This document shows positions 1-64,000 of a stretch of 64,000 bases of DNA, piece by piece. The number at the start of each line of letters is the position of its first letter. Position 1 is the stretch's first letter. The position numbers were made by a program, and so were the translations under genes. The notes beneath the pieces are model-generated. The model did not search any database. It was given only the letters and a program-made list of their open reading frames with translations, and was not told the DNA's origin. This stretch comes from Adineta ricciae (lineage: Eukaryota; Rotifera; Eurotatoria; Adinetida; Adinetidae). The DNA is taken from assembly GCA_905250025.1 (NCBI GenBank), contig CAJNOJ010000311.1, positions 49,525 through 113,524 of the forward strand, read 5' to 3'.

Positions 1-637
1 TTTTAGGAGTGGCAATTTAACTTAACTTTAAGTGTTCAAGTTAACGCCACCCACCCGGTAAACCGTAGCTCAATTTTATATTTTGTGGCTTCAAAAAGAA
101 ATAAAAGATCATGTGACTGGTTTTTTAGGTTGACGAACGATCATTTTTTCTTGTTTCTTTTATCTATCATCGAATAAGACCTGGGAAGAACGAAACGAAC
201 ACACTGAGAGATGCTGCATGAAGCTCTCAGCAATCTAGCGTGAAACTTTTTACAGTCGTGTGTTTTATTACCGAAAAACGTCAAATGATGCAAATCAATT
301 AGTGAAAACTGATTGGTTAGCATTTAACCTTCTTGAAAAACAAATTTACATGATTAAACTAAATCTCTAATTTAAACTGTAGAGCTCTTTATCTTCCACT
401 GTACGTTTTAGCTAAAAAAATTAATTTAAAGGTGTCAATTTCTTTTGAAGAAAATCGAATTGGCTTGCAAAGGAGTCAAAGGCATAAAAGATTTCCTACT
501 TTTAATTCTTAAAATTTCTATTTTAAATGTCAAAACAGAATTCAATGAGCATGCGTATTCCAACGCCATCTTTCTGCGCACGCCAACAATTCGTAACTGT
601 TGAAATGATTACACGTCATTTGTTTTCGTCAAAAGCG
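1..637. other. AT-rich spacer upstream of the F-box/LRR gene
   Basis: I see no coding exon, repeat or RNA gene here. The short open frames lack splice-site support and resemble no known domain. Confidence 0.5.
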
Positions 638-644
638 TATATAA
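638..644 (+). promoter_or_regulatory. TATA box (TATATAA)
   Basis: TATATAA lies about 95 bp upstream of the ATG at 735, in a stretch with no other gene. A five-codon upstream ORF (ATG at 658, stop at 673-675) lies between them and could modulate translation. Assignment as the promoter of the F-box/LRR gene is inferred from spacing only. Confidence 0.45.
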
Positions 645-734
645 CTACATCACCATCATGAGATACTACTCATAACGAACAAAGTCAAACATTTTTCATC
701 GCTTCCAGTCTCTACGGTACGGTTTGCTGCACGA

Positions 735-2722
735 TTGAAATACAACATGCACACATTTTCCACATTACCCGTCGAAATTGTTTATCGAATTATGGATCAT
801 CAAAATGACGAGACGCTATTTTGTTCAATGCAAAATATTTCCCGGCGGCTCAATCAGATCCTGAGCACCTATGAGCGATATCGAGTAAGTTTACTTGATG
901 GCACCTTAACATTCTTGTCGGTTATACTACTCATAAGCCTAATAATATTTAACGTCGTAAATTTCTTCATAAGAAGCCGCAAGTAATCTCATAATCCGCA
1001 AATAATTTCCTCGAATAAGACATTCACAGTGCGAATTCATATGAAATCAAGCATTCCTCCCCTCTCTCGCCTTTCTCCTATATATGTTGAGCACTTCGAT
1101 ACAAAAGATTATCAGCTATCACTTTTGATGAACCCTCCCAAACGAAGCAAACTGCTCTCCACAATTTCTCGGTCTACGCCTATATTCATTCCGGCCCTCC
1201 TCCTCATCCTCACCCTCACCCACACCCCCGCACCCTCATATCACACATATACAGTCGGAAGTGTCATCAAAGATTTTCTTTGCTACTTGTCCCTTTCATG
1301 TAGACACTAACCGAACTAAGCCTCTACTGGAACGGGATCGGTACTAAAGGGGCACAACACATTGCGAATGCGTTGCGAACGAACACAGTAATATTGATCT
1401 CATTTCACGGAAGGTGAAGTATTCAGTCTCTCTCACACCTACAGACACTCACCACACTAAATCTCGGCTATAACCGACTCGGTGATGGAGGAGCACAACA
1501 CATTGCGGATGCGCTGGGAACGAACACGGTAATACTGATCTCATTTCACGGAAGGTGAAGTATTTAGTCTCTCTCACACCTACAGACACTCGCCACGCTA
1601 ATCCTCCTCGACAACGGAATCGGTGCTGAAGGAGCAAAACACATTGCGGATGCTTTGCGAACGAACACGGTAATATTGATCTCATTTCACGGAAGGTGAA
1701 GTATTCAGTCTCTCTCACACCTACAGACACTCACCACACTAAACCTCAGTTGGAATGGAATCGGTGCTGAAGGAGCACAACACATTGCGGATGCGTTGCG
1801 AACGAACACGGTAATATTGATCTCATTTGACGGAAGGTGAAGTATTCAGTGTCTCTCACACGCACAGACACTCACCACACTAAACCTCTACCGCAACGAA
1901 ATCGGTGCTGAAGGAGCACAACGGATTGCGGATGGGTTGCGAACGAACACGGTAATATTGATCTCATCTCACGGAAGGTGAAGTATTCAGTCTCTCTCAC
2001 ACCTACAGACACTCACCACACTAAGCCTCATTTGGAACGGAATCGGTGCTGAAGGAGCACAACACATTGCGGATGCTTTGCGAACGAACACGGTAATATT
2101 GATCTCATTTCACGGAAGGTGAAGTATTCAGTCTCTCTCACACCTACAGACACTCACCACACTAAACCTCAGTTGGAACGGAATCGGTGCTGAAGGAGCA
2201 CAACACATTGCGGATGCTTTGCGAACGAACACGGTAATACTGATCTCATTTCACGGAAGGTGAAGTATTCAGTCTCTCTCACACCTACAGACACTCACCA
2301 CACTAGATATCGGCTACAACGAAATCGGTTATGAAGTGGCACAACGGATTGCCGATGCGTTGCGAACGAACACGGTAATATTGATTTCATTTGACGGAAG
2401 GTGAAGTATTCAGTGTCTCTCACACTTACAGACACTCACCACACTAATCCTCGACAGTAACCAAATCGGTGATGAAGTGGCACAACACATTGCCGATGCG
2501 TTGCGTCGGAATGCAGTAAGGCTGATGCTTTGCTGGAACAGAATGGGGAATATTTGATTTATCTAATTCTTAGAGCATCAATATGGTGTAGGTCTTTCAC
2601 TGAACGAAATGGGAGAACAAGTGATAGTGGATCTGGTGACTCTTTTGGTAGAAAGGATGCTTTTCGATAGAGAATTTGGTCGATGTCATTTGCTGCGTAG
2701 TTTTGCTGACAGTGAGAAGTAG
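735..2722 (+). CDS. F-box protein with nine 28-residue leucine-rich repeats
   Basis: Predicted substrate adaptor of an SCF-type ubiquitin ligase. Model: exons 735-884, 1304-1387, 1445-1528, 1586-1669, 1727-1810, 1868-1951, 2009-2092, 2150-2233, 2291-2374, 2432-2515 and 2576-2722, all phase 0, about 350 aa. Residues 7-50 read as an F-box (LPVEIVYRIMDH followed by a Leu/Arg-rich helix). Each of the next nine exons is one LRR of the RNase-inhibitor/NLRC3 type (LxLxxNxIG...GAQHIADALR). The last acceptor is ambiguous: TTAG followed directly by AG. Using the first AG stops after five codons, whereas using the second gives a 48-residue C-terminus with an LRR-like look. Intron 1 (885-1303) is long for this genome and pyrimidine-rich. 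Without splicing, the first exon runs on into a hydrophobic tail. F-box plus LRR architecture is common in bdelloid genomes; the substrate is unknown. Confidence 0.75.
1304..2515 (+). repeat. Tandem array of nine 84-bp LRR exons separated by eight 57-bp introns (141-bp period)
   Basis: Every unit is one 28-codon phase-0 exon plus one intron of exactly 57 bp. The introns start GTAATA and end ACAG, and differ from each other at only zero to about four or five positions. Exons differ mostly at the two residues before the consensus Asn (SW, GY, LD, YR, IW, DS) and at the residue after it. Unit borders fall exactly at splice sites, so copy number can change without disturbing the frame. Confidence 0.9.
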
Positions 2723-4104
2723 TGAAGGAATAGAAAATGAACTTTGCTGTGAGAAGTGGATGTGACCTGAATGAGAATGCTTTTTTTTGTGGGAAAATAT
2801 ACGTGGAATAGTGGAAGTGAGTGCTTTACTTACGGAGGTTCAACAGAGCAGTGTTTGATGGAAGAGGTGCCATGGTACGATGCGTTTATGAGAGGTTTGC
2901 TGGGATTGGAATTTGTTTCTGAAAGTGTGCGATTGACAAGACAACATTACTACAGACTGCTCGACTATATTGGGATATGGTAGAATTGTATTGACAAGAG
3001 TACAGTTCGTATGCATTTTACATGGCAGGTCTCGTACAGGTAAAGTGATCAGACCAAGGCACATTAAATGGGAGCGATGTTTCATTATTATCTAGCTGTT
3101 TCATGTTTGATTCCAAATCCTAAATGTATTGAGAGCTTGATAATGAAGTGTTATGTTTGTTTGTAATTTATTTTTGAAGAGGATAGTATGTATCCGTTAT
3201 CTATGAATTCTATGGTGCATTGGAAAGAAACAATGTACTCTAAAGTGACTGAAATGGCACAGTGAAGAGAGAATGGTCAAAAAGTAGCGCACCAGATCGC
3301 GCTGTTAGACTAATCGCTTCCCACGATCAGCGTAGTAAGAAAAGCGGAGAATACCAGTTTGACAAATTTTCTCAGTCAGATTCGGACTGGTACATTCAAT
3401 ATCTAATGATAGGCCCCTATCGTACGCTTGCTCTAAGGTCTATCTTTCGAATGATGACAAAACGGAAACCAGTTAGTGGTGCATCATTCAACTCCATAGC
3501 CTGTGCGCTGAAATATTATATATTCGTAGCTTTCCTCAGCATTACACTGCAAGAGAAGGTACATTTCGTTTGATTTGGGTACCTGTCTTTGAGCTCTCTA
3601 CACGTATCGGCAATTGGAAGCTCGCACAAAATGATGATCATTGAACAGAAGTGGATTTTGGCTATCTGGAGTCACTCCAGACTGATTTTGTATCTGTAGT
3701 GTTGCTAGGTTTTGAGATGTATCTGAAATTATATGTACATATACCGCCTTTTTTCAAGGGGTTAATAGTACTTAGTCAAAGTACAGTGATATAAATCGAG
3801 TGGACTGAAAGTATGCAAAGTATCATCATCTAAGTACAAATAATTTTACTTTCAATCAAGATATTTGTGCACATTTAGTCTCCATTTGTTTATCAATACA
3901 GCATCCTCAACGAATACAACTGTGTAGTAATAGTCTGTACGTGATGTTCGAAAAAAATATATAACCATAGGACACCGGCTATAGTCAAGCGTATTAGTAT
4001 GATAAATAAAACATTATGTTCGATGTCTAGAGGCGTAATAATTAATAACTGATCTTCATAAACGAACTTTGAACTAACCTCCGTGTACCTGACAACAAGA
4101 CTGA
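2723..4104. other. Spacer without recognisable genes
   Basis: Open frames of 60-100 codons occur on both strands, but none shows a domain, codon pattern or splice context that I can support. Fragments of the upstream part of the Helitron relic may lie near the right edge but are not readable. Confidence 0.4.
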
Positions 4105-4749
4105 ACTTCTTTCTGGTCTTTTAGCTTTGGTAAGAAACATGCCTGTGAAATAGGGCTTTCCAATGGTACTCAAGGAATTTTTCGAGAGCTCATATACGAT
4201 GATCAGAAGGATCCGAGCGATTTAAAAATAAAAAGCGAAATATTTCCCTCAAATGCAATCTACATACGAAAACCATTATATGCACTCGTAGAATTGAATG
4301 CATCACAAGTAGTAACAAATCTCGATGGCCTTCGTCGCAAACTCATTCCTATTCCATTAATCAAGAAGCAGTTCACTGTTCCTATAAGGCAACTTTTCGG
4401 GCATCTGCTCGATCGAGTACAAAATGAGAGAAGAATTCCACAAGTCATTCAAGTCACACGAACACAGCTACCAATTGTACCTGCCTTCGCAATAACTACA
4501 TATAAAGCGTATGGACTCACGATGAACAAAATTGTAGTCGATCTTCAAGTTCCGTTTCAGACATTGCAAGTGGTGTCAGTATACGTACCACTCAGCAGAG
4601 TGAAGAGAGCGGAACATATAGTCATTCTTCGAACTTTTGATATGAAGGTTCTACCAGTACGACCTTCTCTTGCTCAAGACGCTAGACTGAAACGTCTAGA
4701 TGAACTTGACAAAAAGACAAAACGACAGTGTACCTTTTTCATTTCGTAA
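4105..4749 (+). pseudogene. Helitron Rep/Helicase, C-terminal helicase relic
   Basis: The open frame begins after a TGA at 4102-4104 and ends at a TAA at 4747-4749. It reads as the end of a Pif1-type superfamily 1 helicase as found in Helitron transposons: GLSNGTQG, then VPAFAITTYKAYGLTMNK (the late helicase motif TxHKxQG, with Tyr where Gln is usual), then PLSRVKRAEHIVIL (motif VI region). The Rep domain and the Walker motifs are missing, so it is a 5'-truncated relic. A close relative lies on the minus strand at 41910-42194 and keeps KAQG. Unwinding activity is not expected. Confidence 0.8.
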
Positions 4750-5064
4750 ATATGTGTAAATCGATACTTTGCTAATAGTCTAGTCCATCGTAGGCATATA
4801 AAATGTAATATAATTTGAAATGACCTTAAAATAATTATTTATAAATGTTCATTTCCTTTATCTCTATTCACACTTATGTTAATTATTATATAATTGTCTG
4901 ATTTTCTACCATTGTACCAGATATTACCTATCGTGTTTTCTTTGTTTCATTTTTTTTGTAATCATCCATAATCTTTCTAATTGTACTGGTATTTCTTGAA
5001 AATATCTAATCTATGCCGGAAATAAACTTATGTACACAATAATGCATTAAAAATATAACATCCG

Positions 5065-5740
5065 TAAGCGACTGCCTCGACGAGCATTACTTGTTGTATT
5101 GCGTCACCGTTTCTTTCTTCTTATTGCATATTGCATTGGTAGTATAAAATTGAGGTTTTTATATGCATCTCCAAAAATAGTCAGAAAAATTCAGTATTTT
5201 GTTTTCGAAATTTACTAAATATATCTGCGCAAAACATTTGAATTGTTTCTTCGTGTATGAAATTTTTAAATGAATTAGTTTCACAATTGGGACACGAAAA
5301 AAACATCTGTCCTCTACAGTTGAGGGTTAAGTGAGTCGGCACGGTGAGCGCTACTTGTTATTATACCCATTGATAATTTAAATGAATGAATAATTTGTTT
5401 GCTTTCATTATTTGATGATAATCCAATACATTGTGAACGAATAAATACAAAGAGAATTAAATACGACACTAAACACAAGTAACGCTCGTCGAGATAGACT
5501 CGCTGAGCCATCGACTGAATAACTAACATTGGTAAATGTTTGCAGTCCATGGAACCATTCACAACAACTCACATTGTATTATTGCATACGCGCTATAACC
5601 CTGTTTTTAACTTATCATCTTTTAATTTACCTCGTAACAAATTCCAACAATATAGGATGTCATAGAGCCACAAAGCTATTTAAGAACTTTTATAATAAGT
5701 AACGGTCGTCGAGGCAGAGTCGCTTAGCCTCCGACTGAAT
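5065..5740. repeat. Four copies of a GTAACGCTCGTCGAG...GAGTCGCT motif in mixed orientation
   Basis: Related 30-45 bp sequences lie at 5065-5096 (reverse), 5332-5375 (reverse), 5475-5521 (forward) and 5697-5740 (forward). A fifth copy is at 41479-41511, also next to a Helitron helicase relic and in the same relative orientation as the 5065 copy. The pair 5332-5375 and 5475-5521 forms an imperfect inverted repeat of about 190 bp overall. They are likely transposon termini, either Helitron-associated or a small foldback element. No ORF lies within. Confidence 0.55.
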
Positions 5741-6199
5741 GAGAGTGTGTGTGTGTTGTCGATATGTTGCCTGGTGTTCATGTCGTCAATCATACCCTCA
5801 CCCTCTCAAGATGACCAAATATAGGGATAACATGTTATCTGACAGCTTTGTACGTTATTGACTTATTTTTTTCGCATCGAATCATAATTTCCTGATGAAT
5901 GACTTTTTTATTTTTAATGAACATCCACCGATTATAAAAGGAAAGCTAACAATCGAAAAACATTGCTTAATTTGCAAGAAGATAAATGCATGATTTTCAG
6001 ATAATTGAATGATGATCAATGATGGGCAGATCGATTGGTGATGGTGACAAATTATTGATCCATTCGTTAATATACACAAAATTTGCTTTCGTTTAAAGTA
6101 ATATTTGGACTAATTCCGTTAAATCTGCCTTCCGGCAAGATGCTATTCGATTCTTGATCATCATCAGGTTCGTTTATTGGTGGAAATTGAGTTGTTCGA
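5741..6199. other. Spacer
   Basis: A short (TG)n stretch near 5746-5755 is the only feature seen; there is no supported coding sequence. Confidence 0.4.
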
Positions 6200-6942
6200 T
6201 TAATTAAATTCAATCGTCGGTTTTTCAAGATCAATTTGATATAATACATGGTTCATGTACTCTAATTCACTTTGGTCAAAATATTCTTTAATTGGTTCTG
6301 GAAAAAGATCGGTCAATGGACGCTTTACCCAGGTCGATCATTCCGGCGACTGGATCCGGTGAAATCTGAGTCGGTTCCGGTACAGCTCTTCTCGATTCCA
6401 GCAAGTTCCGGTAGGTTCCTTGCCGCCGGATTCCGGCCGGAATTGCACAGGAAATATCCGATCAGTTCCTGACCGTTTCCAGCTCGAAGTTTGCAGGAAA
6501 CGGTCGGGAAATGACTGGAACCTACGCTTGAACTTCCGGCCGGAACCGACCGTGCCATAATAACCTGGGTCACTATCTTCATGATAACATAATAATTTGT
6601 TTTTGGACTAAAATATTTTGACGGAGTGGTTGGTAGTGTGAGCATCACGCTACGTCTGTTGTTGTTTAAGATATTCGTTGGGTGTATTGGTAATAGATAT
6701 TGTATAACTTCTTGACAACTTAGTTGTGGAAGAAAGATTTTCTCTGCTGGATCACTGTTCGATGTTATGCTTCCATGGAGTCCACTAGTAACTAAGAGAT
6801 GTACATAATCACCATCAATGTATAAGACTAATGCTGGCCGGTGTTTCTTCTTTTTACGTTTTCTCTTTCTCTTTCCTGATTTGTTCGACGAATTTTTTGA
6901 TGATGCTGTTTTTTCATCTACATTGTGATATAGTGATGTCAT
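6200..6942 (-). CDS. Lys/Arg-rich small protein, unrecognised; single intron filled by a MITE
   Basis: I do not recognise the family. Model: 6942 down to 6574 (123 codons), intron 6573-6323, then 6322 down to 6200 (41 codons), 163 aa, both junctions phase 0. Residues 21-34 are a run of Lys/Arg that could be a nuclear localisation signal. The rest is globular-looking, and the C-terminus is acidic/aromatic (FPEPIKEYFDQSE). The intron has GT (GTGACC) and AG (TAAAG) borders, and almost all of it is a transposable element with CCCAGGT ends. Without splicing, the ORF reads into the element and stops. The alternative is a pseudogene broken by the insertion, but the exact frame match across the element favours removal by splicing. 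Confidence 0.5.
6328..6569. mobile_element. MITE with CCCAGGT...ACCTGGG ends (copy 1)
   Basis: The 242-bp element is much GC-richer than its surroundings, with inverted CCCAGGT termini and an interior built of many short TTCCGG/GGATCC-type words in both orientations. A related element with the same ends lies at 51190-51501. I cannot define a clean target-site duplication (flanks TTA/TCA), so the superfamily is open. Confidence 0.65.
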
Positions 6943-8413
6943 GACTCTCTTGTCCTTGTTGGAAATATCCTTACGAAATATTCCATGTCGTCATAGTCTG
7001 TTGGAATATTCGCAGGGTATTTTCCCCTTTCTAGAGCTATATATATAGTCACGATGTTTTCCTAGTGTTGTTCAGTTTTATGTTTATTTCTAAATAAATT
7101 CTCTCTCACCTCAAGACGTGACATACACCAAAAGCTTGTTTAGCTTTATATCGAACAAAATATATTTTTCCGCCGATTAGAGTTGAAAATGTTTGTTCTT
7201 CTTCCAGACTACTGCGACCTTGCAAAATACATAATGGAAATGTTAATTATTGTAAAGTATACCGACAACTTACTGTCACTCATTGATTCAAATGATGCTA
7301 ATCCTTCAATATTAACTAGACAATTGGATAAAAGAAAACTGAAAATGAACACGAAGAATAATACAATACAATCCCAGCAAACAAAAAAGGGAAGAAGTAG
7401 TTTTTTCTTTTTCTCCTTCCTTTGTACATATACATAATCCAATAATAAATATATGCGAGAGATATCGGGCATATTCAGGCTTGTCATTTGAACTACAAAA
7501 TTTCGATCTCAACGATCATGATCTGGCAGCCGTATGCATATCTTTGCAATTCTGATACAAAAGATTATCACGTGAACGCTTTCAGCAATTCTGTTTCAAG
7601 AATTTTATACTGACATTCTCATCAATGGTTGTCAATCCAGGTGAAATAAACTCAGTCATAAACGCCTGTTCTCCATTCCATCGTATTTGACCTGTCTGGT
7701 ACGTACCTTATTACGACTGTGTATCGTACGTGATTATTTATAGGATTTTCTACACGTTTTTCACCGACTTTGATCGTATACAGCGCCTAACAAACGGGTC
7801 AAATATGGTCAGTTCACGGGCGAAAGAATGTCTTCGGGATAGTTTTGATGATTGTCTCAAAGTCAATTATCATATATTAGGCTCATAAATGATAATAGAC
7901 CAAATCGCATAGAATATTTCCTTAATATTTTACCATAATAAAATGAAACAGCGAAGATCTATGTTTTTCTCGGTCTTTTACCTTATTATTTTTAGCTCTT
8001 AAGTGCACGATGATAGCTTTAGAAACGATACTTTGCCTTACTTTAATTATTCCTACACATTTGTGTTTTTACACAAGATACTACTTGTAGACTAGAAATG
8101 AGGAAATAGATAATCGAATCTCGAATGATATCTTTCGATTAATTCAAGTGTTTTTTATTTGTATAGATCTTGTTTGAAAAGAAAATTCCCGAAGATGATA
8201 CCTTTTTAGACATTTACATTCGACACCGTGAATGACGATAAACAAATTCATTAAAACCAGAAGTAACTAAGTATTATTTATTTTAGACGAACGTGTTATG
8301 TAAAAGAATCATCCTGATATCAGTAAAAAATCCACGTATAATTATCATGAATTGAATTTAATTTAAAAACGGCCAAAAAACACGAACCCAAACCATTCAA
8401 TTCGAGTTTACAA
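6943..8413. other. Spacer without supported genes
   Basis: Several overlapping frames around 7183-7512 are low-complexity (Lys/Phe runs from A- and T-tracts) and I do not support them. I see nothing else recognisable. Confidence 0.4.
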
Positions 8414-8716
8414 ATGTTAAATAATATATTTCAAGGAAAATTACTATTAAAAGTCTTACATAAAGGTAATGATGGTATAATGAAAAGCATTATATTAGAT
8501 AAAAATGACCAAAAATTATATACAAATTACACGCAATTCAAGGATATTGATGGAAAACCATTGAATTCACCAGAAAATATTTATCCATTCAGAAGATTAC
8601 TGAGTTGGCATGCAAGATGTGCTCATGATTATTACGCTAAAACAAAGAAAAGGATACCAGAGAGTGAAAATTTTGATGGCCTAGTATCTCTTCCAGGAGA
8701 TGATTTACACGAATAA
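8414..8716 (+). CDS. Hypothetical 100-aa protein
   Basis: A single-exon ORF from an ATG in A-rich context to a TAA. The composition is protein-like, with an Arg/Trp/His-rich centre (PFRRLLSWHARCAHDYY) and an acidic end. There is no signal peptide, membrane segment or known domain. It could be a complete small protein or one exon of a larger gene; no convincing splice partner is visible nearby. Confidence 0.35.
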   Translation: MLNNIFQGKLLLKVLHKGNDGIMKSIILDKNDQKLYTNYTQFKDIDGKPLNSPENIYPFRRLLSWHARCAHDYYAKTKKRIPESENFDGLVSLPGDDLHE

Positions 8717-9636
8717 AAAGTAGATTAATACTTGATAGAAGATTGATTACTTTGTTAAAAATTAAATCCAGCATTATTTGGTTTCTTATCTTGCTTTTTT
8801 TTCTCATCATTAGCACATATTTACCGGGATCGGATTTAAGAATCATCATTCATAACGGTTTTATCTACGATTGAATGATAAAATCAAATTCGTGAAACAT
8901 CTTACATTATCGATAGGCATTGAGGTGGGATAATTCTACGATAGTCTCAATTAGAATGTCCAATTGATTTCTTTTTGCAAATTCGAGAAAAAGAATTGAA
9001 GATGAATGAGAGAGACGAGGAAAAACATTGGCATCGTCTGTTGATTAAGATTTGTTCTTGAAATCAGTCGATCACAAATGAGTTTGTTCTCTTTTTGGTC
9101 AAGGTCAATCAATAATAAACACTACAATCCATTTCGATCGGAAAAATCATCTATCTTCGATTAAAGAAAATTCTTTGGAAGTGGTTCGGGATTGTCATTT
9201 GATTGATTATTCAATGACAAAAAATAGCTCAAAAGGGCTTTTTTTTCAATACTTCGGACTTTGATTAAGTTCGATGAAGAAAATGAACACAAAGAAAAAC
9301 GAGAGAACGGTGAGAAATGTTTTTATTATTTTTCTTGTCAAAAACAAAATGCAATCGGACATAAACATACACACACACAAAAGATATATTCATGTAAATA
9401 AGTTTATATATATATACTGTTCAAAACAACAATTTGCTTTTTTTTCTTTTGGGAAGCATCATCTCAATACTTGATAAGAAAGAAGAAAATCTAATCTTCT
9501 TTGTTTTTCCTTGGAGAAAAAAGATGTGCTTTTTGTTAATTTTCATCTCTAAATCAATCCAAGGAAAATCTTTGCATTTGAAAGAGAATTCTTCTTACGA
9601 GAATTTGTGTGTTGACTGTTTCTTCAAGATTGAATT
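8717..9636. other. AT-rich spacer
   Basis: Contains poly-T and poly-A tracts and a (TA)n/(CA)n stretch at 9369-9415. A short ATG exon with a GTGAGA donor (9274-9309) is conceivable but unsupported. Confidence 0.35.
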
Positions 9637-10140
9637 TTGCTGAACACTTTTCAAAACATTGTTTTTAATAATTCCCATTGGAAATCTGGTGTTTGTTGGG
9701 GAAATTTAGCAGGCTGTTTAGCTTTCTATCACTCTCTAACCGGTTTTATATTATTAGTGGCAAATGCAACATTCACTTTCCTAACAACTGACTATCTCTT
9801 CATCTTTGCATCACTAATTGCACTTGGTTTTCTAATCATTCTCTTAGGAATTATTCTCCTGCCGTTGGTATTTTCCTACTTTCTCGGTCGACAATATCAT
9901 ATCTATGCAACAAGTCATGCATATGTAACGTTTGTTATTAATTTAATTAATGTATTCCTGATTGGCTGTGTTGCTTATGAAGTTAGTCAATTACAAGTCT
10001 TAAGTTTACTTTCATCGCGATTTTTAATTGCGGATTTGGGTTTATTAGCATTATCGTTGGTTGTCGGTGTTACAGCATGGGTGACATATGTTGGAAGACA
10101 ATTTCATGAACCCAATGGACAATTTATCCTTCAACTTTAA
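9637..10140 (+). CDS. Four-pass membrane protein (MARVEL/tetraspan-like), start unresolved
   Basis: About 160 aa with four hydrophobic segments at residues of roughly 31-50, 53-83, 96-116 and 130-152 and short polar termini, the layout of small MARVEL-like tetraspan proteins. Sequence similarity beyond topology is not evident to me. The frame has no ATG: the first possible codon after the in-frame stop is a TTG at 9637. No AG acceptor upstream joins a Met exon in frame before the TTTAG at about 9703-9707. The true start may be in a distant exon, use a non-ATG codon, or be lost. A poly-A-like tract follows the stop. Confidence 0.5.
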   Translation: MLNTFQNIVFNNSHWKSGVCWGNLAGCLAFYHSLTGFILLVANATFTFLTTDYLFIFASLIALGFLIILLGIILLPLVFSYFLGRQYHIYATSHAYVTFVINLINVFLIGCVAYEVSQLQVLSLLSSRFLIADLGLLALSLVVGVTAWVTYVGRQFHEPNGQFILQL

Positions 10141-10254
10141 TATAAGAAAAAAAAACCGTTGTTTTGTTTTTGTTTCTTTCTTTGTAAAACTAAGAAAATA
10201 ACATGAAGAGTATATGTGTCTGCTTTCTTTTTCAGATTCTTTTTCCTATTTCAA

Positions 10255-11058
10255 TTATATCAAACGGATAATAATCAAAATAACGAATATGAACGATAGC
10301 GAATGACGTATTCCTTGACTTAATTGTCCATCGACTGTTTTGGTTATATTGTATTTGAACATAACATCTTTAACAGCTTGAAATGTTAATGGACCATTAC
10401 ATAATGATCGATTACATCGGATTTCAAAGCTTCCAAAATTACCAAAATCGTATGCAGTCACCGATTTGTCATTCCCATAAAGTTGATTATTACAGCCACG
10501 ATTGGTTCGACTATTTCTTCGTAATCGTTGTGCACCTTGACAGATACCAGGCCGAGTAACCAAACCACATTGACGAATGTTTTCATCCGAATCGAAACAT
10601 GAAAGATCAGCATCTTCAATCGGTGATGATGATGCAAGAAGTGGCCAGAGTTCTTCACCAAGTGTTGTGTAGTTAAATTTCAAACGTTGAAGCAAACCTG
10701 ACATGGTTTTCGTAGCGAACTCAATTGCACAGTCGTCGGAGTGATCGCATAGATGCGAGACACTATAATCAAAACTAAGTGAACCATCGTTGGAAAATCG
10801 AACACCAGTAGAATGATACATTCCTGATGATCCATTTGCTTGACCGATTTCAAATGAAAGATATGAATAATATCGATGATACCAGTACGACATGCGAAAA
10901 GCGCATTGTATTGAAGACTGACTTTGATTGCATGATTTAGGAATTTCGAAAGGAGTGTCGAGATCGGATTTAAATGAACAATCTACTGTACATTGAAGTG
11001 CAGATGTGAGTGAGATGGTGTAGAGAAGAAAAGCAAGAAGAATTCGGTGGAATGACAT
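10255..11058 (-). CDS. Secreted, Cys-rich protein, possibly GPI-anchored
   Basis: An intronless ORF of 267 aa. Residues 1-20 form a typical signal peptide (basic start, Leu-rich core, cleavage near TSA-LQC). The mature part has about 14 cysteines and several N-glycosylation sequons (NQS, NGS, NYT, NRS, NIT), fitting an extracellular disulfide-rich fold. The last 17 residues are strongly hydrophobic and follow a short polar stretch with Ser/Gly, as in GPI-anchor signals. The family and ligand are not recognised. It points away from the tetraspan gene's 3' end (tail-to-tail, about 115 bp apart). Confidence 0.65.
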   Translation of the reverse strand: MSFHRILLAFLLYTISLTSALQCTVDCSFKSDLDTPFEIPKSCNQSQSSIQCAFRMSYWYHRYYSYLSFEIGQANGSSGMYHSTGVRFSNDGSLSFDYSVSHLCDHSDDCAIEFATKTMSGLLQRLKFNYTTLGEELWPLLASSSPIEDADLSCFDSDENIRQCGLVTRPGICQGAQRLRRNSRTNRGCNNQLYGNDKSVTAYDFGNFGSFEIRCNRSLCNGPLTFQAVKDVMFKYNITKTVDGQLSQGIRHSLSFIFVILIIIRLI

Positions 11059-11898
11059 AATCGATGTTTATTGAGAAGTAATCGATTACTGATCATTTTA
11101 TAGGTTCTTTATTTCTTGTATATTTATTAAACGTCAGAGGAAAAGTATATTTGTTATGAAAGCATATCCTCCGTTTTTTTTTTCAGATTTTGGAGTTATT
11201 CTTAGGGCGTTAGAAAGTAAAAAGAAGCTCACCTGGATTAGATATTTAATAGCAACAAATGAAAACAAAATATTGATTTTGAATACGAAAACCTTTCGCG
11301 TCGGGATTAACAGAAGTCAATAAATTATTTAGTCTGTAAGTTGATTTTGAGATGACGTATGTTTTTAATACAAAAGATTGATTAACTCGAATTCTCTCGT
11401 CATTTTAGTAATATTTAAATCATCTTTGTGTATTTATTTTCTTACTAGTGGTTATTATTTTTGTAACTTGATCAAAGAAATCATCCATATGTTGATATGT
11501 AATGGAAGAAATGGCAGATATTAATATTTTGATGTACTAGACGAGAAAGAAATATCTGATATTATGCGGCAAGATTCTGAATAAATCTCACACTTTCTTA
11601 CCAGTAACAAAAGAGAAAATTGTTTGAACTATTTTTGGATAAAAATTGTTTTTGTTTTTTTTTGCATGAAATCGAATCTTTTGTTCAGAAGTGAATAACC
11701 CTATTATAATAATTCACGATTTTCCATGTGTCGAACAACTTGACATCAAATTAAAAAAGTACTAAAAGCAGATCTATATTTAGTCGTTCTATGAGGCGAT
11801 CTTCCCACTAGATAAAATACCAGACGAGAATGTGACTGTATGCCATTCGTCAAGGACAATGGAAAAAGCTATTCAGTATAATAGTCTACCGACGATCG
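11059..11898. other. Spacer
   Basis: AT-rich; no supported exon. A 36-codon frame starting ATGGAAAAAGC near 11858 overlaps the first exon of the next model in another frame. Confidence 0.35.
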
Positions 11899-12346
11899 AT
11901 GGACTCATCTACATTTCACGAACATTACAAAAATCAAAATCAATTGTACATCGCGTCGCTTTCAACTAATTTAAATATGAATTCACTTTATATGGATAAT
12001 ATTTTCTTGGTAAATCTTTAAATCACTCGAACTTCACTATCAATCATTTTTGTTTGGTATAGAACTTCAAAGAACTTATCATTCAAACATTGAATATCGA
12101 TTGCTATTGCTTTGGATCAGATCCACTAACGCATAAAAGTCACCTAAATCTTTAGTGAATATGAATTTCTTCATGATCATGCTCCTTTTTTTTCTAGAAA
12201 TAAGAGAAGAACAATCGAAGAATGATATGCCTGAACAAATATCGTCAAACCAATCGGTAACATCATCACCATCCAGTGGTTCTCCAACGAGTCTCAATGA
12301 GTCATACGAAGAACAATCTAAGCCATCGACAAAATTCGAATCGTGA
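11899..12346 (+). CDS. Putative small three-exon gene, 111 aa, unknown
   Basis: Model: 11899-12009 (phase 0), 12063-12138 (phase 1) and 12198-12346 to TGA, with introns of 53 and 59 bp. Both acceptors are good (GGTATAG and a T-run ending CTAG). The first donor is GTAAAT; the second is weaker (GTCACC). All three exons stay open when joined, which is the main support. The C-terminal half is Ser/Glu/Gln-rich and probably disordered (SVTSSPSSGSP). No domain is recognised. A competing ORF overlaps exon 1, so the start is uncertain. Confidence 0.35.
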
Positions 12347-13223
12347 TAAATCGAATTTTTCGACTTGAACAGAAGATCAAAGATGGAACATTTTATACTT
12401 TTTTCAATAGCAAATCACTTGATGTGTATGCAAAAAAAACATATATCTGCTTGATATCAGAATGTTTGCTGACTTTTAACTTGTGCTAAGGCCAAATTGT
12501 ATCATTCATAAACGCATGAGCAAATTCTTTTCCTATAAATAATACAATCATATCAAAGTTGAAAGTTTCTTTCAACTCAAACGATCTTGTGATACCACTC
12601 AAGTTATATATGTATGACATTTTGCATTGTTATGTCTTAAATCTTCACTTGAATTGTACGCTAATCAATATAAAATACAACACGAATCTGGAAAAATCAC
12701 TCTCTTCATTTTCGTATCATATTATTCCATGGCATAATCTTATAAGAGATACACGCGCGAAGTGTCAGGCATATCTTTCAAATGTGACATATTTATTCTT
12801 ATTGCTTTATTTTTCATATGATCGCAAAAAAATTTTCAATCAATGAAAAGTTCTGGGCAAGATAAATTAACAAATTTTCCCTATTTGACTAAACGCTTTT
12901 TCTCACCACAATCAGAAATAATCTCCAAGAACGCGTGGAGGTGAAGAATATTTATAGCTTTACAATCATCAATATATATATGAGCATCTAAGATCGTTGA
13001 AATAAGGGCAGTTGCATAATCTTAATTGCAAATAATCATCGGACAAAAAAGTGTTTCGAAGTACGTTTGAATAGGAATTGATTATATATAAAAAGTCTCA
13101 CATTGTCATCTGATTATTATGTATATGAAGAACAATTTGATTTATTGGCCAAATTCAAATCGTGGTAATCAATCTTCTCGATTTTATTGAAAAATTTCAA
13201 ACGTAAATTCACAATGTCTTTTT
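12347..13223. other. Spacer
   Basis: AT-rich with no supported gene. It lies between the small three-exon gene and the 3' end of the C2-domain gene. Confidence 0.4.
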
Positions 13224-14788
13224 CTATTTACTTTCAATCATTTGAAGAGTATGCCAATGAACATGTGGACGGTTAGGAGAAGATAATGTATCTGTCCAAT
13301 GTTGAAACGTTTGTTGATTTTTAACTTGCGTTGAACCGAATTCAACCATTGATAAAGCCTTATTTTGCGAACTCATCAGAGTTTTTCGATAGCATATTGT
13401 TACACGAACGGACGTTTTATGAAGTAAAAGATATTCCAAATGAAATGAACAGTTATATGTAAATACATTTTTATCAACGGGAATGGTTTTTGATTTACGT
13501 TTAGCTGTTACCTTTCCATCGACAATCGTGCATATTTTCATTTGAATCAAGTCTAAACAAAATGGCTGGTGAAGAAAGATAAACTCGAAAAACTTTGGAA
13601 CCATTTACCTCGATGATGAGAATGACCAACTGGAGCTTTTAGTAACGATTGAATTCCTAGAATTTTAATCACTCCTACTTGAAGTAAACATCGTTCATTT
13701 TCATAAACTAAGCAAATCAATGCACGAGGCTCATTCTCTGTTAAATTGGCTTGTTGTTGTGTAATCATATCAATTCGTTCTTCATAGATTTGAATTGATT
13801 TAGTGTGTTGCTCGCTTGCTGTCAACCCACCATCCGAATAGTGTCCCGATCGAATCATTAAATTATCATATTGATTTAAAAGAAGTATTGTATTACCCAA
13901 TTCAACACGTTTATCATTTTTATGATGTCCAAGTATATGAATCTTCAAATAACTTTGTTCTAACGCATATTGATTCACATCGAATTTGAATATTTCATTG
14001 ATTGGATCTTTCTTTGAAAAGTACTTTTTCGTTTTTCGTTTATCGTCATTTGCACATAGACGGATTTTACAAATAAATGATGGAAAACATCGTTCAATCA
14101 ACGGTTGAACACAATTTAATCGAATTATTTGAAAATACAGCTGACTATCATCAATCGAGTAGTGTAATTTGTAGATCAATTCCATACGAAATAACTCAGC
14201 TAAAGAATATTCAAATGAAGACGGTGGTATTGATTCATTGTCTTGATCATCGGAATCGGACGAATGTACAACGGAAGTTAATTCAGAATCAATAGGTTGT
14301 AACCGGCGGGTTGATAGTGGTGATGAACGACGATGTACATGTTGAATTTTTGATTTAATCGCATCGAATGATATCGAAGGAAGCGGATAAGATCGACGTT
14401 GACTGGAGCTTGTATATGATGAATCGGATGACAAGTGTCGTTGGCAGCGTTTGGGCATATCGAACGTTTTGTAAGTATTCGATGCACTTTCGGAGAATGG
14501 TGAACCTGTTTCACTGATAACTTGAGTTGATATGCTTGGACTTTCCAGCTTTTGCAATGGGAAAACAAAACGCTTTGTTGCATTGATGGAAATTTGCGGT
14601 TCGAGTGATGCCGGCGAAGAGTAAAGCAATCGCTTCTTAGCAATCGCAGCATTTGCTTGTTTTTTATAGCGTATATGACGTAGCAATAGGCAGATACATA
14701 TAGGTGTTAGAAGCAACAGAACCGCGAAGATAATCCCAGTTGTGATAACAACCAGATCAGGGTGATGGAATAACATAGGAAGAATCAT
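13224..14788 (-). CDS. Synaptotagmin-like membrane protein with two C2 domains
   Basis: Predicted 499 aa from 14788-13631 joined to 13565-13224 (65-bp intron). One membrane helix at about residues 11-36 is followed by a basic, Cys-containing juxtamembrane stretch and a Ser-rich linker (about 60-185). C2A spans about 190-310, with the YSIDDSQLYFQIIRLNCVQPL start typical of beta-strands 1-2. C2B begins near LLQVGVIKI and continues in exon 2 with DGKVTAKRKSKT, as in the synaptotagmin polybasic strand. Several Ca2+-ligand Asp positions look replaced, so Ca2+-independent membrane binding is likely. The splice is not certain: donor GTTGGT keeps the frame, whereas the prettier GTAAAT donor 22 bp later does not. 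A role in vesicle docking or fusion is inferred from the family. Confidence 0.65.
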
Positions 14789-15492
14789 GTGTAATCTCGT
14801 GCTACTTTCATGGAGGAATGTACAGTAATAGTGATGAAATTTTTAGTAAGCATTTTCTTTTGTGTGATTCTATACACCTGTTGTCTTTCCTTTCTCGATC
14901 TAATCTTACTGATTTACCATCGTTAGATTGAAAAGAAAATTAAAAGTAGATGATAAGGGAAGAGGATTTAAGTGCTGAAAACGGGGCAAACAATCATTGA
15001 TTATATTCCTAATCGAGAAAAACAATATGAAATAGACGATTCTGGCGTACGAAATGATACGAGGATGACATAGTTCGAAGATGCAATCGATGATTCATGT
15101 ACGAAGACGACTGACTAGAAAAACACTACGTCACAGCATAGATATCGTTTTAAATTATGGGCTACTGACTGTCGGATTCTTTGCAAAGGCAATGCAAAAG
15201 GTGAGGACGTGGATACGGTGTAACTGTACAAGCATATTTACTTCAAAATCTTAATCAAGTTTGACTTCAGCACTCCTTTTCCTCATCATTCAATTAACTT
15301 TCTTCTGCGTACGCTCTCTGATTTACCTCGATGCATACGTTTTGAATAATTATCATGCGCTTTATAGAAAAAGACTTCTGAAAAAATGAATAACTCTTTT
15401 CGATAAGTAATAGATTACTAAAGAACACATGTGCAACGTGTTCCTCATTGAAAAATTGCAACGTGGCAATCAACAACATTATCAGCTATACA
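14789..15492. other. Divergent promoter spacer between the C2 gene and the Arf-GEF gene
   Basis: No exon supported. Both neighbouring genes point away from it, so promoters for both should lie here. Confidence 0.4.
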
Positions 15493-15499
15493 TATATAA
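15493..15499 (+). promoter_or_regulatory. TATA box (TATATAA) upstream of the Arf-GEF gene
   Basis: TATATAA lies 77 bp upstream of the first possible ATG (15576) of the GBF1-like gene. Assignment is by position only. Confidence 0.4.
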
Positions 15500-15575
15500 A
15501 CGTAAAAGTGAGCCTTCTCTCGTTTAAAGGTTTCGATAGCAGATCAGCAAGTCAAAACTCCACATCAAACACACG

Positions 15576-18500
15576 ATGAACGATTATTTCAGAAATTTCG
15601 TTGATACTGATGATGAAAAACCGAGAGAGGTAGGTAACTAGCGACGCTCTAAGAATTCGATGATTTTATTGGCTTTTGTTGAATACATTGGAGTGGTAAA
15701 CTGTGGACTAATATGTATATCAATCTGCTTTTACAGTTTCAATATAATAACGACTCATTCAATTTCAATGAAGTTTTCTTTCTTAGATCGATCGTTTTGA
15801 TCATCATAAACGTTCTTCTATCTGGTTGTCTTACCGTCAATCGGAAATGTCGTCGCCATTTGAGGCGCCGAAGAATGCTATTTATATCATTCTGGGTGAG
15901 ATACAAGCAATAACATCGTCGAAGAAGAATAATGCTCGATGGTCAAATACTCATTCATATGAAGTAAAGATTAATTTATATAGTTACACTTAAATCAAAG
16001 ACTGAATTTCATATAGGAAACACCAGAAATGAATTCATTTCAAAAGTTAAAAACAATTCTCAATTTCGCATCTGGTAAGAGAAATTTGTTGAAGAGGAAC
16101 TTCAATTGTTCATGACAAAATACGTTCATTTAGATCTTCAAGATATCGATTCCAATACATTTCTAACACCATTTCTCGACATAATTCGTTCTGATGAAAC
16201 TTCTGGCCCAATTACATGCTTAGCATTGAATGCTGTTAATAAATTTCTTTCCTATGGTCTCATAGGTACAGTTCACCTTTTGAATAATACTTTTTTGTTT
16301 ATTCAGTACAATATTTTCTTACGTAGATACTCAAGGAGAATCAGCAGCGTCAGCGATTGATAAAGTTGCCAGTGCTGTTACGCATACACGATTTGTTGGA
16401 ACCAATCCAAACGATGATGAAGTTGTTCTGATGCGTATTTTACAAGTATTCTATACAATTAGTTTTACTATGAAAGCAATTCGGAGATATTCCATTCATT
16501 TACAGGTTCTTCGTTCGTTATTACTAAGTCCCGTTGGCTCGAAAATGACGAATGATAGTGTATGTGAAATACTTCAATCGTGCTTTCGTATTTGCTTTGA
16601 AACACGATTATCTGGTAGGAATAACCGATTTCTTTCTTCTATGAATGAATTAAATGATGTTCTTTCATTAGAATTACTACGCAAAACTTCCGAGCATGTT
16701 TTAATTGACATGGTTCAGTTGTTATTCGCACGGTTACCACAATTCAAAGATGATGGAACTTCTTCGACACTAACTAAACGAGTATGAGACCGACTGATGT
16801 TTGATCTTCTGCATTTATATCATGTGAATTTAGTTGCATGCACGAGGAATAACCACGACAACTGGAAATGAAACGACAAGTAATCGACGTCGAACACAAC
16901 AACGAATAAATTCATCATCATCAATAAAAAAACAGCAGATAAATGAACCTCAAGCAAATGGTATGAGTATCTCTGATAGGTTACACTAATCTCTAATGTC
17001 ATTTTTTCTTCATTTATAGAGCAAATATCGTCGGCATCAGAAACGAATTCAACCTATGTAAAAAACAAACGTTTTAAAGAGACATTAATTTAATGAAATG
17101 AGCATATTTTTAGTCCTCGCAAATTGATGATAATGAACGTCCGACAGCGATAGAAACAGCTACTCATGCCATTCCACCATCAGCTCCGATAGATCCGCCG
17201 GCAGTGAGCAATGATGGAGAATCAATAGGTGAAAATCCGACACAGGAAACAATATTACCCATCATTGTTCCTTCATTCGACGAATCCTCATCAAGAGTGA
17301 TCGAGACAAATGAACCATCGATTTCAACAACAACAACAGTTGCTGAAGACGAACAACAGCAACAATCAGAAGAAACAACTGAACAATCATCGTCAACAGC
17401 ACAATCAGAAACTCAAGCATCATCATCAACGACAAATAACAGTGAATATATAAATCCACGAGGCATCCGATTTACATCAACACCAACAACGCCAGCTGCC
17501 GGCGGACCTGCAAAAGGTAGTCGAGTTTAAGTATTTTTTTCGCTTTAAAGCATCAAATTTCTTGCAGAACCATTGGCACCCTATGGTTGGCCTTGTGTAC
17601 GTGGCTTATTCCGTTTCTTAACTACTCTGATAAATAATTATGACAAGTAAATTAAAGATTCTCTCGAATGCTTGTTTTTTTATCATCTTAAAACGCATAG
17701 AAATAATACTGAATACATGATGACCGTTGGTCTTAATCTCCTAACCGTTGCGTTGGAAGTTGGCGCAGATCACATTGCAAATTATCCTCTATTACTTTCC
17801 ATTGTTAAAGATTCACTTTGTCGAAATTTACTAAGTGTAAGCCAAACGTATACTTATTGAAATTGATTTTCTTACAAAATCTCTTTATTGTCCAGATGTT
17901 AAGTTGCAATCGGATTCAGTTATTTTCTGCTTCACTCCGAGTATCGTTTCTGATATTTGAAAGCCTGCGCACTCATCTCAAATATCAATTTGAAGTAAAA
18001 GAATAAAATTTTTCTTTTTTCCTTATTTCGAAACTTTTCTTTCAGTTCTTCTTAACTCGTCTAATGGAATTAATCGTATCTGAACAATCGAAAATAACAT
18101 ATGAACAAAAAGAAATCGCGCTGGAAACTATTGTTCAACTACTTCGTATTCCTGGTTTACCAGCTGAACTATATTTAAATTACGATTGTGATTCATATCT
18201 ACCCAACTTATTCGAAGAATTAACCAAAATGTTGTCGAAAAATGCTTTCCCTGTAGCTGGCTTGACATCCACACATATTCTGTCGCTCGATGCACTTCTT
18301 TCTGTTATCGATCATATCGAATTGGAATGTCAATTTCAAGTTCAAAGACAAAAATCTGATTGTATGAGAATCAATTGATAAAAATCGACTTTCAATGAAA
18401 ATTTCTTCGTATCGTTTCAGCGACAAATCAATCTTTGACACGACCTGTACCTTCCGGATATGCTCTTGCTCAATCCTTACAGAATATTGATACGAATCGT

Positions 18501-21500
18501 TCGACAACACCACGAGAATCTCGACATGGACCAAAAATTCGACAAAACCGCATGACGATCTCGTCTAACTTACCATCACAAGACGATTTGAAGAAAATCA
18601 AATATGATAAAAAGGTTTGCATTTAGAGAAATCTCATCTATTTAATTCGCAATTGATTTCTTCTCAATAGGTTTTAAAGCAAGGTTCAGAACTATTCAAT
18701 CAAAATCCATCATTAGGCATCACTTTTCTTCAAGAAAATCAAATCTTGACAAATCCATTACAAGTCAATGAAATCGTGAAATTTCTAAAAGAGAATCCAA
18801 TGTTAGATAAGAAGGTTATTGGGGAATATATCTCGAATAGAAAGAATGCCAATGTACTCGAACAATACGTCAGGTACGTTTCATTCAGCAATATCTTTTC
18901 ATAGTTTGAAGAAAATTCTTTGTATTGTAGAACATTCAATTTTGAAGATATGCGAGTCGATGAAGCATTGAGAATTTACTTATCTGAATTTCGTTTACCT
19001 GGTGAATCGCCATTAATCAGTACTCTACTTGAACAATTCGCCGCTCATTGGAGGGTAACTTTTCTTTGTCAATATCTTCAGAAAACCGGATGCGTCTATA
19101 CATACAGGAGTGCAATAATTTTCAACTGGCGAACAATGATGCGGCATTTGGATTAGCATATGCTTGTATCATGCTTAATGTAAGTTTCTTTTAAAATAAG
19201 ATCACAATTTCATTTCTAATCATTTTAATATTAGGTTGATCAACATAACACCAATGTACGTCGACAAAGTTCTCCGATGACCTGTGAAGTATGTTGTTAT
19301 GGATGAATTTCATTGGATGAGTATTGTTTTGATTAGGATTTCAAACGGAATCTTTCCAAAATGAACAACAAAGAGAATTTCGATGAACGAATGTTAACTG
19401 ATATCTATAATGCAATCAAATCCGATGAAATTGTCATGCCTGCTGAACATACCGGTCTTGTTCGTGAATCCTATCTATGGAAATTGATGCTTAAACGATC
19501 GTCGACGTCAACAGAAAAATTTCTTCATGTGCCATCCGGTTCCTATAACTACGACATATTCACATTGGTCTGGGGACAAACAATGGCTGCATTGTCATTC
19601 GTTTTTGAAAAATCAAATTATGATTTAGTTATTCAAAAATCGATCCAAGGCTTTAATAAATGCGCAAGAATAGCTGCATACTATTTTATGTCTGACGTGT
19701 TCGATAACTTGGTCATATCTTTGTGTAAATTTACAACCTTACTCAATGGTCGTGAGGTAAACATCTGACATGAACATATATTTTCAACCAGGCTTCTCGC
19801 TCTTTTTCTAGCTGATTGATTATTCGGTAGGATAAAATCACTCGATGTAAACTGATAGCATGAGATTAGGATGCTTTCACCCATATATCCTCTAAGAGAG
19901 TTGTTTTTTTTTTCTATTTAGTGGATTGAAAATTTACCCATACAATTTGGCTTGAATCGTAAAGCACGTTTAGCAGCAACTGTTGTATTCAACATTGCAC
20001 ACGTTCACGGCGATATTCTTCGTGATGGATGGAAGAATATTCTTGAGTGTATTATTTGTTTATACAAAGCCAAACTATTACCATCGGTTCTTGTCGAAGT
20101 CGAAGATTTTCTCGATCCAACGGGAAGAACAACATTGATCAAAGAACAAACAACTCAAATACCAAGGTAAAAAATTCTCCCAAATTCTCAATTCATCATT
20201 GTTACAGGATCTTTCTAGAAGTGATACTGGTCTATTTTCGTCATTGGCATTTCTTCTCGGCGGTGGTGGTCTATCTGATTCAACGATATCTTCGAATAAA
20301 CAAACGACACCCGAAGAACAAGAAGCAATCAAAGTTGCAACAACTTGTATTGAAGAATGTCATCTAGAACAATTATTACAAGAGACTAAATTCTTAATTA
20401 TCGATTCATTGAATGAATTATTGAAAGCACTTCTGTATGGTTGTCAAATAGGGCCCGAATCACAAAAATTAGATCAAGACGCGGCGGTATTTTGTCTAGA
20501 ATTACTTGTTAAAGTTGTTCTACAAAACCGCGATCGGGTGACACTATTCTGGCCTACTGTTCGTCATCAATTCTACTCGATTCTAGTCAATGCAAATGAA
20601 AAATCTTTCTTTGTTGAACGAACCTGTGTTGGATTACTAAGGATCGCAGCCCGCCTCTTACGACGCGAAGAATTAGCATCTGAAGTAGGGGATTTTTCTT
20701 TTAACAAAAGCATTGACTCAATTTCTTTCTTTCAAAAGGTTCTCGCTTCTCTTCGAATGTTACTCTTAATGAAGCCACATGTCATCCATTCACTATCATC
20801 AGAAATTGCCTTTGGGTTACATGAACTTCTTCGAACAAATGCAGCGAATATTCATAAATCGGATGATTGGTTTACATTATTTTCTCTATTAGAAGTTGTC
20901 GGTGCTGCTGCACATCCACCGCCTGTCCTTCAAACAACTCCGCAGAATCTTTCAACTGATAAACCTATCCTTACTAGTCGATCGTCGGTCAATGCAGAAT
21001 CAGATATTGAATGTTCAGATTGTGCTACAAATAGTACGGCAGACAAAGGTTATACCAGTGATACAGAAGTAAATTTCTTTAAAATAACATATTTCTCAGT
21101 TATTTTCTCTATATTGAAGATTTATCGTCGATCTGATTATATTGTTGTTTCTCATGATGATTTAGAAACAATTCGTACTCAGCAATCAATCTTGAATCAA
21201 TATAAAATTGATTTAAATGAAAAGTTATCTCAGCATGATCGTCGTGCATTAATTAAATCTTGTGAAACATTATCATTCTTAATCCGCGATTCTGCACATG
21301 TCACAGAAGAAAATTTTGAGTATTGTATTCACTGTATTCGAACATTTATCGAAGCAACAGTCACACAACAACCCTATCAACAAAAAGTCAAAACAACTAA
21401 TGCCAAAAATCTCAAACAAATTCGTAAAGCAACATCGTCGAATTCGTTAAATAACGAAAATCCCAATGAACAAATGATGAATCAATCCGGACAAACAACT

Positions 21501-22489
21501 TACTCATCCAAAACATCTAAATTAGATTACGACGACGAAGATGATCTCGAAGCAATCAAACAAGAATATCAGTCACTTGCTTTACAACTATTAGATCTCA
21601 TGCATACTTTACATACACGTGCATCACAAATCTATAAGCATACAACAACAGGACAAACAGATCAGATCACATCGAGTATTTTATGGTACAAATGTTGGTG
21701 TCCTATTCTTCAGGGTAAGATTTGAACATGAAAATTTCGTATTCTAATGATAAATTCTATAGGTATTGCTCGTCTCTGTTGTGATCCACGTCGGCCAGTT
21801 CGTTCATCAGCACTTGGTTATCTCCAGCGAAGTGTTCTCTTACCTGAACTTCATATCTTATCTCCAACGGAATGGGAATCCGTTTTCAATAAAGTTCTTT
21901 TCCCATTATTACTTAAATTACTCGAAACAACAAGTATAACAGATCAAATTCATGGCATTGAAGAAACACGTGTACGGGTATCACAATTACTTTGTCGAAT
22001 ATTTCTTCAACATCTGTCACCATTGTTAACATTACCGACATTTACAGCACTCTGGTTAACAATTCTAGATTTTATGGATCGATATTGGAAATCAGATCAA
22101 ACAGATATGTTGGTAAGAATGATTTCCTTCGAAGTTCCACGGAGATCTATCAGATTCTGTCTTTAGCGTGAATCGGTTCGAGAATCATTGAAAAATATGC
22201 TCTTGGTCATGAATACAACTGGTTTATTTGACCGCGATCAAGCATTATCAGTGATCACAAAAGATCGAATACACAGTTTTCTTCCGGGCCTTTGGGAAGA
22301 AGTTTTTAAAATGTCCGCACCACCCATGATATCAACCACTTCTGCAAACATCGAAGTAAAGTCTCTCAATTGTCAAGAATTCGTATATTGAACTTTGATT
22401 TTCCTTAGACGAATGCAAAACCGGCCACTAAATCGGAAGATAATGTTCCCGCAAATGAATCAGTGACAAATTTGGCAGCTAGTGATTAA
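15576..22489 (+). CDS. GBF1: Golgi Arf guanine-nucleotide exchange factor, GBF1 family
   Basis: Activates Arf1 by GDP/GTP exchange at ER-Golgi membranes for COPI vesicle formation. I resolved 27 exons, all phase-consistent, giving 1759 aa from ATG 15576 or 1721 aa from ATG 15847. Selected exons: 15576-15629, 15787-15963, 16017-16074, 16134-16265, 16327-16445, 16506-16614, 17114-17516, 18046-18361, 18421-18614, 18671-18873, 18931-19054, 19108-19179, 19235-19288, 19337-19756, 19922-20166, 20219-20684, 20739-21068, 21120-21714, 21763-22112, 22167-22355 and 22409-22489. In order: N-terminal DCB ([16 protein letters not shown]), HUS, a Ser/Gln-rich linker, Sec7 (about residues 718-905, with the catalytic Glu in FRLPGE near 810), and HDS1-3 ([32 protein letters not shown]). 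Length and domain order match animal GBF1. Introns are mostly 50-70 bp. No defect is seen. Confidence 0.93.
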
Positions 22490-22966
22490 ACTGCTCTTGA
22501 AAATAATGTACGATATTTTGATTACTTTTATCGAGTGTAGTGATCGAATTAATTCCATCTAATGTTAAAAACTCAATTTTGAAAAAACTCCTTCACTTTT
22601 CGTTCTTTTTTTAGACTCGAGTCGTTACATCTCGAATACAAAATTTGTGAAGATTGTATGATTGAATCCGACTTTTGTTCCTTTTATCCTCTTCATTTAT
22701 GTTGTTATTATTATTCCGAGAAAAGAAAAACCAAATACTATATATACATATACATATATATTTATTTATGTTTCGTTTGTTCAATATGTGCCATGTGGAT
22801 TTTATTTTCCGTGTTTCTCTTATCTCTATTGTTCACTCAACCTTTTCTCGTCTATTTTACTTGTATTTACACATATTGTGGCCAATATAACCATGAGAAA
22901 AACGATTCGCAAAGAAAAAGTCTCGTGTAATTGTTTATGCGACACCCAATGTTTTAGATCGAAGTT
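22490..22966. other. Spacer with (TA/CA) low-complexity tract
   Basis: A TATATACATATACATATATAT-like stretch near 22741-22765; overlapping open frames here are low-complexity. Confidence 0.4.
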
Positions 22967-24175
22967 ATGGCAAGTAGTGGAACGACAAAAATATGCGAAG
23001 CGGATGGAGGCGCATGCAAGAAAGAAATCCGAGCTTTCTGCTTTCATTGTTCGAAAAATCTCTGTCGTGCTCATTTGATGCAACATACGCAATTAATGGA
23101 AGAAAGTACTAGCGCTGAATTGAATATTTTGGCTGATAAATTCAATGAACTGATATCGAGATTTGAACAAGTTCCAACGTCGATGGACATTCTTACAGAG
23201 TCTTTTCGACAGATAGAGAAATGGCGCGCTAAAGCACATCAGAGAATAGATGAAATAGCAGATAAAAAACATCAAGAACTTATCGAGGAGTGTCAAAAGC
23301 ACCAAAAAGCTTTATTGGCGAAAAAAGAAGAAGAATTAATGAAAATCAAAACTAGTAAAATATTGATTGCTGAATTGATTCAAGAAGCCGATGCATCTGC
23401 TAAACAAATAGCCGATCTGCAAAAGTCCATTGCGTTTGCCGAACAATATTTAAAGACGAATAATCAACCTACAATTGGTGTCATCGCCGATCCAGTGAGC
23501 TGTTCTGTTGATATATGTGTTGGATCCCGCAATAACCATATCATCGATGACACAGAAATACGACTGTTCCAAGTTCATTATGTTCGTTTGAATGGCAGTA
23601 TAAAGAACTATGATGTTCAAACTGGTATCGACACCACAATGAAACACCTTATTCAAAATTTTATTGAACAGTATGATACAATAGAAAATAGTACGAAAGC
23701 TTATGCAAATGAACATATGCCAAAGTTTGATTATATTTTACCAGTCGATGTTTATGATCATCGTGTTCATCAACAGTTTACTGACACCACCGCAATAAGC
23801 AGTATACCAAATTATGTTCAACTCGTCTTTTACGAAACTCCTTTTTCAGTAAGCTATCCAAGCAACTCACGCATTCGCATGCCTTGCTCATTTCGACGAG
23901 TCAATTCAAATCGTATCGGTTGGCCTATTTATTTGAATGTACCTCGGAGAGGATGCCGGACTCAAGATGTACGAGATGCTCTACAGCAGTCATTGGACAT
24001 ATTTTTGCCAAGTGGCAATTTCAGGCAACGGCCGTCATATGGTCTATACTTAGAAACGATTGCCAATCATGTACTTACGACTATCAAATTCAGTGAAATA
24101 GTACACAATCAACTGGATTTTAACAGAGCACAGGTATCATTAGTGGTCGATATGGAGTACAAAACTATTGATTAA
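22967..24175 (+). CDS. B-box-like zinc finger / coiled-coil protein (paralogue 1)
   Basis: A single-exon gene of 402 aa. Residues 10-43 carry a Cys/His cluster (CEADGGACKK...CFHCSKNLCRAHLMQH) resembling a B-box zinc finger. This is followed by a long heparan-like charged coiled coil (about 55-165, rich in Lys/Glu/Gln) and a globular C-terminal region (170-402) without a known domain. The layout recalls TRIM proteins without RING. Two related genes follow on the other strand (24535-25916 and 26158-26916). Those have an intron inside the zinc finger that this copy lacks, so this one may have lost it. The function, possibly a scaffold or E3-like adaptor, is not established. Confidence 0.65.
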   Translation: MASSGTTKICEADGGACKKEIRAFCFHCSKNLCRAHLMQHTQLMEESTSAELNILADKFNELISRFEQVPTSMDILTESFRQIEKWRAKAHQRIDEIADKKHQELIEECQKHQKALLAKKEEELMKIKTSKILIAELIQEADASAKQIADLQKSIAFAEQYLKTNNQPTIGVIADPVSCSVDICVGSRNNHIIDDTEIRLFQVHYVRLNGSIKNYDVQTGIDTTMKHLIQNFIEQYDTIENSTKAYANEHMPKFDYILPVDVYDHRVHQQFTDTTAISSIPNYVQLVFYETPFSVSYPSNSRIRMPCSFRRVNSNRIGWPIYLNVPRRGCRTQDVRDALQQSLDIFLPSGNFRQRPSYGLYLETIANHVLTTIKFSEIVHNQLDFNRAQVSLVVDMEYKTID

Positions 24176-24534
24176 TGAGAAAATCCTTCGAAAGTGATTC
24201 GATGACTCAATGCATTTCCAAACTTCGTTTTTGATCAATCATTTTAACCCTGAAAAATTTCTAATATCTATAACAAGACAAATGAACAATCCACTCCGAT
24301 CTCCCGATCGATTTTCTATTCAATCTGTGATATAATCAAAAATGGTTAATAAATATTTCCGTCCATTGTATTTATCATGTAAATGATTTGTAAAAGTGAA
24401 TCGTCAGCTCAAAAACATTCACTTTATTTTTATCACACAAGCAAAGTATCGTCCATAGTGTCAGACTATTGCTAAACGAATAAATAATCTTCACATCACT
24501 AAACTTTTATTTCGACTGAAATGTGAAGAAAAGT

Positions 24535-25916
24535 TTATTTTCGACTTCTTCTTCGTCTTCTCTCACTATCTTTAACAATTCCATCCAAACGAGCCAAATG
24601 TGTTGATTGATTTTTCATTGTTGTTCTCTCATCAAAAGTTAAACTAACAATCAGTGTTGCATTATCTGCCATCGATAGGTAGCCATCAATAAATTCATCA
24701 GCGAATTCCTGAAGTATTATTGTTGTTCCAGTTTGATAATTATCCGATGCGATTTTAACTGCGTAAGACATCTGATTTTGATTCATTGTGAAAGGAAAAC
24801 ATTTCTTTAATGTTTTATCTAATTCATCAATAACATCCTTTCCTTGGCAATGCAAATGTGGAACTTTCAACAGAATTGGCAAACCAAGTTTCATTTCCCA
24901 TGGTAAACCATCTTGAAATGTACACAAAATTAAACAATACTTTTGTAAATTATTCATATTCAATTCGAATGGTGTTTCGTATAATACTAACTCATCAATT
25001 GTATTGAAAATTTTGATCAATTGAGTATCATTGGTAAATCTTCGTCGCAGTCGATCTTGACTAACTTCCGTTGCTAAGAAAAATTCTCGTCTGGGATTCG
25101 CCAACGATGTCTTATCTTGCGTTAAAATGAATTGATCGATTAAATCCGCAATCGTTCCATTAACATGAGCCAAAATATAATGAGATGAAACTACACCCGA
25201 TAGTGAAACATATTTTAGACAAAATTCCAATTGACGAATAATTGATGAGGTCGACGAGGAAGTTGAAGAAATGGAAGAATGATCTGATGGTTTCCAATTG
25301 TTTACATTCATTCGGATATTAATTGAACAAGTGACAGGTGAATTGACGAGAATGTCAATTGAATGTTGATCGAATATTTGAAGATTGTCTTGAATTCGCT
25401 CGATAGACCCTCGAATATTCGATATATCCTTGTTAGTTATTTGACTTCGTCGATAAAGATCAGCTATTTTTTGTTTGTAACGATTGATCTTTTCCAATTT
25501 TTCATTACGAATTGTGTCGAATATTTGTTGATATTCATCGATTTTACTTTGAATTTCACAATATTTTCTCTCAAATATTTCATCGACTTGACGATGAGCT
25601 TCAGTTCGCCATTGTTGAAGTTTATCAATTGGAGTTTCACGTATCGCTTCCGGTATTGTCGACGCCTGGAAACGTGTAGATAAATTCGTGAGAATTTCCG
25701 AACAATCATTCAATACTAAACGATTGTACGCATTCATTAACTGTTGATGTTCAATCGAATGATCTAGACAAACATTTCGAGAACAATGAAGACATATTCC
25801 ACTAAAACAGAAGAAAGAAAAGTAATTCGTTCCTTTCATTTCTTTGCGCAATACCAAGCTGCATTTGGGCATTGTTCATCACCTTCAGCTTGACATTGGT
25901 TTCTAGTTGTTGTCAT
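24535..25916 (-). CDS. B-box-like zinc finger / coiled-coil protein (paralogue 2)
   Basis: Model: 25916-25855 joined to 25801-24535, 442 aa. The 53-bp intron (GTATTG...TTTTAG, phase 2) falls inside the zinc finger, giving CPNAACGICLHCSRNVCLDH after splicing. A coiled coil follows (about 60-165; DEIFERKYCEIQ), then a C-terminal region that parallels paralogue 1 (both have a QxVLYETPF-like strand, then GLPILLKVP versus GWPIYLNVP). The C-terminus is Arg-rich (SERRRRRSRK), a possible nuclear or RNA-binding tail. Unspliced, the frame would start within intron sequence, so the spliced model is preferred. Confidence 0.65.
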
Positions 25917-26157
25917 TTTCCTCGTCTCGAAATGTATAATGAATCGATTATTCGGCGAAAACGACTTGATATTATTTATTATTTCAAAAAAGAATGCATA
26001 GCAAACATATTTTCGAAAGAAAAACAAGTGTTGGAACATTCTTTCCTGTTCCGTTGATTAACGCAGATTTTCAGCGTGCTTATCAGTGAAAAATGTGAAC
26101 ATCTGGAAAAGAGATTTTTCTTTTATTTCGAAAAGACCGAACAAGTTTTTCCTCGTT

Positions 26158-26916
26158 TTATAATAAACACACAGATAATGATCGTTTTTTAATAAAACGT
26201 CGTTTAAGTCCGTTACTCACAGGCGATTCTTTCTTCTCCGACCGAGCGGATCTTATTGAATCTGTTCTTTGAATAGGTTGAGATATGTTTGTTTCGAAAT
26301 AATGTGTTTGAATATGAACAGAAAAACCCTCTGTCGAAAGTTGAATAGAATGTTTTTCAACATTGGTTAAAAATTGTCGTGTTTCATTGAGTTGATTTTC
26401 GAAAGATTTCATATCTTTTGTGGCTAAATTTGTTTGTCGCGATAGATCATTGAGATATCTTTTTAACTTGTCAAGTTGGTGTTTTTGTTCGGAAACTTGC
26501 TTTGTTAATATCGCTCGATATTCAGCGATTTTTATGTGAATTTCTTGACGTTTTTGTTCAGCTAATTCATCCAATTTTTCATGTGCATCGTGACGCCACT
26601 TTTCAAGTTGAAGAAATGGAAGTTCCAACACGCGTGGTGAAATCGAAAGTGTGGAAAGTTTCTTAGAAAAATCATTCAAAATGGTGCCATTTGATTCGAA
26701 AAATGTTTGTGATTGGCTTTCAACAAGTTGTGTATGTTCGGTCAAATGTTTTAGGCATAAATTGTATGAACAATGGAAACAGTTCGCTCTATAAAATACC
26801 CGAAGAAAAATCTAGTTGAAAATAAGTCAAGAAACGTGAGTTTACATGGGATCTTTGTCACATTTTTTGCCATTTGTATTTGCTTGACAGGATTTCGATT
26901 CGATTCGTTTGGACAT
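26158..26916 (-). CDS. B-box-like zinc finger / coiled-coil protein (paralogue 3, short)
   Basis: Model: 26916-26846 joined to 26788-26158, 233 aa. The 57-bp phase-2 intron lies in the same place in the zinc finger as in paralogue 2. It has the Cys/His cluster (CQANTNGKKCDKD...CFHCSYNLCLKHLTEH) and the coiled coil (DELAEQKRQEIHIKI), but it stops shortly after the coiled coil with a Lys/Arg/Ser tail. The whole C-terminal domain shared by paralogues 1 and 2 is missing. It could be a natural short form, or a truncated gene that acts as a dimerising partner. Confidence 0.6.
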
Positions 26917-27744
26917 TGTGAAGAGAAGCGCTAATATGAGAAGACTACAATCAAATTGAATGCGTGCAATCGTTTGTCTGATAAACTGTATCATGCCTCG
27001 CTGACAGAGATAAAGAAAATATGTTAGATATTGCGAGAAAGAGAGGAAGAGAACGACATCACGAATGTACATCAAATATTTTCATATGAAATGAAATGTT
27101 TATATTCATCGAAGATGTGTACCCATTTCATTTTTTATTACTGGAAATCATCGATCGATACTCATGATTTATAGATGGATCACGATCATGCGTCAGAATT
27201 TTGAATTTATTATGGTAAGGATGGTTATTTCCCAGACCAGTTCAGACCTCTTTAAGAATATTGATTTGGACTTGTCATTTTCGGTCAAGCATGTTTTTCC
27301 GAAAGATCATTCGATCATACTGTGAACAAAAAATATTTATTATATATATATATACGATCCAACGCATTCATCATCGCTCGTATTTGATCGACAACTACGT
27401 CATAATCCTAAAAACAAAGTCACTCCCGTTTCTTTTACGGCACGGTTTACTGTTAGAACCTCTCGATGTAAAGATCTGAAAATAAAGGAACACATTTAAA
27501 CACATTGGTCGTTGATCAACTCTCGTTCATTTGATTCACTTGCATACAATATATCTTTCTTTGACATCTGATGATATATCTTATAAATTAAAAGCATAAT
27601 ACTGATGACAAGAACTTCCACTCGATCTACGCACAGATGATGAACATCTTGTCTATAAAGTTGATCTTTCGGCTAATTCACTTTCATCACTTCTTCAAAA
27701 GAACTAATTTATTCAATAATATTTTTCCAAATCAGAGTACAAAA
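26917..27744. other. Spacer
   Basis: No supported gene. It separates two minus-strand genes and probably contains the promoter of paralogue 3. Confidence 0.4.
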
Positions 27745-28648
27745 CTATAAGTACACTTCGGATCGTTCCGCTGATTGGAATAAAGTTTGTTTAAGATATC
27801 TACTGAATGCAATGACATATTGATGTTGAACTTGTTTGACAATTGACTGAATTTGAATAGCAACCAGATCCATAACAACGAGGTTATCGTGACTGAAAAA
27901 CTCGATGTATGCGTCCTTTCTAACAGATTAGTCATGTCAACTTACCAGATTCTAAACCGGTATCGATTTGAACTTAATTTATCAACACCAATTGTACATT
28001 CAAATAGATGTTCTAGTTCTTTGACTTTACAACTCTGATGAAAATATACTTTTGATGAGCATAGAAACTGCACCATATAAAACTTACATCTTCGCCTAGC
28101 AAATTTCGTTCAAAACTAAAGGTTCCATTGGGCAAAGAATTGAATAGTGAACCAAAGACCAACATCTGTCGGTTATTAACCTTAAATTATTCAGATATCA
28201 TCATAAGTTCTCTTTAAATTTCGTTCAATCAATTACATCATAAACAGGTTCGTCATAGTTATCAAATAATATTAAATCATGATAAATTCGATTCACTATA
28301 ACTAATGCATAAACTATCAAATATACATTTAATGAATATGTATTTACATACGATCGATCTGATTCCTATCTTTATCAGCCGATATTTGAATAATCAATTG
28401 AAGTCTCAATTCATGACAGATCGAATCAACTTCCTTTGGAATATATTTTCCGTGGAAATTTATTGAAACATTCGTTTTTCTAATCAACTACAGAAGGATT
28501 ATGTCTTGTAGTTTTTAGCAACAGAATGAAAATCTACCTGTTGCCAATATCCCGCATGTGTGATGGCCACACATACTTCATGCGAATAACCATGAAGAGG
28601 AATAATCACTTGTTTATTAATACTATTCGATGAAGAAGAACATGACAT
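27745..28648 (-). CDS. Unrecognised six-exon gene, 193 aa
   Basis: Found by joining small exons: 28648-28538, 28433-28352, 28295-28237, 28180-28088, 28034-27946 and 27892-27745. Phases chain without conflict and sum to exactly 194 codons. Introns have GT-AG borders (donors GTAGAT, GTATGT, GTAATT, GTAAGT, GTAAGT). The protein is soluble, with no signal or membrane segment, and mixed alpha/beta in look. It starts with a Ser-rich tip followed by VIIPLHGYSHEVCVAITHAG. I do not recognise the family; a conserved small eukaryotic subunit is possible. No single exon exceeds 50 codons, so it is easily missed. Confidence 0.6.
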
Positions 28649-29251
28649 TTTAAATGCATTTCATCCATGCAAATGGACAATTATTTATACATGTACAGAT
28701 GTCACAGGTTATTATATAGAAGAAAACATGACATATGTGAATATCCGTCAGGAAGTATCTATATGACCGTCGTACGAATGACGGTTGGTCATGAAATGTT
28801 GTCCTTAAGCTTTTTCTTCACAACTGTGATAATCGTAAAGTTGAGTTTAATCACCGCTCATCTTCATCTTCAAGATCAGTGAAAATATTCCATGCAAAAA
28901 ATAACAGCATACTGAGAGACAATAAAATCGAATCAGATATTTATTAGAGCATATGTGAAATATCGAGTGATCATTAATAGAAGAAATTTCATCGTTACAC
29001 TACGATGTCAAAGATCAAGGTTTGTTTTTCTGTTTTGATGATACTCGAAGCAATGAAGCCTGAAAAGAAAAGAGAACAGAAAACCAACATGCTCACATAC
29101 AATATTTTTTTTCTCGTTCTTGCGCCGTCCAATAGGAAAGAAAAGAGAAGAATGTTGAATTTTTATGCCATGCGCATGTGAATTGATTCTGTTTAAAAAG
29201 AATAACATTGGTTTATTACCGATAAGATTTTATCGAAAGAAATCCAACAAG
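28649..29251. other. Spacer between divergent genes
   Basis: Likely bidirectional promoter region for the six-exon gene and the phosphodiesterase; no coding exon supported. Confidence 0.4.
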
Positions 29252-30350
29252 ATGTTCTCGAATCTACTATTTTGGTTGATCAATATTGTCACATTAATCC
29301 TCCTAACTAGTCCATTGTTTTTGCTTTTACCTTATCTTCTCGTATTATTCGTTATATTTGTTATTCCTCTATTAATTTTCTTTCTCTATTGTTATTTTTC
29401 TTTGCAACGATCTCAAAGTTCAATTCAAGCGTTTGAAAATATCGTCATTGCTCACCGTGGCGGTCATCCCTTAGTTTTATCAAATGAACTTGATGATTTT
29501 CCTGAAAATACCATCGCTGCATATCGATGGGCATCGAAGATGAAAGGTGCCGATGGAATCGAATTAGATGTTTGGTTAAGTCGCGATCACATTCCAATGG
29601 TTAGTCATGATGGTTATTTGGAACATACATTTGCTAATTGTCGTGAATTTATCTCATCGTTAACATGTGAACAATTGAAACAATTCAAATATTGGAAAAA
29701 GAATAAACGAGATATCTATGATCAAATTGGTTGTGAAACAATCCCAACTCTAGAAGAGGTTATCATCTTTTTGGAATCAACGAAACTTAAATTAAGTAAA
29801 TGATTGAAATTCATTTTCTTGACTATTTTCATCAAAATTTGTTTTCGTTTTAGTGATTGAAATTAAAGAAACACGCAAAATTCCGGAAATATCAAAGATT
29901 ATCAACGATCTCTACGTTCGATATCCATTTTTATATGAACGTGCTTACTGTGCTGCTTTCCATCCATACAATCTCTATTCAATTCGCCGTCTCAATCCAC
30001 GCATAACAACAGCATTTCTGTTTGTGCCAGATATAACTAAATATTTAATTCGAAATGCAAGTCAAACTCCTCATCCGTTTCCGAAATTTTTCATTGACAA
30101 TGTTCTACTTCGATGGATCATCGATTCAATAATGATGTGGTTCGGCACACCGGCTGGTTTAAAATTTCTCGGAGCAGATCTAGCTTGTGTTGAACAACGA
30201 CAAGTATCACAAAACTTCTTGGATGAATACAAAAATCAACGTTTCATTGTTTGTGCGTGGTGTGTCAATGAACGTGAACAATACCAATGGTTAAGAGCAA
30301 ATGGTGTGTCAATCATTACTGATACGCTTTTCGACGTCAATGGTAAATAA
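29252..30350 (+). CDS. Glycerophosphodiester phosphodiesterase domain protein (GDPD1/GDPD3-like)
   Basis: Hydrolyses glycerophosphodiesters or lysophospholipids; the closest animal group is the membrane-bound GDPD1/3 (GDE4/7) type. Exons 29252-29795 and 29854-30350 (58-bp intron, phase 1), 346 aa. An N-terminal hydrophobic hairpin at about residues 7-48 anchors it. The catalytic signature is complete: HRGG (68-71), ENT (85-87), ELD (104-106) and HD (119-120), followed by the IEIKE strand of the TIM barrel after the splice. An upstream in-frame ATG at 29165 would add 29 residues; I prefer 29252 because it precedes the membrane segment directly. AATAAA-like signals follow the stop near 30452. 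Confidence 0.88.
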
Positions 30351-30688
30351 ATTCAATTTGGAATAATCTCGCTGAAAGTTCAGCTGTTTTTTTTCTCGTT
30401 CTATTCGTTTGCCGAACAATATCTATTCAATGAATCTCTTATCTACCTACGAATAAATAAATCGAATTCCTTATTTTATAAGAATATATAGTTGATACTG
30501 TTCTAAAATATATCACAACAATCAGTCTCTTAAAACATACGTGCGTTAAATGATGCCTCATTTTTCTTCACGACTGAGGTTTCACAAGGTCACGCATGAA
30601 AGGAAAGATGCATATGTATACTTTCTTCATGCATGATTTGTAACTGATGCACATATTTGCAACAGCTATTTGAAAAGTTGCAAAACAC

Positions 30689-32229
30689 ATGTTGGGTGTA
30701 ATCATCATCAGTTGCTTTTGTTTATTTTCCATTTTGAGTATATATTTACTGGTATTCTCTTCTTATCGAATACGAACTTGGCGTGGATTCCTTCTCTTAT
30801 TGTCCATGGTCACTCTACATTCGATGTTTGTTTATATCTTTCCTTTAACACAATTATATTTGCTATATTTTCTGCTATGCGTCGATTTGGACTCGCTCGA
30901 TGATTTTTATCATCCAGTTCTTGTGTTCTATTGTTTATGTGAATCGTTTTTCTATTTTTTTACAATTGAAGAAGCGCGATTACTGAATAGTCGTCCATTA
31001 CCACGTCGACCTCATTTACCAAAAAACTATGATGAATTATTAATTGATCGAATATTGAATGTTTACGAAAAATCTCGAGAGGATTTTCGTGTTTCATTTG
31101 CGGGATTCTTCGAAGGAATAGACAACAATTCGTATGATTTAATTTATAAGGATAATATTTTACAATTTATTGCAATGACAACTTACGGTGTGAAATATTG
31201 GAGTGAGATGAACAAAAGGCAACAGCGACGTGTTAAACACTTATATAGAAGATATCTAAAAATTTATCCTGAACAACAGATGAAAATACAGTCCGGTTAC
31301 AATACACAAATACGTTTAAGACATCCATTCAAAGATGAACTGCAGTACACACACCATTCAATGATAAAATACATATTATTTGCGTGTGCGAGAAGTATAT
31401 TTATCACAGTTATAAAATCATTCGGTTTTGAATGTCAAATGGTTAATGATGTTCCTTTTTATATTAGAAAATCATTGAAATCAACAAAGTAAATTTTGAT
31501 AAACAATTTTTAAATAGTTAGATCAAGTTATTCTTTTTTAGTTTACCTCCGATTCTATTTCTTCATGGTCTTAGTCTAGGAACAAATAGTTATATTTTAT
31601 TTATTCATCGTTTGTCGTTACTCGATCGTACTATCATTCTTCTGGATATTCCTCATGCAAGTATGCGTATACAGACGGAAATTCTTCCTTTGTCAAGTAT
31701 TCTTTCATCAGTTGAAGAATTATTAAATGCATTTGATGTTAAAAAAGTTAATATTATCAGTCATAGCTATGGCTCAATTGTTCATTCGTGTATTATTAAA
31801 CAATTATCACGTTTTGTTCAAGATCAACCAGCGATTTTGATTGATCCTGTTTGTTTTCTTCTATTTGATCCTCATTATTTAGATAATTTTATCTATCGTC
31901 AACCACGAACACCGAACCAGTTGCTATTACACACGATGTGCACAGAAGATCTTTATTCAATTTATCATGTCGAACGTCATTTATGTTGGTACGAGTGTGT
32001 GCTATGGACTAAAGATATTCAACAGCATCGAGTTCGAAGTCATGTGTACTTCTCAGAAAAAGATGATCTTATACCAGTTTCAATAGTGAATGAATACTTA
32101 AAAAAGTCGCACATTGATACAACAATCTTTCGACAATACAAACACGCCCAATTTCTTATATCAGAACAATATCAAGAAGATGTTTTGAAAACTCTAGATC
32201 AATTAGAAACGCAATCGATTACTGTTTAG
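30689..32229 (+). CDS. Membrane-anchored alpha/beta hydrolase
   Basis: Exons 30689-31488 and 31542-32229 (53-bp intron, phase 2), 495 aa. Three or four N-terminal membrane segments lie between residues 1 and 95. The hydrolase fold follows: oxyanion-hole HG (275-276), nucleophile elbow SHSYGS with Ser342 (a variant of GxSxG with Ser at the first position), probable acid Asp441/442 (SEKDDLIP) and His468 (KHAQF). The substrate is unknown; lipid ester or acylglycerol is a guess from membrane anchoring. The gene follows the phosphodiesterase in the same direction at 340 bp. Its last 120 bp are repeated at 33894-34007. Confidence 0.75.
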
Positions 32230-32350
32230 CTCTTCTAATAAACTGATGAACATTCGTTTTAGCGCTTTCATTGTTTGAAAACGGAAAAGAATTAAGGCGC
32301 TTTGCCATATAATTTATTATTTTTCACTTGTCAAACAAATTATTGTGCAA

Positions 32351-32823
32351 ATGAGTTTGCAAAAAGAACCATGGGGAGGTAGTTCGAAATGCTCATTACG
32401 CTCATTTTGTTTATACAACGTATTATAGAATCACTTTTTGACGTATGTGGTTCGCCTAAAACGTGTTGTTTCGCTACATGGTGTCCCGAATGTGTGTTTG
32501 GTTACAATGCTGCTAATGTAACTGATGGTTCTTGTTGTGGATATTGTTGTGCATATCTGATATTGATGCCATGCGGCTTATGTGGAATTGTGCATATGCC
32601 AATACGCACTAAATTACGTGAGAAATACAATCTTCAAGAAGAGCCCAGTGATTGTCTTGCGAGTTATTTATTTTCGTTCTGTGCTATTTGCCAAGAAGCG
32701 CGTGAGATCGAATCTCAGGATCAATCATCCAACACGAGAATTAAAACAACGCAACCGTTTAACAGTTCAGTCAGCAATGCTGATAGTGAATTAACAGGAG
32801 AAAGTGAAGCTTCACAAACATAA
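32351..32823 (+). CDS. PLAC8-like Cys-rich protein (copy 1)
   Basis: Exons 32351-32378 and 32429-32823 (50-bp intron, phase 1), 140 aa. After splicing it begins MSLQKEPWGESLFDV and continues with the PLAC8/ORAI-regulator-type Cys pattern: TCCFATWCPECVFG, GSCCGYCC, a short hydrophobic stretch, IRTKLREKYNL and CAICQEAREIE. A Ser/Thr-rich tail ends the protein. An unspliced ATG at 32389 would replace the conserved start with intron-coded residues, so the spliced model is better. PLAC8 proteins act at membranes in metal, size or lipid homeostasis; the exact role here is unknown. Confidence 0.8.
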
Positions 32824-33001
32824 AGATAAAACTTTATCATCATATTCGCTTTTTCCTGTGACTGAAACGCTTAATATAAGGTGTCAAAAGTTTATCTCTT
32901 TGATTTGTTTGTGTCATACCGTATCGAAAGAAAGCTTATCTGATAAGACTTCGATATATACTTATATGACAGACATATGATTATTTTGTTTTGTTTCTTG
33001 A

Positions 33002-33892
33002 ATGGCAGGCAAAAGTATGTATGATGATTGTTGATACATAAAGAGAAATGAATCAATTGAAAATGTGTAGTGTTGGCAAATTTAAAAATTGGATTTCTCG
33101 GCGCAGGTCGAATGTCTCAGGCTTTGGTTCGTAGTTTGATTGAACGTAATGTTGTTTCGTCGAAAGATCAAATCATGGCGAGTGATGTCGATGAGAACCA
33201 ACGACGAATCGTCACTGTCAGTTATTTACAAATATCTTTTTAGCAATGAAGAAATTTCCTTTCATTCCTTGGGCTCTCGTAGTCTCAACTAGGTATTAAA
33301 ACAACAGATGACAATCGGCAAGTTGTCAATAAAAGTGATCTTCTCATACTGGCTGTTAAACCCAAAGATGTTGAAGGTGTTCTGAAAGATATAAACGAAT
33401 CATTGCTTCCAGAAAACCATTTACTCGTCTCAATTGCTGCCGGTATTCGCACAACAACGATCGAACAAGTTTGTGTATCTTTGTATCCAATGAGCTAGAA
33501 AAACGGATCTTTTCCTTTTCCATAAGGCATTGAAATCGAAAAGTCGTGTCATACGTGTCATGCCTAATGTTGCTTGTTTAGTTAACGCCAGTTGTAGTGT
33601 TTATTCTGCAGGACAATCAGCAACTGCAAGTAAATCGAAAGATTCTTTTTTTACTATTCTGTCTTTGGAAGCACAGGTGATCGATCGATGGTAAATCAAA
33701 TATTTGCTTCCATCGGTTCATGTGAAGGCGAAATCGAAGAAAATTTACTTAATGTTGTCACTGCATTAAGTGGTAGTGGACCAGCGTATGTACCTTAATG
33801 CTGCACAAAGATACATTTCGTTAGCGAAAACGAAATCTTCTTAGTTTTCTGTTATAGCTGAAGCGCTTGCTGATGGTGCAGTAAAAGCTGGT
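33002..33892 (+). pseudogene. Pyrroline-5-carboxylate reductase, incomplete copy 1
   Basis: Exons 33002-33014, 33071-33216, 33283-33468, 33527-33629, 33677-33789 and 33845-33892, then a single N. It encodes the NADPH-binding Rossmann start (GFLGAGRM), the ILAVKP strand and SGSGPAY, and stops at AVKAG. The rest of the reductase is missing because the sequence jumps back into the hydrolase gene. The exons are intact in themselves, so this is a truncated duplicate or assembly artefact, not a decayed gene. Confidence 0.8.
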
Positions 33893-33893
33893 N
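33893..33893. other. Single N at duplication join
   Basis: One ambiguous base exactly where collinearity breaks between the two duplicated segments, as left by scaffold joining. Confidence 0.9.
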
Positions 33894-34007
33894 GACACAA
33901 CAATCTTTCGACAATACAAACACGCCCAATTTCTTATATCAGAACAATATCAAGAAGATGTTTTGAAAACTCTAGATCAATTAGAAACGCAATCGATTAC
34001 TGTTTAG
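33894..34007 (+). pseudogene. Duplicated 3' end of the alpha/beta hydrolase gene
   Basis: Encodes the last 37 or so residues (from the DTTIFRQYKHAQF region to the TAG) of the hydrolase at 30689-32229, with no 5' part. It is present only because it lies inside the duplicated segment. Confidence 0.85.
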
Positions 34008-34110
34008 CTCTTCTCGTTTTAGCGCTTTCACTGTTTGAAAGCGGAAAAGAATTAAGGCGCTTTGCCATATAATTTATTGTTTTTCACTTCTCAAACAAAT
34101 TATCATACAG

Positions 34111-34583
34111 ATGAGTTTGCAAAAAGAACCATGGGGAGGTAGTTCGAAATGCTCATTACGCTCATTTTGTTTATACAACTTATTATAGAATCACTTTTTG
34201 ACGTATGTCGTTCGCCTAAAACTTGTTGTTTCGCTACATGCTGTCCCGAATGTGTATTTGGTTACAATGCTGCTAATGTAACTGATGGTTCTTGTTATGG
34301 ATATTGTTGTGCATATCTGGTATTGATGCCATGCGGCTTATGTGGAATTGTGCATATGCCAATACGCACTAAATTACGTGAGAAATACAATCTTCAAGAA
34401 GAGCCCAGTGATTGTCTTGCGGGTTATTTATTTTCGTTCTGTGCTATTTGCCAAGAAGCGCGTGAGATAGAATCTCAGGGTCAATCATCCAACACCAGAA
34501 TTAAAACAACGCAACCGTTTAACAGTTCAGTCAGCAATGCTGATAGCGAACTAACAGGAGAAAGTGAAGCTTCACAAACATGA
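34111..34583 (+). CDS. PLAC8-like Cys-rich protein (copy 2)
   Basis: Exons 34111-34138 and 34189-34583, 140 aa, the same structure as copy 1 at 32351. Differences include W-to-C (CFATCCPEC), G-to-R in the DVC(G/R)SP stretch and C-to-Y in SC(C/Y)GYCC, the last two inside the Cys-rich core. The stop codon is TGA instead of TAA. The pattern of substitutions without frameshifts fits an allele or a very young paralogue. Confidence 0.75.
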
Positions 34584-34761
34584 AGATAAAACTTTATTAT
34601 CATATTCATTTTTTTCTGTGACTGAAACGCTTAATATAAGGTGTCAAAAGTTTATCTCTTTGATTTGTTTGTGTCATACCGTATCGAAAGAAAACTTATC
34701 TGATAAGACTTCGATATATACTTATATGACAGACATATGATTATTTTGTTTTGTTTCTTGA

Positions 34762-35931
34762 ATGGCAGGCAAAAGTATGTATGATGATTGTTGATACATA
34801 AAGAGAAATGAATCAATTGAAAATGTGTAGTGTTGGCAAATTTAAAAATTGGATTTCTCGGCGCAGGTCGAATGTCTCAGGCTTTGGTTCGTAGTTTGAT
34901 TGAACGTAATGTTGTTTCGTCGAAAGATCAAATCATGGCGAGTGATGTCGATGAGAACCAACGACGAATCGTCACTGTCAGTTATTTACAAATATCTTTT
35001 TAGCAACGAAGAAATTTCCTTTCGTTCTTTGGGCTCTCGTAGTCTCAACTAGGTATTGAAACAACAGATGACAATCGGCAAGTTGTCAATAAAAGTGATC
35101 TTCTCATACTGGCTGTTAAACCCAAAGATGTTGAAGGTGTTCTGAAACATATAAATGAATCATTGCTTCCAGAAAACCATTTACTCGTCTCAATTGCTGC
35201 TGGTATTCGCACAACAACGATCGAACAAGTTTGTGTATCTTTGTATCTAATGAGCTAGAAAAACGGATCTTTTCCTTTTCCATAAGGCATTGAAACCGAA
35301 AAGTCGTGTCATACGTGTCATGCCTAATGTTGCTTGTTTAGTTAACGCCAGTTGTAGTGTTTATTCTGCAGGACAATCAGCAACTGCAGGTAAATCGAAA
35401 TATTCTTTTCTTACTATTCTATCTTTGGAACGGTAGATGATCGGTCGATGGTAAATCAAATATTTGCATCCATCGGTTCATGTGAAGGCGAAATTGAAGA
35501 AAATTTACTTAATGTTGTCACTGCATTAAGTGGTAGTGGACCAGCGTATGTAAGTTAATGCTGCACAAAGATATATTTCGTTAGCGACAAAGAAATCTTC
35601 TTAGTTTTCTGTTATAGCTGAAGCACTTGCTGATGGTGCCGTAAAAGCTGGTTTAAGCCGAACAATGGCATTAACATTAACTATCAAGACAATGATGGGT
35701 ACAGCACAACTTCTACTAGATAAAAATCAATCATTTCATCCCAGTCAGCTAAAAGATGCTGTCGCTAGTCCAGGTAAGACTGTGTCCGATCTGACCGATG
35801 TATATATTTATGCTCATAAAGGTGGTACAACAATTTATGGACTTCAAATGATGGAAAACGCTGGCATTCGAGCAGCTTTGATGGAAACGGTGTCTGCAGC
35901 AACGAATCGGGCAGCTCAATTAGAATCATAA
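34762..35931 (+). CDS. PYCR: Pyrroline-5-carboxylate reductase
   Basis: Last step of proline synthesis: NAD(P)H-dependent reduction of pyrroline-5-carboxylate, usually mitochondrial or cytosolic. Exons 34762-34774, 34831-34976, 35043-35228, 35287-35389, 35437-35549, 35605-35773 and 35822-35931, 279 aa, the normal family length. It has the Rossmann motif GFLGAGRM (residues 12-19), the ILAVKPKD strand, SGSGPAY, ALADGAVKAGL and the C-terminal family signature VASPGGTTIYGLQ, complete only after splicing of a 48-bp intron. The first exon is only 13 bases (MAGK). AATAAA lies about 55 bp past the stop. Confidence 0.92.
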
Positions 35932-36259
35932 GAATGTCTTTTTTTTGTTTACAAGATTGTGTGTTCATAGAAAATGATTAATACATTCAAATAAAACCAA
36001 ATCAAGTGAGAAACTTAATTGTTTTGAATTAATTTTTATTCAACAATTCTGACCAAAAAAATATATTCTCTCGCAAATCAAAACAACACCTTCTCACCAA
36101 AGGTAGCCTATTCGCTGTATTTTCCTGTACACTAGTTTGGTGTATAAGTCGTCGAATGTTCCTTCTCAATTCTTGATATATTGAATTGACAATATTTTTC
36201 ACGTGCGATCAAGTAGCAGCAAACTGTTTATGGTATGTGCCGATCTCATCTACTTACAT
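35932..36259. other. Spacer before the PPR array
   Basis: P5C reductase 3' end, then sequence not shared with the repeated PPR unit, whose similarity begins at about 36260. Confidence 0.5.
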
Positions 36260-36699
36260 TCTTAAGAAAAATGAACCACTCAATTCGTACTGCATGTTCA
36301 ATTAGAATACAAAATTCTCATCTTCTCATGACACAACCACTAGAGGCATCTACCGATCATAATTTCTCTCCATACAGAACTACAACGATGTACATAGATA
36401 AACCATGGACTGAAATCAGTTGAGGTGTTCTGGCAAGCTTCAATCAGTCTCATCGCATATCTCTTGTAGATATATGTAATGATATTTCACCTCAGAAAGA
36501 ATATCAAACTGTTCCGTATCTAAAGACGATCTAAATAGAGGTGTATTACTTAACAATCATTCCGAAAAAACAAGAAAACCTGTTTCAATTCATGATCTCC
36601 GTTCGCCGATGAACATTCAAATTCTCCTCTTCTTTAACAACAATTCAGCACAAATCATTTTCTCATTCTCACTTTTCTAGATTAACTTCAGCTTGCACG

Positions 36700-39600
36700 A
36701 TGTTTTGCGGGAAATGCTCACTGACAGCTCGGTGTGTCGTTCTACCCTTATATGAAATATCAACCGTCGTTACTGGTCGTCATTTCTCAACTACGTTAAA
36801 TGCACGAATGAAGAAACTCATTGATTCCAAACAATTTCGACATGCTCTCGACATTTTTGATAAGCAATCACACGCTGCTGATGATTTCGCTTTGAACATG
36901 GCACTCAAAGCGTGTAGTAACTTGCCAGACTATCGACGTGGACTTGAAATCGTTCGACAACTCTCACCCAAATCTCTCAACAATCCTTTCATTCAAACAT
37001 CACTTATTCATTTCTACAGTGAGTGAAAACAAACGACAGGATGTGAAGGAGAGAAGTGCTGACTCGTGGAAAAGTTCCGAATGAAACAGTTTTCTCATCT
37101 CTTGTGACTGTTTCATGATCCATTTCCAATACTTTTCGAAGAGAACATTCTCAAAGGTTATCGTTTGTGTGACAGCCTCATATGACCGAAAGACAATGAA
37201 AATAAGAAGTTGTTTCTATTTGAAGTGAAATCCGGTGACTTGAAGAGTGCAATCGGTTTGTTCAACTCAATCCCGGTCAAGACGAATCCATTTTATACAA
37301 CGTTGTTCAAAGGTAGATTTTTATTTAACAGATTGAAAAATAAATCCGTTCTGATATTTAGGGCTGACATCGATGAAAAAGTCGAAGGAAGTGTTGAACT
37401 TGTATGAACAGAACAAAATGAAGTTAGACGAAGGTGTGTTTGTAATGGTATCAAAGGCGTGTTCTGAAATATGTGATGATCGAGCGAAGAGGATAGGGAA
37501 ATTATTAATTGACGATTTACCTGAAGATTTGAAAGGTTCTGAAAAAGCGATGAACTCAACGATCTTTATGTTGATGAAGTTTGGAAACGTTGATGAAGCT
37601 GAGCAACTCTTTCGCCAAATGAAACACAAATCTATCTACACTTATGGTGCTATGATGAAAGGTGAGTAAAACTTTTCGATTCATGAAAAATATCCATTCG
37701 ATTCAACTTGATCAAATTTGTTAAGGTTATAACGATAATAAAAAGTTCGAGAAAACATTGGATCTGTTTGAGACATTACCATTCGTCGCAGACGAAGCGA
37801 TCTACGCGATGGTTTTAAGCGCTTGCTCTCAGCTTACAAATGATCGTGCGAGAAGAATTGGAAAGCAGTTAATCAATGATTTACCTGAAGATTTCAAACG
37901 TTCTGAAAACGTAATGAATTCGACGATCTTTATGTTAATGAAATTTGGAAACGTCGTCGAAGCTGAGCAACTCTTTCGTCAGATGAAACACAAAACTATC
38001 TACACTTATGGTGCCATGATGAAAGGTGAGCGAAACTTTTCGATTGATAAACAACGCCAATTCGATTCAACTTGATCAAATTTGTTAAGGTTATAACGAT
38101 AATGAAATGTTTGAAAAAGTGTTGGATTTGCATGTTAATATGCCCATGGCTGTGGATGAAGTTATGCATACAATTCTGTTCAGCACATGCACACGTCTAT
38201 CCAATGATCGAGCATTACAAATAGGAAAAGAACTTCTCCGCAAGATGAATAAGCCCTATTATAACAATAATATCGTCATCACATCAGCTATTCACATGTT
38301 GATGAAATTCGATCTGGTGAATGATGCTGAACGTTTGTTTCGTCAAGTCAAAACAAAAAGTGCTCTTACTTATCATGCAATGATCAATGGATACAGTCAA
38401 CTAGACGAGTTGGACAAGTGTTTTCAGCTGTTTGATCAAATGAAAAGTGATCAAATTCTTCCAAATGAAGTTGTATTTCTTTCAATGATCGGTGTTTGTG
38501 CCAAAATTGCGATACGCTCAGTATCTCAGTCAATTGTTGATCAAATACCTGCCGATCTGAAAAGTAGTCGAAATATTCAAAATGCGTTGATTTCCATGTG
38601 GGTGAGTGCGGTCAGCCCAGTGGAGAACATCATTGTACTGACAGTATTTGTTTTGATTTTGTTTAGGGCAAAAAATAGCTCGATAGGAAAAAGTAAAGAA
38701 ATATTCGAATCATTGAGTGATCCAGATGTGGTGGCATATAATTCAATGAGTGAGTATAGATTTTGTTTTCTTGAGGCAAGCGTCAATATTTTTGAAAACG
38801 ATGCTATTTTATGTTTTTGTAGTAAATTCATATGGACTGAACGGGATGGGTGTTGAGGCTGTCGAACTGTATAGAAGAATTCCTGTTGACATACGTGATG
38901 AAGTGTCCCGTATATGTGCGTTGAATGCGTGTTCTCATGCCGGTTTGTTAAATGAATGTCGTCACATATTCGACCAGATACCTCACAAAACAATAAAGAT
39001 TGTCACCACAATGGTTTGTTTGTTTGACCTCATCTCAATGAGAGCATATATGTTGATGTATTAGGTTGATTGTTTGAGTCGTTTGGCAATGTTTGATGAA
39101 GCAGAATCAGTCATCGAAGATTATGAAAAGACAAATCCACCTTCCTCCGCTATGTACAGTGAGCATTACCAATGTAGAGAAAACTCTGGATCAATCTCTT
39201 CATTCACATTTCATTTTAGCGGCATTGTTGTCTGGAGCACGCAATGTTCGTGACTCGAATCTGTCTAATCGAATCTACAAGAAAATGCAACAACTGTTTC
39301 CTGATGAGAAAAACACACTCATAGCTGGTTCCGTTCTCTTGTCAAATATTTATTCGTCCATAGGTGATCATCATCGTGCAGGAGATATCCGTACCAATAG
39401 AATCAAACAGTTTGGATATAATGTGAAAGTTGCCTTATCTTGGACTTCGGTGAACAATCAACTGGTGGTAGGATTTGTTTGAAAACGTTACGGAACTGAG
39501 AGGTGAAGTTGATTTTCGTTGCGTTATTCTTCTTTTTAGCGATTCAAAGCTCATGATCATTCTCATCCTCAATCGGAGGAGATCTATGAAGAACTGCAAC

Positions 39601-39963
39601 GTTTATCGTGTGAGCTCCGTGAACATGGTCACACATTCGACAGCAGTTGGATCACTCGTCCAGTGAAAGAGGATGAAACAGTGGAAAGTGTGTTGTGTGG
39701 TCATAGTGAAAAGTTGGCGATTGCATTCAACTTCATTCAACAACCGCCTCCTTCCATCATACAAATCAGTAAAAATCTTCGTATTTGTGGTGATTGTCGT
39801 AAGTGAACAATACTGGCACTGAAATTCAGTCATAGTTGTGCTTCTCTTAGATGCAGCTACGAAACTCATAACGAAACTGCGTCGGTGTGAAATCATCATT
39901 CGGGACGCAAATCGAATTCATCATTTTTCCAATGGAAAGTGTTCATGTCAAGATCATTTCTGA
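36700..39963 (+). pseudogene. PPR-DYW protein, copy 1 (one-base frameshift in exon 6)
   Basis: Exons 36700-37018, 37226-37312, 37362-37661, 37726-38025, 38090-38601, 38667-38749, 38823-39013, 39065-39158, 39220-39467, 39540-39798 and 39851-39963. Same architecture as the intact copy at 53723. Exon 6 starts GGC followed by six A instead of five, so normal splicing gives GGC AAA AAA TAG and stops the protein before the E and DYW regions. If the 65-bp intron before it is retained, the extra A restores the frame with no stop, inserting about 22 mainly hydrophobic residues. It is therefore either a pseudogene or a gene using intron retention. Confidence 0.8.
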
Positions 39964-40299
39964 ATCGTCGTTTCTTCTCTCAGTCAGATGGTGTGTGTTT
40001 CATGAAATAAATGACATGAAAGGTTGTTTTTGTCGTCAAAAGATAGCTGTAGATAACTTATGTTCCAGAAAAGAATTTAACATTTCAAGGCTTTTCACAC
40101 TGTGGATAGCATGGGCTGTAGATATATTTTGCACTGTTATGATTGGGGACAGAAGCGTAAGATCGTTCGGATGATTTATTTTAAGAAAATATTGTTTTCC
40201 AACCATATACACCGATTGATGTTAACATGGCGTTCGATGGCTTTTTTCATCCACAGTTGTGTCATCTATTCTTCGTGCGCCTCCCAATAGACAGAGCAA

Positions 40300-40738
40300 A
40301 CCTTTGCTAGAATCAATGCAATTTTTAATGAAACTGTGAAGGGTAAACTAAGCGCATACGAATCCCAAGATTATTTAATTGAATTTGGATTGACTGGAGA
40401 TGATCGGTGGACTTTCATGATTGTCTTAAGATCCTTGTCCAGTCTTCTATTGAAGTGGCAGATGATATAAGGTTCATTCGATGAAAGTGTGGATGATGGA
40501 ACAGAGTCCATTAATGGAAACAACTGATGAAGCGCCTTTCAGTTGGCAACACACGAATCATCTAATACAAGGTGAATGTTATGAGAACGTAGGAAGAACA
40601 CCATTTCGTGGAACAGTAGAGGCCATGTCAGACTCATGGACTATATTACACGAACTCCATTCGACAGTGGATAAAAACAATGAAGTGTCTGAACAAGAAA
40701 AACTTGTTCTATTCATTGTCAATTATCTCCAGTTCTGA
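40300..40738 (+). pseudogene. Conserved degraded ORF downstream of PPR copy 1
   Basis: A stretch shared by units 1-3 reads, with frame changes, as protein-like segments (GLTGDD, then SWQHTN...GECYEN and AMSDSWTILHELHSTVDKN). Copies are at 47310-47760 and 57140-57590. The family is unrecognised. It is probably a remnant of a second gene carried within the duplicated unit. Confidence 0.4.
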
Positions 40739-40999
40739 ATAAAGAGGTGGTCAGAAGAATTGCTGGAAGTAGAACGTTAACCGAAATAGATTGGAGACTC
40801 ACGCATCCCCGAAGGTTGGATTCAGAATGGATATTTATCATGTAGGAGAAAATGAAAATGTAATTCAGGATATATTTCATTGCAACGATAAGGCAAAGAC
40901 AGAAAAATTGCAAGCATGTCATCAATTCGAAAGAAGTTAAGAGAAGAGTTCTATTGAACACAAAGCGTGTTTCACTCCAACATTGCAAATAGAAGTAAC

Positions 41000-41007
41000 C
41001 TTGAGAA
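41000..41007. repeat. Left 8-bp target-site duplication CTTGAGAA
   Basis: Identical to 43571-43578. The uninterrupted unit at 57852-57859 carries this octamer once, and unit 2 has CTTGAGCA at 48021-48028. Confidence 0.9.
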
Positions 41008-41909
41008 CAGGGTTACCAACTGTACCCCATTTGGGGGTACAGCACCCCATTTCACTACTTTGCACCCCAAGAAAATCTGTACCTTTGGGGTACGCATTCT
41101 GTACCCCATTTCGATATTCTTCAATAGACTCTTATAAACAATACGTAGTGTAGCATCTTTTTATTAAAAACGAGAGCAGACTTTTTGCTACAACTTCTCT
41201 CCTGAATTTCGCGCAGATGAGAAATGTAAAACCACGTCGTCCAAATTTCCTAAAAGTTCACGATCTTGTCGTGGGCTTTGCTCCAGTTGTTAAAGAGATG
41301 ATTTCGCAAGTTACTTCCAGGATCGAGAATTTTCTGAAACTCTTTCAACAAAGTGGTGACAATTAACCGATCACATCACTTTAGTTAAACTAACTGACCG
41401 TATTAGACTATTCTGTCTCATCAGTTAAAAAAGAATCGATGGCTCTATTGCAAGTGAGTAATTAGACTAATGATAAAACAAGTAACGCTCGTCTAGCGAC
41501 TCGCTCAGCTCTTTCTCGTAGAAATCGTGCTTTCAGATATTACACTTCAAAGCTATTATTGTGTATATTAACTTATTTTTAGCGTAGATTAGATATTTTC
41601 ACAAAAGCAACAATAGATATTTATACCAAATTTTAAATAGAGCATTAGACATTGTGAAGAAATATAAATACAGTTAGGAAGCTTATGGACGATTACATTA
41701 AAAAACGAAATTAAGAAAACACGATAGGCAATATCTGATGCAATGAGAGAAAAGAGACAGTTACTACAATAATTAAGATAAATGTGAAGCAGGAGATAAA
41801 GAAAATAAGCATGCATGAATAATTATTTTAAGGTAATTTCAAAGTATAATACGTTTTGTATGCTTGCAATAACACTAGACTCTTAGCAAAGTATTGATTT
41901 ACACATGTT

Positions 41910-42194
41910 TCAAAAAATGAAAGAGGTACATTCTCGTTTTGTCTTTTTGTCAAGTTCATCTAAACGTTTCAGTTCAGCGTCTTGCGCAGAAGGAGGTTGA
42001 ACTTGTAGAAACTTCATGTGGGAAGATCGAAGTATAACTATATCCCCTTTCTTCACTCTACTGAGTGGTGCATATATTGATGCTACTTGCAGTGTCCCAG
42101 GCGGAACTTGAAGATCGACTACGATTTTGTTCATTGTGAGTCCTTGCGCCTTGTATGTAGTTATAGCGAAGGCAGGTACAATTCCCGACCCCAA
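41910..42194 (-). pseudogene. Helitron helicase C-terminal relic inside the hAT-like element
   Basis: Reads VPAFAITTYKAQGLTMNK...PLSRVKKGDIVIL, the end of a Pif1-type Helitron helicase, closely related to 4105-4749 and with the canonical KAQG. It is cut at its 5' side exactly where the 124-bp tandem array begins. A GTAACGCTCGTC motif follows 400 bp downstream (41479-41511), as in the first relic. Confidence 0.8.
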
Positions 42195-42840
42195 AATGTC
42201 TTCGGTAAATTTTTATAGAAAAAAACGTCGCCCTTTGTACAAAAAAACTAATGCATGTAAACATTTACAAAAAATAGCGCCAGATTCGAGTTCATCGACC
42301 CAAATAACTCCTTAGCCAAATTTTATAAAAAAGCTTTTTTTTGTAAAAAACGGCTCTTTGTCTAAAACATCATTTTTTACAAAGAATTTCGAGAAACTAA
42401 CATCAGATTTGAATTCCTGCGCCCCAAAAGCCCTTTGGTAAAATTTTATAAAAAAAAATTTTTTGTAAAAAATTGGGTCTTTGTCTCAAAAAAAGAATTT
42501 TTTTTATGAAAAATTTCAAAGAGATGACATCAGATTCGAGTTCCTCGACCCAAAAAACCCTTTCGTCAGTCTTTATAAAAAAACATTTATTTTGATAAAA
42601 AAATGTCCTTTGTCTCAAGAAATTTTTCTACAAAAAATTTCGAGAATCTAGCATCAGATTCGAGTTCCTCCATCCAAAAAATCTTTTGGTAAAATTTTAT
42701 CAAAAAAAATTTTTTTGTAAAAAAGTCATTCTTTGTCTAAACAAATTTGTTTTATGAAAAATTTCCAAAAAATAACATCAGATTCGAAGTCTCCGCATCG
42801 AAATACATCTAGAAATATCTTTTCGGAAAAATTGATTTTC
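42185..42840. repeat. Tandem array of about five 124-bp repeats
   Basis: The word CAGATTCGAG (or variant) recurs at 42281, 42404, 42531, 42655 and 42779, spacing 123-127 bp. It is each time followed by CCTC..CCC, a TTTTATAAAAAA tract and CTTTGTCT. Units are A/T-rich and diverged. There is no coding potential. Confidence 0.85.
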
Positions 42841-43570
42841 AATGTTTTTTTGACCCTGCGGACATACAAGCAAGCAAGCAAACAATTTATGTTTCTAAGA
42901 CTCTTCTCTACGAGAAAGAGAACTATGAATATATATGTTGCTAAAGCTGATGACTTTCATTGATTTTCACTACAAGATCGTGGACGGTGTACGATTTTGA
43001 CAGTGAAAATACTGATTGTTGGTGATTATAGCAAAAAATTTAAAAAAGAAACCGTGATTCTCTGGCAGTATTGTGGTAGTTGTGACGATACGGGAATTTC
43101 ATTATCTGATGAGTGAACTATATATAATTAAAGCATTATCGTTTGTCAATGACTAGTCTTCTTAGTTTACATTTCTCACGACGTCCTGGGAGTCACAGTC
43201 GATCTTGAATCGATTAAAATCCTTGCATTTGAGAAGTTTACATGCTGCTATTTTAACTGGTTTGAAGAAAATCGAAAAATCATTGTGCATTCTAGTTTTT
43301 TCATTAAGAAACATATTGAAACTAGTTTTATTTATATGACTTTTTTGTCTCAAAACAAATATCTCACAACATATCTTACAGAGAGAGGAGATAAAATGAT
43401 TTTCCGGTAATAATAAGTCTTTTGTGGACTTCTTCGAATAGATCTAATATATTTCCGAATAAATTTTGTACCTCACGTCTGTACCCTATTTGGAGGAAAG
43501 CTGTACCTCTCGTGCACCCCATTTCTCATCTCCGATACCCCATTTGAGACCTGAACAGTTGGTAACCCTG

Positions 43571-44095
43571 CTTGAGAATGATATTGGGTTGCAGCGTGTG
43601 ATCCTAGATTCTTTGATTAATCACGGTACAGATCTCATCAAATCAAGATGAACAACTCGATTCGCATACTAGACGTTCAATTCAAATCAACTGTTCATGA
43701 GCTCCAATACAGTTAGCAGCGGCATCTATCGAAACTCATTTCTGTTGCACTGCACATACAAACCAAACGAACCCAAATACAAAGATAAACCATGGACTGA
43801 AATCAATTGAAGTGTTCTGGTAAGATTCAATCAGTCTCATCGCATATCTCTTGTAGATATCTGTAATGATATTTCACCTCAGACAGAATATCAAACTGTT
43901 CCGTATCTAAAGACGATCTAAATAGAGGTGTATTACTTAATAATCAATTCGAAAAAAGAAGAAAAGATGTTCTATCCCATGCTCTCCGTTCACTGATCAA
44001 CATTCAAATTCTCTTCTTCTTCTTCTTCTTTAACAACAATTCAGCACAAATCATTTTCTCATTCTCACTTTTCTAGATTAAATTCACTTTGCACG
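43571..44095 (+). other. Upstream region of PPR unit 2
   Basis: Shared with 36260-36699, 53262-53722 and 57852-58361. It includes an AAACCATGGACTGAAATCA block, a CATATCTCTTGTAGATAT palindrome-like block and a TTC-microsatellite (longest here) before the gene. It probably contains the promoter. No TATA box is obvious. Confidence 0.5.
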
Positions 44096-46985
44096 ATGTT
44101 TTGTAGTAAATGCTCACTGACAGTTCGTTGCGTCTTTCTACCTTTGAATGAAATATCAACCTTCATCACTACTCGTCATTCCTCAACTACGTTAAATGCA
44201 CGAATGAAGAAACTCATTGATTCCAAACGATATCGACATGTTCTCGACATTTTTGATAAGCAATCACACGCTGCTGATGATTTCGCTCTGAACATGGCAC
44301 TCAAAGCGTGCAGCAATTTGCAAGACTATCGACGTGGACGTGGAATCGTTCGACAACTCTCACCCAAATCTCTCAACAATCCTTTCATTCAAACATCACT
44401 TATTCATTTCTACAGTGAGTGAAAACAAACGAAAGGATGTGAAGGAGAGACGTGCTGACTCGTGGCAAAGATCAGAATGAAACAGTTTTCTCATCTCTTG
44501 TGAGTGTTTCATGATCCATTTCCAATACTTTTCGAAGAGAACATTCTCAAAGGTTATCGTTTGTGTAACAGTCTCATATGACCGAAAGACAATGAAAATA
44601 AGAAGTTGTTTCTATTTGAAGTGAAATCCGGTGACTTGAAGAGTGCAACCGATTTGTTCAACTCAATTCCGGTGAAGACGAATCCACTTTATACAACATT
44701 GTTCAAAGGTAGATTTTTATTTAACTGATTGAAAAATAAATCTGTTCTGATATTTAGGGCTGATATCGATGAAAAAGTCGAAAGAAGTGTTGAACTTGTA
44801 CGAACAGAACAAAATGAAGTTAGACGAAGGTGTCTTTGTGATGGTATCAAAGGCATGTTCTGAAATATGTGATGATCGAGCGAGAAGAACTGGAAAACAG
44901 TTAGCCGATAATTTACCTAAAGATCTCAAAGGTTCCGAAAAAGTGATGAACTCGACGATCTTTATGTTGATGAAATTTGGAAACGTCGATGAAGCTGAGC
45001 AACTCTTTCGTCAGATGAAACACAAAACTATCTACACTTATGGTGCTATGATGAAAGGTGAGTCATCTGCTTCACTTAACCAGAAGTATTCGATTAAATT
45101 TGGTTAGGTTACAATCATAACCAGATGTTTGAAAAAGCACTGAATTTATTTCATCAAATGGATCTGGCTCCTAATGAAAACATACTAACCATCATCTTCA
45201 ACACATGTACACATCTATTTAATGATCGAGCATTACAAATAGGAAAAGAACTTCTGCGCAAGATGAACAAGTCCTATTATAACAATGATATCGTCATCAC
45301 ATCAGCTATTCACATGTTGATGAAATTCGATCTGGTGAATGATGCTGAACGATTGTTTCGTCAAGTCAAAACAAAAAGTGCTCTCACTTATCATGCAATG
45401 ATCAATGGATACAGTCAACTAGACGAGTTGGACAAGTGTTTTCAGCTGTTTGATCAAATGAAAAGTGATCAAATTCTTCCGAACGAAGTTGTGCTTCTTT
45501 CAACGATCGGTGTTTGTGCAAAAATTGGCATACGCTCAGTATCTCAGTCAATTGTTGATCAAATACCTGCCGATCTGAAAAGTAGTCGAAATATTCAAAA
45601 TGCGTTGATTTCCATGTGGGTGAGTGCGGTCAGCCCAGTGGAGAACATCATTGTACTGACAGTATTTGTTTTGATTTTGTTTAGGGCAAAAATAGCTCGA
45701 TAGGAAAAAGTAAAGAAATATTCGAATCATTGAGTGATCCAGATGTGGTGGCATATAATTCAATGAGTGAGTATACATTTTCTTTGCTTGAGACAAACGT
45801 CAATATTTTTGAAAACGATGCTATTTTATGTTTTTGTAGTAAATGCATATGGATTGAACGGGATGGGTGTTGAGGCTGTGGAACTGTATAGAAGAATTCC
45901 TGTTGACATGCGTGATGAAGTGTCCCGTACATGTGCGTTGAATGCGTGTTCTCATGCCGGTTTGTTGAACGAATGTCGTCATATATTCGATCAGATACCT
46001 CACAAAACAGTAAAGATTGTCACCGCAATGGTTTGTTTCTTTGTTTGACCTAATCTCAATGAGAGCATATATGTTGATGTATTAGGTTGATTGTTTGAGT
46101 CGTTTGGCAATGTTTGATGAAGCAGAATCAGTCATCGAAGATTATGAAAAGATAAATCCACCTTCGTCTGCTATGTACAGTAGGAATCGATGAGAATGAA
46201 GCATGGTTCGTTTTTACTTCGTCACTGTTATTTCGTTTCAGTGGCATTGCTGTCTGGAGCCCGCAATGTCCGCTATTCGAATCTCTCAGATCGAATCTAC
46301 AAGAAAATGCAACAACTGTTCCCTGATGAGAAAGACACACTCATAGCCGGTTCCGTTCTCTTGTCAAATATTTATTCGTCCATAGGTGATCATCATCGTG
46401 CAGGAGATATCCGAACCACTAGAATCAAACAGTTTGGATATAATGTGAAAGTTGGCTTATCGTGGACTTCGGTGAACAACCAACTGGTGGTAGGATTTGT
46501 TTGAAAACGTTACGGAGCTGAGAGGTGAAGTTGATCTTCGTTGCGTTATTCTTCTTTTTAGCGATTCAAAGCTCATGATCATTCTCATCCTCAATCGGAG
46601 GAGATCTATGAAGAACTGCAGCGTTTATCGTGTGAGCTCCGTGAACATGGTCACACATTCGACAGCAGTTGGATCACTCGTCCAGTGAAAGAGGATGAAA
46701 CAGTGGAAAGTGTGTTGTGTGGTCATAGTGAAAAGTTGGCGATCGCATTCAACTTCATTCAACAACCACCTCCTTCCATCATACAAATCAGTAAAAATCT
46801 TCGGATTTGCGGTGATTGCCGTAAGTGAACAATATTGGCACTGAAATTCAGTCATAGTTGTGCTTTTCTTAGATGCTGCTACGAAACTCATAACGAAAAT
46901 GCGTCGGTGTGAAATCATCATTCGGGACGCAAATCGAATTCATCATTTTTCCAATGGAGAGTGTTCATGTCAAGATCATTTCTGA
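44096..46985 (+). CDS. PPR-DYW protein, copy 2 (734 aa, one PPR exon fewer)
   Basis: Exons 44096-44414, 44622-44708, 44758-45057, 45108-45619, 45685-45766, 45840-46030, 46086-46179, 46242-46489, 46562-46820 and 46873-46985, open throughout. It lacks one of the two tandem 300-bp PPR exons of the other copies. Its third exon begins like exon 3 ([13 protein letters not shown]) but from CDDRARR on looks like exon 4 (GKQL..NLP), and its following intron is the type found after exon 4 in copy 4. This is the product expected of unequal crossing-over. The DYW end is complete (HSEKLA, CGDCH, CSCQDHF). Likely imported into mitochondria; see the copy at 53723 for the family role. Confidence 0.85.
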
Positions 46986-47309
46986 ATCGTCGTTTCTTCT
47001 ATCAGTCAGATGGTGTATGTTTCATGAAATAAATTAAATGAAAAGTTGTTTTTTGTCGTTAAAAGATAGCTGTAGATAATTTCTATTCCAGAAAAGAATT
47101 TAACATTTCAAGGCTTTTCACACTGTGGATAGCATGGGCTGTAGATATATTCTGCACTGTTATGATTGGCGACAGAAGCGAAAGATCGTTCTGATGATTT
47201 ATTTTAAGAAAATATTGTTTTCTGACCATACAAATCGCTTGACGTTAAGATGGCGATGCATGACTTTTTTCATCCACAGTTGTGTCATCTACTTTTCACG
47301 CCTCTGCCA

Positions 47310-47760
47310 ATAGACAGAGCTAACCTTTGCTAGAATCAATGCAATTTTTAATGAAACTGTGAACGGTAAACTAAGCGCATACCGATCACAAGAATATTTC
47401 ATTGAATTTGGATTGACTGGAGATGAGGAGTGGACTTTCATGATTGTTTTAAGATCCTTGTCCAGTCTTCTATCGAAGTAGCAGGTGATAAGGTTCATTC
47501 GATGAAAGTGTGGATGATGGAACAGAGTCCATTAATGGGAACAACTGATGGAGCTCTCTTCAGTTGGCAACACATGAATCGTCTAATACAAGGTGAATGT
47601 TAGGAGAACGAAGGAAGAACACTATTTCGTGTAACAGTAGAGGCCATGTCAGACTCATGGACTATATTACACCGACTCCATTCGACAGTGGATAAAAACA
47701 ATGAAGTGTCTGAACAAGAAACTCTTTTTCTATTCATAGTCAATTATCTCCAGTTATAAA
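47310..47760 (+). pseudogene. Conserved degraded ORF downstream of PPR copy 2
   Basis: Homologue of 40300-40738. The frame is broken by a TAG in the GECYEN segment (GGTGAATGTTAGGAG), confirming decay. Confidence 0.45.
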
Positions 47761-48083
47761 TAAAAAGGTGGTCAGAAGAATTGTTGGAAGTAGAACGTTA
47801 ACGGAAATAGATTGGAGAATCACACATCCCCGACGGTTTCGTTCAGAATGGATATTTCTCATGTAGTAGAGAATGAAAATGTAATTCAGGATATATTTCA
47901 TCACAACGATAAGGCAAACAGAGAAAAATTGCAAGTTTATCATTGATTCGAAAGAAGTTAAGAGAAGAGCTCTGTTGAACACAAAGCATGTTCCATTCGA
48001 ACATTGCAAACAGAAGTAATCTTGAGCATGATATTGGGCTGTAGCGTGTGATGCTAGATTCTTTGATTAATTACGGTACAGAT

Positions 48084-48092
48084 CTTGTCAAA
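48084..48092. repeat. Left LINE target-site duplication CTTGTCAAA
   Basis: Matches CTCGTCAAA at 53261-53269 with one change; the empty site at 57915-57923 reads CTCGTCAAA. Confidence 0.8.
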
Positions 48093-48806
48093 GTTGGCGA
48101 AGGCTATCCATTTAGCAACAACTGCCCGAATGAAATAAAATGCGCCAACTGTGGCTCGAATCACTATGCTGGACACTCAGCGTGTCCTCACGTGTAGCAA
48201 ATAAGGCGCGAAATTAGCCAAAATCTAAAGATGAAAAGAACCGAGCTGCTCATCAGTCATGAAGAACAACTACACAACAAACGAGACCAAGACAAGCTAA
48301 TCTATTCTCCTCAGTCGCAACCGAAGAGCGTCTAGAAGCCTTCGCTGTATAGTGACATGCTCCAAGGACGCGTCCACCCGATTTCAATCGCAAGTGATTA
48401 CGAAACAAGTAGCCTGGAAAACCTTCTGGTTGAATCCACCAACAAAATCGAAAATCACCTTCGATAAATAGAAGAGTGGGTAATTAAGCAAGTTATCAAA
48501 TCAGAAAAAAAATGAGATAAAGCCAATAATGCAGCACAGGAGGTTGAAACGATGGTTCAGGATAAAATCCTCCCGGTAATCAAGCTACTTTTAAAACAAG
48601 CTATGAATAATTCTAGAAATGTAGCTGTTAAAGACGAGCTGGTGAAATTCCACAACGAGATTTGCTCGTCCCGGTCGAGTCTCGATAATATCGCCCTTAA
48701 TGAACTTAAGACCTTAAACAAACCGAAACCATCCTATCTGTCGTCCGAAAGAACAAACCATGCAATCACGGATGGATCCGATGAAGTTGACCAGTCATGT
48801 GAATAG
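48093..48806 (+). pseudogene. LINE ORF1 relic with zinc knuckle
   Basis: One frame reads KCANCGSNHYAGHSACP, the C-x2-C-x3-H-x6-C nucleic-acid-binding knuckle of Jockey-type ORF1 proteins. It then continues through several stops (TAG after CPHV, further TAG/TGA) to a charged helical tail ending at 48806. Non-functional. Confidence 0.75.
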
Positions 48807-49629
48807 TCCAGCAATTAACAAAAGCCTGGTAGAATATGCTGAAAGGAAATTTAGGCAGCTTGTTTCAGGGTTATCAAAATTTGAACAACAAATAGGATTA
48901 TCTATGATTCATGACTGGTATAGAAATGAACGCAAGCAACAAGTGATAGAAAAGTGGAAACAACCAAAGACGAACACCGATGTCAAAGCAGCTAAGTTGA
49001 CGATACTTCATTACAATATTCGACACTTTTATTCAAACCAGTGCGATTTGCTTGACATGATCACCCATCGCATCCCGATGATAATTTCTTTAAATGAATT
49101 CGGATCTCCAATACCCGAAAAAACGATAAAACAACTACTTTTCTCGTATAACATTGTTATGAAAGCAGGTACCAACTCTCACGGTGGAGTTGTGCTAGCA
49201 ATTAACAAGAAATTGAACGAAATCCCAATCAACAGCCCGGAATCGAACATCGTAGCAGCAGAAATAACAATAAACGACGAAACGTTTATCATTGCGTCGA
49301 TTTACTCACCACGAAATGAGAAACTATCATTATAAACAATGGCATCATTTCATCTGAAATCGACAAACGTAATAATTGTAGGCGATCTAAACGCAAAACA
49401 CCCGGGCTGGGGTTGCATTCAAACGAATAAAAAAGGCCGGGTTCTAGCGGAGTGGCTAGCCAAGACGGAAATATACGAAATTCAAAACCAAGGTATGAAG
49501 ACCTCTCTCCGATCTGACACCACCATCGATCTAATTATGACAACACCGAAAATAGCACTGGTGAATTGTAGAACTTTGCCGTACACAAGTAGTGATCACA
49601 AGGGGGAAACGGCGGACTTTAAGTGGTAA
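48760..49629 (+). pseudogene. LINE ORF2, apurinic endonuclease-like domain
   Basis: The exonuclease-endonuclease-phosphatase fold is recognisable: LTILHYNIRHF, ISLNE (catalytic Glu region), GGVVLAI, GDLNAKHPGWG (catalytic Asp/Asn) and SSDHKG (catalytic Asp-His). An in-frame TAA at 49333-49335 splits the domain. The frame ends where foreign sequence begins at about 49620. Confidence 0.85.
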
Positions 49630-50176
49630 AGTACAAAAGTAGTTTCAAGTATGTTCAAGTTGCTCAAAGTGCCGAAAATCGATTCAAAGTAACTCTGAAT
49701 TACAGCAAAGTACTTGTAAATTACATCGAAATCTTTGAAATTACGTTGAGTTACTTGAGATGACGTCAACGTGCGAGACTGCTAACTGAAATCGAATAAT
49801 GATTGCCAAGGATAAAGTAATGTTGTAAATATCCGAATGAAAACTTTATCGCATAGCAAAGAAAGTAAGAGCATTAATCGAGAGAAAAATAGATGTGAGC
49901 AACTTATTGTCTATTATGTGTTGTTTGCTGCTGCACACGAGATAAACGATCACTAGATAGCTTGAATGAGTTGTTCGGCAGTAGCCAGCAGGCAAATTGC
50001 TTATGGAGATACTTGCTTTTCCCGTTATAATATTCAGTTTGGAAAACGACTGTTAGACAGCAGGGTTACAATTATCAGTTATTCGGATTCCATCAAAATC
50101 TGATTTGATTGAGTTTAATACGGTTTCACTATCATCATCGTCGTCACTACCCATCTCAGTTGGAAAACTAAATTGT

Positions 50177-50487
50177 CATGGTTCCCGATTGTTTTTTAAA
50201 GTGGGGGGGCTAAAATTTTCCAGCAACAGGGGAAAAAGTGAAGTGTAAAAACAAGGGATGACATTACAAGAAGTTTTTGCCAGAAAACCAAGTTAAAGAC
50301 CAAAAAAAAAAAAAAACCTGTACCCCCCTCCAAGTTGCGACCCGGTCTACAGAAAACCGGTTTCTTTCTGGCAAGATTCTTAAAAAATTCTCGCAGAAAC
50401 TTTCTGTCGAAATGGCAGAAAGTCGACCGCATTTTCGAATTTTGGGGGGGGCTGGCCCCCCCAGCCCCCCCCTGATCGGGAGCCCTG
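50177..50487. mobile_element. hAT-type MITE, 311 bp
   Basis: Flanked by identical 8-bp duplications TAAATTGT (50169-50176 and 50488-50495). Ends: CATGGTTCCCGATT on the left and CAGGGCTCCCGAT (complement) on the right. It contains runs of G and C (GGGGGGGCTGGCCCCCCC near 50443-50460) and a poly-A run, giving strong local GC contrast. The 8-bp TSD and CAGGG-like end indicate hAT. Confidence 0.88.
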
Positions 50488-51189
50488 TAAATTGTGTTTC
50501 ACCAGCGACTTGGTCTGGTGCGTAATTGGTTTCATCGTCATCCTCTTCGTCTAAGTCGAACTCTTCAATAAAATCATGCTCCAATAATGAGGAATAATCA
50601 ATCATTCTTGAATTTTTCTTCAGTACATCGGAAACATGCTTACTTAAACTATTTATACCATGTAACCCTGACTTTTCTAATATCTCCAATATCTGCGAAT
50701 GCTCAACAAGATCTATCGCTTCGTCGTATGCGATCGATATTATTTGCACAATATCCAACGTATCAATGGCATCTAACGAAGACAGCGATGTGGCCAATGA
50801 TTGTGCATGTTCGCGCTTGTAATGAGTAGGGAACGATAATTCTTTCTGCAATGAATTGTTTTTTATCTGATTCAATATCGATAGTTTTTTTGAACGACGA
50901 ATGAAATCTTTCACCGTAAAATTGATTGTTGAAGAGAACGTGCCACTTAAGGATCTTGCATCTCTAAAAATTGCTTCACATGGTTGTGAACTGAATAGAT
51001 GTATATTGATCAGCGCTTGTTTGGGCAATTGTTTCTCTTGCACTAACAGAATCAGATACGGCAGATTATGAGCATTGAGCTCAACAGACATGCATGCTGG
51101 TCTCGTGATGAAACATTTGCTAGCTTCACTGGTTCTGTCATAACTAGTTGTAACAGTTGATGATACTTTATTAGATGATGCTTTTTGTA

Positions 51190-51501
51190 CCCAGGTTGAC
51201 CAATCCCGTACTCGGATTCGATCGGATACAATATAGGATTTTATCGGATCCTACAGGAATTCGACGGATCCGATGAAATCCGGATGACGGAATCGCATTG
51301 GATTCCGATGGTCTCGGATCCGAAACATGAATTTTCCGGATTTTCTAAGGGTCACCATAGGATATAGCTAGAAAGATCGCTCATAAAATTTGCAATAACC
51401 GACTGAATTTTTCTAGTCGGATTCCGATGCGATTCCATTTCCAGGAATCCGATCGGATTTTGTTGGCTGGTCGGATCCAGCATTTGATTTGTTGACCTGG
51501 G
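51190..51501. mobile_element. MITE with CCCAGGT...ACCTGGG ends (copy 2)
   Basis: 312 bp. Left end CCCAGGTTGACCAATC and the complement of the right end CCCAGGTCAACAAATC match at 13 of 16 positions. The interior is made of GGATCCG/CGGATT words in both orientations, as in copy 1 (6328-6569, where the word is TTCCGG). No clear TSD. It interrupts the transposase-like gene. Confidence 0.7.
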
Positions 51502-51652
51502 ATGTCTAAACAAAGTTGCGGACCCAGTACCTACAACCAACCAATTAAGACCGATATCATTGTTGCCCGTGTTGAGCAAAGTATATGAAAAGCTATTTTT
51601 ATTAAGATTCGACAAACGGCTCAGCGAGAATAACGTTCTACTTACATAGCAA

Positions 51653-52576
51653 TCAGAATCTACACGTCATCAATCAACCTTAACAAGGGTCAATCATCTG
51701 GTGGAACAACTATCTCAATCGCTGACATACAACTCGTTTGTGGTGGTAGTGTACGTAGACTTCCTACAGGCATTCGATATGCTATGGTATCCCGGACTAA
51801 TATGGAAATTAAACAGGTTACAATGCCTGTCCGCGTACTTACTCTGGATTATTAACTACTTCAAGGACAGGACACTTACTATTGACTATCATGAATATCG
51901 TTCAAGGCCGATCAACGTCTGCCGTGGAGCTCTACAAGGGTCGTGTTTCGGCCCAAAAGCATTCATTGTCAATCATTATGATTTACCTATGAACTATGAA
52001 AACCCAAGTGCAGTGCATTTGTACGTCGATGATCTCACGATAGTGTACATCCCACCAATCTCACAAAAATACGCAATCCAAAAGCATACGATACAAAGTA
52101 TCATCAACAAGGACTTGGAAAAACTACGAATCTATACGGAAGATAACCTACAACCAGTGAACGTGAAGAAAACGGAGTACGTAATATATCACACATCGGT
52201 ACAACGTCCGAAACTAGAAATCATGTACTCAGGTCAGGCCATTCATAGACAAAAATCGTATAAATATTTAGGTTTTTACCTCGGCGCCAATCTGTCGCTC
52301 AGATCGATGCTACACGCACAATTTATAAAACTCAGAAAGTCATACAAAATTATGAAGTACATTCATGGAGCCTTCCCAATCTTCTTCAAGTTGAAAGAAA
52401 AGTTCTTTCAGACGTACGCACAGCCACACATGTACTCGATGCCACCATTTACTGCTTATAGTCTTCAACCAATCAAGAACATATTGACCCTTTCGATCCC
52501 GAGAATTTCTTGCGTTCCGTATGAACACGAAAAATATATAAAATCTCTCTCTCTTGCGTTGAATCAGCTGTATTAG
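51653..52576 (+). pseudogene. LINE ORF2, reverse transcriptase fragment
   Basis: Reads QSTLTRVNHLVEQL, then VVVVYVDFLQAFDMLW (RT motif A, catalytic Asp), GALQGSCFGP (motif B, degenerate from PQGSxLGP), LYVDDLTIVY (motif C, YVDD) and YKYLGFYL (motif D/E region). The palm is complete, but fingers and the connection to the endonuclease are missing, so it is inactive. The region to 53260 is decayed 3' sequence. Confidence 0.88.
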
Positions 52577-53269
52577 AATCTAATGCGATTATCGAGATAT
52601 AAGAAACATGAAGAAACACATGAAAATTTCGTCCAACACATGATATTCGTCTTCTAAGTAGACGACAGAACGAAAAAATATCTTTCGTGTTCTCTATGGC
52701 ATCTACGAGATGCCATGCGGGATCGAAAGGGTTAACGCATTCTATAGAAGACGCAGTAGAATGATCTACAACACTTTCAGAGCCAAATCCAAACATCTAC
52801 ATACGTCAATGGAGATCCCAACTCTGGATCCGAGATTTCGAAGAAGTCTCCTCGGAAGACTGGATAGTATACAACGATACGAGCCCGACAGGGTGAATTG
52901 TATCCTACCACACAGCAGCAGTCATCAAACTGCTTCCAGCTGGTCAACCGCCCAAGAGGATTAGAGCCCTCAGATCGGACCATGCCACTGCGTTCTTCGA
53001 TAAATTATGCGAATTTGCATGGAAATAATCTAGGATCACGCAACAACGAAGTGCCAACTGCCTACACCTCCATACTCGAATTTCACATCATCATTTCCCA
53101 ACAGCAATTGGCCCGCCGTTAGTAGCTTACTTCCTTCTCGATTGTTCTAGTCATTATTGGCCTCGGCTTCTAGCTTAGTAGTGTCATTGTATAGAGGAAT
53201 CGGCTGTCAGCACCTCAGGGATGAATCGGCCGTAATAAATTCCGGCATTATAAAAAAAAACTCGTCAAA

Positions 53270-53722
53270 CTAAGACGAACAACTCAATTCGCATACTAGT
53301 CGTTCAATTGAAATCAACTATTCATAAGCTCCAATATCCAATCCAGTTAGCAGGGGCATCTATCGAAACTCATTTCTCTGCACCGCACATACAAACCAAA
53401 CCAAACGAAATACATAGATAAACCATGGACTGAAATCAGTTGAAGTGTTCTGGTAAGATTCAATCAGTCTTATCGCATATCTCTTGTAGATATATGTAAT
53501 GATATTTCACCTCAGACAGAATATCAACCTGTTCCGTATCTAAAGACGATCTAAATAGAGGTGTATTACTTAACAATCATTCCGAAAAAAGAAGAAAAGC
53601 TGTTTCAATGCATGATCTCCGTTCGCCGATGAACATTCAAATTCTCTTCTTCTTCTTTGACAACAATTCAGCACAAATCATTTTCTCATTCTCACTTTTC
53701 TAGACTAACTTTAGTTTGCACG
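53270..53722 (+). other. Upstream region of PPR unit 3
   Basis: Homologous to 43571-44095 and equivalents, and presumably the promoter. Directly follows the LINE's right TSD (53261-53269). Confidence 0.5.
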
Positions 53723-56700
53723 ATGTTTTGCGGGAAATCCTCACTGACAATTCGGTGTGTCTTTCTACCCTTGAATGAAATATCAACCGTCGTTACTGCT
53801 CGTCATTTCTCAACTACGTTAAATGCACGAATGAAGAAACTCATTGATTCCAAACGATATCGACAAGCTCTCGACATTTTTGATAAGCAGTCACACGCTG
53901 CTGATGATTTCGCTCTGAACATGGCACTCAAAGCGTGCAGTAATTTGCCAGACTATCGACGTGGACTTGAAATCGTTCGACAACTCTCACCCAAGTCTCT
54001 CAACAATCCCTTCATTCAAACGTCACTTGTTCATTTCTACAGTGAGTGAAAACAAACGAAAGGATGTGAAGGAGAGACGTGCTGACTCGTGGCAAAGATC
54101 AGAATGAAACAGTTTTCTCATCTCTTGTGAGTGTTTCATGATCCATTTCCAATACTTTTCGAAGATAACATTCTCAAAGGTTATCGTTTGTGTGACACTC
54201 TCATACGGCCGAAAGACAATGAAAATAAGAAGTTGTTTCTATTCGTAGTGAAATCCGGTGACTTGAAGAGTGCAATCGGTTTGTTCAACTCAATCCCGGT
54301 GAAGATGAATCCACTTTATACAACGTTGTTCAAAGGTAGATATTCCTATTACTTCGTTCACCATCAAGAAATAAATGTATTGTGATAAGTAGGACTGATA
54401 TCGATGAAAAAGTCGAAAGAAGTGTTGAACTTGTATGAACAGAACAAAATGAAGTTAGACGAAGGTGCTTTTGTGATGGTATCAAAGGCATGTTCTGAAA
54501 TATGTGATGATCGAGCGAAGAGGATTGGAAAACAACTGATGGACGATTTACCTGAAGACTTGAAAGGTTCTGAAAAAGTGATGAACTCGACGATCTTCAT
54601 GTTGATGAAATTCGGAAACGTCGATGAGGCTGAGAAACTCTTTCGCCAGATGAAACACAAAACTATCTACACTTATGGTGCTATGATGAAAGGTGAGTGA
54701 AACTTTTCGATTCATGAAAAATATCCATTCGATTCAACTTGATCAAATTTGTTAAGGTTATAACGATAATAAAAAGTTTGAGAAAACATTGGATCTGTTT
54801 GAGACATTACCATTCGTTGCGAACGAAGCGATCTACACAATGGTTTTAAGCTCTTGCTCTCAGGTTAGAGATGATCGTGCGAGAAGAATTGGAAAACAGT
54901 TAATCGATAATTTACCTGAAGATTTGAAAGGTTCTGAAAATGTGATGAACTTGACGATTTTTATGTTAATGAAATTTGGAAACGTCGTTGAAGCTGAGCA
55001 ACTCTTTCGTCAGATGAAACACAAATCAATTTACACTTATGGTGCCTTGATGAAAGGTGCGTAAAACTTTTCGATTGATAAACAACACCCATTCGATTCA
55101 ACTTGATCAAATTTGTTAAGGTTATAACGATAATGAAATGTTTGAAAAAGTGTTGGATTTGCATGTTAATATGCCCATGGCTGTGGATGAAGTTATGTAT
55201 ACAATTCTGTTCAGCGCATGCACACGTCTATTCAATGATCGAGCATTACAAACAGGAAAAGAACTTCTGCGCAAGATGAACAAGTCCTATTATAACAATA
55301 ATATCGTCATCACATCAGCTATTCACATGTTGATGAAATTCGATCTGGTGAATGATGCTGAACGATTGTTTCGTCAAGTGAAAACAAAAAGTGCTCTTAC
55401 TTATCATGGAATGATAAATGGATACAGTCGACTAGACGAGTTGGACAAGTGTTTTCAGCTGTTTGATCAAATGAAAAGTGATCAAATTCTTCCAAATGAA
55501 GTTGTATTTCTTTCAATGATCGGTGTTTGTGCAAAAATTGGCATACGCTCAGTATCTCAGTCAATTGTTGATCAAATACCTGCCGATCTAAAAGCTAGTC
55601 AAAATATTCAAAATGCATTGATTTCCATGTGGGTGAGTGCGGTCAGTCCAGTGGAGAACATCTTTGTAGTGACAATGTTTGTTTTGATTTCGTTTAGGGC
55701 AAAAATAGCTCGATAGGAAAAAGTAAAGAAATATTCGAATCATTGAGTGATCCAGATGTGGTGGCATATAATTCAATGAGTGAGTATAGATTTTGTTTTC
55801 TTGAGGCAAGCGTCAATATTTTTGAAAACGATGCTATTTTATGTTTTTGTAGTAAATTCATATGGACTGAACGGGATGGGTGTTGAGGCTGTGGAACTGT
55901 ATAGAAGAATTCCTGTTGACATGCGTGATGAAGTATCCCGTATATGTGCGTTGAATGCGTGTTCGCATGCCGGTTTGTTAAATGAATGTCGTCATATATT
56001 CGATCAGATACCTCACAAAACAATAAAGATTGTCACCACAATGGTTCGTTTCTTGGTCTGTCTTCATCTCAATGAGAGCATATATGTTGATGTATTAGGT
56101 TGATTGTTTGAGTCGGTTGGCAATGTTTGATGAAGCAGAATCAGTCATCGAAGATTATGAAAAGACAAATCCACCTTCGTCTGCTATGCACAGTGAGCAT
56201 TACGAATGTAGAGAGAACTCTGGATCAATCTCTTCATTCACATTTCATTTCAGTGGCATTATTGTCTGGAGCCCGCAATGTCCGCGACTCCAATCTGTCT
56301 AATCGAATCTACAAGAAAATGCAACAATTGTTTCCTGATGAGAAAGACACACTCATAGCCGGTTCCGTTCTCTTGTCAAATATTTATTCGTCCATAGGTG
56401 ATCATCATCGTGCAGGAGATATCCGTACCAATAGAATCAAACAGTTTGGATATAATGTGAAAGTTGCCTTATCTTGGACTTCGGTGAACAATCAACTGGT
56501 GGTAGGATTTGTTTGAAAACGTTACGGAGCTGAGAGGTGAAGTTGATTTTCGTTGCGTTATTCTTCTTTTTAGCGATTCAAAGCTCATGATCATTCTCAT
56601 CCTCAATCAGAGGAGATCTATGAAGAACTGCAACGTTTATCGTGTGAGCTCCGTGAACATGGTCACACGTTCGACAGCAGTTGGATCACTCGTCCAGTGA

Positions 56701-56997
56701 AAGAGGATGAAACAGTGGAAAGTGTGTTGTGTGGTCATAGTGAAAAGTTGGCGATCGCATTCAACTTCATTCAACAACCACCTCCTTCCATCATACAAAT
56801 CAGTAAAAATCTTCGTATTTGTGGTGATTGTCGTAAGTGAACGATATTGGCACAGAAATTCAGTCATAGTTGTGCTTTTCTTAGATGCTGCTACGAAACT
56901 CATAACGAAACTGCGTCGATGTGAAATCATCATCCGAGATGCAAATCGAATTCATCATTTTTCCAATGGAGAGTGTTCATGTCAAGATCATTTCTGA
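53723..56997 (+). CDS. PPR-DYW protein, copy 3 (834 aa, intact)
   Basis: Exons 53723-54041, 54249-54335, 54393-54692, 54757-55056, 55121-55632, 55698-55779, 55853-56043, 56099-56192, 56254-56501, 56574-56832 and 56885-56997; all phases fit. The N-terminus (about 1-40) is Arg/Ser/Thr-rich, like a mitochondrial presequence. Residues of about 35-620 hold pentatricopeptide repeats ([50 protein letters not shown]) that bind RNA base by base. An E-type region follows ([24 protein letters not shown]). The DYW domain at 712-834 has HSE (766-768), CGDCH (794-798) and ends CSCQDHF. In plants such proteins perform C-to-U editing in organelles. Reading the domain as plant-derived in rotifers is established for the family; activity here is inferred. 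Confidence 0.9.
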
Positions 56998-58361
56998 ATC
57001 GCCGTTTCTTCTCTCAGTCAGATGTTGCTTGTTTTAAGAAAATATAATTTTCCAACCATACACACCGTTTGATGTTAACATGGCGTTCCATGGCTTCTTT
57101 CATCCGCAATTGTGTCATCTATTCTTCGCGCGCCTGCCAATAGACAGAGCAAACCTTTGCTGGAATCAATGCAATTTTCAATGAAACTGTGAAGGGTAAA
57201 CTAAGCGCATACGAATCACAAGATTATTTCATTGAATTCGGATTGACTGGAGATGATCAGTGGACTTTCATGATTGTTTTAAGATCCTTATCCAGTCTTC
57301 TACCGAAGTGGCAGGTGATAAGGTTCATTCGATGAAAGTGTGGGTGATCAAACTGAATCCATTCATGGAAACAATTGATGGACCTCTCTTCAGTTGGCAA
57401 CACACGAATCGTCTAATACAAGGTGAATGTTATGAGAACGAAGGAAGAACACTATTTCGTGTAACAGTAGAGGCCATGTCAGACTCATGGACTATATTAC
57501 ACGAACTCCATTCGACAGTGGATAAAAACAGTGATGTGTGTGAATAAGAAACTCTTTTTCTATTCATAGTGAATTATCTCCAGTTCTGAATAAAGAGGTG
57601 GTCAGAAGAATTGCTGGAAGAAGAACGTAAACCGAGATAGATTGGAGACTCACACGTCTCTGAAAATGTGATTGAGAGTTGTGAATTGTTATTCACCATA
57701 TAGGAGAAAGTGTAATTCAGGATATATTTCATTACAGCGATAAGGGTAGGATAGAAAAATTGCAAGCATATCATTGATTCGAAAGAAGTTAAGAGAAGAG
57801 CTCTGTTGAACACGAAACATATTCCAATCTAAAATTGCAAACAGAAATAACCTTGAGAATGATATCGGGTTGCAGCGTGTGATGCTAGATTGTGTGATTA
57901 ATCATTGTACAGATCTCGTCAAACCAAGATGAACAATTCAATTTGTATACTAGACGTTCAATTCAAATCAACTATTTATGAGCTCCAATACACTTAGCAG
58001 CGGCATCTTCCGAAACTCATTTCTCTGCACCGCACATACAAACCAAACGAAATACATAGATAAACCATGGACTGAAATCAGTTGAATTGTTCCCGTAAGA
58101 TTCAATCAGTCTTATCGCATATCTCTTGTAGGCATATGTAATGGTGTTTCACTTCAGACAGAATATCAAACTGTTCCGTATCTAAAACCGATCTAAATAG
58201 AGGTGTATTACATTACAATCAATTCGGAAAAAGAAGAAAAGCTGTTCGAATTCATGATCCCCGTTCACTGATGAACATTCAAATTCTCTTCTTCTTTAAC
58301 AACAATTCAGCACAAATCATTTTCTCATTCTCACTTTTCTAGATTAAATTCAGCTTGCACG
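56998..58361 (+). other. Spacer between PPR units 3 and 4
   Basis: Shorter than after copies 1 and 2: a stretch matching 40000-40190 is missing. It contains the decayed ORF at 57140-57590, the empty sites of the hAT-like element (57852-57859) and the LINE (57915-57923), and the promoter-proximal block of unit 4. Confidence 0.6.
57140..57590 (+). pseudogene. Conserved degraded ORF downstream of PPR copy 3
   Basis: The best-preserved copy. It has a 95-codon frame at 57260-57547 ending TVDKNSDVCE, with the SWQHTN and GECYEN segments shared with 40300-40738 and 47310-47760. Function unknown. Confidence 0.4.
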
Positions 58362-61300
58362 ATGTTTTGTAGTAAATGCTCACTGACAGTTCGTTGCGTC
58401 TTTCTACCCTTGAATGAAATATCAACCTTCATCACTACTCGTTATTCCTCAACTACGTTAAATGCACGGATGAAGAAACTCATTGATTCCAAACAATTTC
58501 GACATGCTCTCGACATTTTTGATAAGCAATCACACGCTGCTGACGATTTCGCTTTGAACATGGCACTCAAAGCGTGTAGTAATTTGCCAGACTATCGACG
58601 CGGACTTGAAATCGTTCGACAGCTCTCACCCAAATCTCTCAACAATCCCTTCATTCAAACGTCACTTATTCATTTCTACAGTGAGTGAAAACAAACGACA
58701 GGATGCGAAAAAGAGACGTGCTGACTCGTGGCAAAGATCAGAATGAAACAGTTTTCTCATCTCTTGTGAGTGTTTCATGATCCATTTCCCATACTTTTCG
58801 AAGAGAACATTCTCAAAGGTTATCGTTTGTGTGACACTCTCATACGGCCGAAAGACAATGAAAATAAGAAGTAGTTTCTATTTGAAGTGAAATCCGGTGA
58901 CTTGAAGAGTGCAATCGGTTTGTTCAACTCAATTCAGGTGAAGATGAATCCACTTTATAAAACGTTGTTCAAAGGTAGATTTTTATTTAACTGATTGAAA
59001 AATAAACCCGTTCTGATGTTTAGGGCTGATATCGATGAAAAAGTCGAAAGAAGTGTTGAACTTGTATGAACAGAACAAAATGAAGTTAGACGAAGGTGTT
59101 TTTGTAATGGTGTCAAAGGCGTGTTCTGAAACATGTGATGATCGAGCGATGAGGATTGGAAAACAACTGATAGACGATTTACCTGAAGATTTGAAAGGTT
59201 CTGAAAAAGTGATGAACTCCACGATCCTTATGCTGATGAAGTTCGGAAACGTCGATGAGGCTGAGAAACTCTTTCGCCAGATGAAACACAAAACTATCTA
59301 CACTTATGGTGCTATGATGAAAGGTGAGTGAAACTTTTCGATTCATGAAAAATATCCATTCGATTCAACTTGATCAAATTTGTTAAGGTTATAACGATAA
59401 TAAAATGTTTGAGAAAACATTGGATCTGTTTGAGACATTACCATTCGTTGCGAACGAAGCGATCTACACAATGATTTTAAGCTCTTGCTCTCAGGTTAGA
59501 GATGATCGTGCGAGAAGAATTGGAAAGCAGTTAATCTATAATTTACCTGAAGATTTGAAAGATTCTGAAAACGTTATGAATTCGACGATCTTCATGTTGA
59601 TGAATTTTGGAAACGTCGTCGAAGCTGAGCAACTCTTTCGTCAGATGAAACACAAAACTATCTACACTTATGGTGCTATGATGAAAGGTGAGTCATCTGC
59701 TTCACTTAACCAGAAATATTCGATTGAATTTGCTAAGGTTACAATCATAACCAGATGTTTGAAAAAGCACTGGATTTATTTCATCAAATGGATCTGGCTC
59801 CTAATGAAAACATACTAACCATTATCTTTAACACATGTACACGTCTATCCAATGATCGAGCATTACTAATAGGAAAAGAACTTCTCCGCAAGATGAATAA
59901 GTCCTATTATAACAATAATATCGTCATCACATCAGCTATTCACATGTTGATGATATTTGATCTGGTGAATGATGCTGAACGTTTGTTTCGTCAAGTCAAA
60001 ACAAAAAGTGCTCTCACTTATCATGCAATGATCAATGGATACAGTCAACTAGACGAGTTGGACAAGTGTTTTCAGCTGTTTGATCAAATGAAAAGTGATC
60101 GAATTGTTCCAAATGAAGTTGTATTTCTTTCAATGATTGGGGTTTGTGGAAAAATTGGCATACGGTCAATATGTCAGCCAATCGTTGATCAAATACCTTC
60201 TCATCTGAAAGCTAGTAAAAATATTTACACTATTTTGATTTCGATGTGGGTAAGTGTTGTTGATCCAGTAGAAAACGTCGTTGTTAGTGACAACTGATGA
60301 AAGAATGTTTGTTTTGATTTTGTTTAGGGTAAAAGTAGTTCGATAGAAAAAAGTAATGAAATATTTGAATCGGTGAGTGATCCAGATGTTGTCGCGTATA
60401 GCTCAATGAGTAAGCATAGATTTAGTTTTCATGAGGAAACCATCAATATTTTTCAAAACTTTTCTCCATTTGATTTTTGCAGTAAATGCATATGGTTTGA
60501 ACGGCATGGGTGTTGAGGCTGTGGAATTGTATAGAAGAATTCCTCTTGGGATGCGCGACGAAGTGTCTCATGTGTGTACGCTGAATGCCTGTTCTCATGC
60601 CGGTTTGTTGAACGAATGTCGTCGCATATTCGATCAGGTATCTCACAAAACATCAAAGATTGTCACCACAATGGTTTGTTTTTTTGTTTGACCTCGTCTC
60701 AATAAGAACTTCTGTGTTGATGTGTTAGGTTGATTGTTTGAGCCGTTTGGCGATGTTTGATGAAGCAGAATCAATCATCGAAGACTATGAAAAGACAAAT
60801 CCGCCTTCGTGCGCTATGTACAGTACGCATTTCCAATGTAACAGAGATGCGATACCAATTTCTTCCTTCACACTTGACTTTAGCGGCACTACTATCTGGA
60901 GCACGCAATGTTCGCGATTCGAATCTGTCTAATCGAATCTACAAGAAGATGCAACAATTGTTCCCTGACGAGAAAAACACACTCATAGCTGGTTCTGTTC
61001 TCTTGTCAAATATTTATTCGTCCATTGGTGATCATCATCGTGCAGGAGATATCCGAACCAATAGAATCAAACAGTTTGGATATAATGTGAAAGTTGGCTT
61101 ATCTTGGACTTCGGTGAACAATCAACTGGTGGTAGGATTTGTTTGAAAACGTTACGGAGCTGAGAGGTGAAGTTGATTTTCGTTGCGTTATTCTTCTTTT
61201 TAGCGATTCAAAGCTCATGATCATTCTCATCCTCAATCAAAGGAGATCTATGAAGAACTGCAACGTTTATCGTGTGAGCTCCGTGAACATGGTCATACAT

Positions 61301-61627
61301 TCGACAGCAGTTGGATCACTCGTCCAGTGAAAGAGGATGAAACAGTGGAAAGTGTGTTGTGTGGTCATAGTGAAAAGTTGGCGATCGCATTCAACTTCAT
61401 TCAACAACCACCTCCTTCCATCATACAAATCAGTAAAAATCTTCGTATTTGTGGTGATTGTCGTAAGTGAACGATATTGGCACTGAAATTCAGTCATAGT
61501 TGTGCTTTTCTTAGATGCTGCTACGAAACTCATAACGAAACTGCGTCGGTGTGAAATCATCATCCGAGATGCAAATCGAATTCATCATTTTTCCAATGGA
61601 AAGTGTTCATGTCAAGATCATTTCTGA
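58362..61627 (+). CDS. PPR-DYW protein, copy 4 (834 aa, intact)
   Basis: Exons 58362-58680, 58888-58974, 59024-59323, 59388-59687, 59738-60249, 60328-60409, 60483-60673, 60729-60822, 60884-61131, 61204-61462 and 61515-61627. Open and in phase throughout. It is the most diverged copy in exons 5-8 (for example [13 protein letters not shown] where others have GKNSSIGKSKEIF, and a 78-bp intron 5). Its exon 5 is the [12 protein letters not shown] type shared with copy 2, not the MFEKVLDLHVNM type of copies 1, 3 and 5. DYW residues HSE, CGDCH and CSCQDHF are retained. The greater divergence with no disabling change suggests selection on the protein. Confidence 0.9.
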
Positions 61628-62385
61628 ATCGTCGTTTCTTCTCTCAGTCAGATGGTGTTTGTTTCATGAAACAACAAATGAAATGAAAGGTTGTTCGTTG
61701 CTGAAATACCACAACGAAAAGCAATCGGCTCTAGCATCTATGATAATGAATTGACAAGGCTTCTTGTTGAGGCGAAGAGAGCTTTCACATCGTTGGATCA
61801 ATGACTGATTTATATGCTACACTCTGAGTGAAGTGAAGTCTGGATGTTGTCTCGAGCAGATTTGATGTGTTCTGAACACGATGATATGCCTTTATGTGTT
61901 CAGCCAGTAATCTAGGCGAACGAAAAAAAGACGAATAAATATGAGATATTTAGAAAATGAACAAGATTGAATTGATATTGCCGAATCTGTCAGTGATTCT
62001 TGGAAAAATGGCGCACAGAAGGGGTTGTTTACACTATTGGGTGTATTTCGATGAATACATTCCAGTACAGAGAGTGCCGATTAGGTACCTGAACTCGTCC
62101 CCTTAGGACTTCCACGAATTTTATTTACATGAAGTTATACTCCCATGTTAAAAGTCTTGTTTCCTGTTGATCATTGTTGAATCAAAAATAAATATTTTGA
62201 CATTTTTTAATACCCGAGGGCGTGTTTTGCAAATCATATTGGATTAGAAGCTCATAGAACAGAAATTTATTAATCACGTATAGATATTTAGAGCTTTGCA
62301 AAACTTTATCTATATAAAATTTTGATATTCAAGTTTTGATAAAATAACGATAAAAAATTACGTGGAGCACAGATAGGCCTTTCCT
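61628..62385. other. Spacer; end of PPR unit similarity
   Basis: Similarity to other units stops at about 61690. The remainder is unique and shows no supported gene. Confidence 0.45.
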
Positions 62386-62745
62386 TTATAAACGACTTTT
62401 TTCTTTATTATTTTCTCTAGTTTTGTCTCGATATCGGAGATCAACACATAAACGGAAAAAGTCTTTTTGTTGTTTCGTTATTTTTTGTAAATCGAAATAT
62501 TCTTCATAGCGATAAACAGGAAACTGTGGTGTCCTTTGATGAACTAGTGTTGCAACTAAGACCAGTGCGTAAGCTGTTACACCCCAAATGTGATACTTAT
62601 CGACAGTAAAATGATGCGTCACGAAATCATCGCCAACTTCCAACATTTTATAGTTTTCATTGGCATGAAGAAATTGTTCTAAATCAACATAGAATGCATC
62701 GGTTGCTTCATCTGGTGATAGACGAAAATCGGTAAATTTTGGCGA
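62386..62745 (-). CDS. Nudix hydrolase, CoA diphosphatase type (NUDT7/8-like), C-terminal part
   Basis: A partial minus-strand gene whose 5' side is cut by the N at 62746. It encodes about 119 aa: LSPDEATDAFYVDLEQFL (in CoA-diphosphatase Nudix proteins, the segment after the catalytic box), IWGVTAYALVL (the conserved WGxTA strand) and a charged tail to a TAA. The Nudix box itself would lie beyond the break. Members hydrolyse CoA or acyl-CoA in peroxisomes or mitochondria. Assignment rests on WGxTA and the preceding SPDE segment. Confidence 0.65.
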   Translation of the reverse strand, partial: SPKFTDFRLSPDEATDAFYVDLEQFLHANENYKMLEVGDDFVTHHFTVDKYHIWGVTAYALVLVATLVHQRTPQFPVYRYEEYFDLQKITKQQKDFFRLCVDLRYRDKTRENNKEKSRL

Positions 62746-62746
62746 N
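62746..62746. other. Single N at a chimeric join
   Basis: Joins the middle of the Nudix exon (minus strand) to the last 22 bases of a PPR exon 1, with neither gene continuing across. It is the same type of join as at 33893. Confidence 0.85.
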
Positions 62747-64000
62747 ACATCACTTCTTCATTTCTACAGTGAGTGAAAACAAACGACAGGATGTGAACGA
62801 GAGACGAGCTGACTCGTGGCAAAGTTCCGAATGAAACAGTTTTCTCATCTCTTGTGACTGTTTCATGATCCATTTCTTATGCTTTTCGAAGAGAACATTC
62901 TCAAAGGTTATCGTTTATGTGACACTCTCATATGGCTGAAAGACAATGAAAATCAGAAGTTATTTCTATTTGTAGTGAAATCCGGTGACTTGAAGAGTGC
63001 AATCGGTTTGTTTAACTCAATTCAGGTGAAGATGAATCCACTTTATATAACGTTGTTCAAAGGTAGATATTCCTATTACTTCGTTCATCAAGAAATAAAT
63101 GTATTGTGATGAGTAGGGCTGATATCAATGAAAAAGTCGAAAGAAGTGTTGAACTTGTATGAACAGAACAAAATGAAGTTGGACGAAGGTGTTTTTGTGA
63201 TGGTATCAAAGGCATGTTCTGAAATATGTGATGATCGAGCGATGAGGATAGGAAAACAGTTAATCGATAGTTTACCTAGAGACTTGAAAGGTACTGAAAA
63301 AGTGATGAACTCGACGATCCTTATGTTGATGAAATTTGGAAACGTCGATGAAGCTGAGCAACTCTTTCGCCAGATGAAACACCAATCTATCTACACTTAT
63401 GGTGCTATGATGAAAGGTGAGTAAAACTTTTCGATTGATAAAAAACACCCATTCGATTCAACTTGATCAAATTCGTTTAGGTTATAACGATAATAAAATG
63501 TTTGAGAAAACATTGGATCTTTTTGAGACCTTACCATTCGTTGCGAACGAAGCGATCTACACAATGGTTCAAAGCTCTTGCTCTCAGGTTAGAGATGATC
63601 GTGCGAGAAGAACTGGAAAACAGTTAATCGATAATTTACCTGAAGATTTGCAAGGTTCTGAAAATGTGATGAACTCGACGATCTTTATGTTGATGAAATT
63701 TGGAAACGTCGATGAAGCTGAGCAACTCTTTCGTCAGACGAAACACCAATCTATCTACATTTATGGTGCTATGATGAAAGGTGAGTAAACCTTTTCGATT
63801 GATAAAAAACACCCACTCGATTCAACTTGATCAAATTTTTTAAGGTTATCACCATAATGAAATGTTTGAGAAAGTGTTAGATTTGTACGTTAATATGCCC
63901 ATAGCTGTGGATGAAGTTATGCATACAATTCTGTTCAGCACATGCACACGTCTATCCAATGATCGAGCATTACAAACAGGAAAAGAACTTCTGCGCAAGA
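62747..64000 (+). CDS. PPR-DYW protein, copy 5 (both ends missing)
   Basis: Exons: 62747-62768 (end of exon 1), 62976-63062, 63117-63416, 63481-63780 and 63845 to the window end inside exon 5. The reading frame is open. Intron 2 (ending GAGTAG) and exon 5 (MFEKVLDLYVNM) are of the same types as in copy 3, so it may be a further tandem gene or the other haplotype of copy 3. The N-terminus is lost at the single-N join, and the E/DYW part lies outside the window. Confidence 0.8.

Follow-up and report, generated by a model that had tools for sequence, protein, structure and literature searches.

What are genes of a kind known from plant organelle RNA editing doing in a row in the genome of a bdelloid rotifer? 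The window analyzed here, a stretch of 64,000 nucleotides from Adineta ricciae (contig CAJNOJ010000311.1), carries such a row in its second half. On the basis of the sequence, we consider it probable (roughly 0.6) that the genes are nuclear, encode plant PLS-E-DYW-type cytidine deaminases that bind RNA at specific sites, are maintained by their animal host and have products that are most likely imported into mitochondria. Mitochondrial import, RNA binding, C-to-U activity and a horizontal origin of the family are properties that we infer.

Array layout and gene models

Self-BLAST of the window and exon models built on splice sites common to the copies delineate five head-to-tail PPR-DYW copies, c1 to c5, spanning 36700-64000 (Table 1), as had been predicted. 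The original prediction placed the start at 36260, which is some 0.1 kb upstream of the repeated unit and 0.4 kb upstream of the first ATG. Every one of the 42 modelled introns is of the GT-AG type (10, 9, 10, 10 and 3 in c1 to c5). Three of the five copies, c2, c3 and c4, are intact; the expected length of 834 amino acids holds for c3 and c4 only, c2 being one module shorter. In c1, the reading frame is open through exon 5 and shifted from the start of exon 6 (38667-38749), which measures 83 nt instead of the 82 nt found in c2, c3 and c4, owing to an A-run one base longer. The c5 fragment is bounded by a single N (62746) and by the contig end (base 113524). Start-to-start spacing is 7396 for c1-c2, 9627 for c2-c3 and 4639 for c3-c4, and the larger two spacings contain inserted sequence. 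Three ORFs from the insert between c2 and c3 gave no Pfam match at E<=0.001.

Table 1. Features of the PPR-DYW array (window positions)
Feature	Position	Strand	Basis
Tandem unit 1, contains c1	36371..41005	+	Self-BLAST against other units, ~87-94% identity
c1, 11 exons, frameshifted at exon 6 start	36700..39963	+	Exon model, introns GT-AG 10/10
c2, 10 exons, intact, 734 aa, without exon 4 (one PLS module fewer)	44096..46985	+	Exon model, open to stop
Insert between c2 and c3, outside tandem unit: LINE-like pieces and another, minus-strand ORF	48718..52964		Endonuclease-/reverse-transcriptase-like ORF text, by eye
c3, 11 exons, intact, 834 aa	53723..56997	+	Exon model, Pfam, PDB relatives
c3 exon 3, 300-nt phase-1, length of one PLS triplet	54393..54692	+	Exon model, hand motif map, 364-bp internal tandem repeat
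c3 exon 4, second 300-nt phase-1 module, missing in c2	54757..55056	+	Exon model, internal tandem repeat
c3 exon 10, main part of DYW domain with HSE and CGDC	56574..56832	+	Exon model, Pfam
c3 exon 11, end of DYW domain, tail CSCQDHF, stop	56885..56997	+	Exon model
c4, 11 exons, intact, 834 aa	58362..61627	+	Exon model
c5 fragment, exon 1 end to exon 5 start, 280 aa open	62747..64000	+	Alignment to other copies

Domain architecture and module exons

The motifs HSE, CGDCH and CSCQDHF noted earlier were all recovered in the exon-model translations. Pfam recognizes in c3 the PPR families PF01535 (4.7e-40) and PF13041 (1.3e-32), the E+ motif PF20430 (1.1e-05; 25.5 bits for a cut-off of 24) and, following it, the DYW_deaminase domain PF14432 at residues 741-833 (2.4e-33; 114.2 bits for a cut-off of 24). 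A phmmer comparison of c3 with the PDB returned a synthetic PPR-DYW protein, 9kfx, over residues 368-833 (2.5e-113), a designed PLS9-PPR, 5iww (4.9e-39), and the DYW domain of OTP86, 7o4e (2.9e-34). Guided by the aligned PDB chains, a map drawn by hand shows the P-L-S motif order. The N-terminal 32 residues of c3 are basic with a single acidic residue, and are presequence-like as judged by eye only. Several P-motif fifth residues (G, H) fall outside the usual plant PPR code.

Two c3 exons have the length of one PLS triplet each. A distant paralog, L015, has two module exons of 297 nt. In 14 locus/strand entries scanned with a strict pattern, module exons turned up only there and in a copy on contig C378; we therefore claim them for the window family plus this single distant paralog and do not extend the claim to the family at large.

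Once imported into mitochondria, each protein would read one RNA base per PPR motif, the row of motifs positioning the C-terminal zinc deaminase at a C about four bases downstream, which would be converted to U. In this account, the array arose through local tandem duplication. Substitutions at recognition residues may retune the reader, and gain or loss of a phase-1 exon would alter it by three motifs at once while keeping the frame. That a large, evolving PPR-DYW set edits animal mitochondrial mRNAs in this way, and is retargeted through single PLS-module exons, is a tentative proposal that we regard as possible although rather doubtful.

The DYW family across the assembly

Across the assembly we identified 83 DYW loci on 50 contigs, including 17 multigene clusters; these counts and the family tree support the predicted lineage-specific expansion. 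The active-site residues H, E, C and C are kept in 61, 63, 62 and 63, respectively, of the 64 near-complete DYW domains, above the mean column conservation of 0.73 over the same set. The domains end in D-[HY]-F rather than D-Y-W (D in 59/63, H or Y in 55/63, final F in 63/63), and the Pfam DYW_deaminase cut-off is passed without the terminal D-Y-W tripeptide. The tree includes only two plant-type references and therefore cannot place the donor.

More clusters than expected lie no further than 10 kb from the end of a contig (18/57 versus 9.0), also on contigs of at least 200 kb (6/34 versus 1.9). This excess may reflect assembly breaks at repeats, and we make no subtelomeric claim. No relative of the DYW domain was confirmed in viral contigs and prokaryote genomes by exact-peptide seeding, which reaches close relatives only. 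Separately, a COX1 search in viral contigs returned five distant loci, which were left out of further analysis.

Search for mitochondrial C-to-U sites

Eleven mitochondrial genes contain 622 C in total, hence few targets for some 80 DYW loci. In a codon test, nine sites are restorable by a C>T change, or 20.5 per 1000 C, with no excess over other changes: rates are 25.5-73.1 per 1000 for all changes of A, G or T, 4.5 for C>A and 29.5 for C>G. Restricting the test to its strictest subset leaves 3 restorable sites among 120 C (25.0 per 1000), a rate inside the span of the other changes (4.8-28.6). Since there is no per-base excess, we treat the nine sites as leads only. The best candidates are cytochrome b S273->F (PEWYF), COX1 L384->F and A387->V (AHFHYVLSMG) and COX2 H197->Y (YGQCSEICG). 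The ND1 motif PRSRYD was rejected as an editing site, its codon AGA not being mendable by C-to-U.

With PPR-code weights that are our own approximations, the C of COX1 A387 ranks 2 of 901 C for kA, an intact paralog on contig C378, and its best rank over four proteins is 2 of the 622 coding C; the other three strong candidates reach best ranks of 21, 190 and 200. Predicting targets from fifth and last residues, as had been proposed, gives a combined signal that is weak: P is 0.04 against random coding C, and 44 of 400 motif shuffles do as well. The base preceding the A387 C is G, and a G before the edited C is disfavoured in plants. At both L384 and A387, two short, old nuclear fragments of COX1 on contig C450 have this C as well; these C are old, and the fragments leave editing undecided.

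The lack of excess in restorable C, together with loci that outnumber plausible sites, would also fit proteins that bind specific RNAs for stability, processing or translation, with little or no editing and a deaminase fold kept for structure or metal binding. We give this alternative about one chance in five, as each active-site residue is kept in nearly all domains and the E+DYW part is under the strongest constraint of the protein.

Selection on the copies

The predicted expansion under selection is supported, dN/dS being 0.20-0.26 across the six pairs of c2, c3, c4 and kA; values near 1 were not seen. Among intact copies, E+DYW is the most constrained part (0.07-0.09), against 0.22-0.35 for the PPR part; when DYW is taken by itself the ratio is noisy, with values up to 0.26 (c3-c4, from three synonymous changes plus three others). 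These values indicate that the array is not decaying. The two halves of c1 also show low dN/dS (0.19-0.29 and 0.05-0.16), so its frameshift either arose recently or is an artefact of assembly.

Of the 34 positions that are fifth or last PPR residues, 15 are variable, as are 126 of the remaining 530 (Fisher p=0.013, with the motif frame set by hand). Differences thus concentrate at recognition residues, which lends modest support, within that hand-set frame, to the earlier suggestion of several RNA targets. Fast change of these residues may also evoke a defence against nuclear, transposon or foreign RNA, in which a large, diverse family would mirror many moving targets; the number of loci and clusters and the mobile-element debris within the array fit this scenario. 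We find it improbable, given the presequence-like N-terminus (by eye) and the purifying selection that also acts on the PPR part. Still less credible is an array of decaying pseudogenes: c1 is frameshifted, c5 is incomplete, and some distant loci (L067, L088, L092 and the partial L093) have stops and lost active-site residues, but the four intact copies and both c1 halves evolve under the constraint described above.

Host assignment

Contamination by a plant or protist would explain the resemblance to plant proteins but is very unlikely: the array contig also carries PLAC8- and P5CR-domain ORFs, the array is preceded, 5-8 kb upstream, by sequence matching the start of contig C100 at 94% identity, family members are spread over many contigs, the models of c1-c4 and kA contain 9 or 10 introns apiece, F is the last residue of the domains, and the mitochondrial genome of the assembly, roughly 13.8 kb long, is of animal type (a compact gene set, with COX1 open with 11 TGA). 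The earlier reading that an animal assembly contains PLS-E-DYW proteins of plant type is supported.

Relation to known systems

Like the land-plant PLS-class PPR-DYW factors of organelle editing (OTP86, DYW1 and relatives), the window family combines P-L-S motifs and an E region with a DYW deaminase that carries HxE and CxxC; its start, as judged by eye, is presequence-like too. It differs in its animal host, its D-[HY]-F tail and several non-standard recognition residues. Plant PPR-DYW genes are mostly intron-poor, whereas c3 has ten introns and module-sized phase-1 exons.

DYW-type PPR proteins have been reported in the bdelloids A. ricciae and Philodina roseola, with published trees for a horizontal origin of the rotifer genes (PMC4202320, which cites Schallenberg-Rudinger 2013); the window genes probably belong to that family, from the same group of animals. 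Bdelloid DYW genes are thus already published, and what is new here is the size of the family, the module exons and the selection. The same paper describes DYW-type PPR proteins in Naegleria and Acrasis, a non-plant, lineage-specific expansion regarded as horizontally acquired; C-to-U editing of mitochondrial transcripts is reported for Acrasis.

If active, the family of about 80 loci would bring plant-style, site-specific C-to-U editing to animal mitochondria through acquired genes. Even without editing, an animal here possesses a large set of modular RNA readers kept by selection, for which we found no role in the literature, and the exon-as-module structure of the family offers a simple route to altered RNA specificity.

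An array of five PPR-DYW genes

The five head-to-tail PPR-DYW copies predicted in the window, here c1 to c5 in order, are real: the exon models of c1 to c5 rest on splice sites common to them, and every one of the 42 introns modelled is GT-AG. The predicted length of 834 amino acids stands for c3 and c4 but not for c2, which encodes 734. In c1 the frame stays open to the end of exon 5; exon 6 begins with an A-run in which one additional base shifts it.

Start-to-start spacing is 4639 nt from c3 to c4, 7396 nt from c1 to c2 and 9627 nt from c2 to c3. Both larger gaps contain extra sequence: a helicase-like ORF lies between c1 and c2, and LINE-like pieces, recognized by eye, lie between c2 and c3, where a Pfam scan of three ORFs gave no match. 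A second helicase-like ORF was seen in the window; both match Pfam Herpes_Helicase weakly, under its cut-off, and perhaps come from mobile elements. Contig C100 begins with a counterpart, 94% identical, of a stretch that lies 5-8 kb upstream of the array; this similarity is consistent with resolved homologous copies.

Coordinates of features in the window and on other contigs of the assembly
Feature	Sequence	Position	Remark
141-bp tandem repeat	window	1302-2505	8.5 copies, 88%; leucine-rich-repeat look (by eye)
Helicase-like ORF	window	4105-4746	
Helicase-like ORF	window	41913-42212	inside array
Boundary of c5	window	62746	single N on 5' side; 3' side bounded by contig end
Mitochondrial genome	C55	about 464400-478188	L011-L013
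Second DYW copy on C378	L028	7430-9501	

In c3, PPR repeats, the E+ motif and the DYW deaminase domain each score over the Pfam cut-off. A synthetic PPR-DYW protein is its best PDB relative, matching at 2.5e-113 over residues 368-833; for the DYW domain the best is OTP86 (2.9e-34). Division by hand, guided by alignments with PDB relatives, gives 17 motifs (five P-L-S triplets preceded by an L-S pair), with E1 and E2 after them; c2 is shorter by one triplet.

Module exons and possible exchange between copies

Exons 3 and 4, each 300 nt and phase 1 at both ends, have the length of one triplet and run from a point within a P motif to the equivalent point in the next. One such exon is absent in c2 and in kA, an intact relative on contig C378, and both keep the reading frame. 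In L015, a distant paralog, two exons of 297 nt have boundaries that match the window module, to which they are 35% and 28% identical. When 14 locus/strand entries were scanned under strict criteria, module exons turned up in this paralog and the C378 copy only.

The nearest partner of a copy depends on the part of the gene. Where exon 5 begins, c2 resembles c4 at 95% and c3 at 84%, and in the region of exons 6-7, c3 resembles c2 at 96% and c4 at 83%; this change of partner suggests sequence exchange between copies. A second copy on C378 has 3' exons resembling the window family and a different 5' PPR part, as if shuffled.

A genome-wide DYW family

Searching all 1033 contigs of the assembly (130.46 Mb) gave 127 exon-level matches for DYW and 137 in the c3-domain search. 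After we merged these, there are at least 83 DYW loci on 50 contigs, forming 58 clusters, 17 of them with two or more loci; for most loci the DNA was taken in short stretches. Conservation was counted on 64 of 93 query-anchored rows, those covering 100 or more of the 136 positions. Six of the 29 excluded rows are C-terminal pieces merged into counted rows; the others were left out, including L093, which has lost the E and one C.

Active-site residues are kept in nearly all 64 domains (H 61, E 63, C 62, C 63), as are the later HH and CSC residues (60-63), which we take to be the second metal site. The final residue is F in 63 of the 63 domains that extend to it. The three counted rows without the histidine (L067, L088 and L092) have three stops apiece; stops in other rows may reflect intron read-through. 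Related E/DYW remnants on contigs C9 (L095) and C15 (L096), with the CxxC region kept and the HSE histidine seemingly absent, are likely degenerate family members.

Selection and recognition residues

The original prediction suggested that the array is under selection, values of dN/dS near 1 being expected of decay. Over the six pairs of the intact copies c2, c3, c4 and kA, dN/dS is 0.20-0.26, in line with selection: 0.22-0.35 in the presequence and PPR part and 0.07-0.09 in E+DYW, with the DYW domain alone at 0.02 to 0.26 on small counts. Both halves of c1 also fall in the low range (0.19-0.29 and 0.05-0.16), so its frameshift is either recent or an assembly error.

In a hand-set motif frame with partial copies counted in, the fifth and last residues, which are the base-recognition positions of the motifs, vary among copies at 15 of 34 positions; elsewhere in the motifs, 126 of 530 do so (Fisher p=0.013). 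The last S and P pairs ahead of the final motifs are N-D/N-D in c3, T-D/S-D in c4 and N-D/S-N in kA; under the plant code, these would predict differing bases near the target.

Host and possible C-to-U editing

At the end of contig C55 lies a compact mitochondrial genome whose genes, as far as found, are all on one strand. COX1, COB, COX2, COX3, ND1, ND4 and ND5 were confirmed through PDB relatives, and ND2, ND6, ATP6 and ND3 were assigned by eye. A compact genome with 11 TGA in an open COX1 frame, in keeping with the invertebrate code, gives good support to an animal host, provided that the assembly represents one organism. A bdelloid rotifer as host would fit the occurrence of such proteins described in the literature. 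The mitochondrial sequence is joined to a nuclear contig end; the 464 kb stretch contains a single N. A DYW phylogeny against plants, protists and other rotifers had been proposed as a check on contamination; in the tree obtained (FastTree, two plant-type references), the loci of this genome group apart from both references.

C is very rare on the coding strand of the mitochondrial genes, at 4-9% per gene. For seven mitochondrial proteins we set the codons against one or two PDB relatives per protein, from mammals and, for ND1, ND4 and ND5, also from Drosophila. At nine residues a single C-to-U change would restore the reference residue; candidates in very conserved motifs are COX1 L384 and A387, cytochrome b S273, COX2 H197 and ND4 P280. 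Per available base, no excess of C>T was found: its rate is 20.5 per 1000, compared with 29.5 for C>G, 4.5 for C>A and 25.5-73.1 where the base changed is A, G or T. The strictest subset likewise gave no excess (3/120, or 25.0 per 1000, versus 4.8-28.6 for the others). Many further residue differences in these proteins are beyond repair by editing.

PPR-code scoring with kA places COX1 A387 at rank 2 of 901 C. The combined test is weak: P is 0.04 whether four sites or nine are taken, and 44 of 400 motif shuffles are equally good. Overall, these genomic data are compatible with a handful of edited sites and are evidence for none. Two old nuclear COX1 fragments on contig C450 (L098, L099) have the same C at the L384 and A387 sites.

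In the literature searched, which includes only a minority of subscription journals, we found no report on family size, exon structure or selection for animal DYW proteins, nor on editing in rotifer mitochondria. DYW-type PPR proteins are described in Adineta ricciae and Philodina roseola in PMC4202320, where the rotifer sequences cluster with Naegleria and early land plants are considered the likely source of a horizontal transfer; their occurrence in rotifers is restated in PMC5295000. For the window proteins, we infer function from knowledge of the family. The array family belongs to a known kind of protein and forms a real animal branch of it that is under selection; its D-[HY]-F tail, its module exons and its large size set this branch apart.
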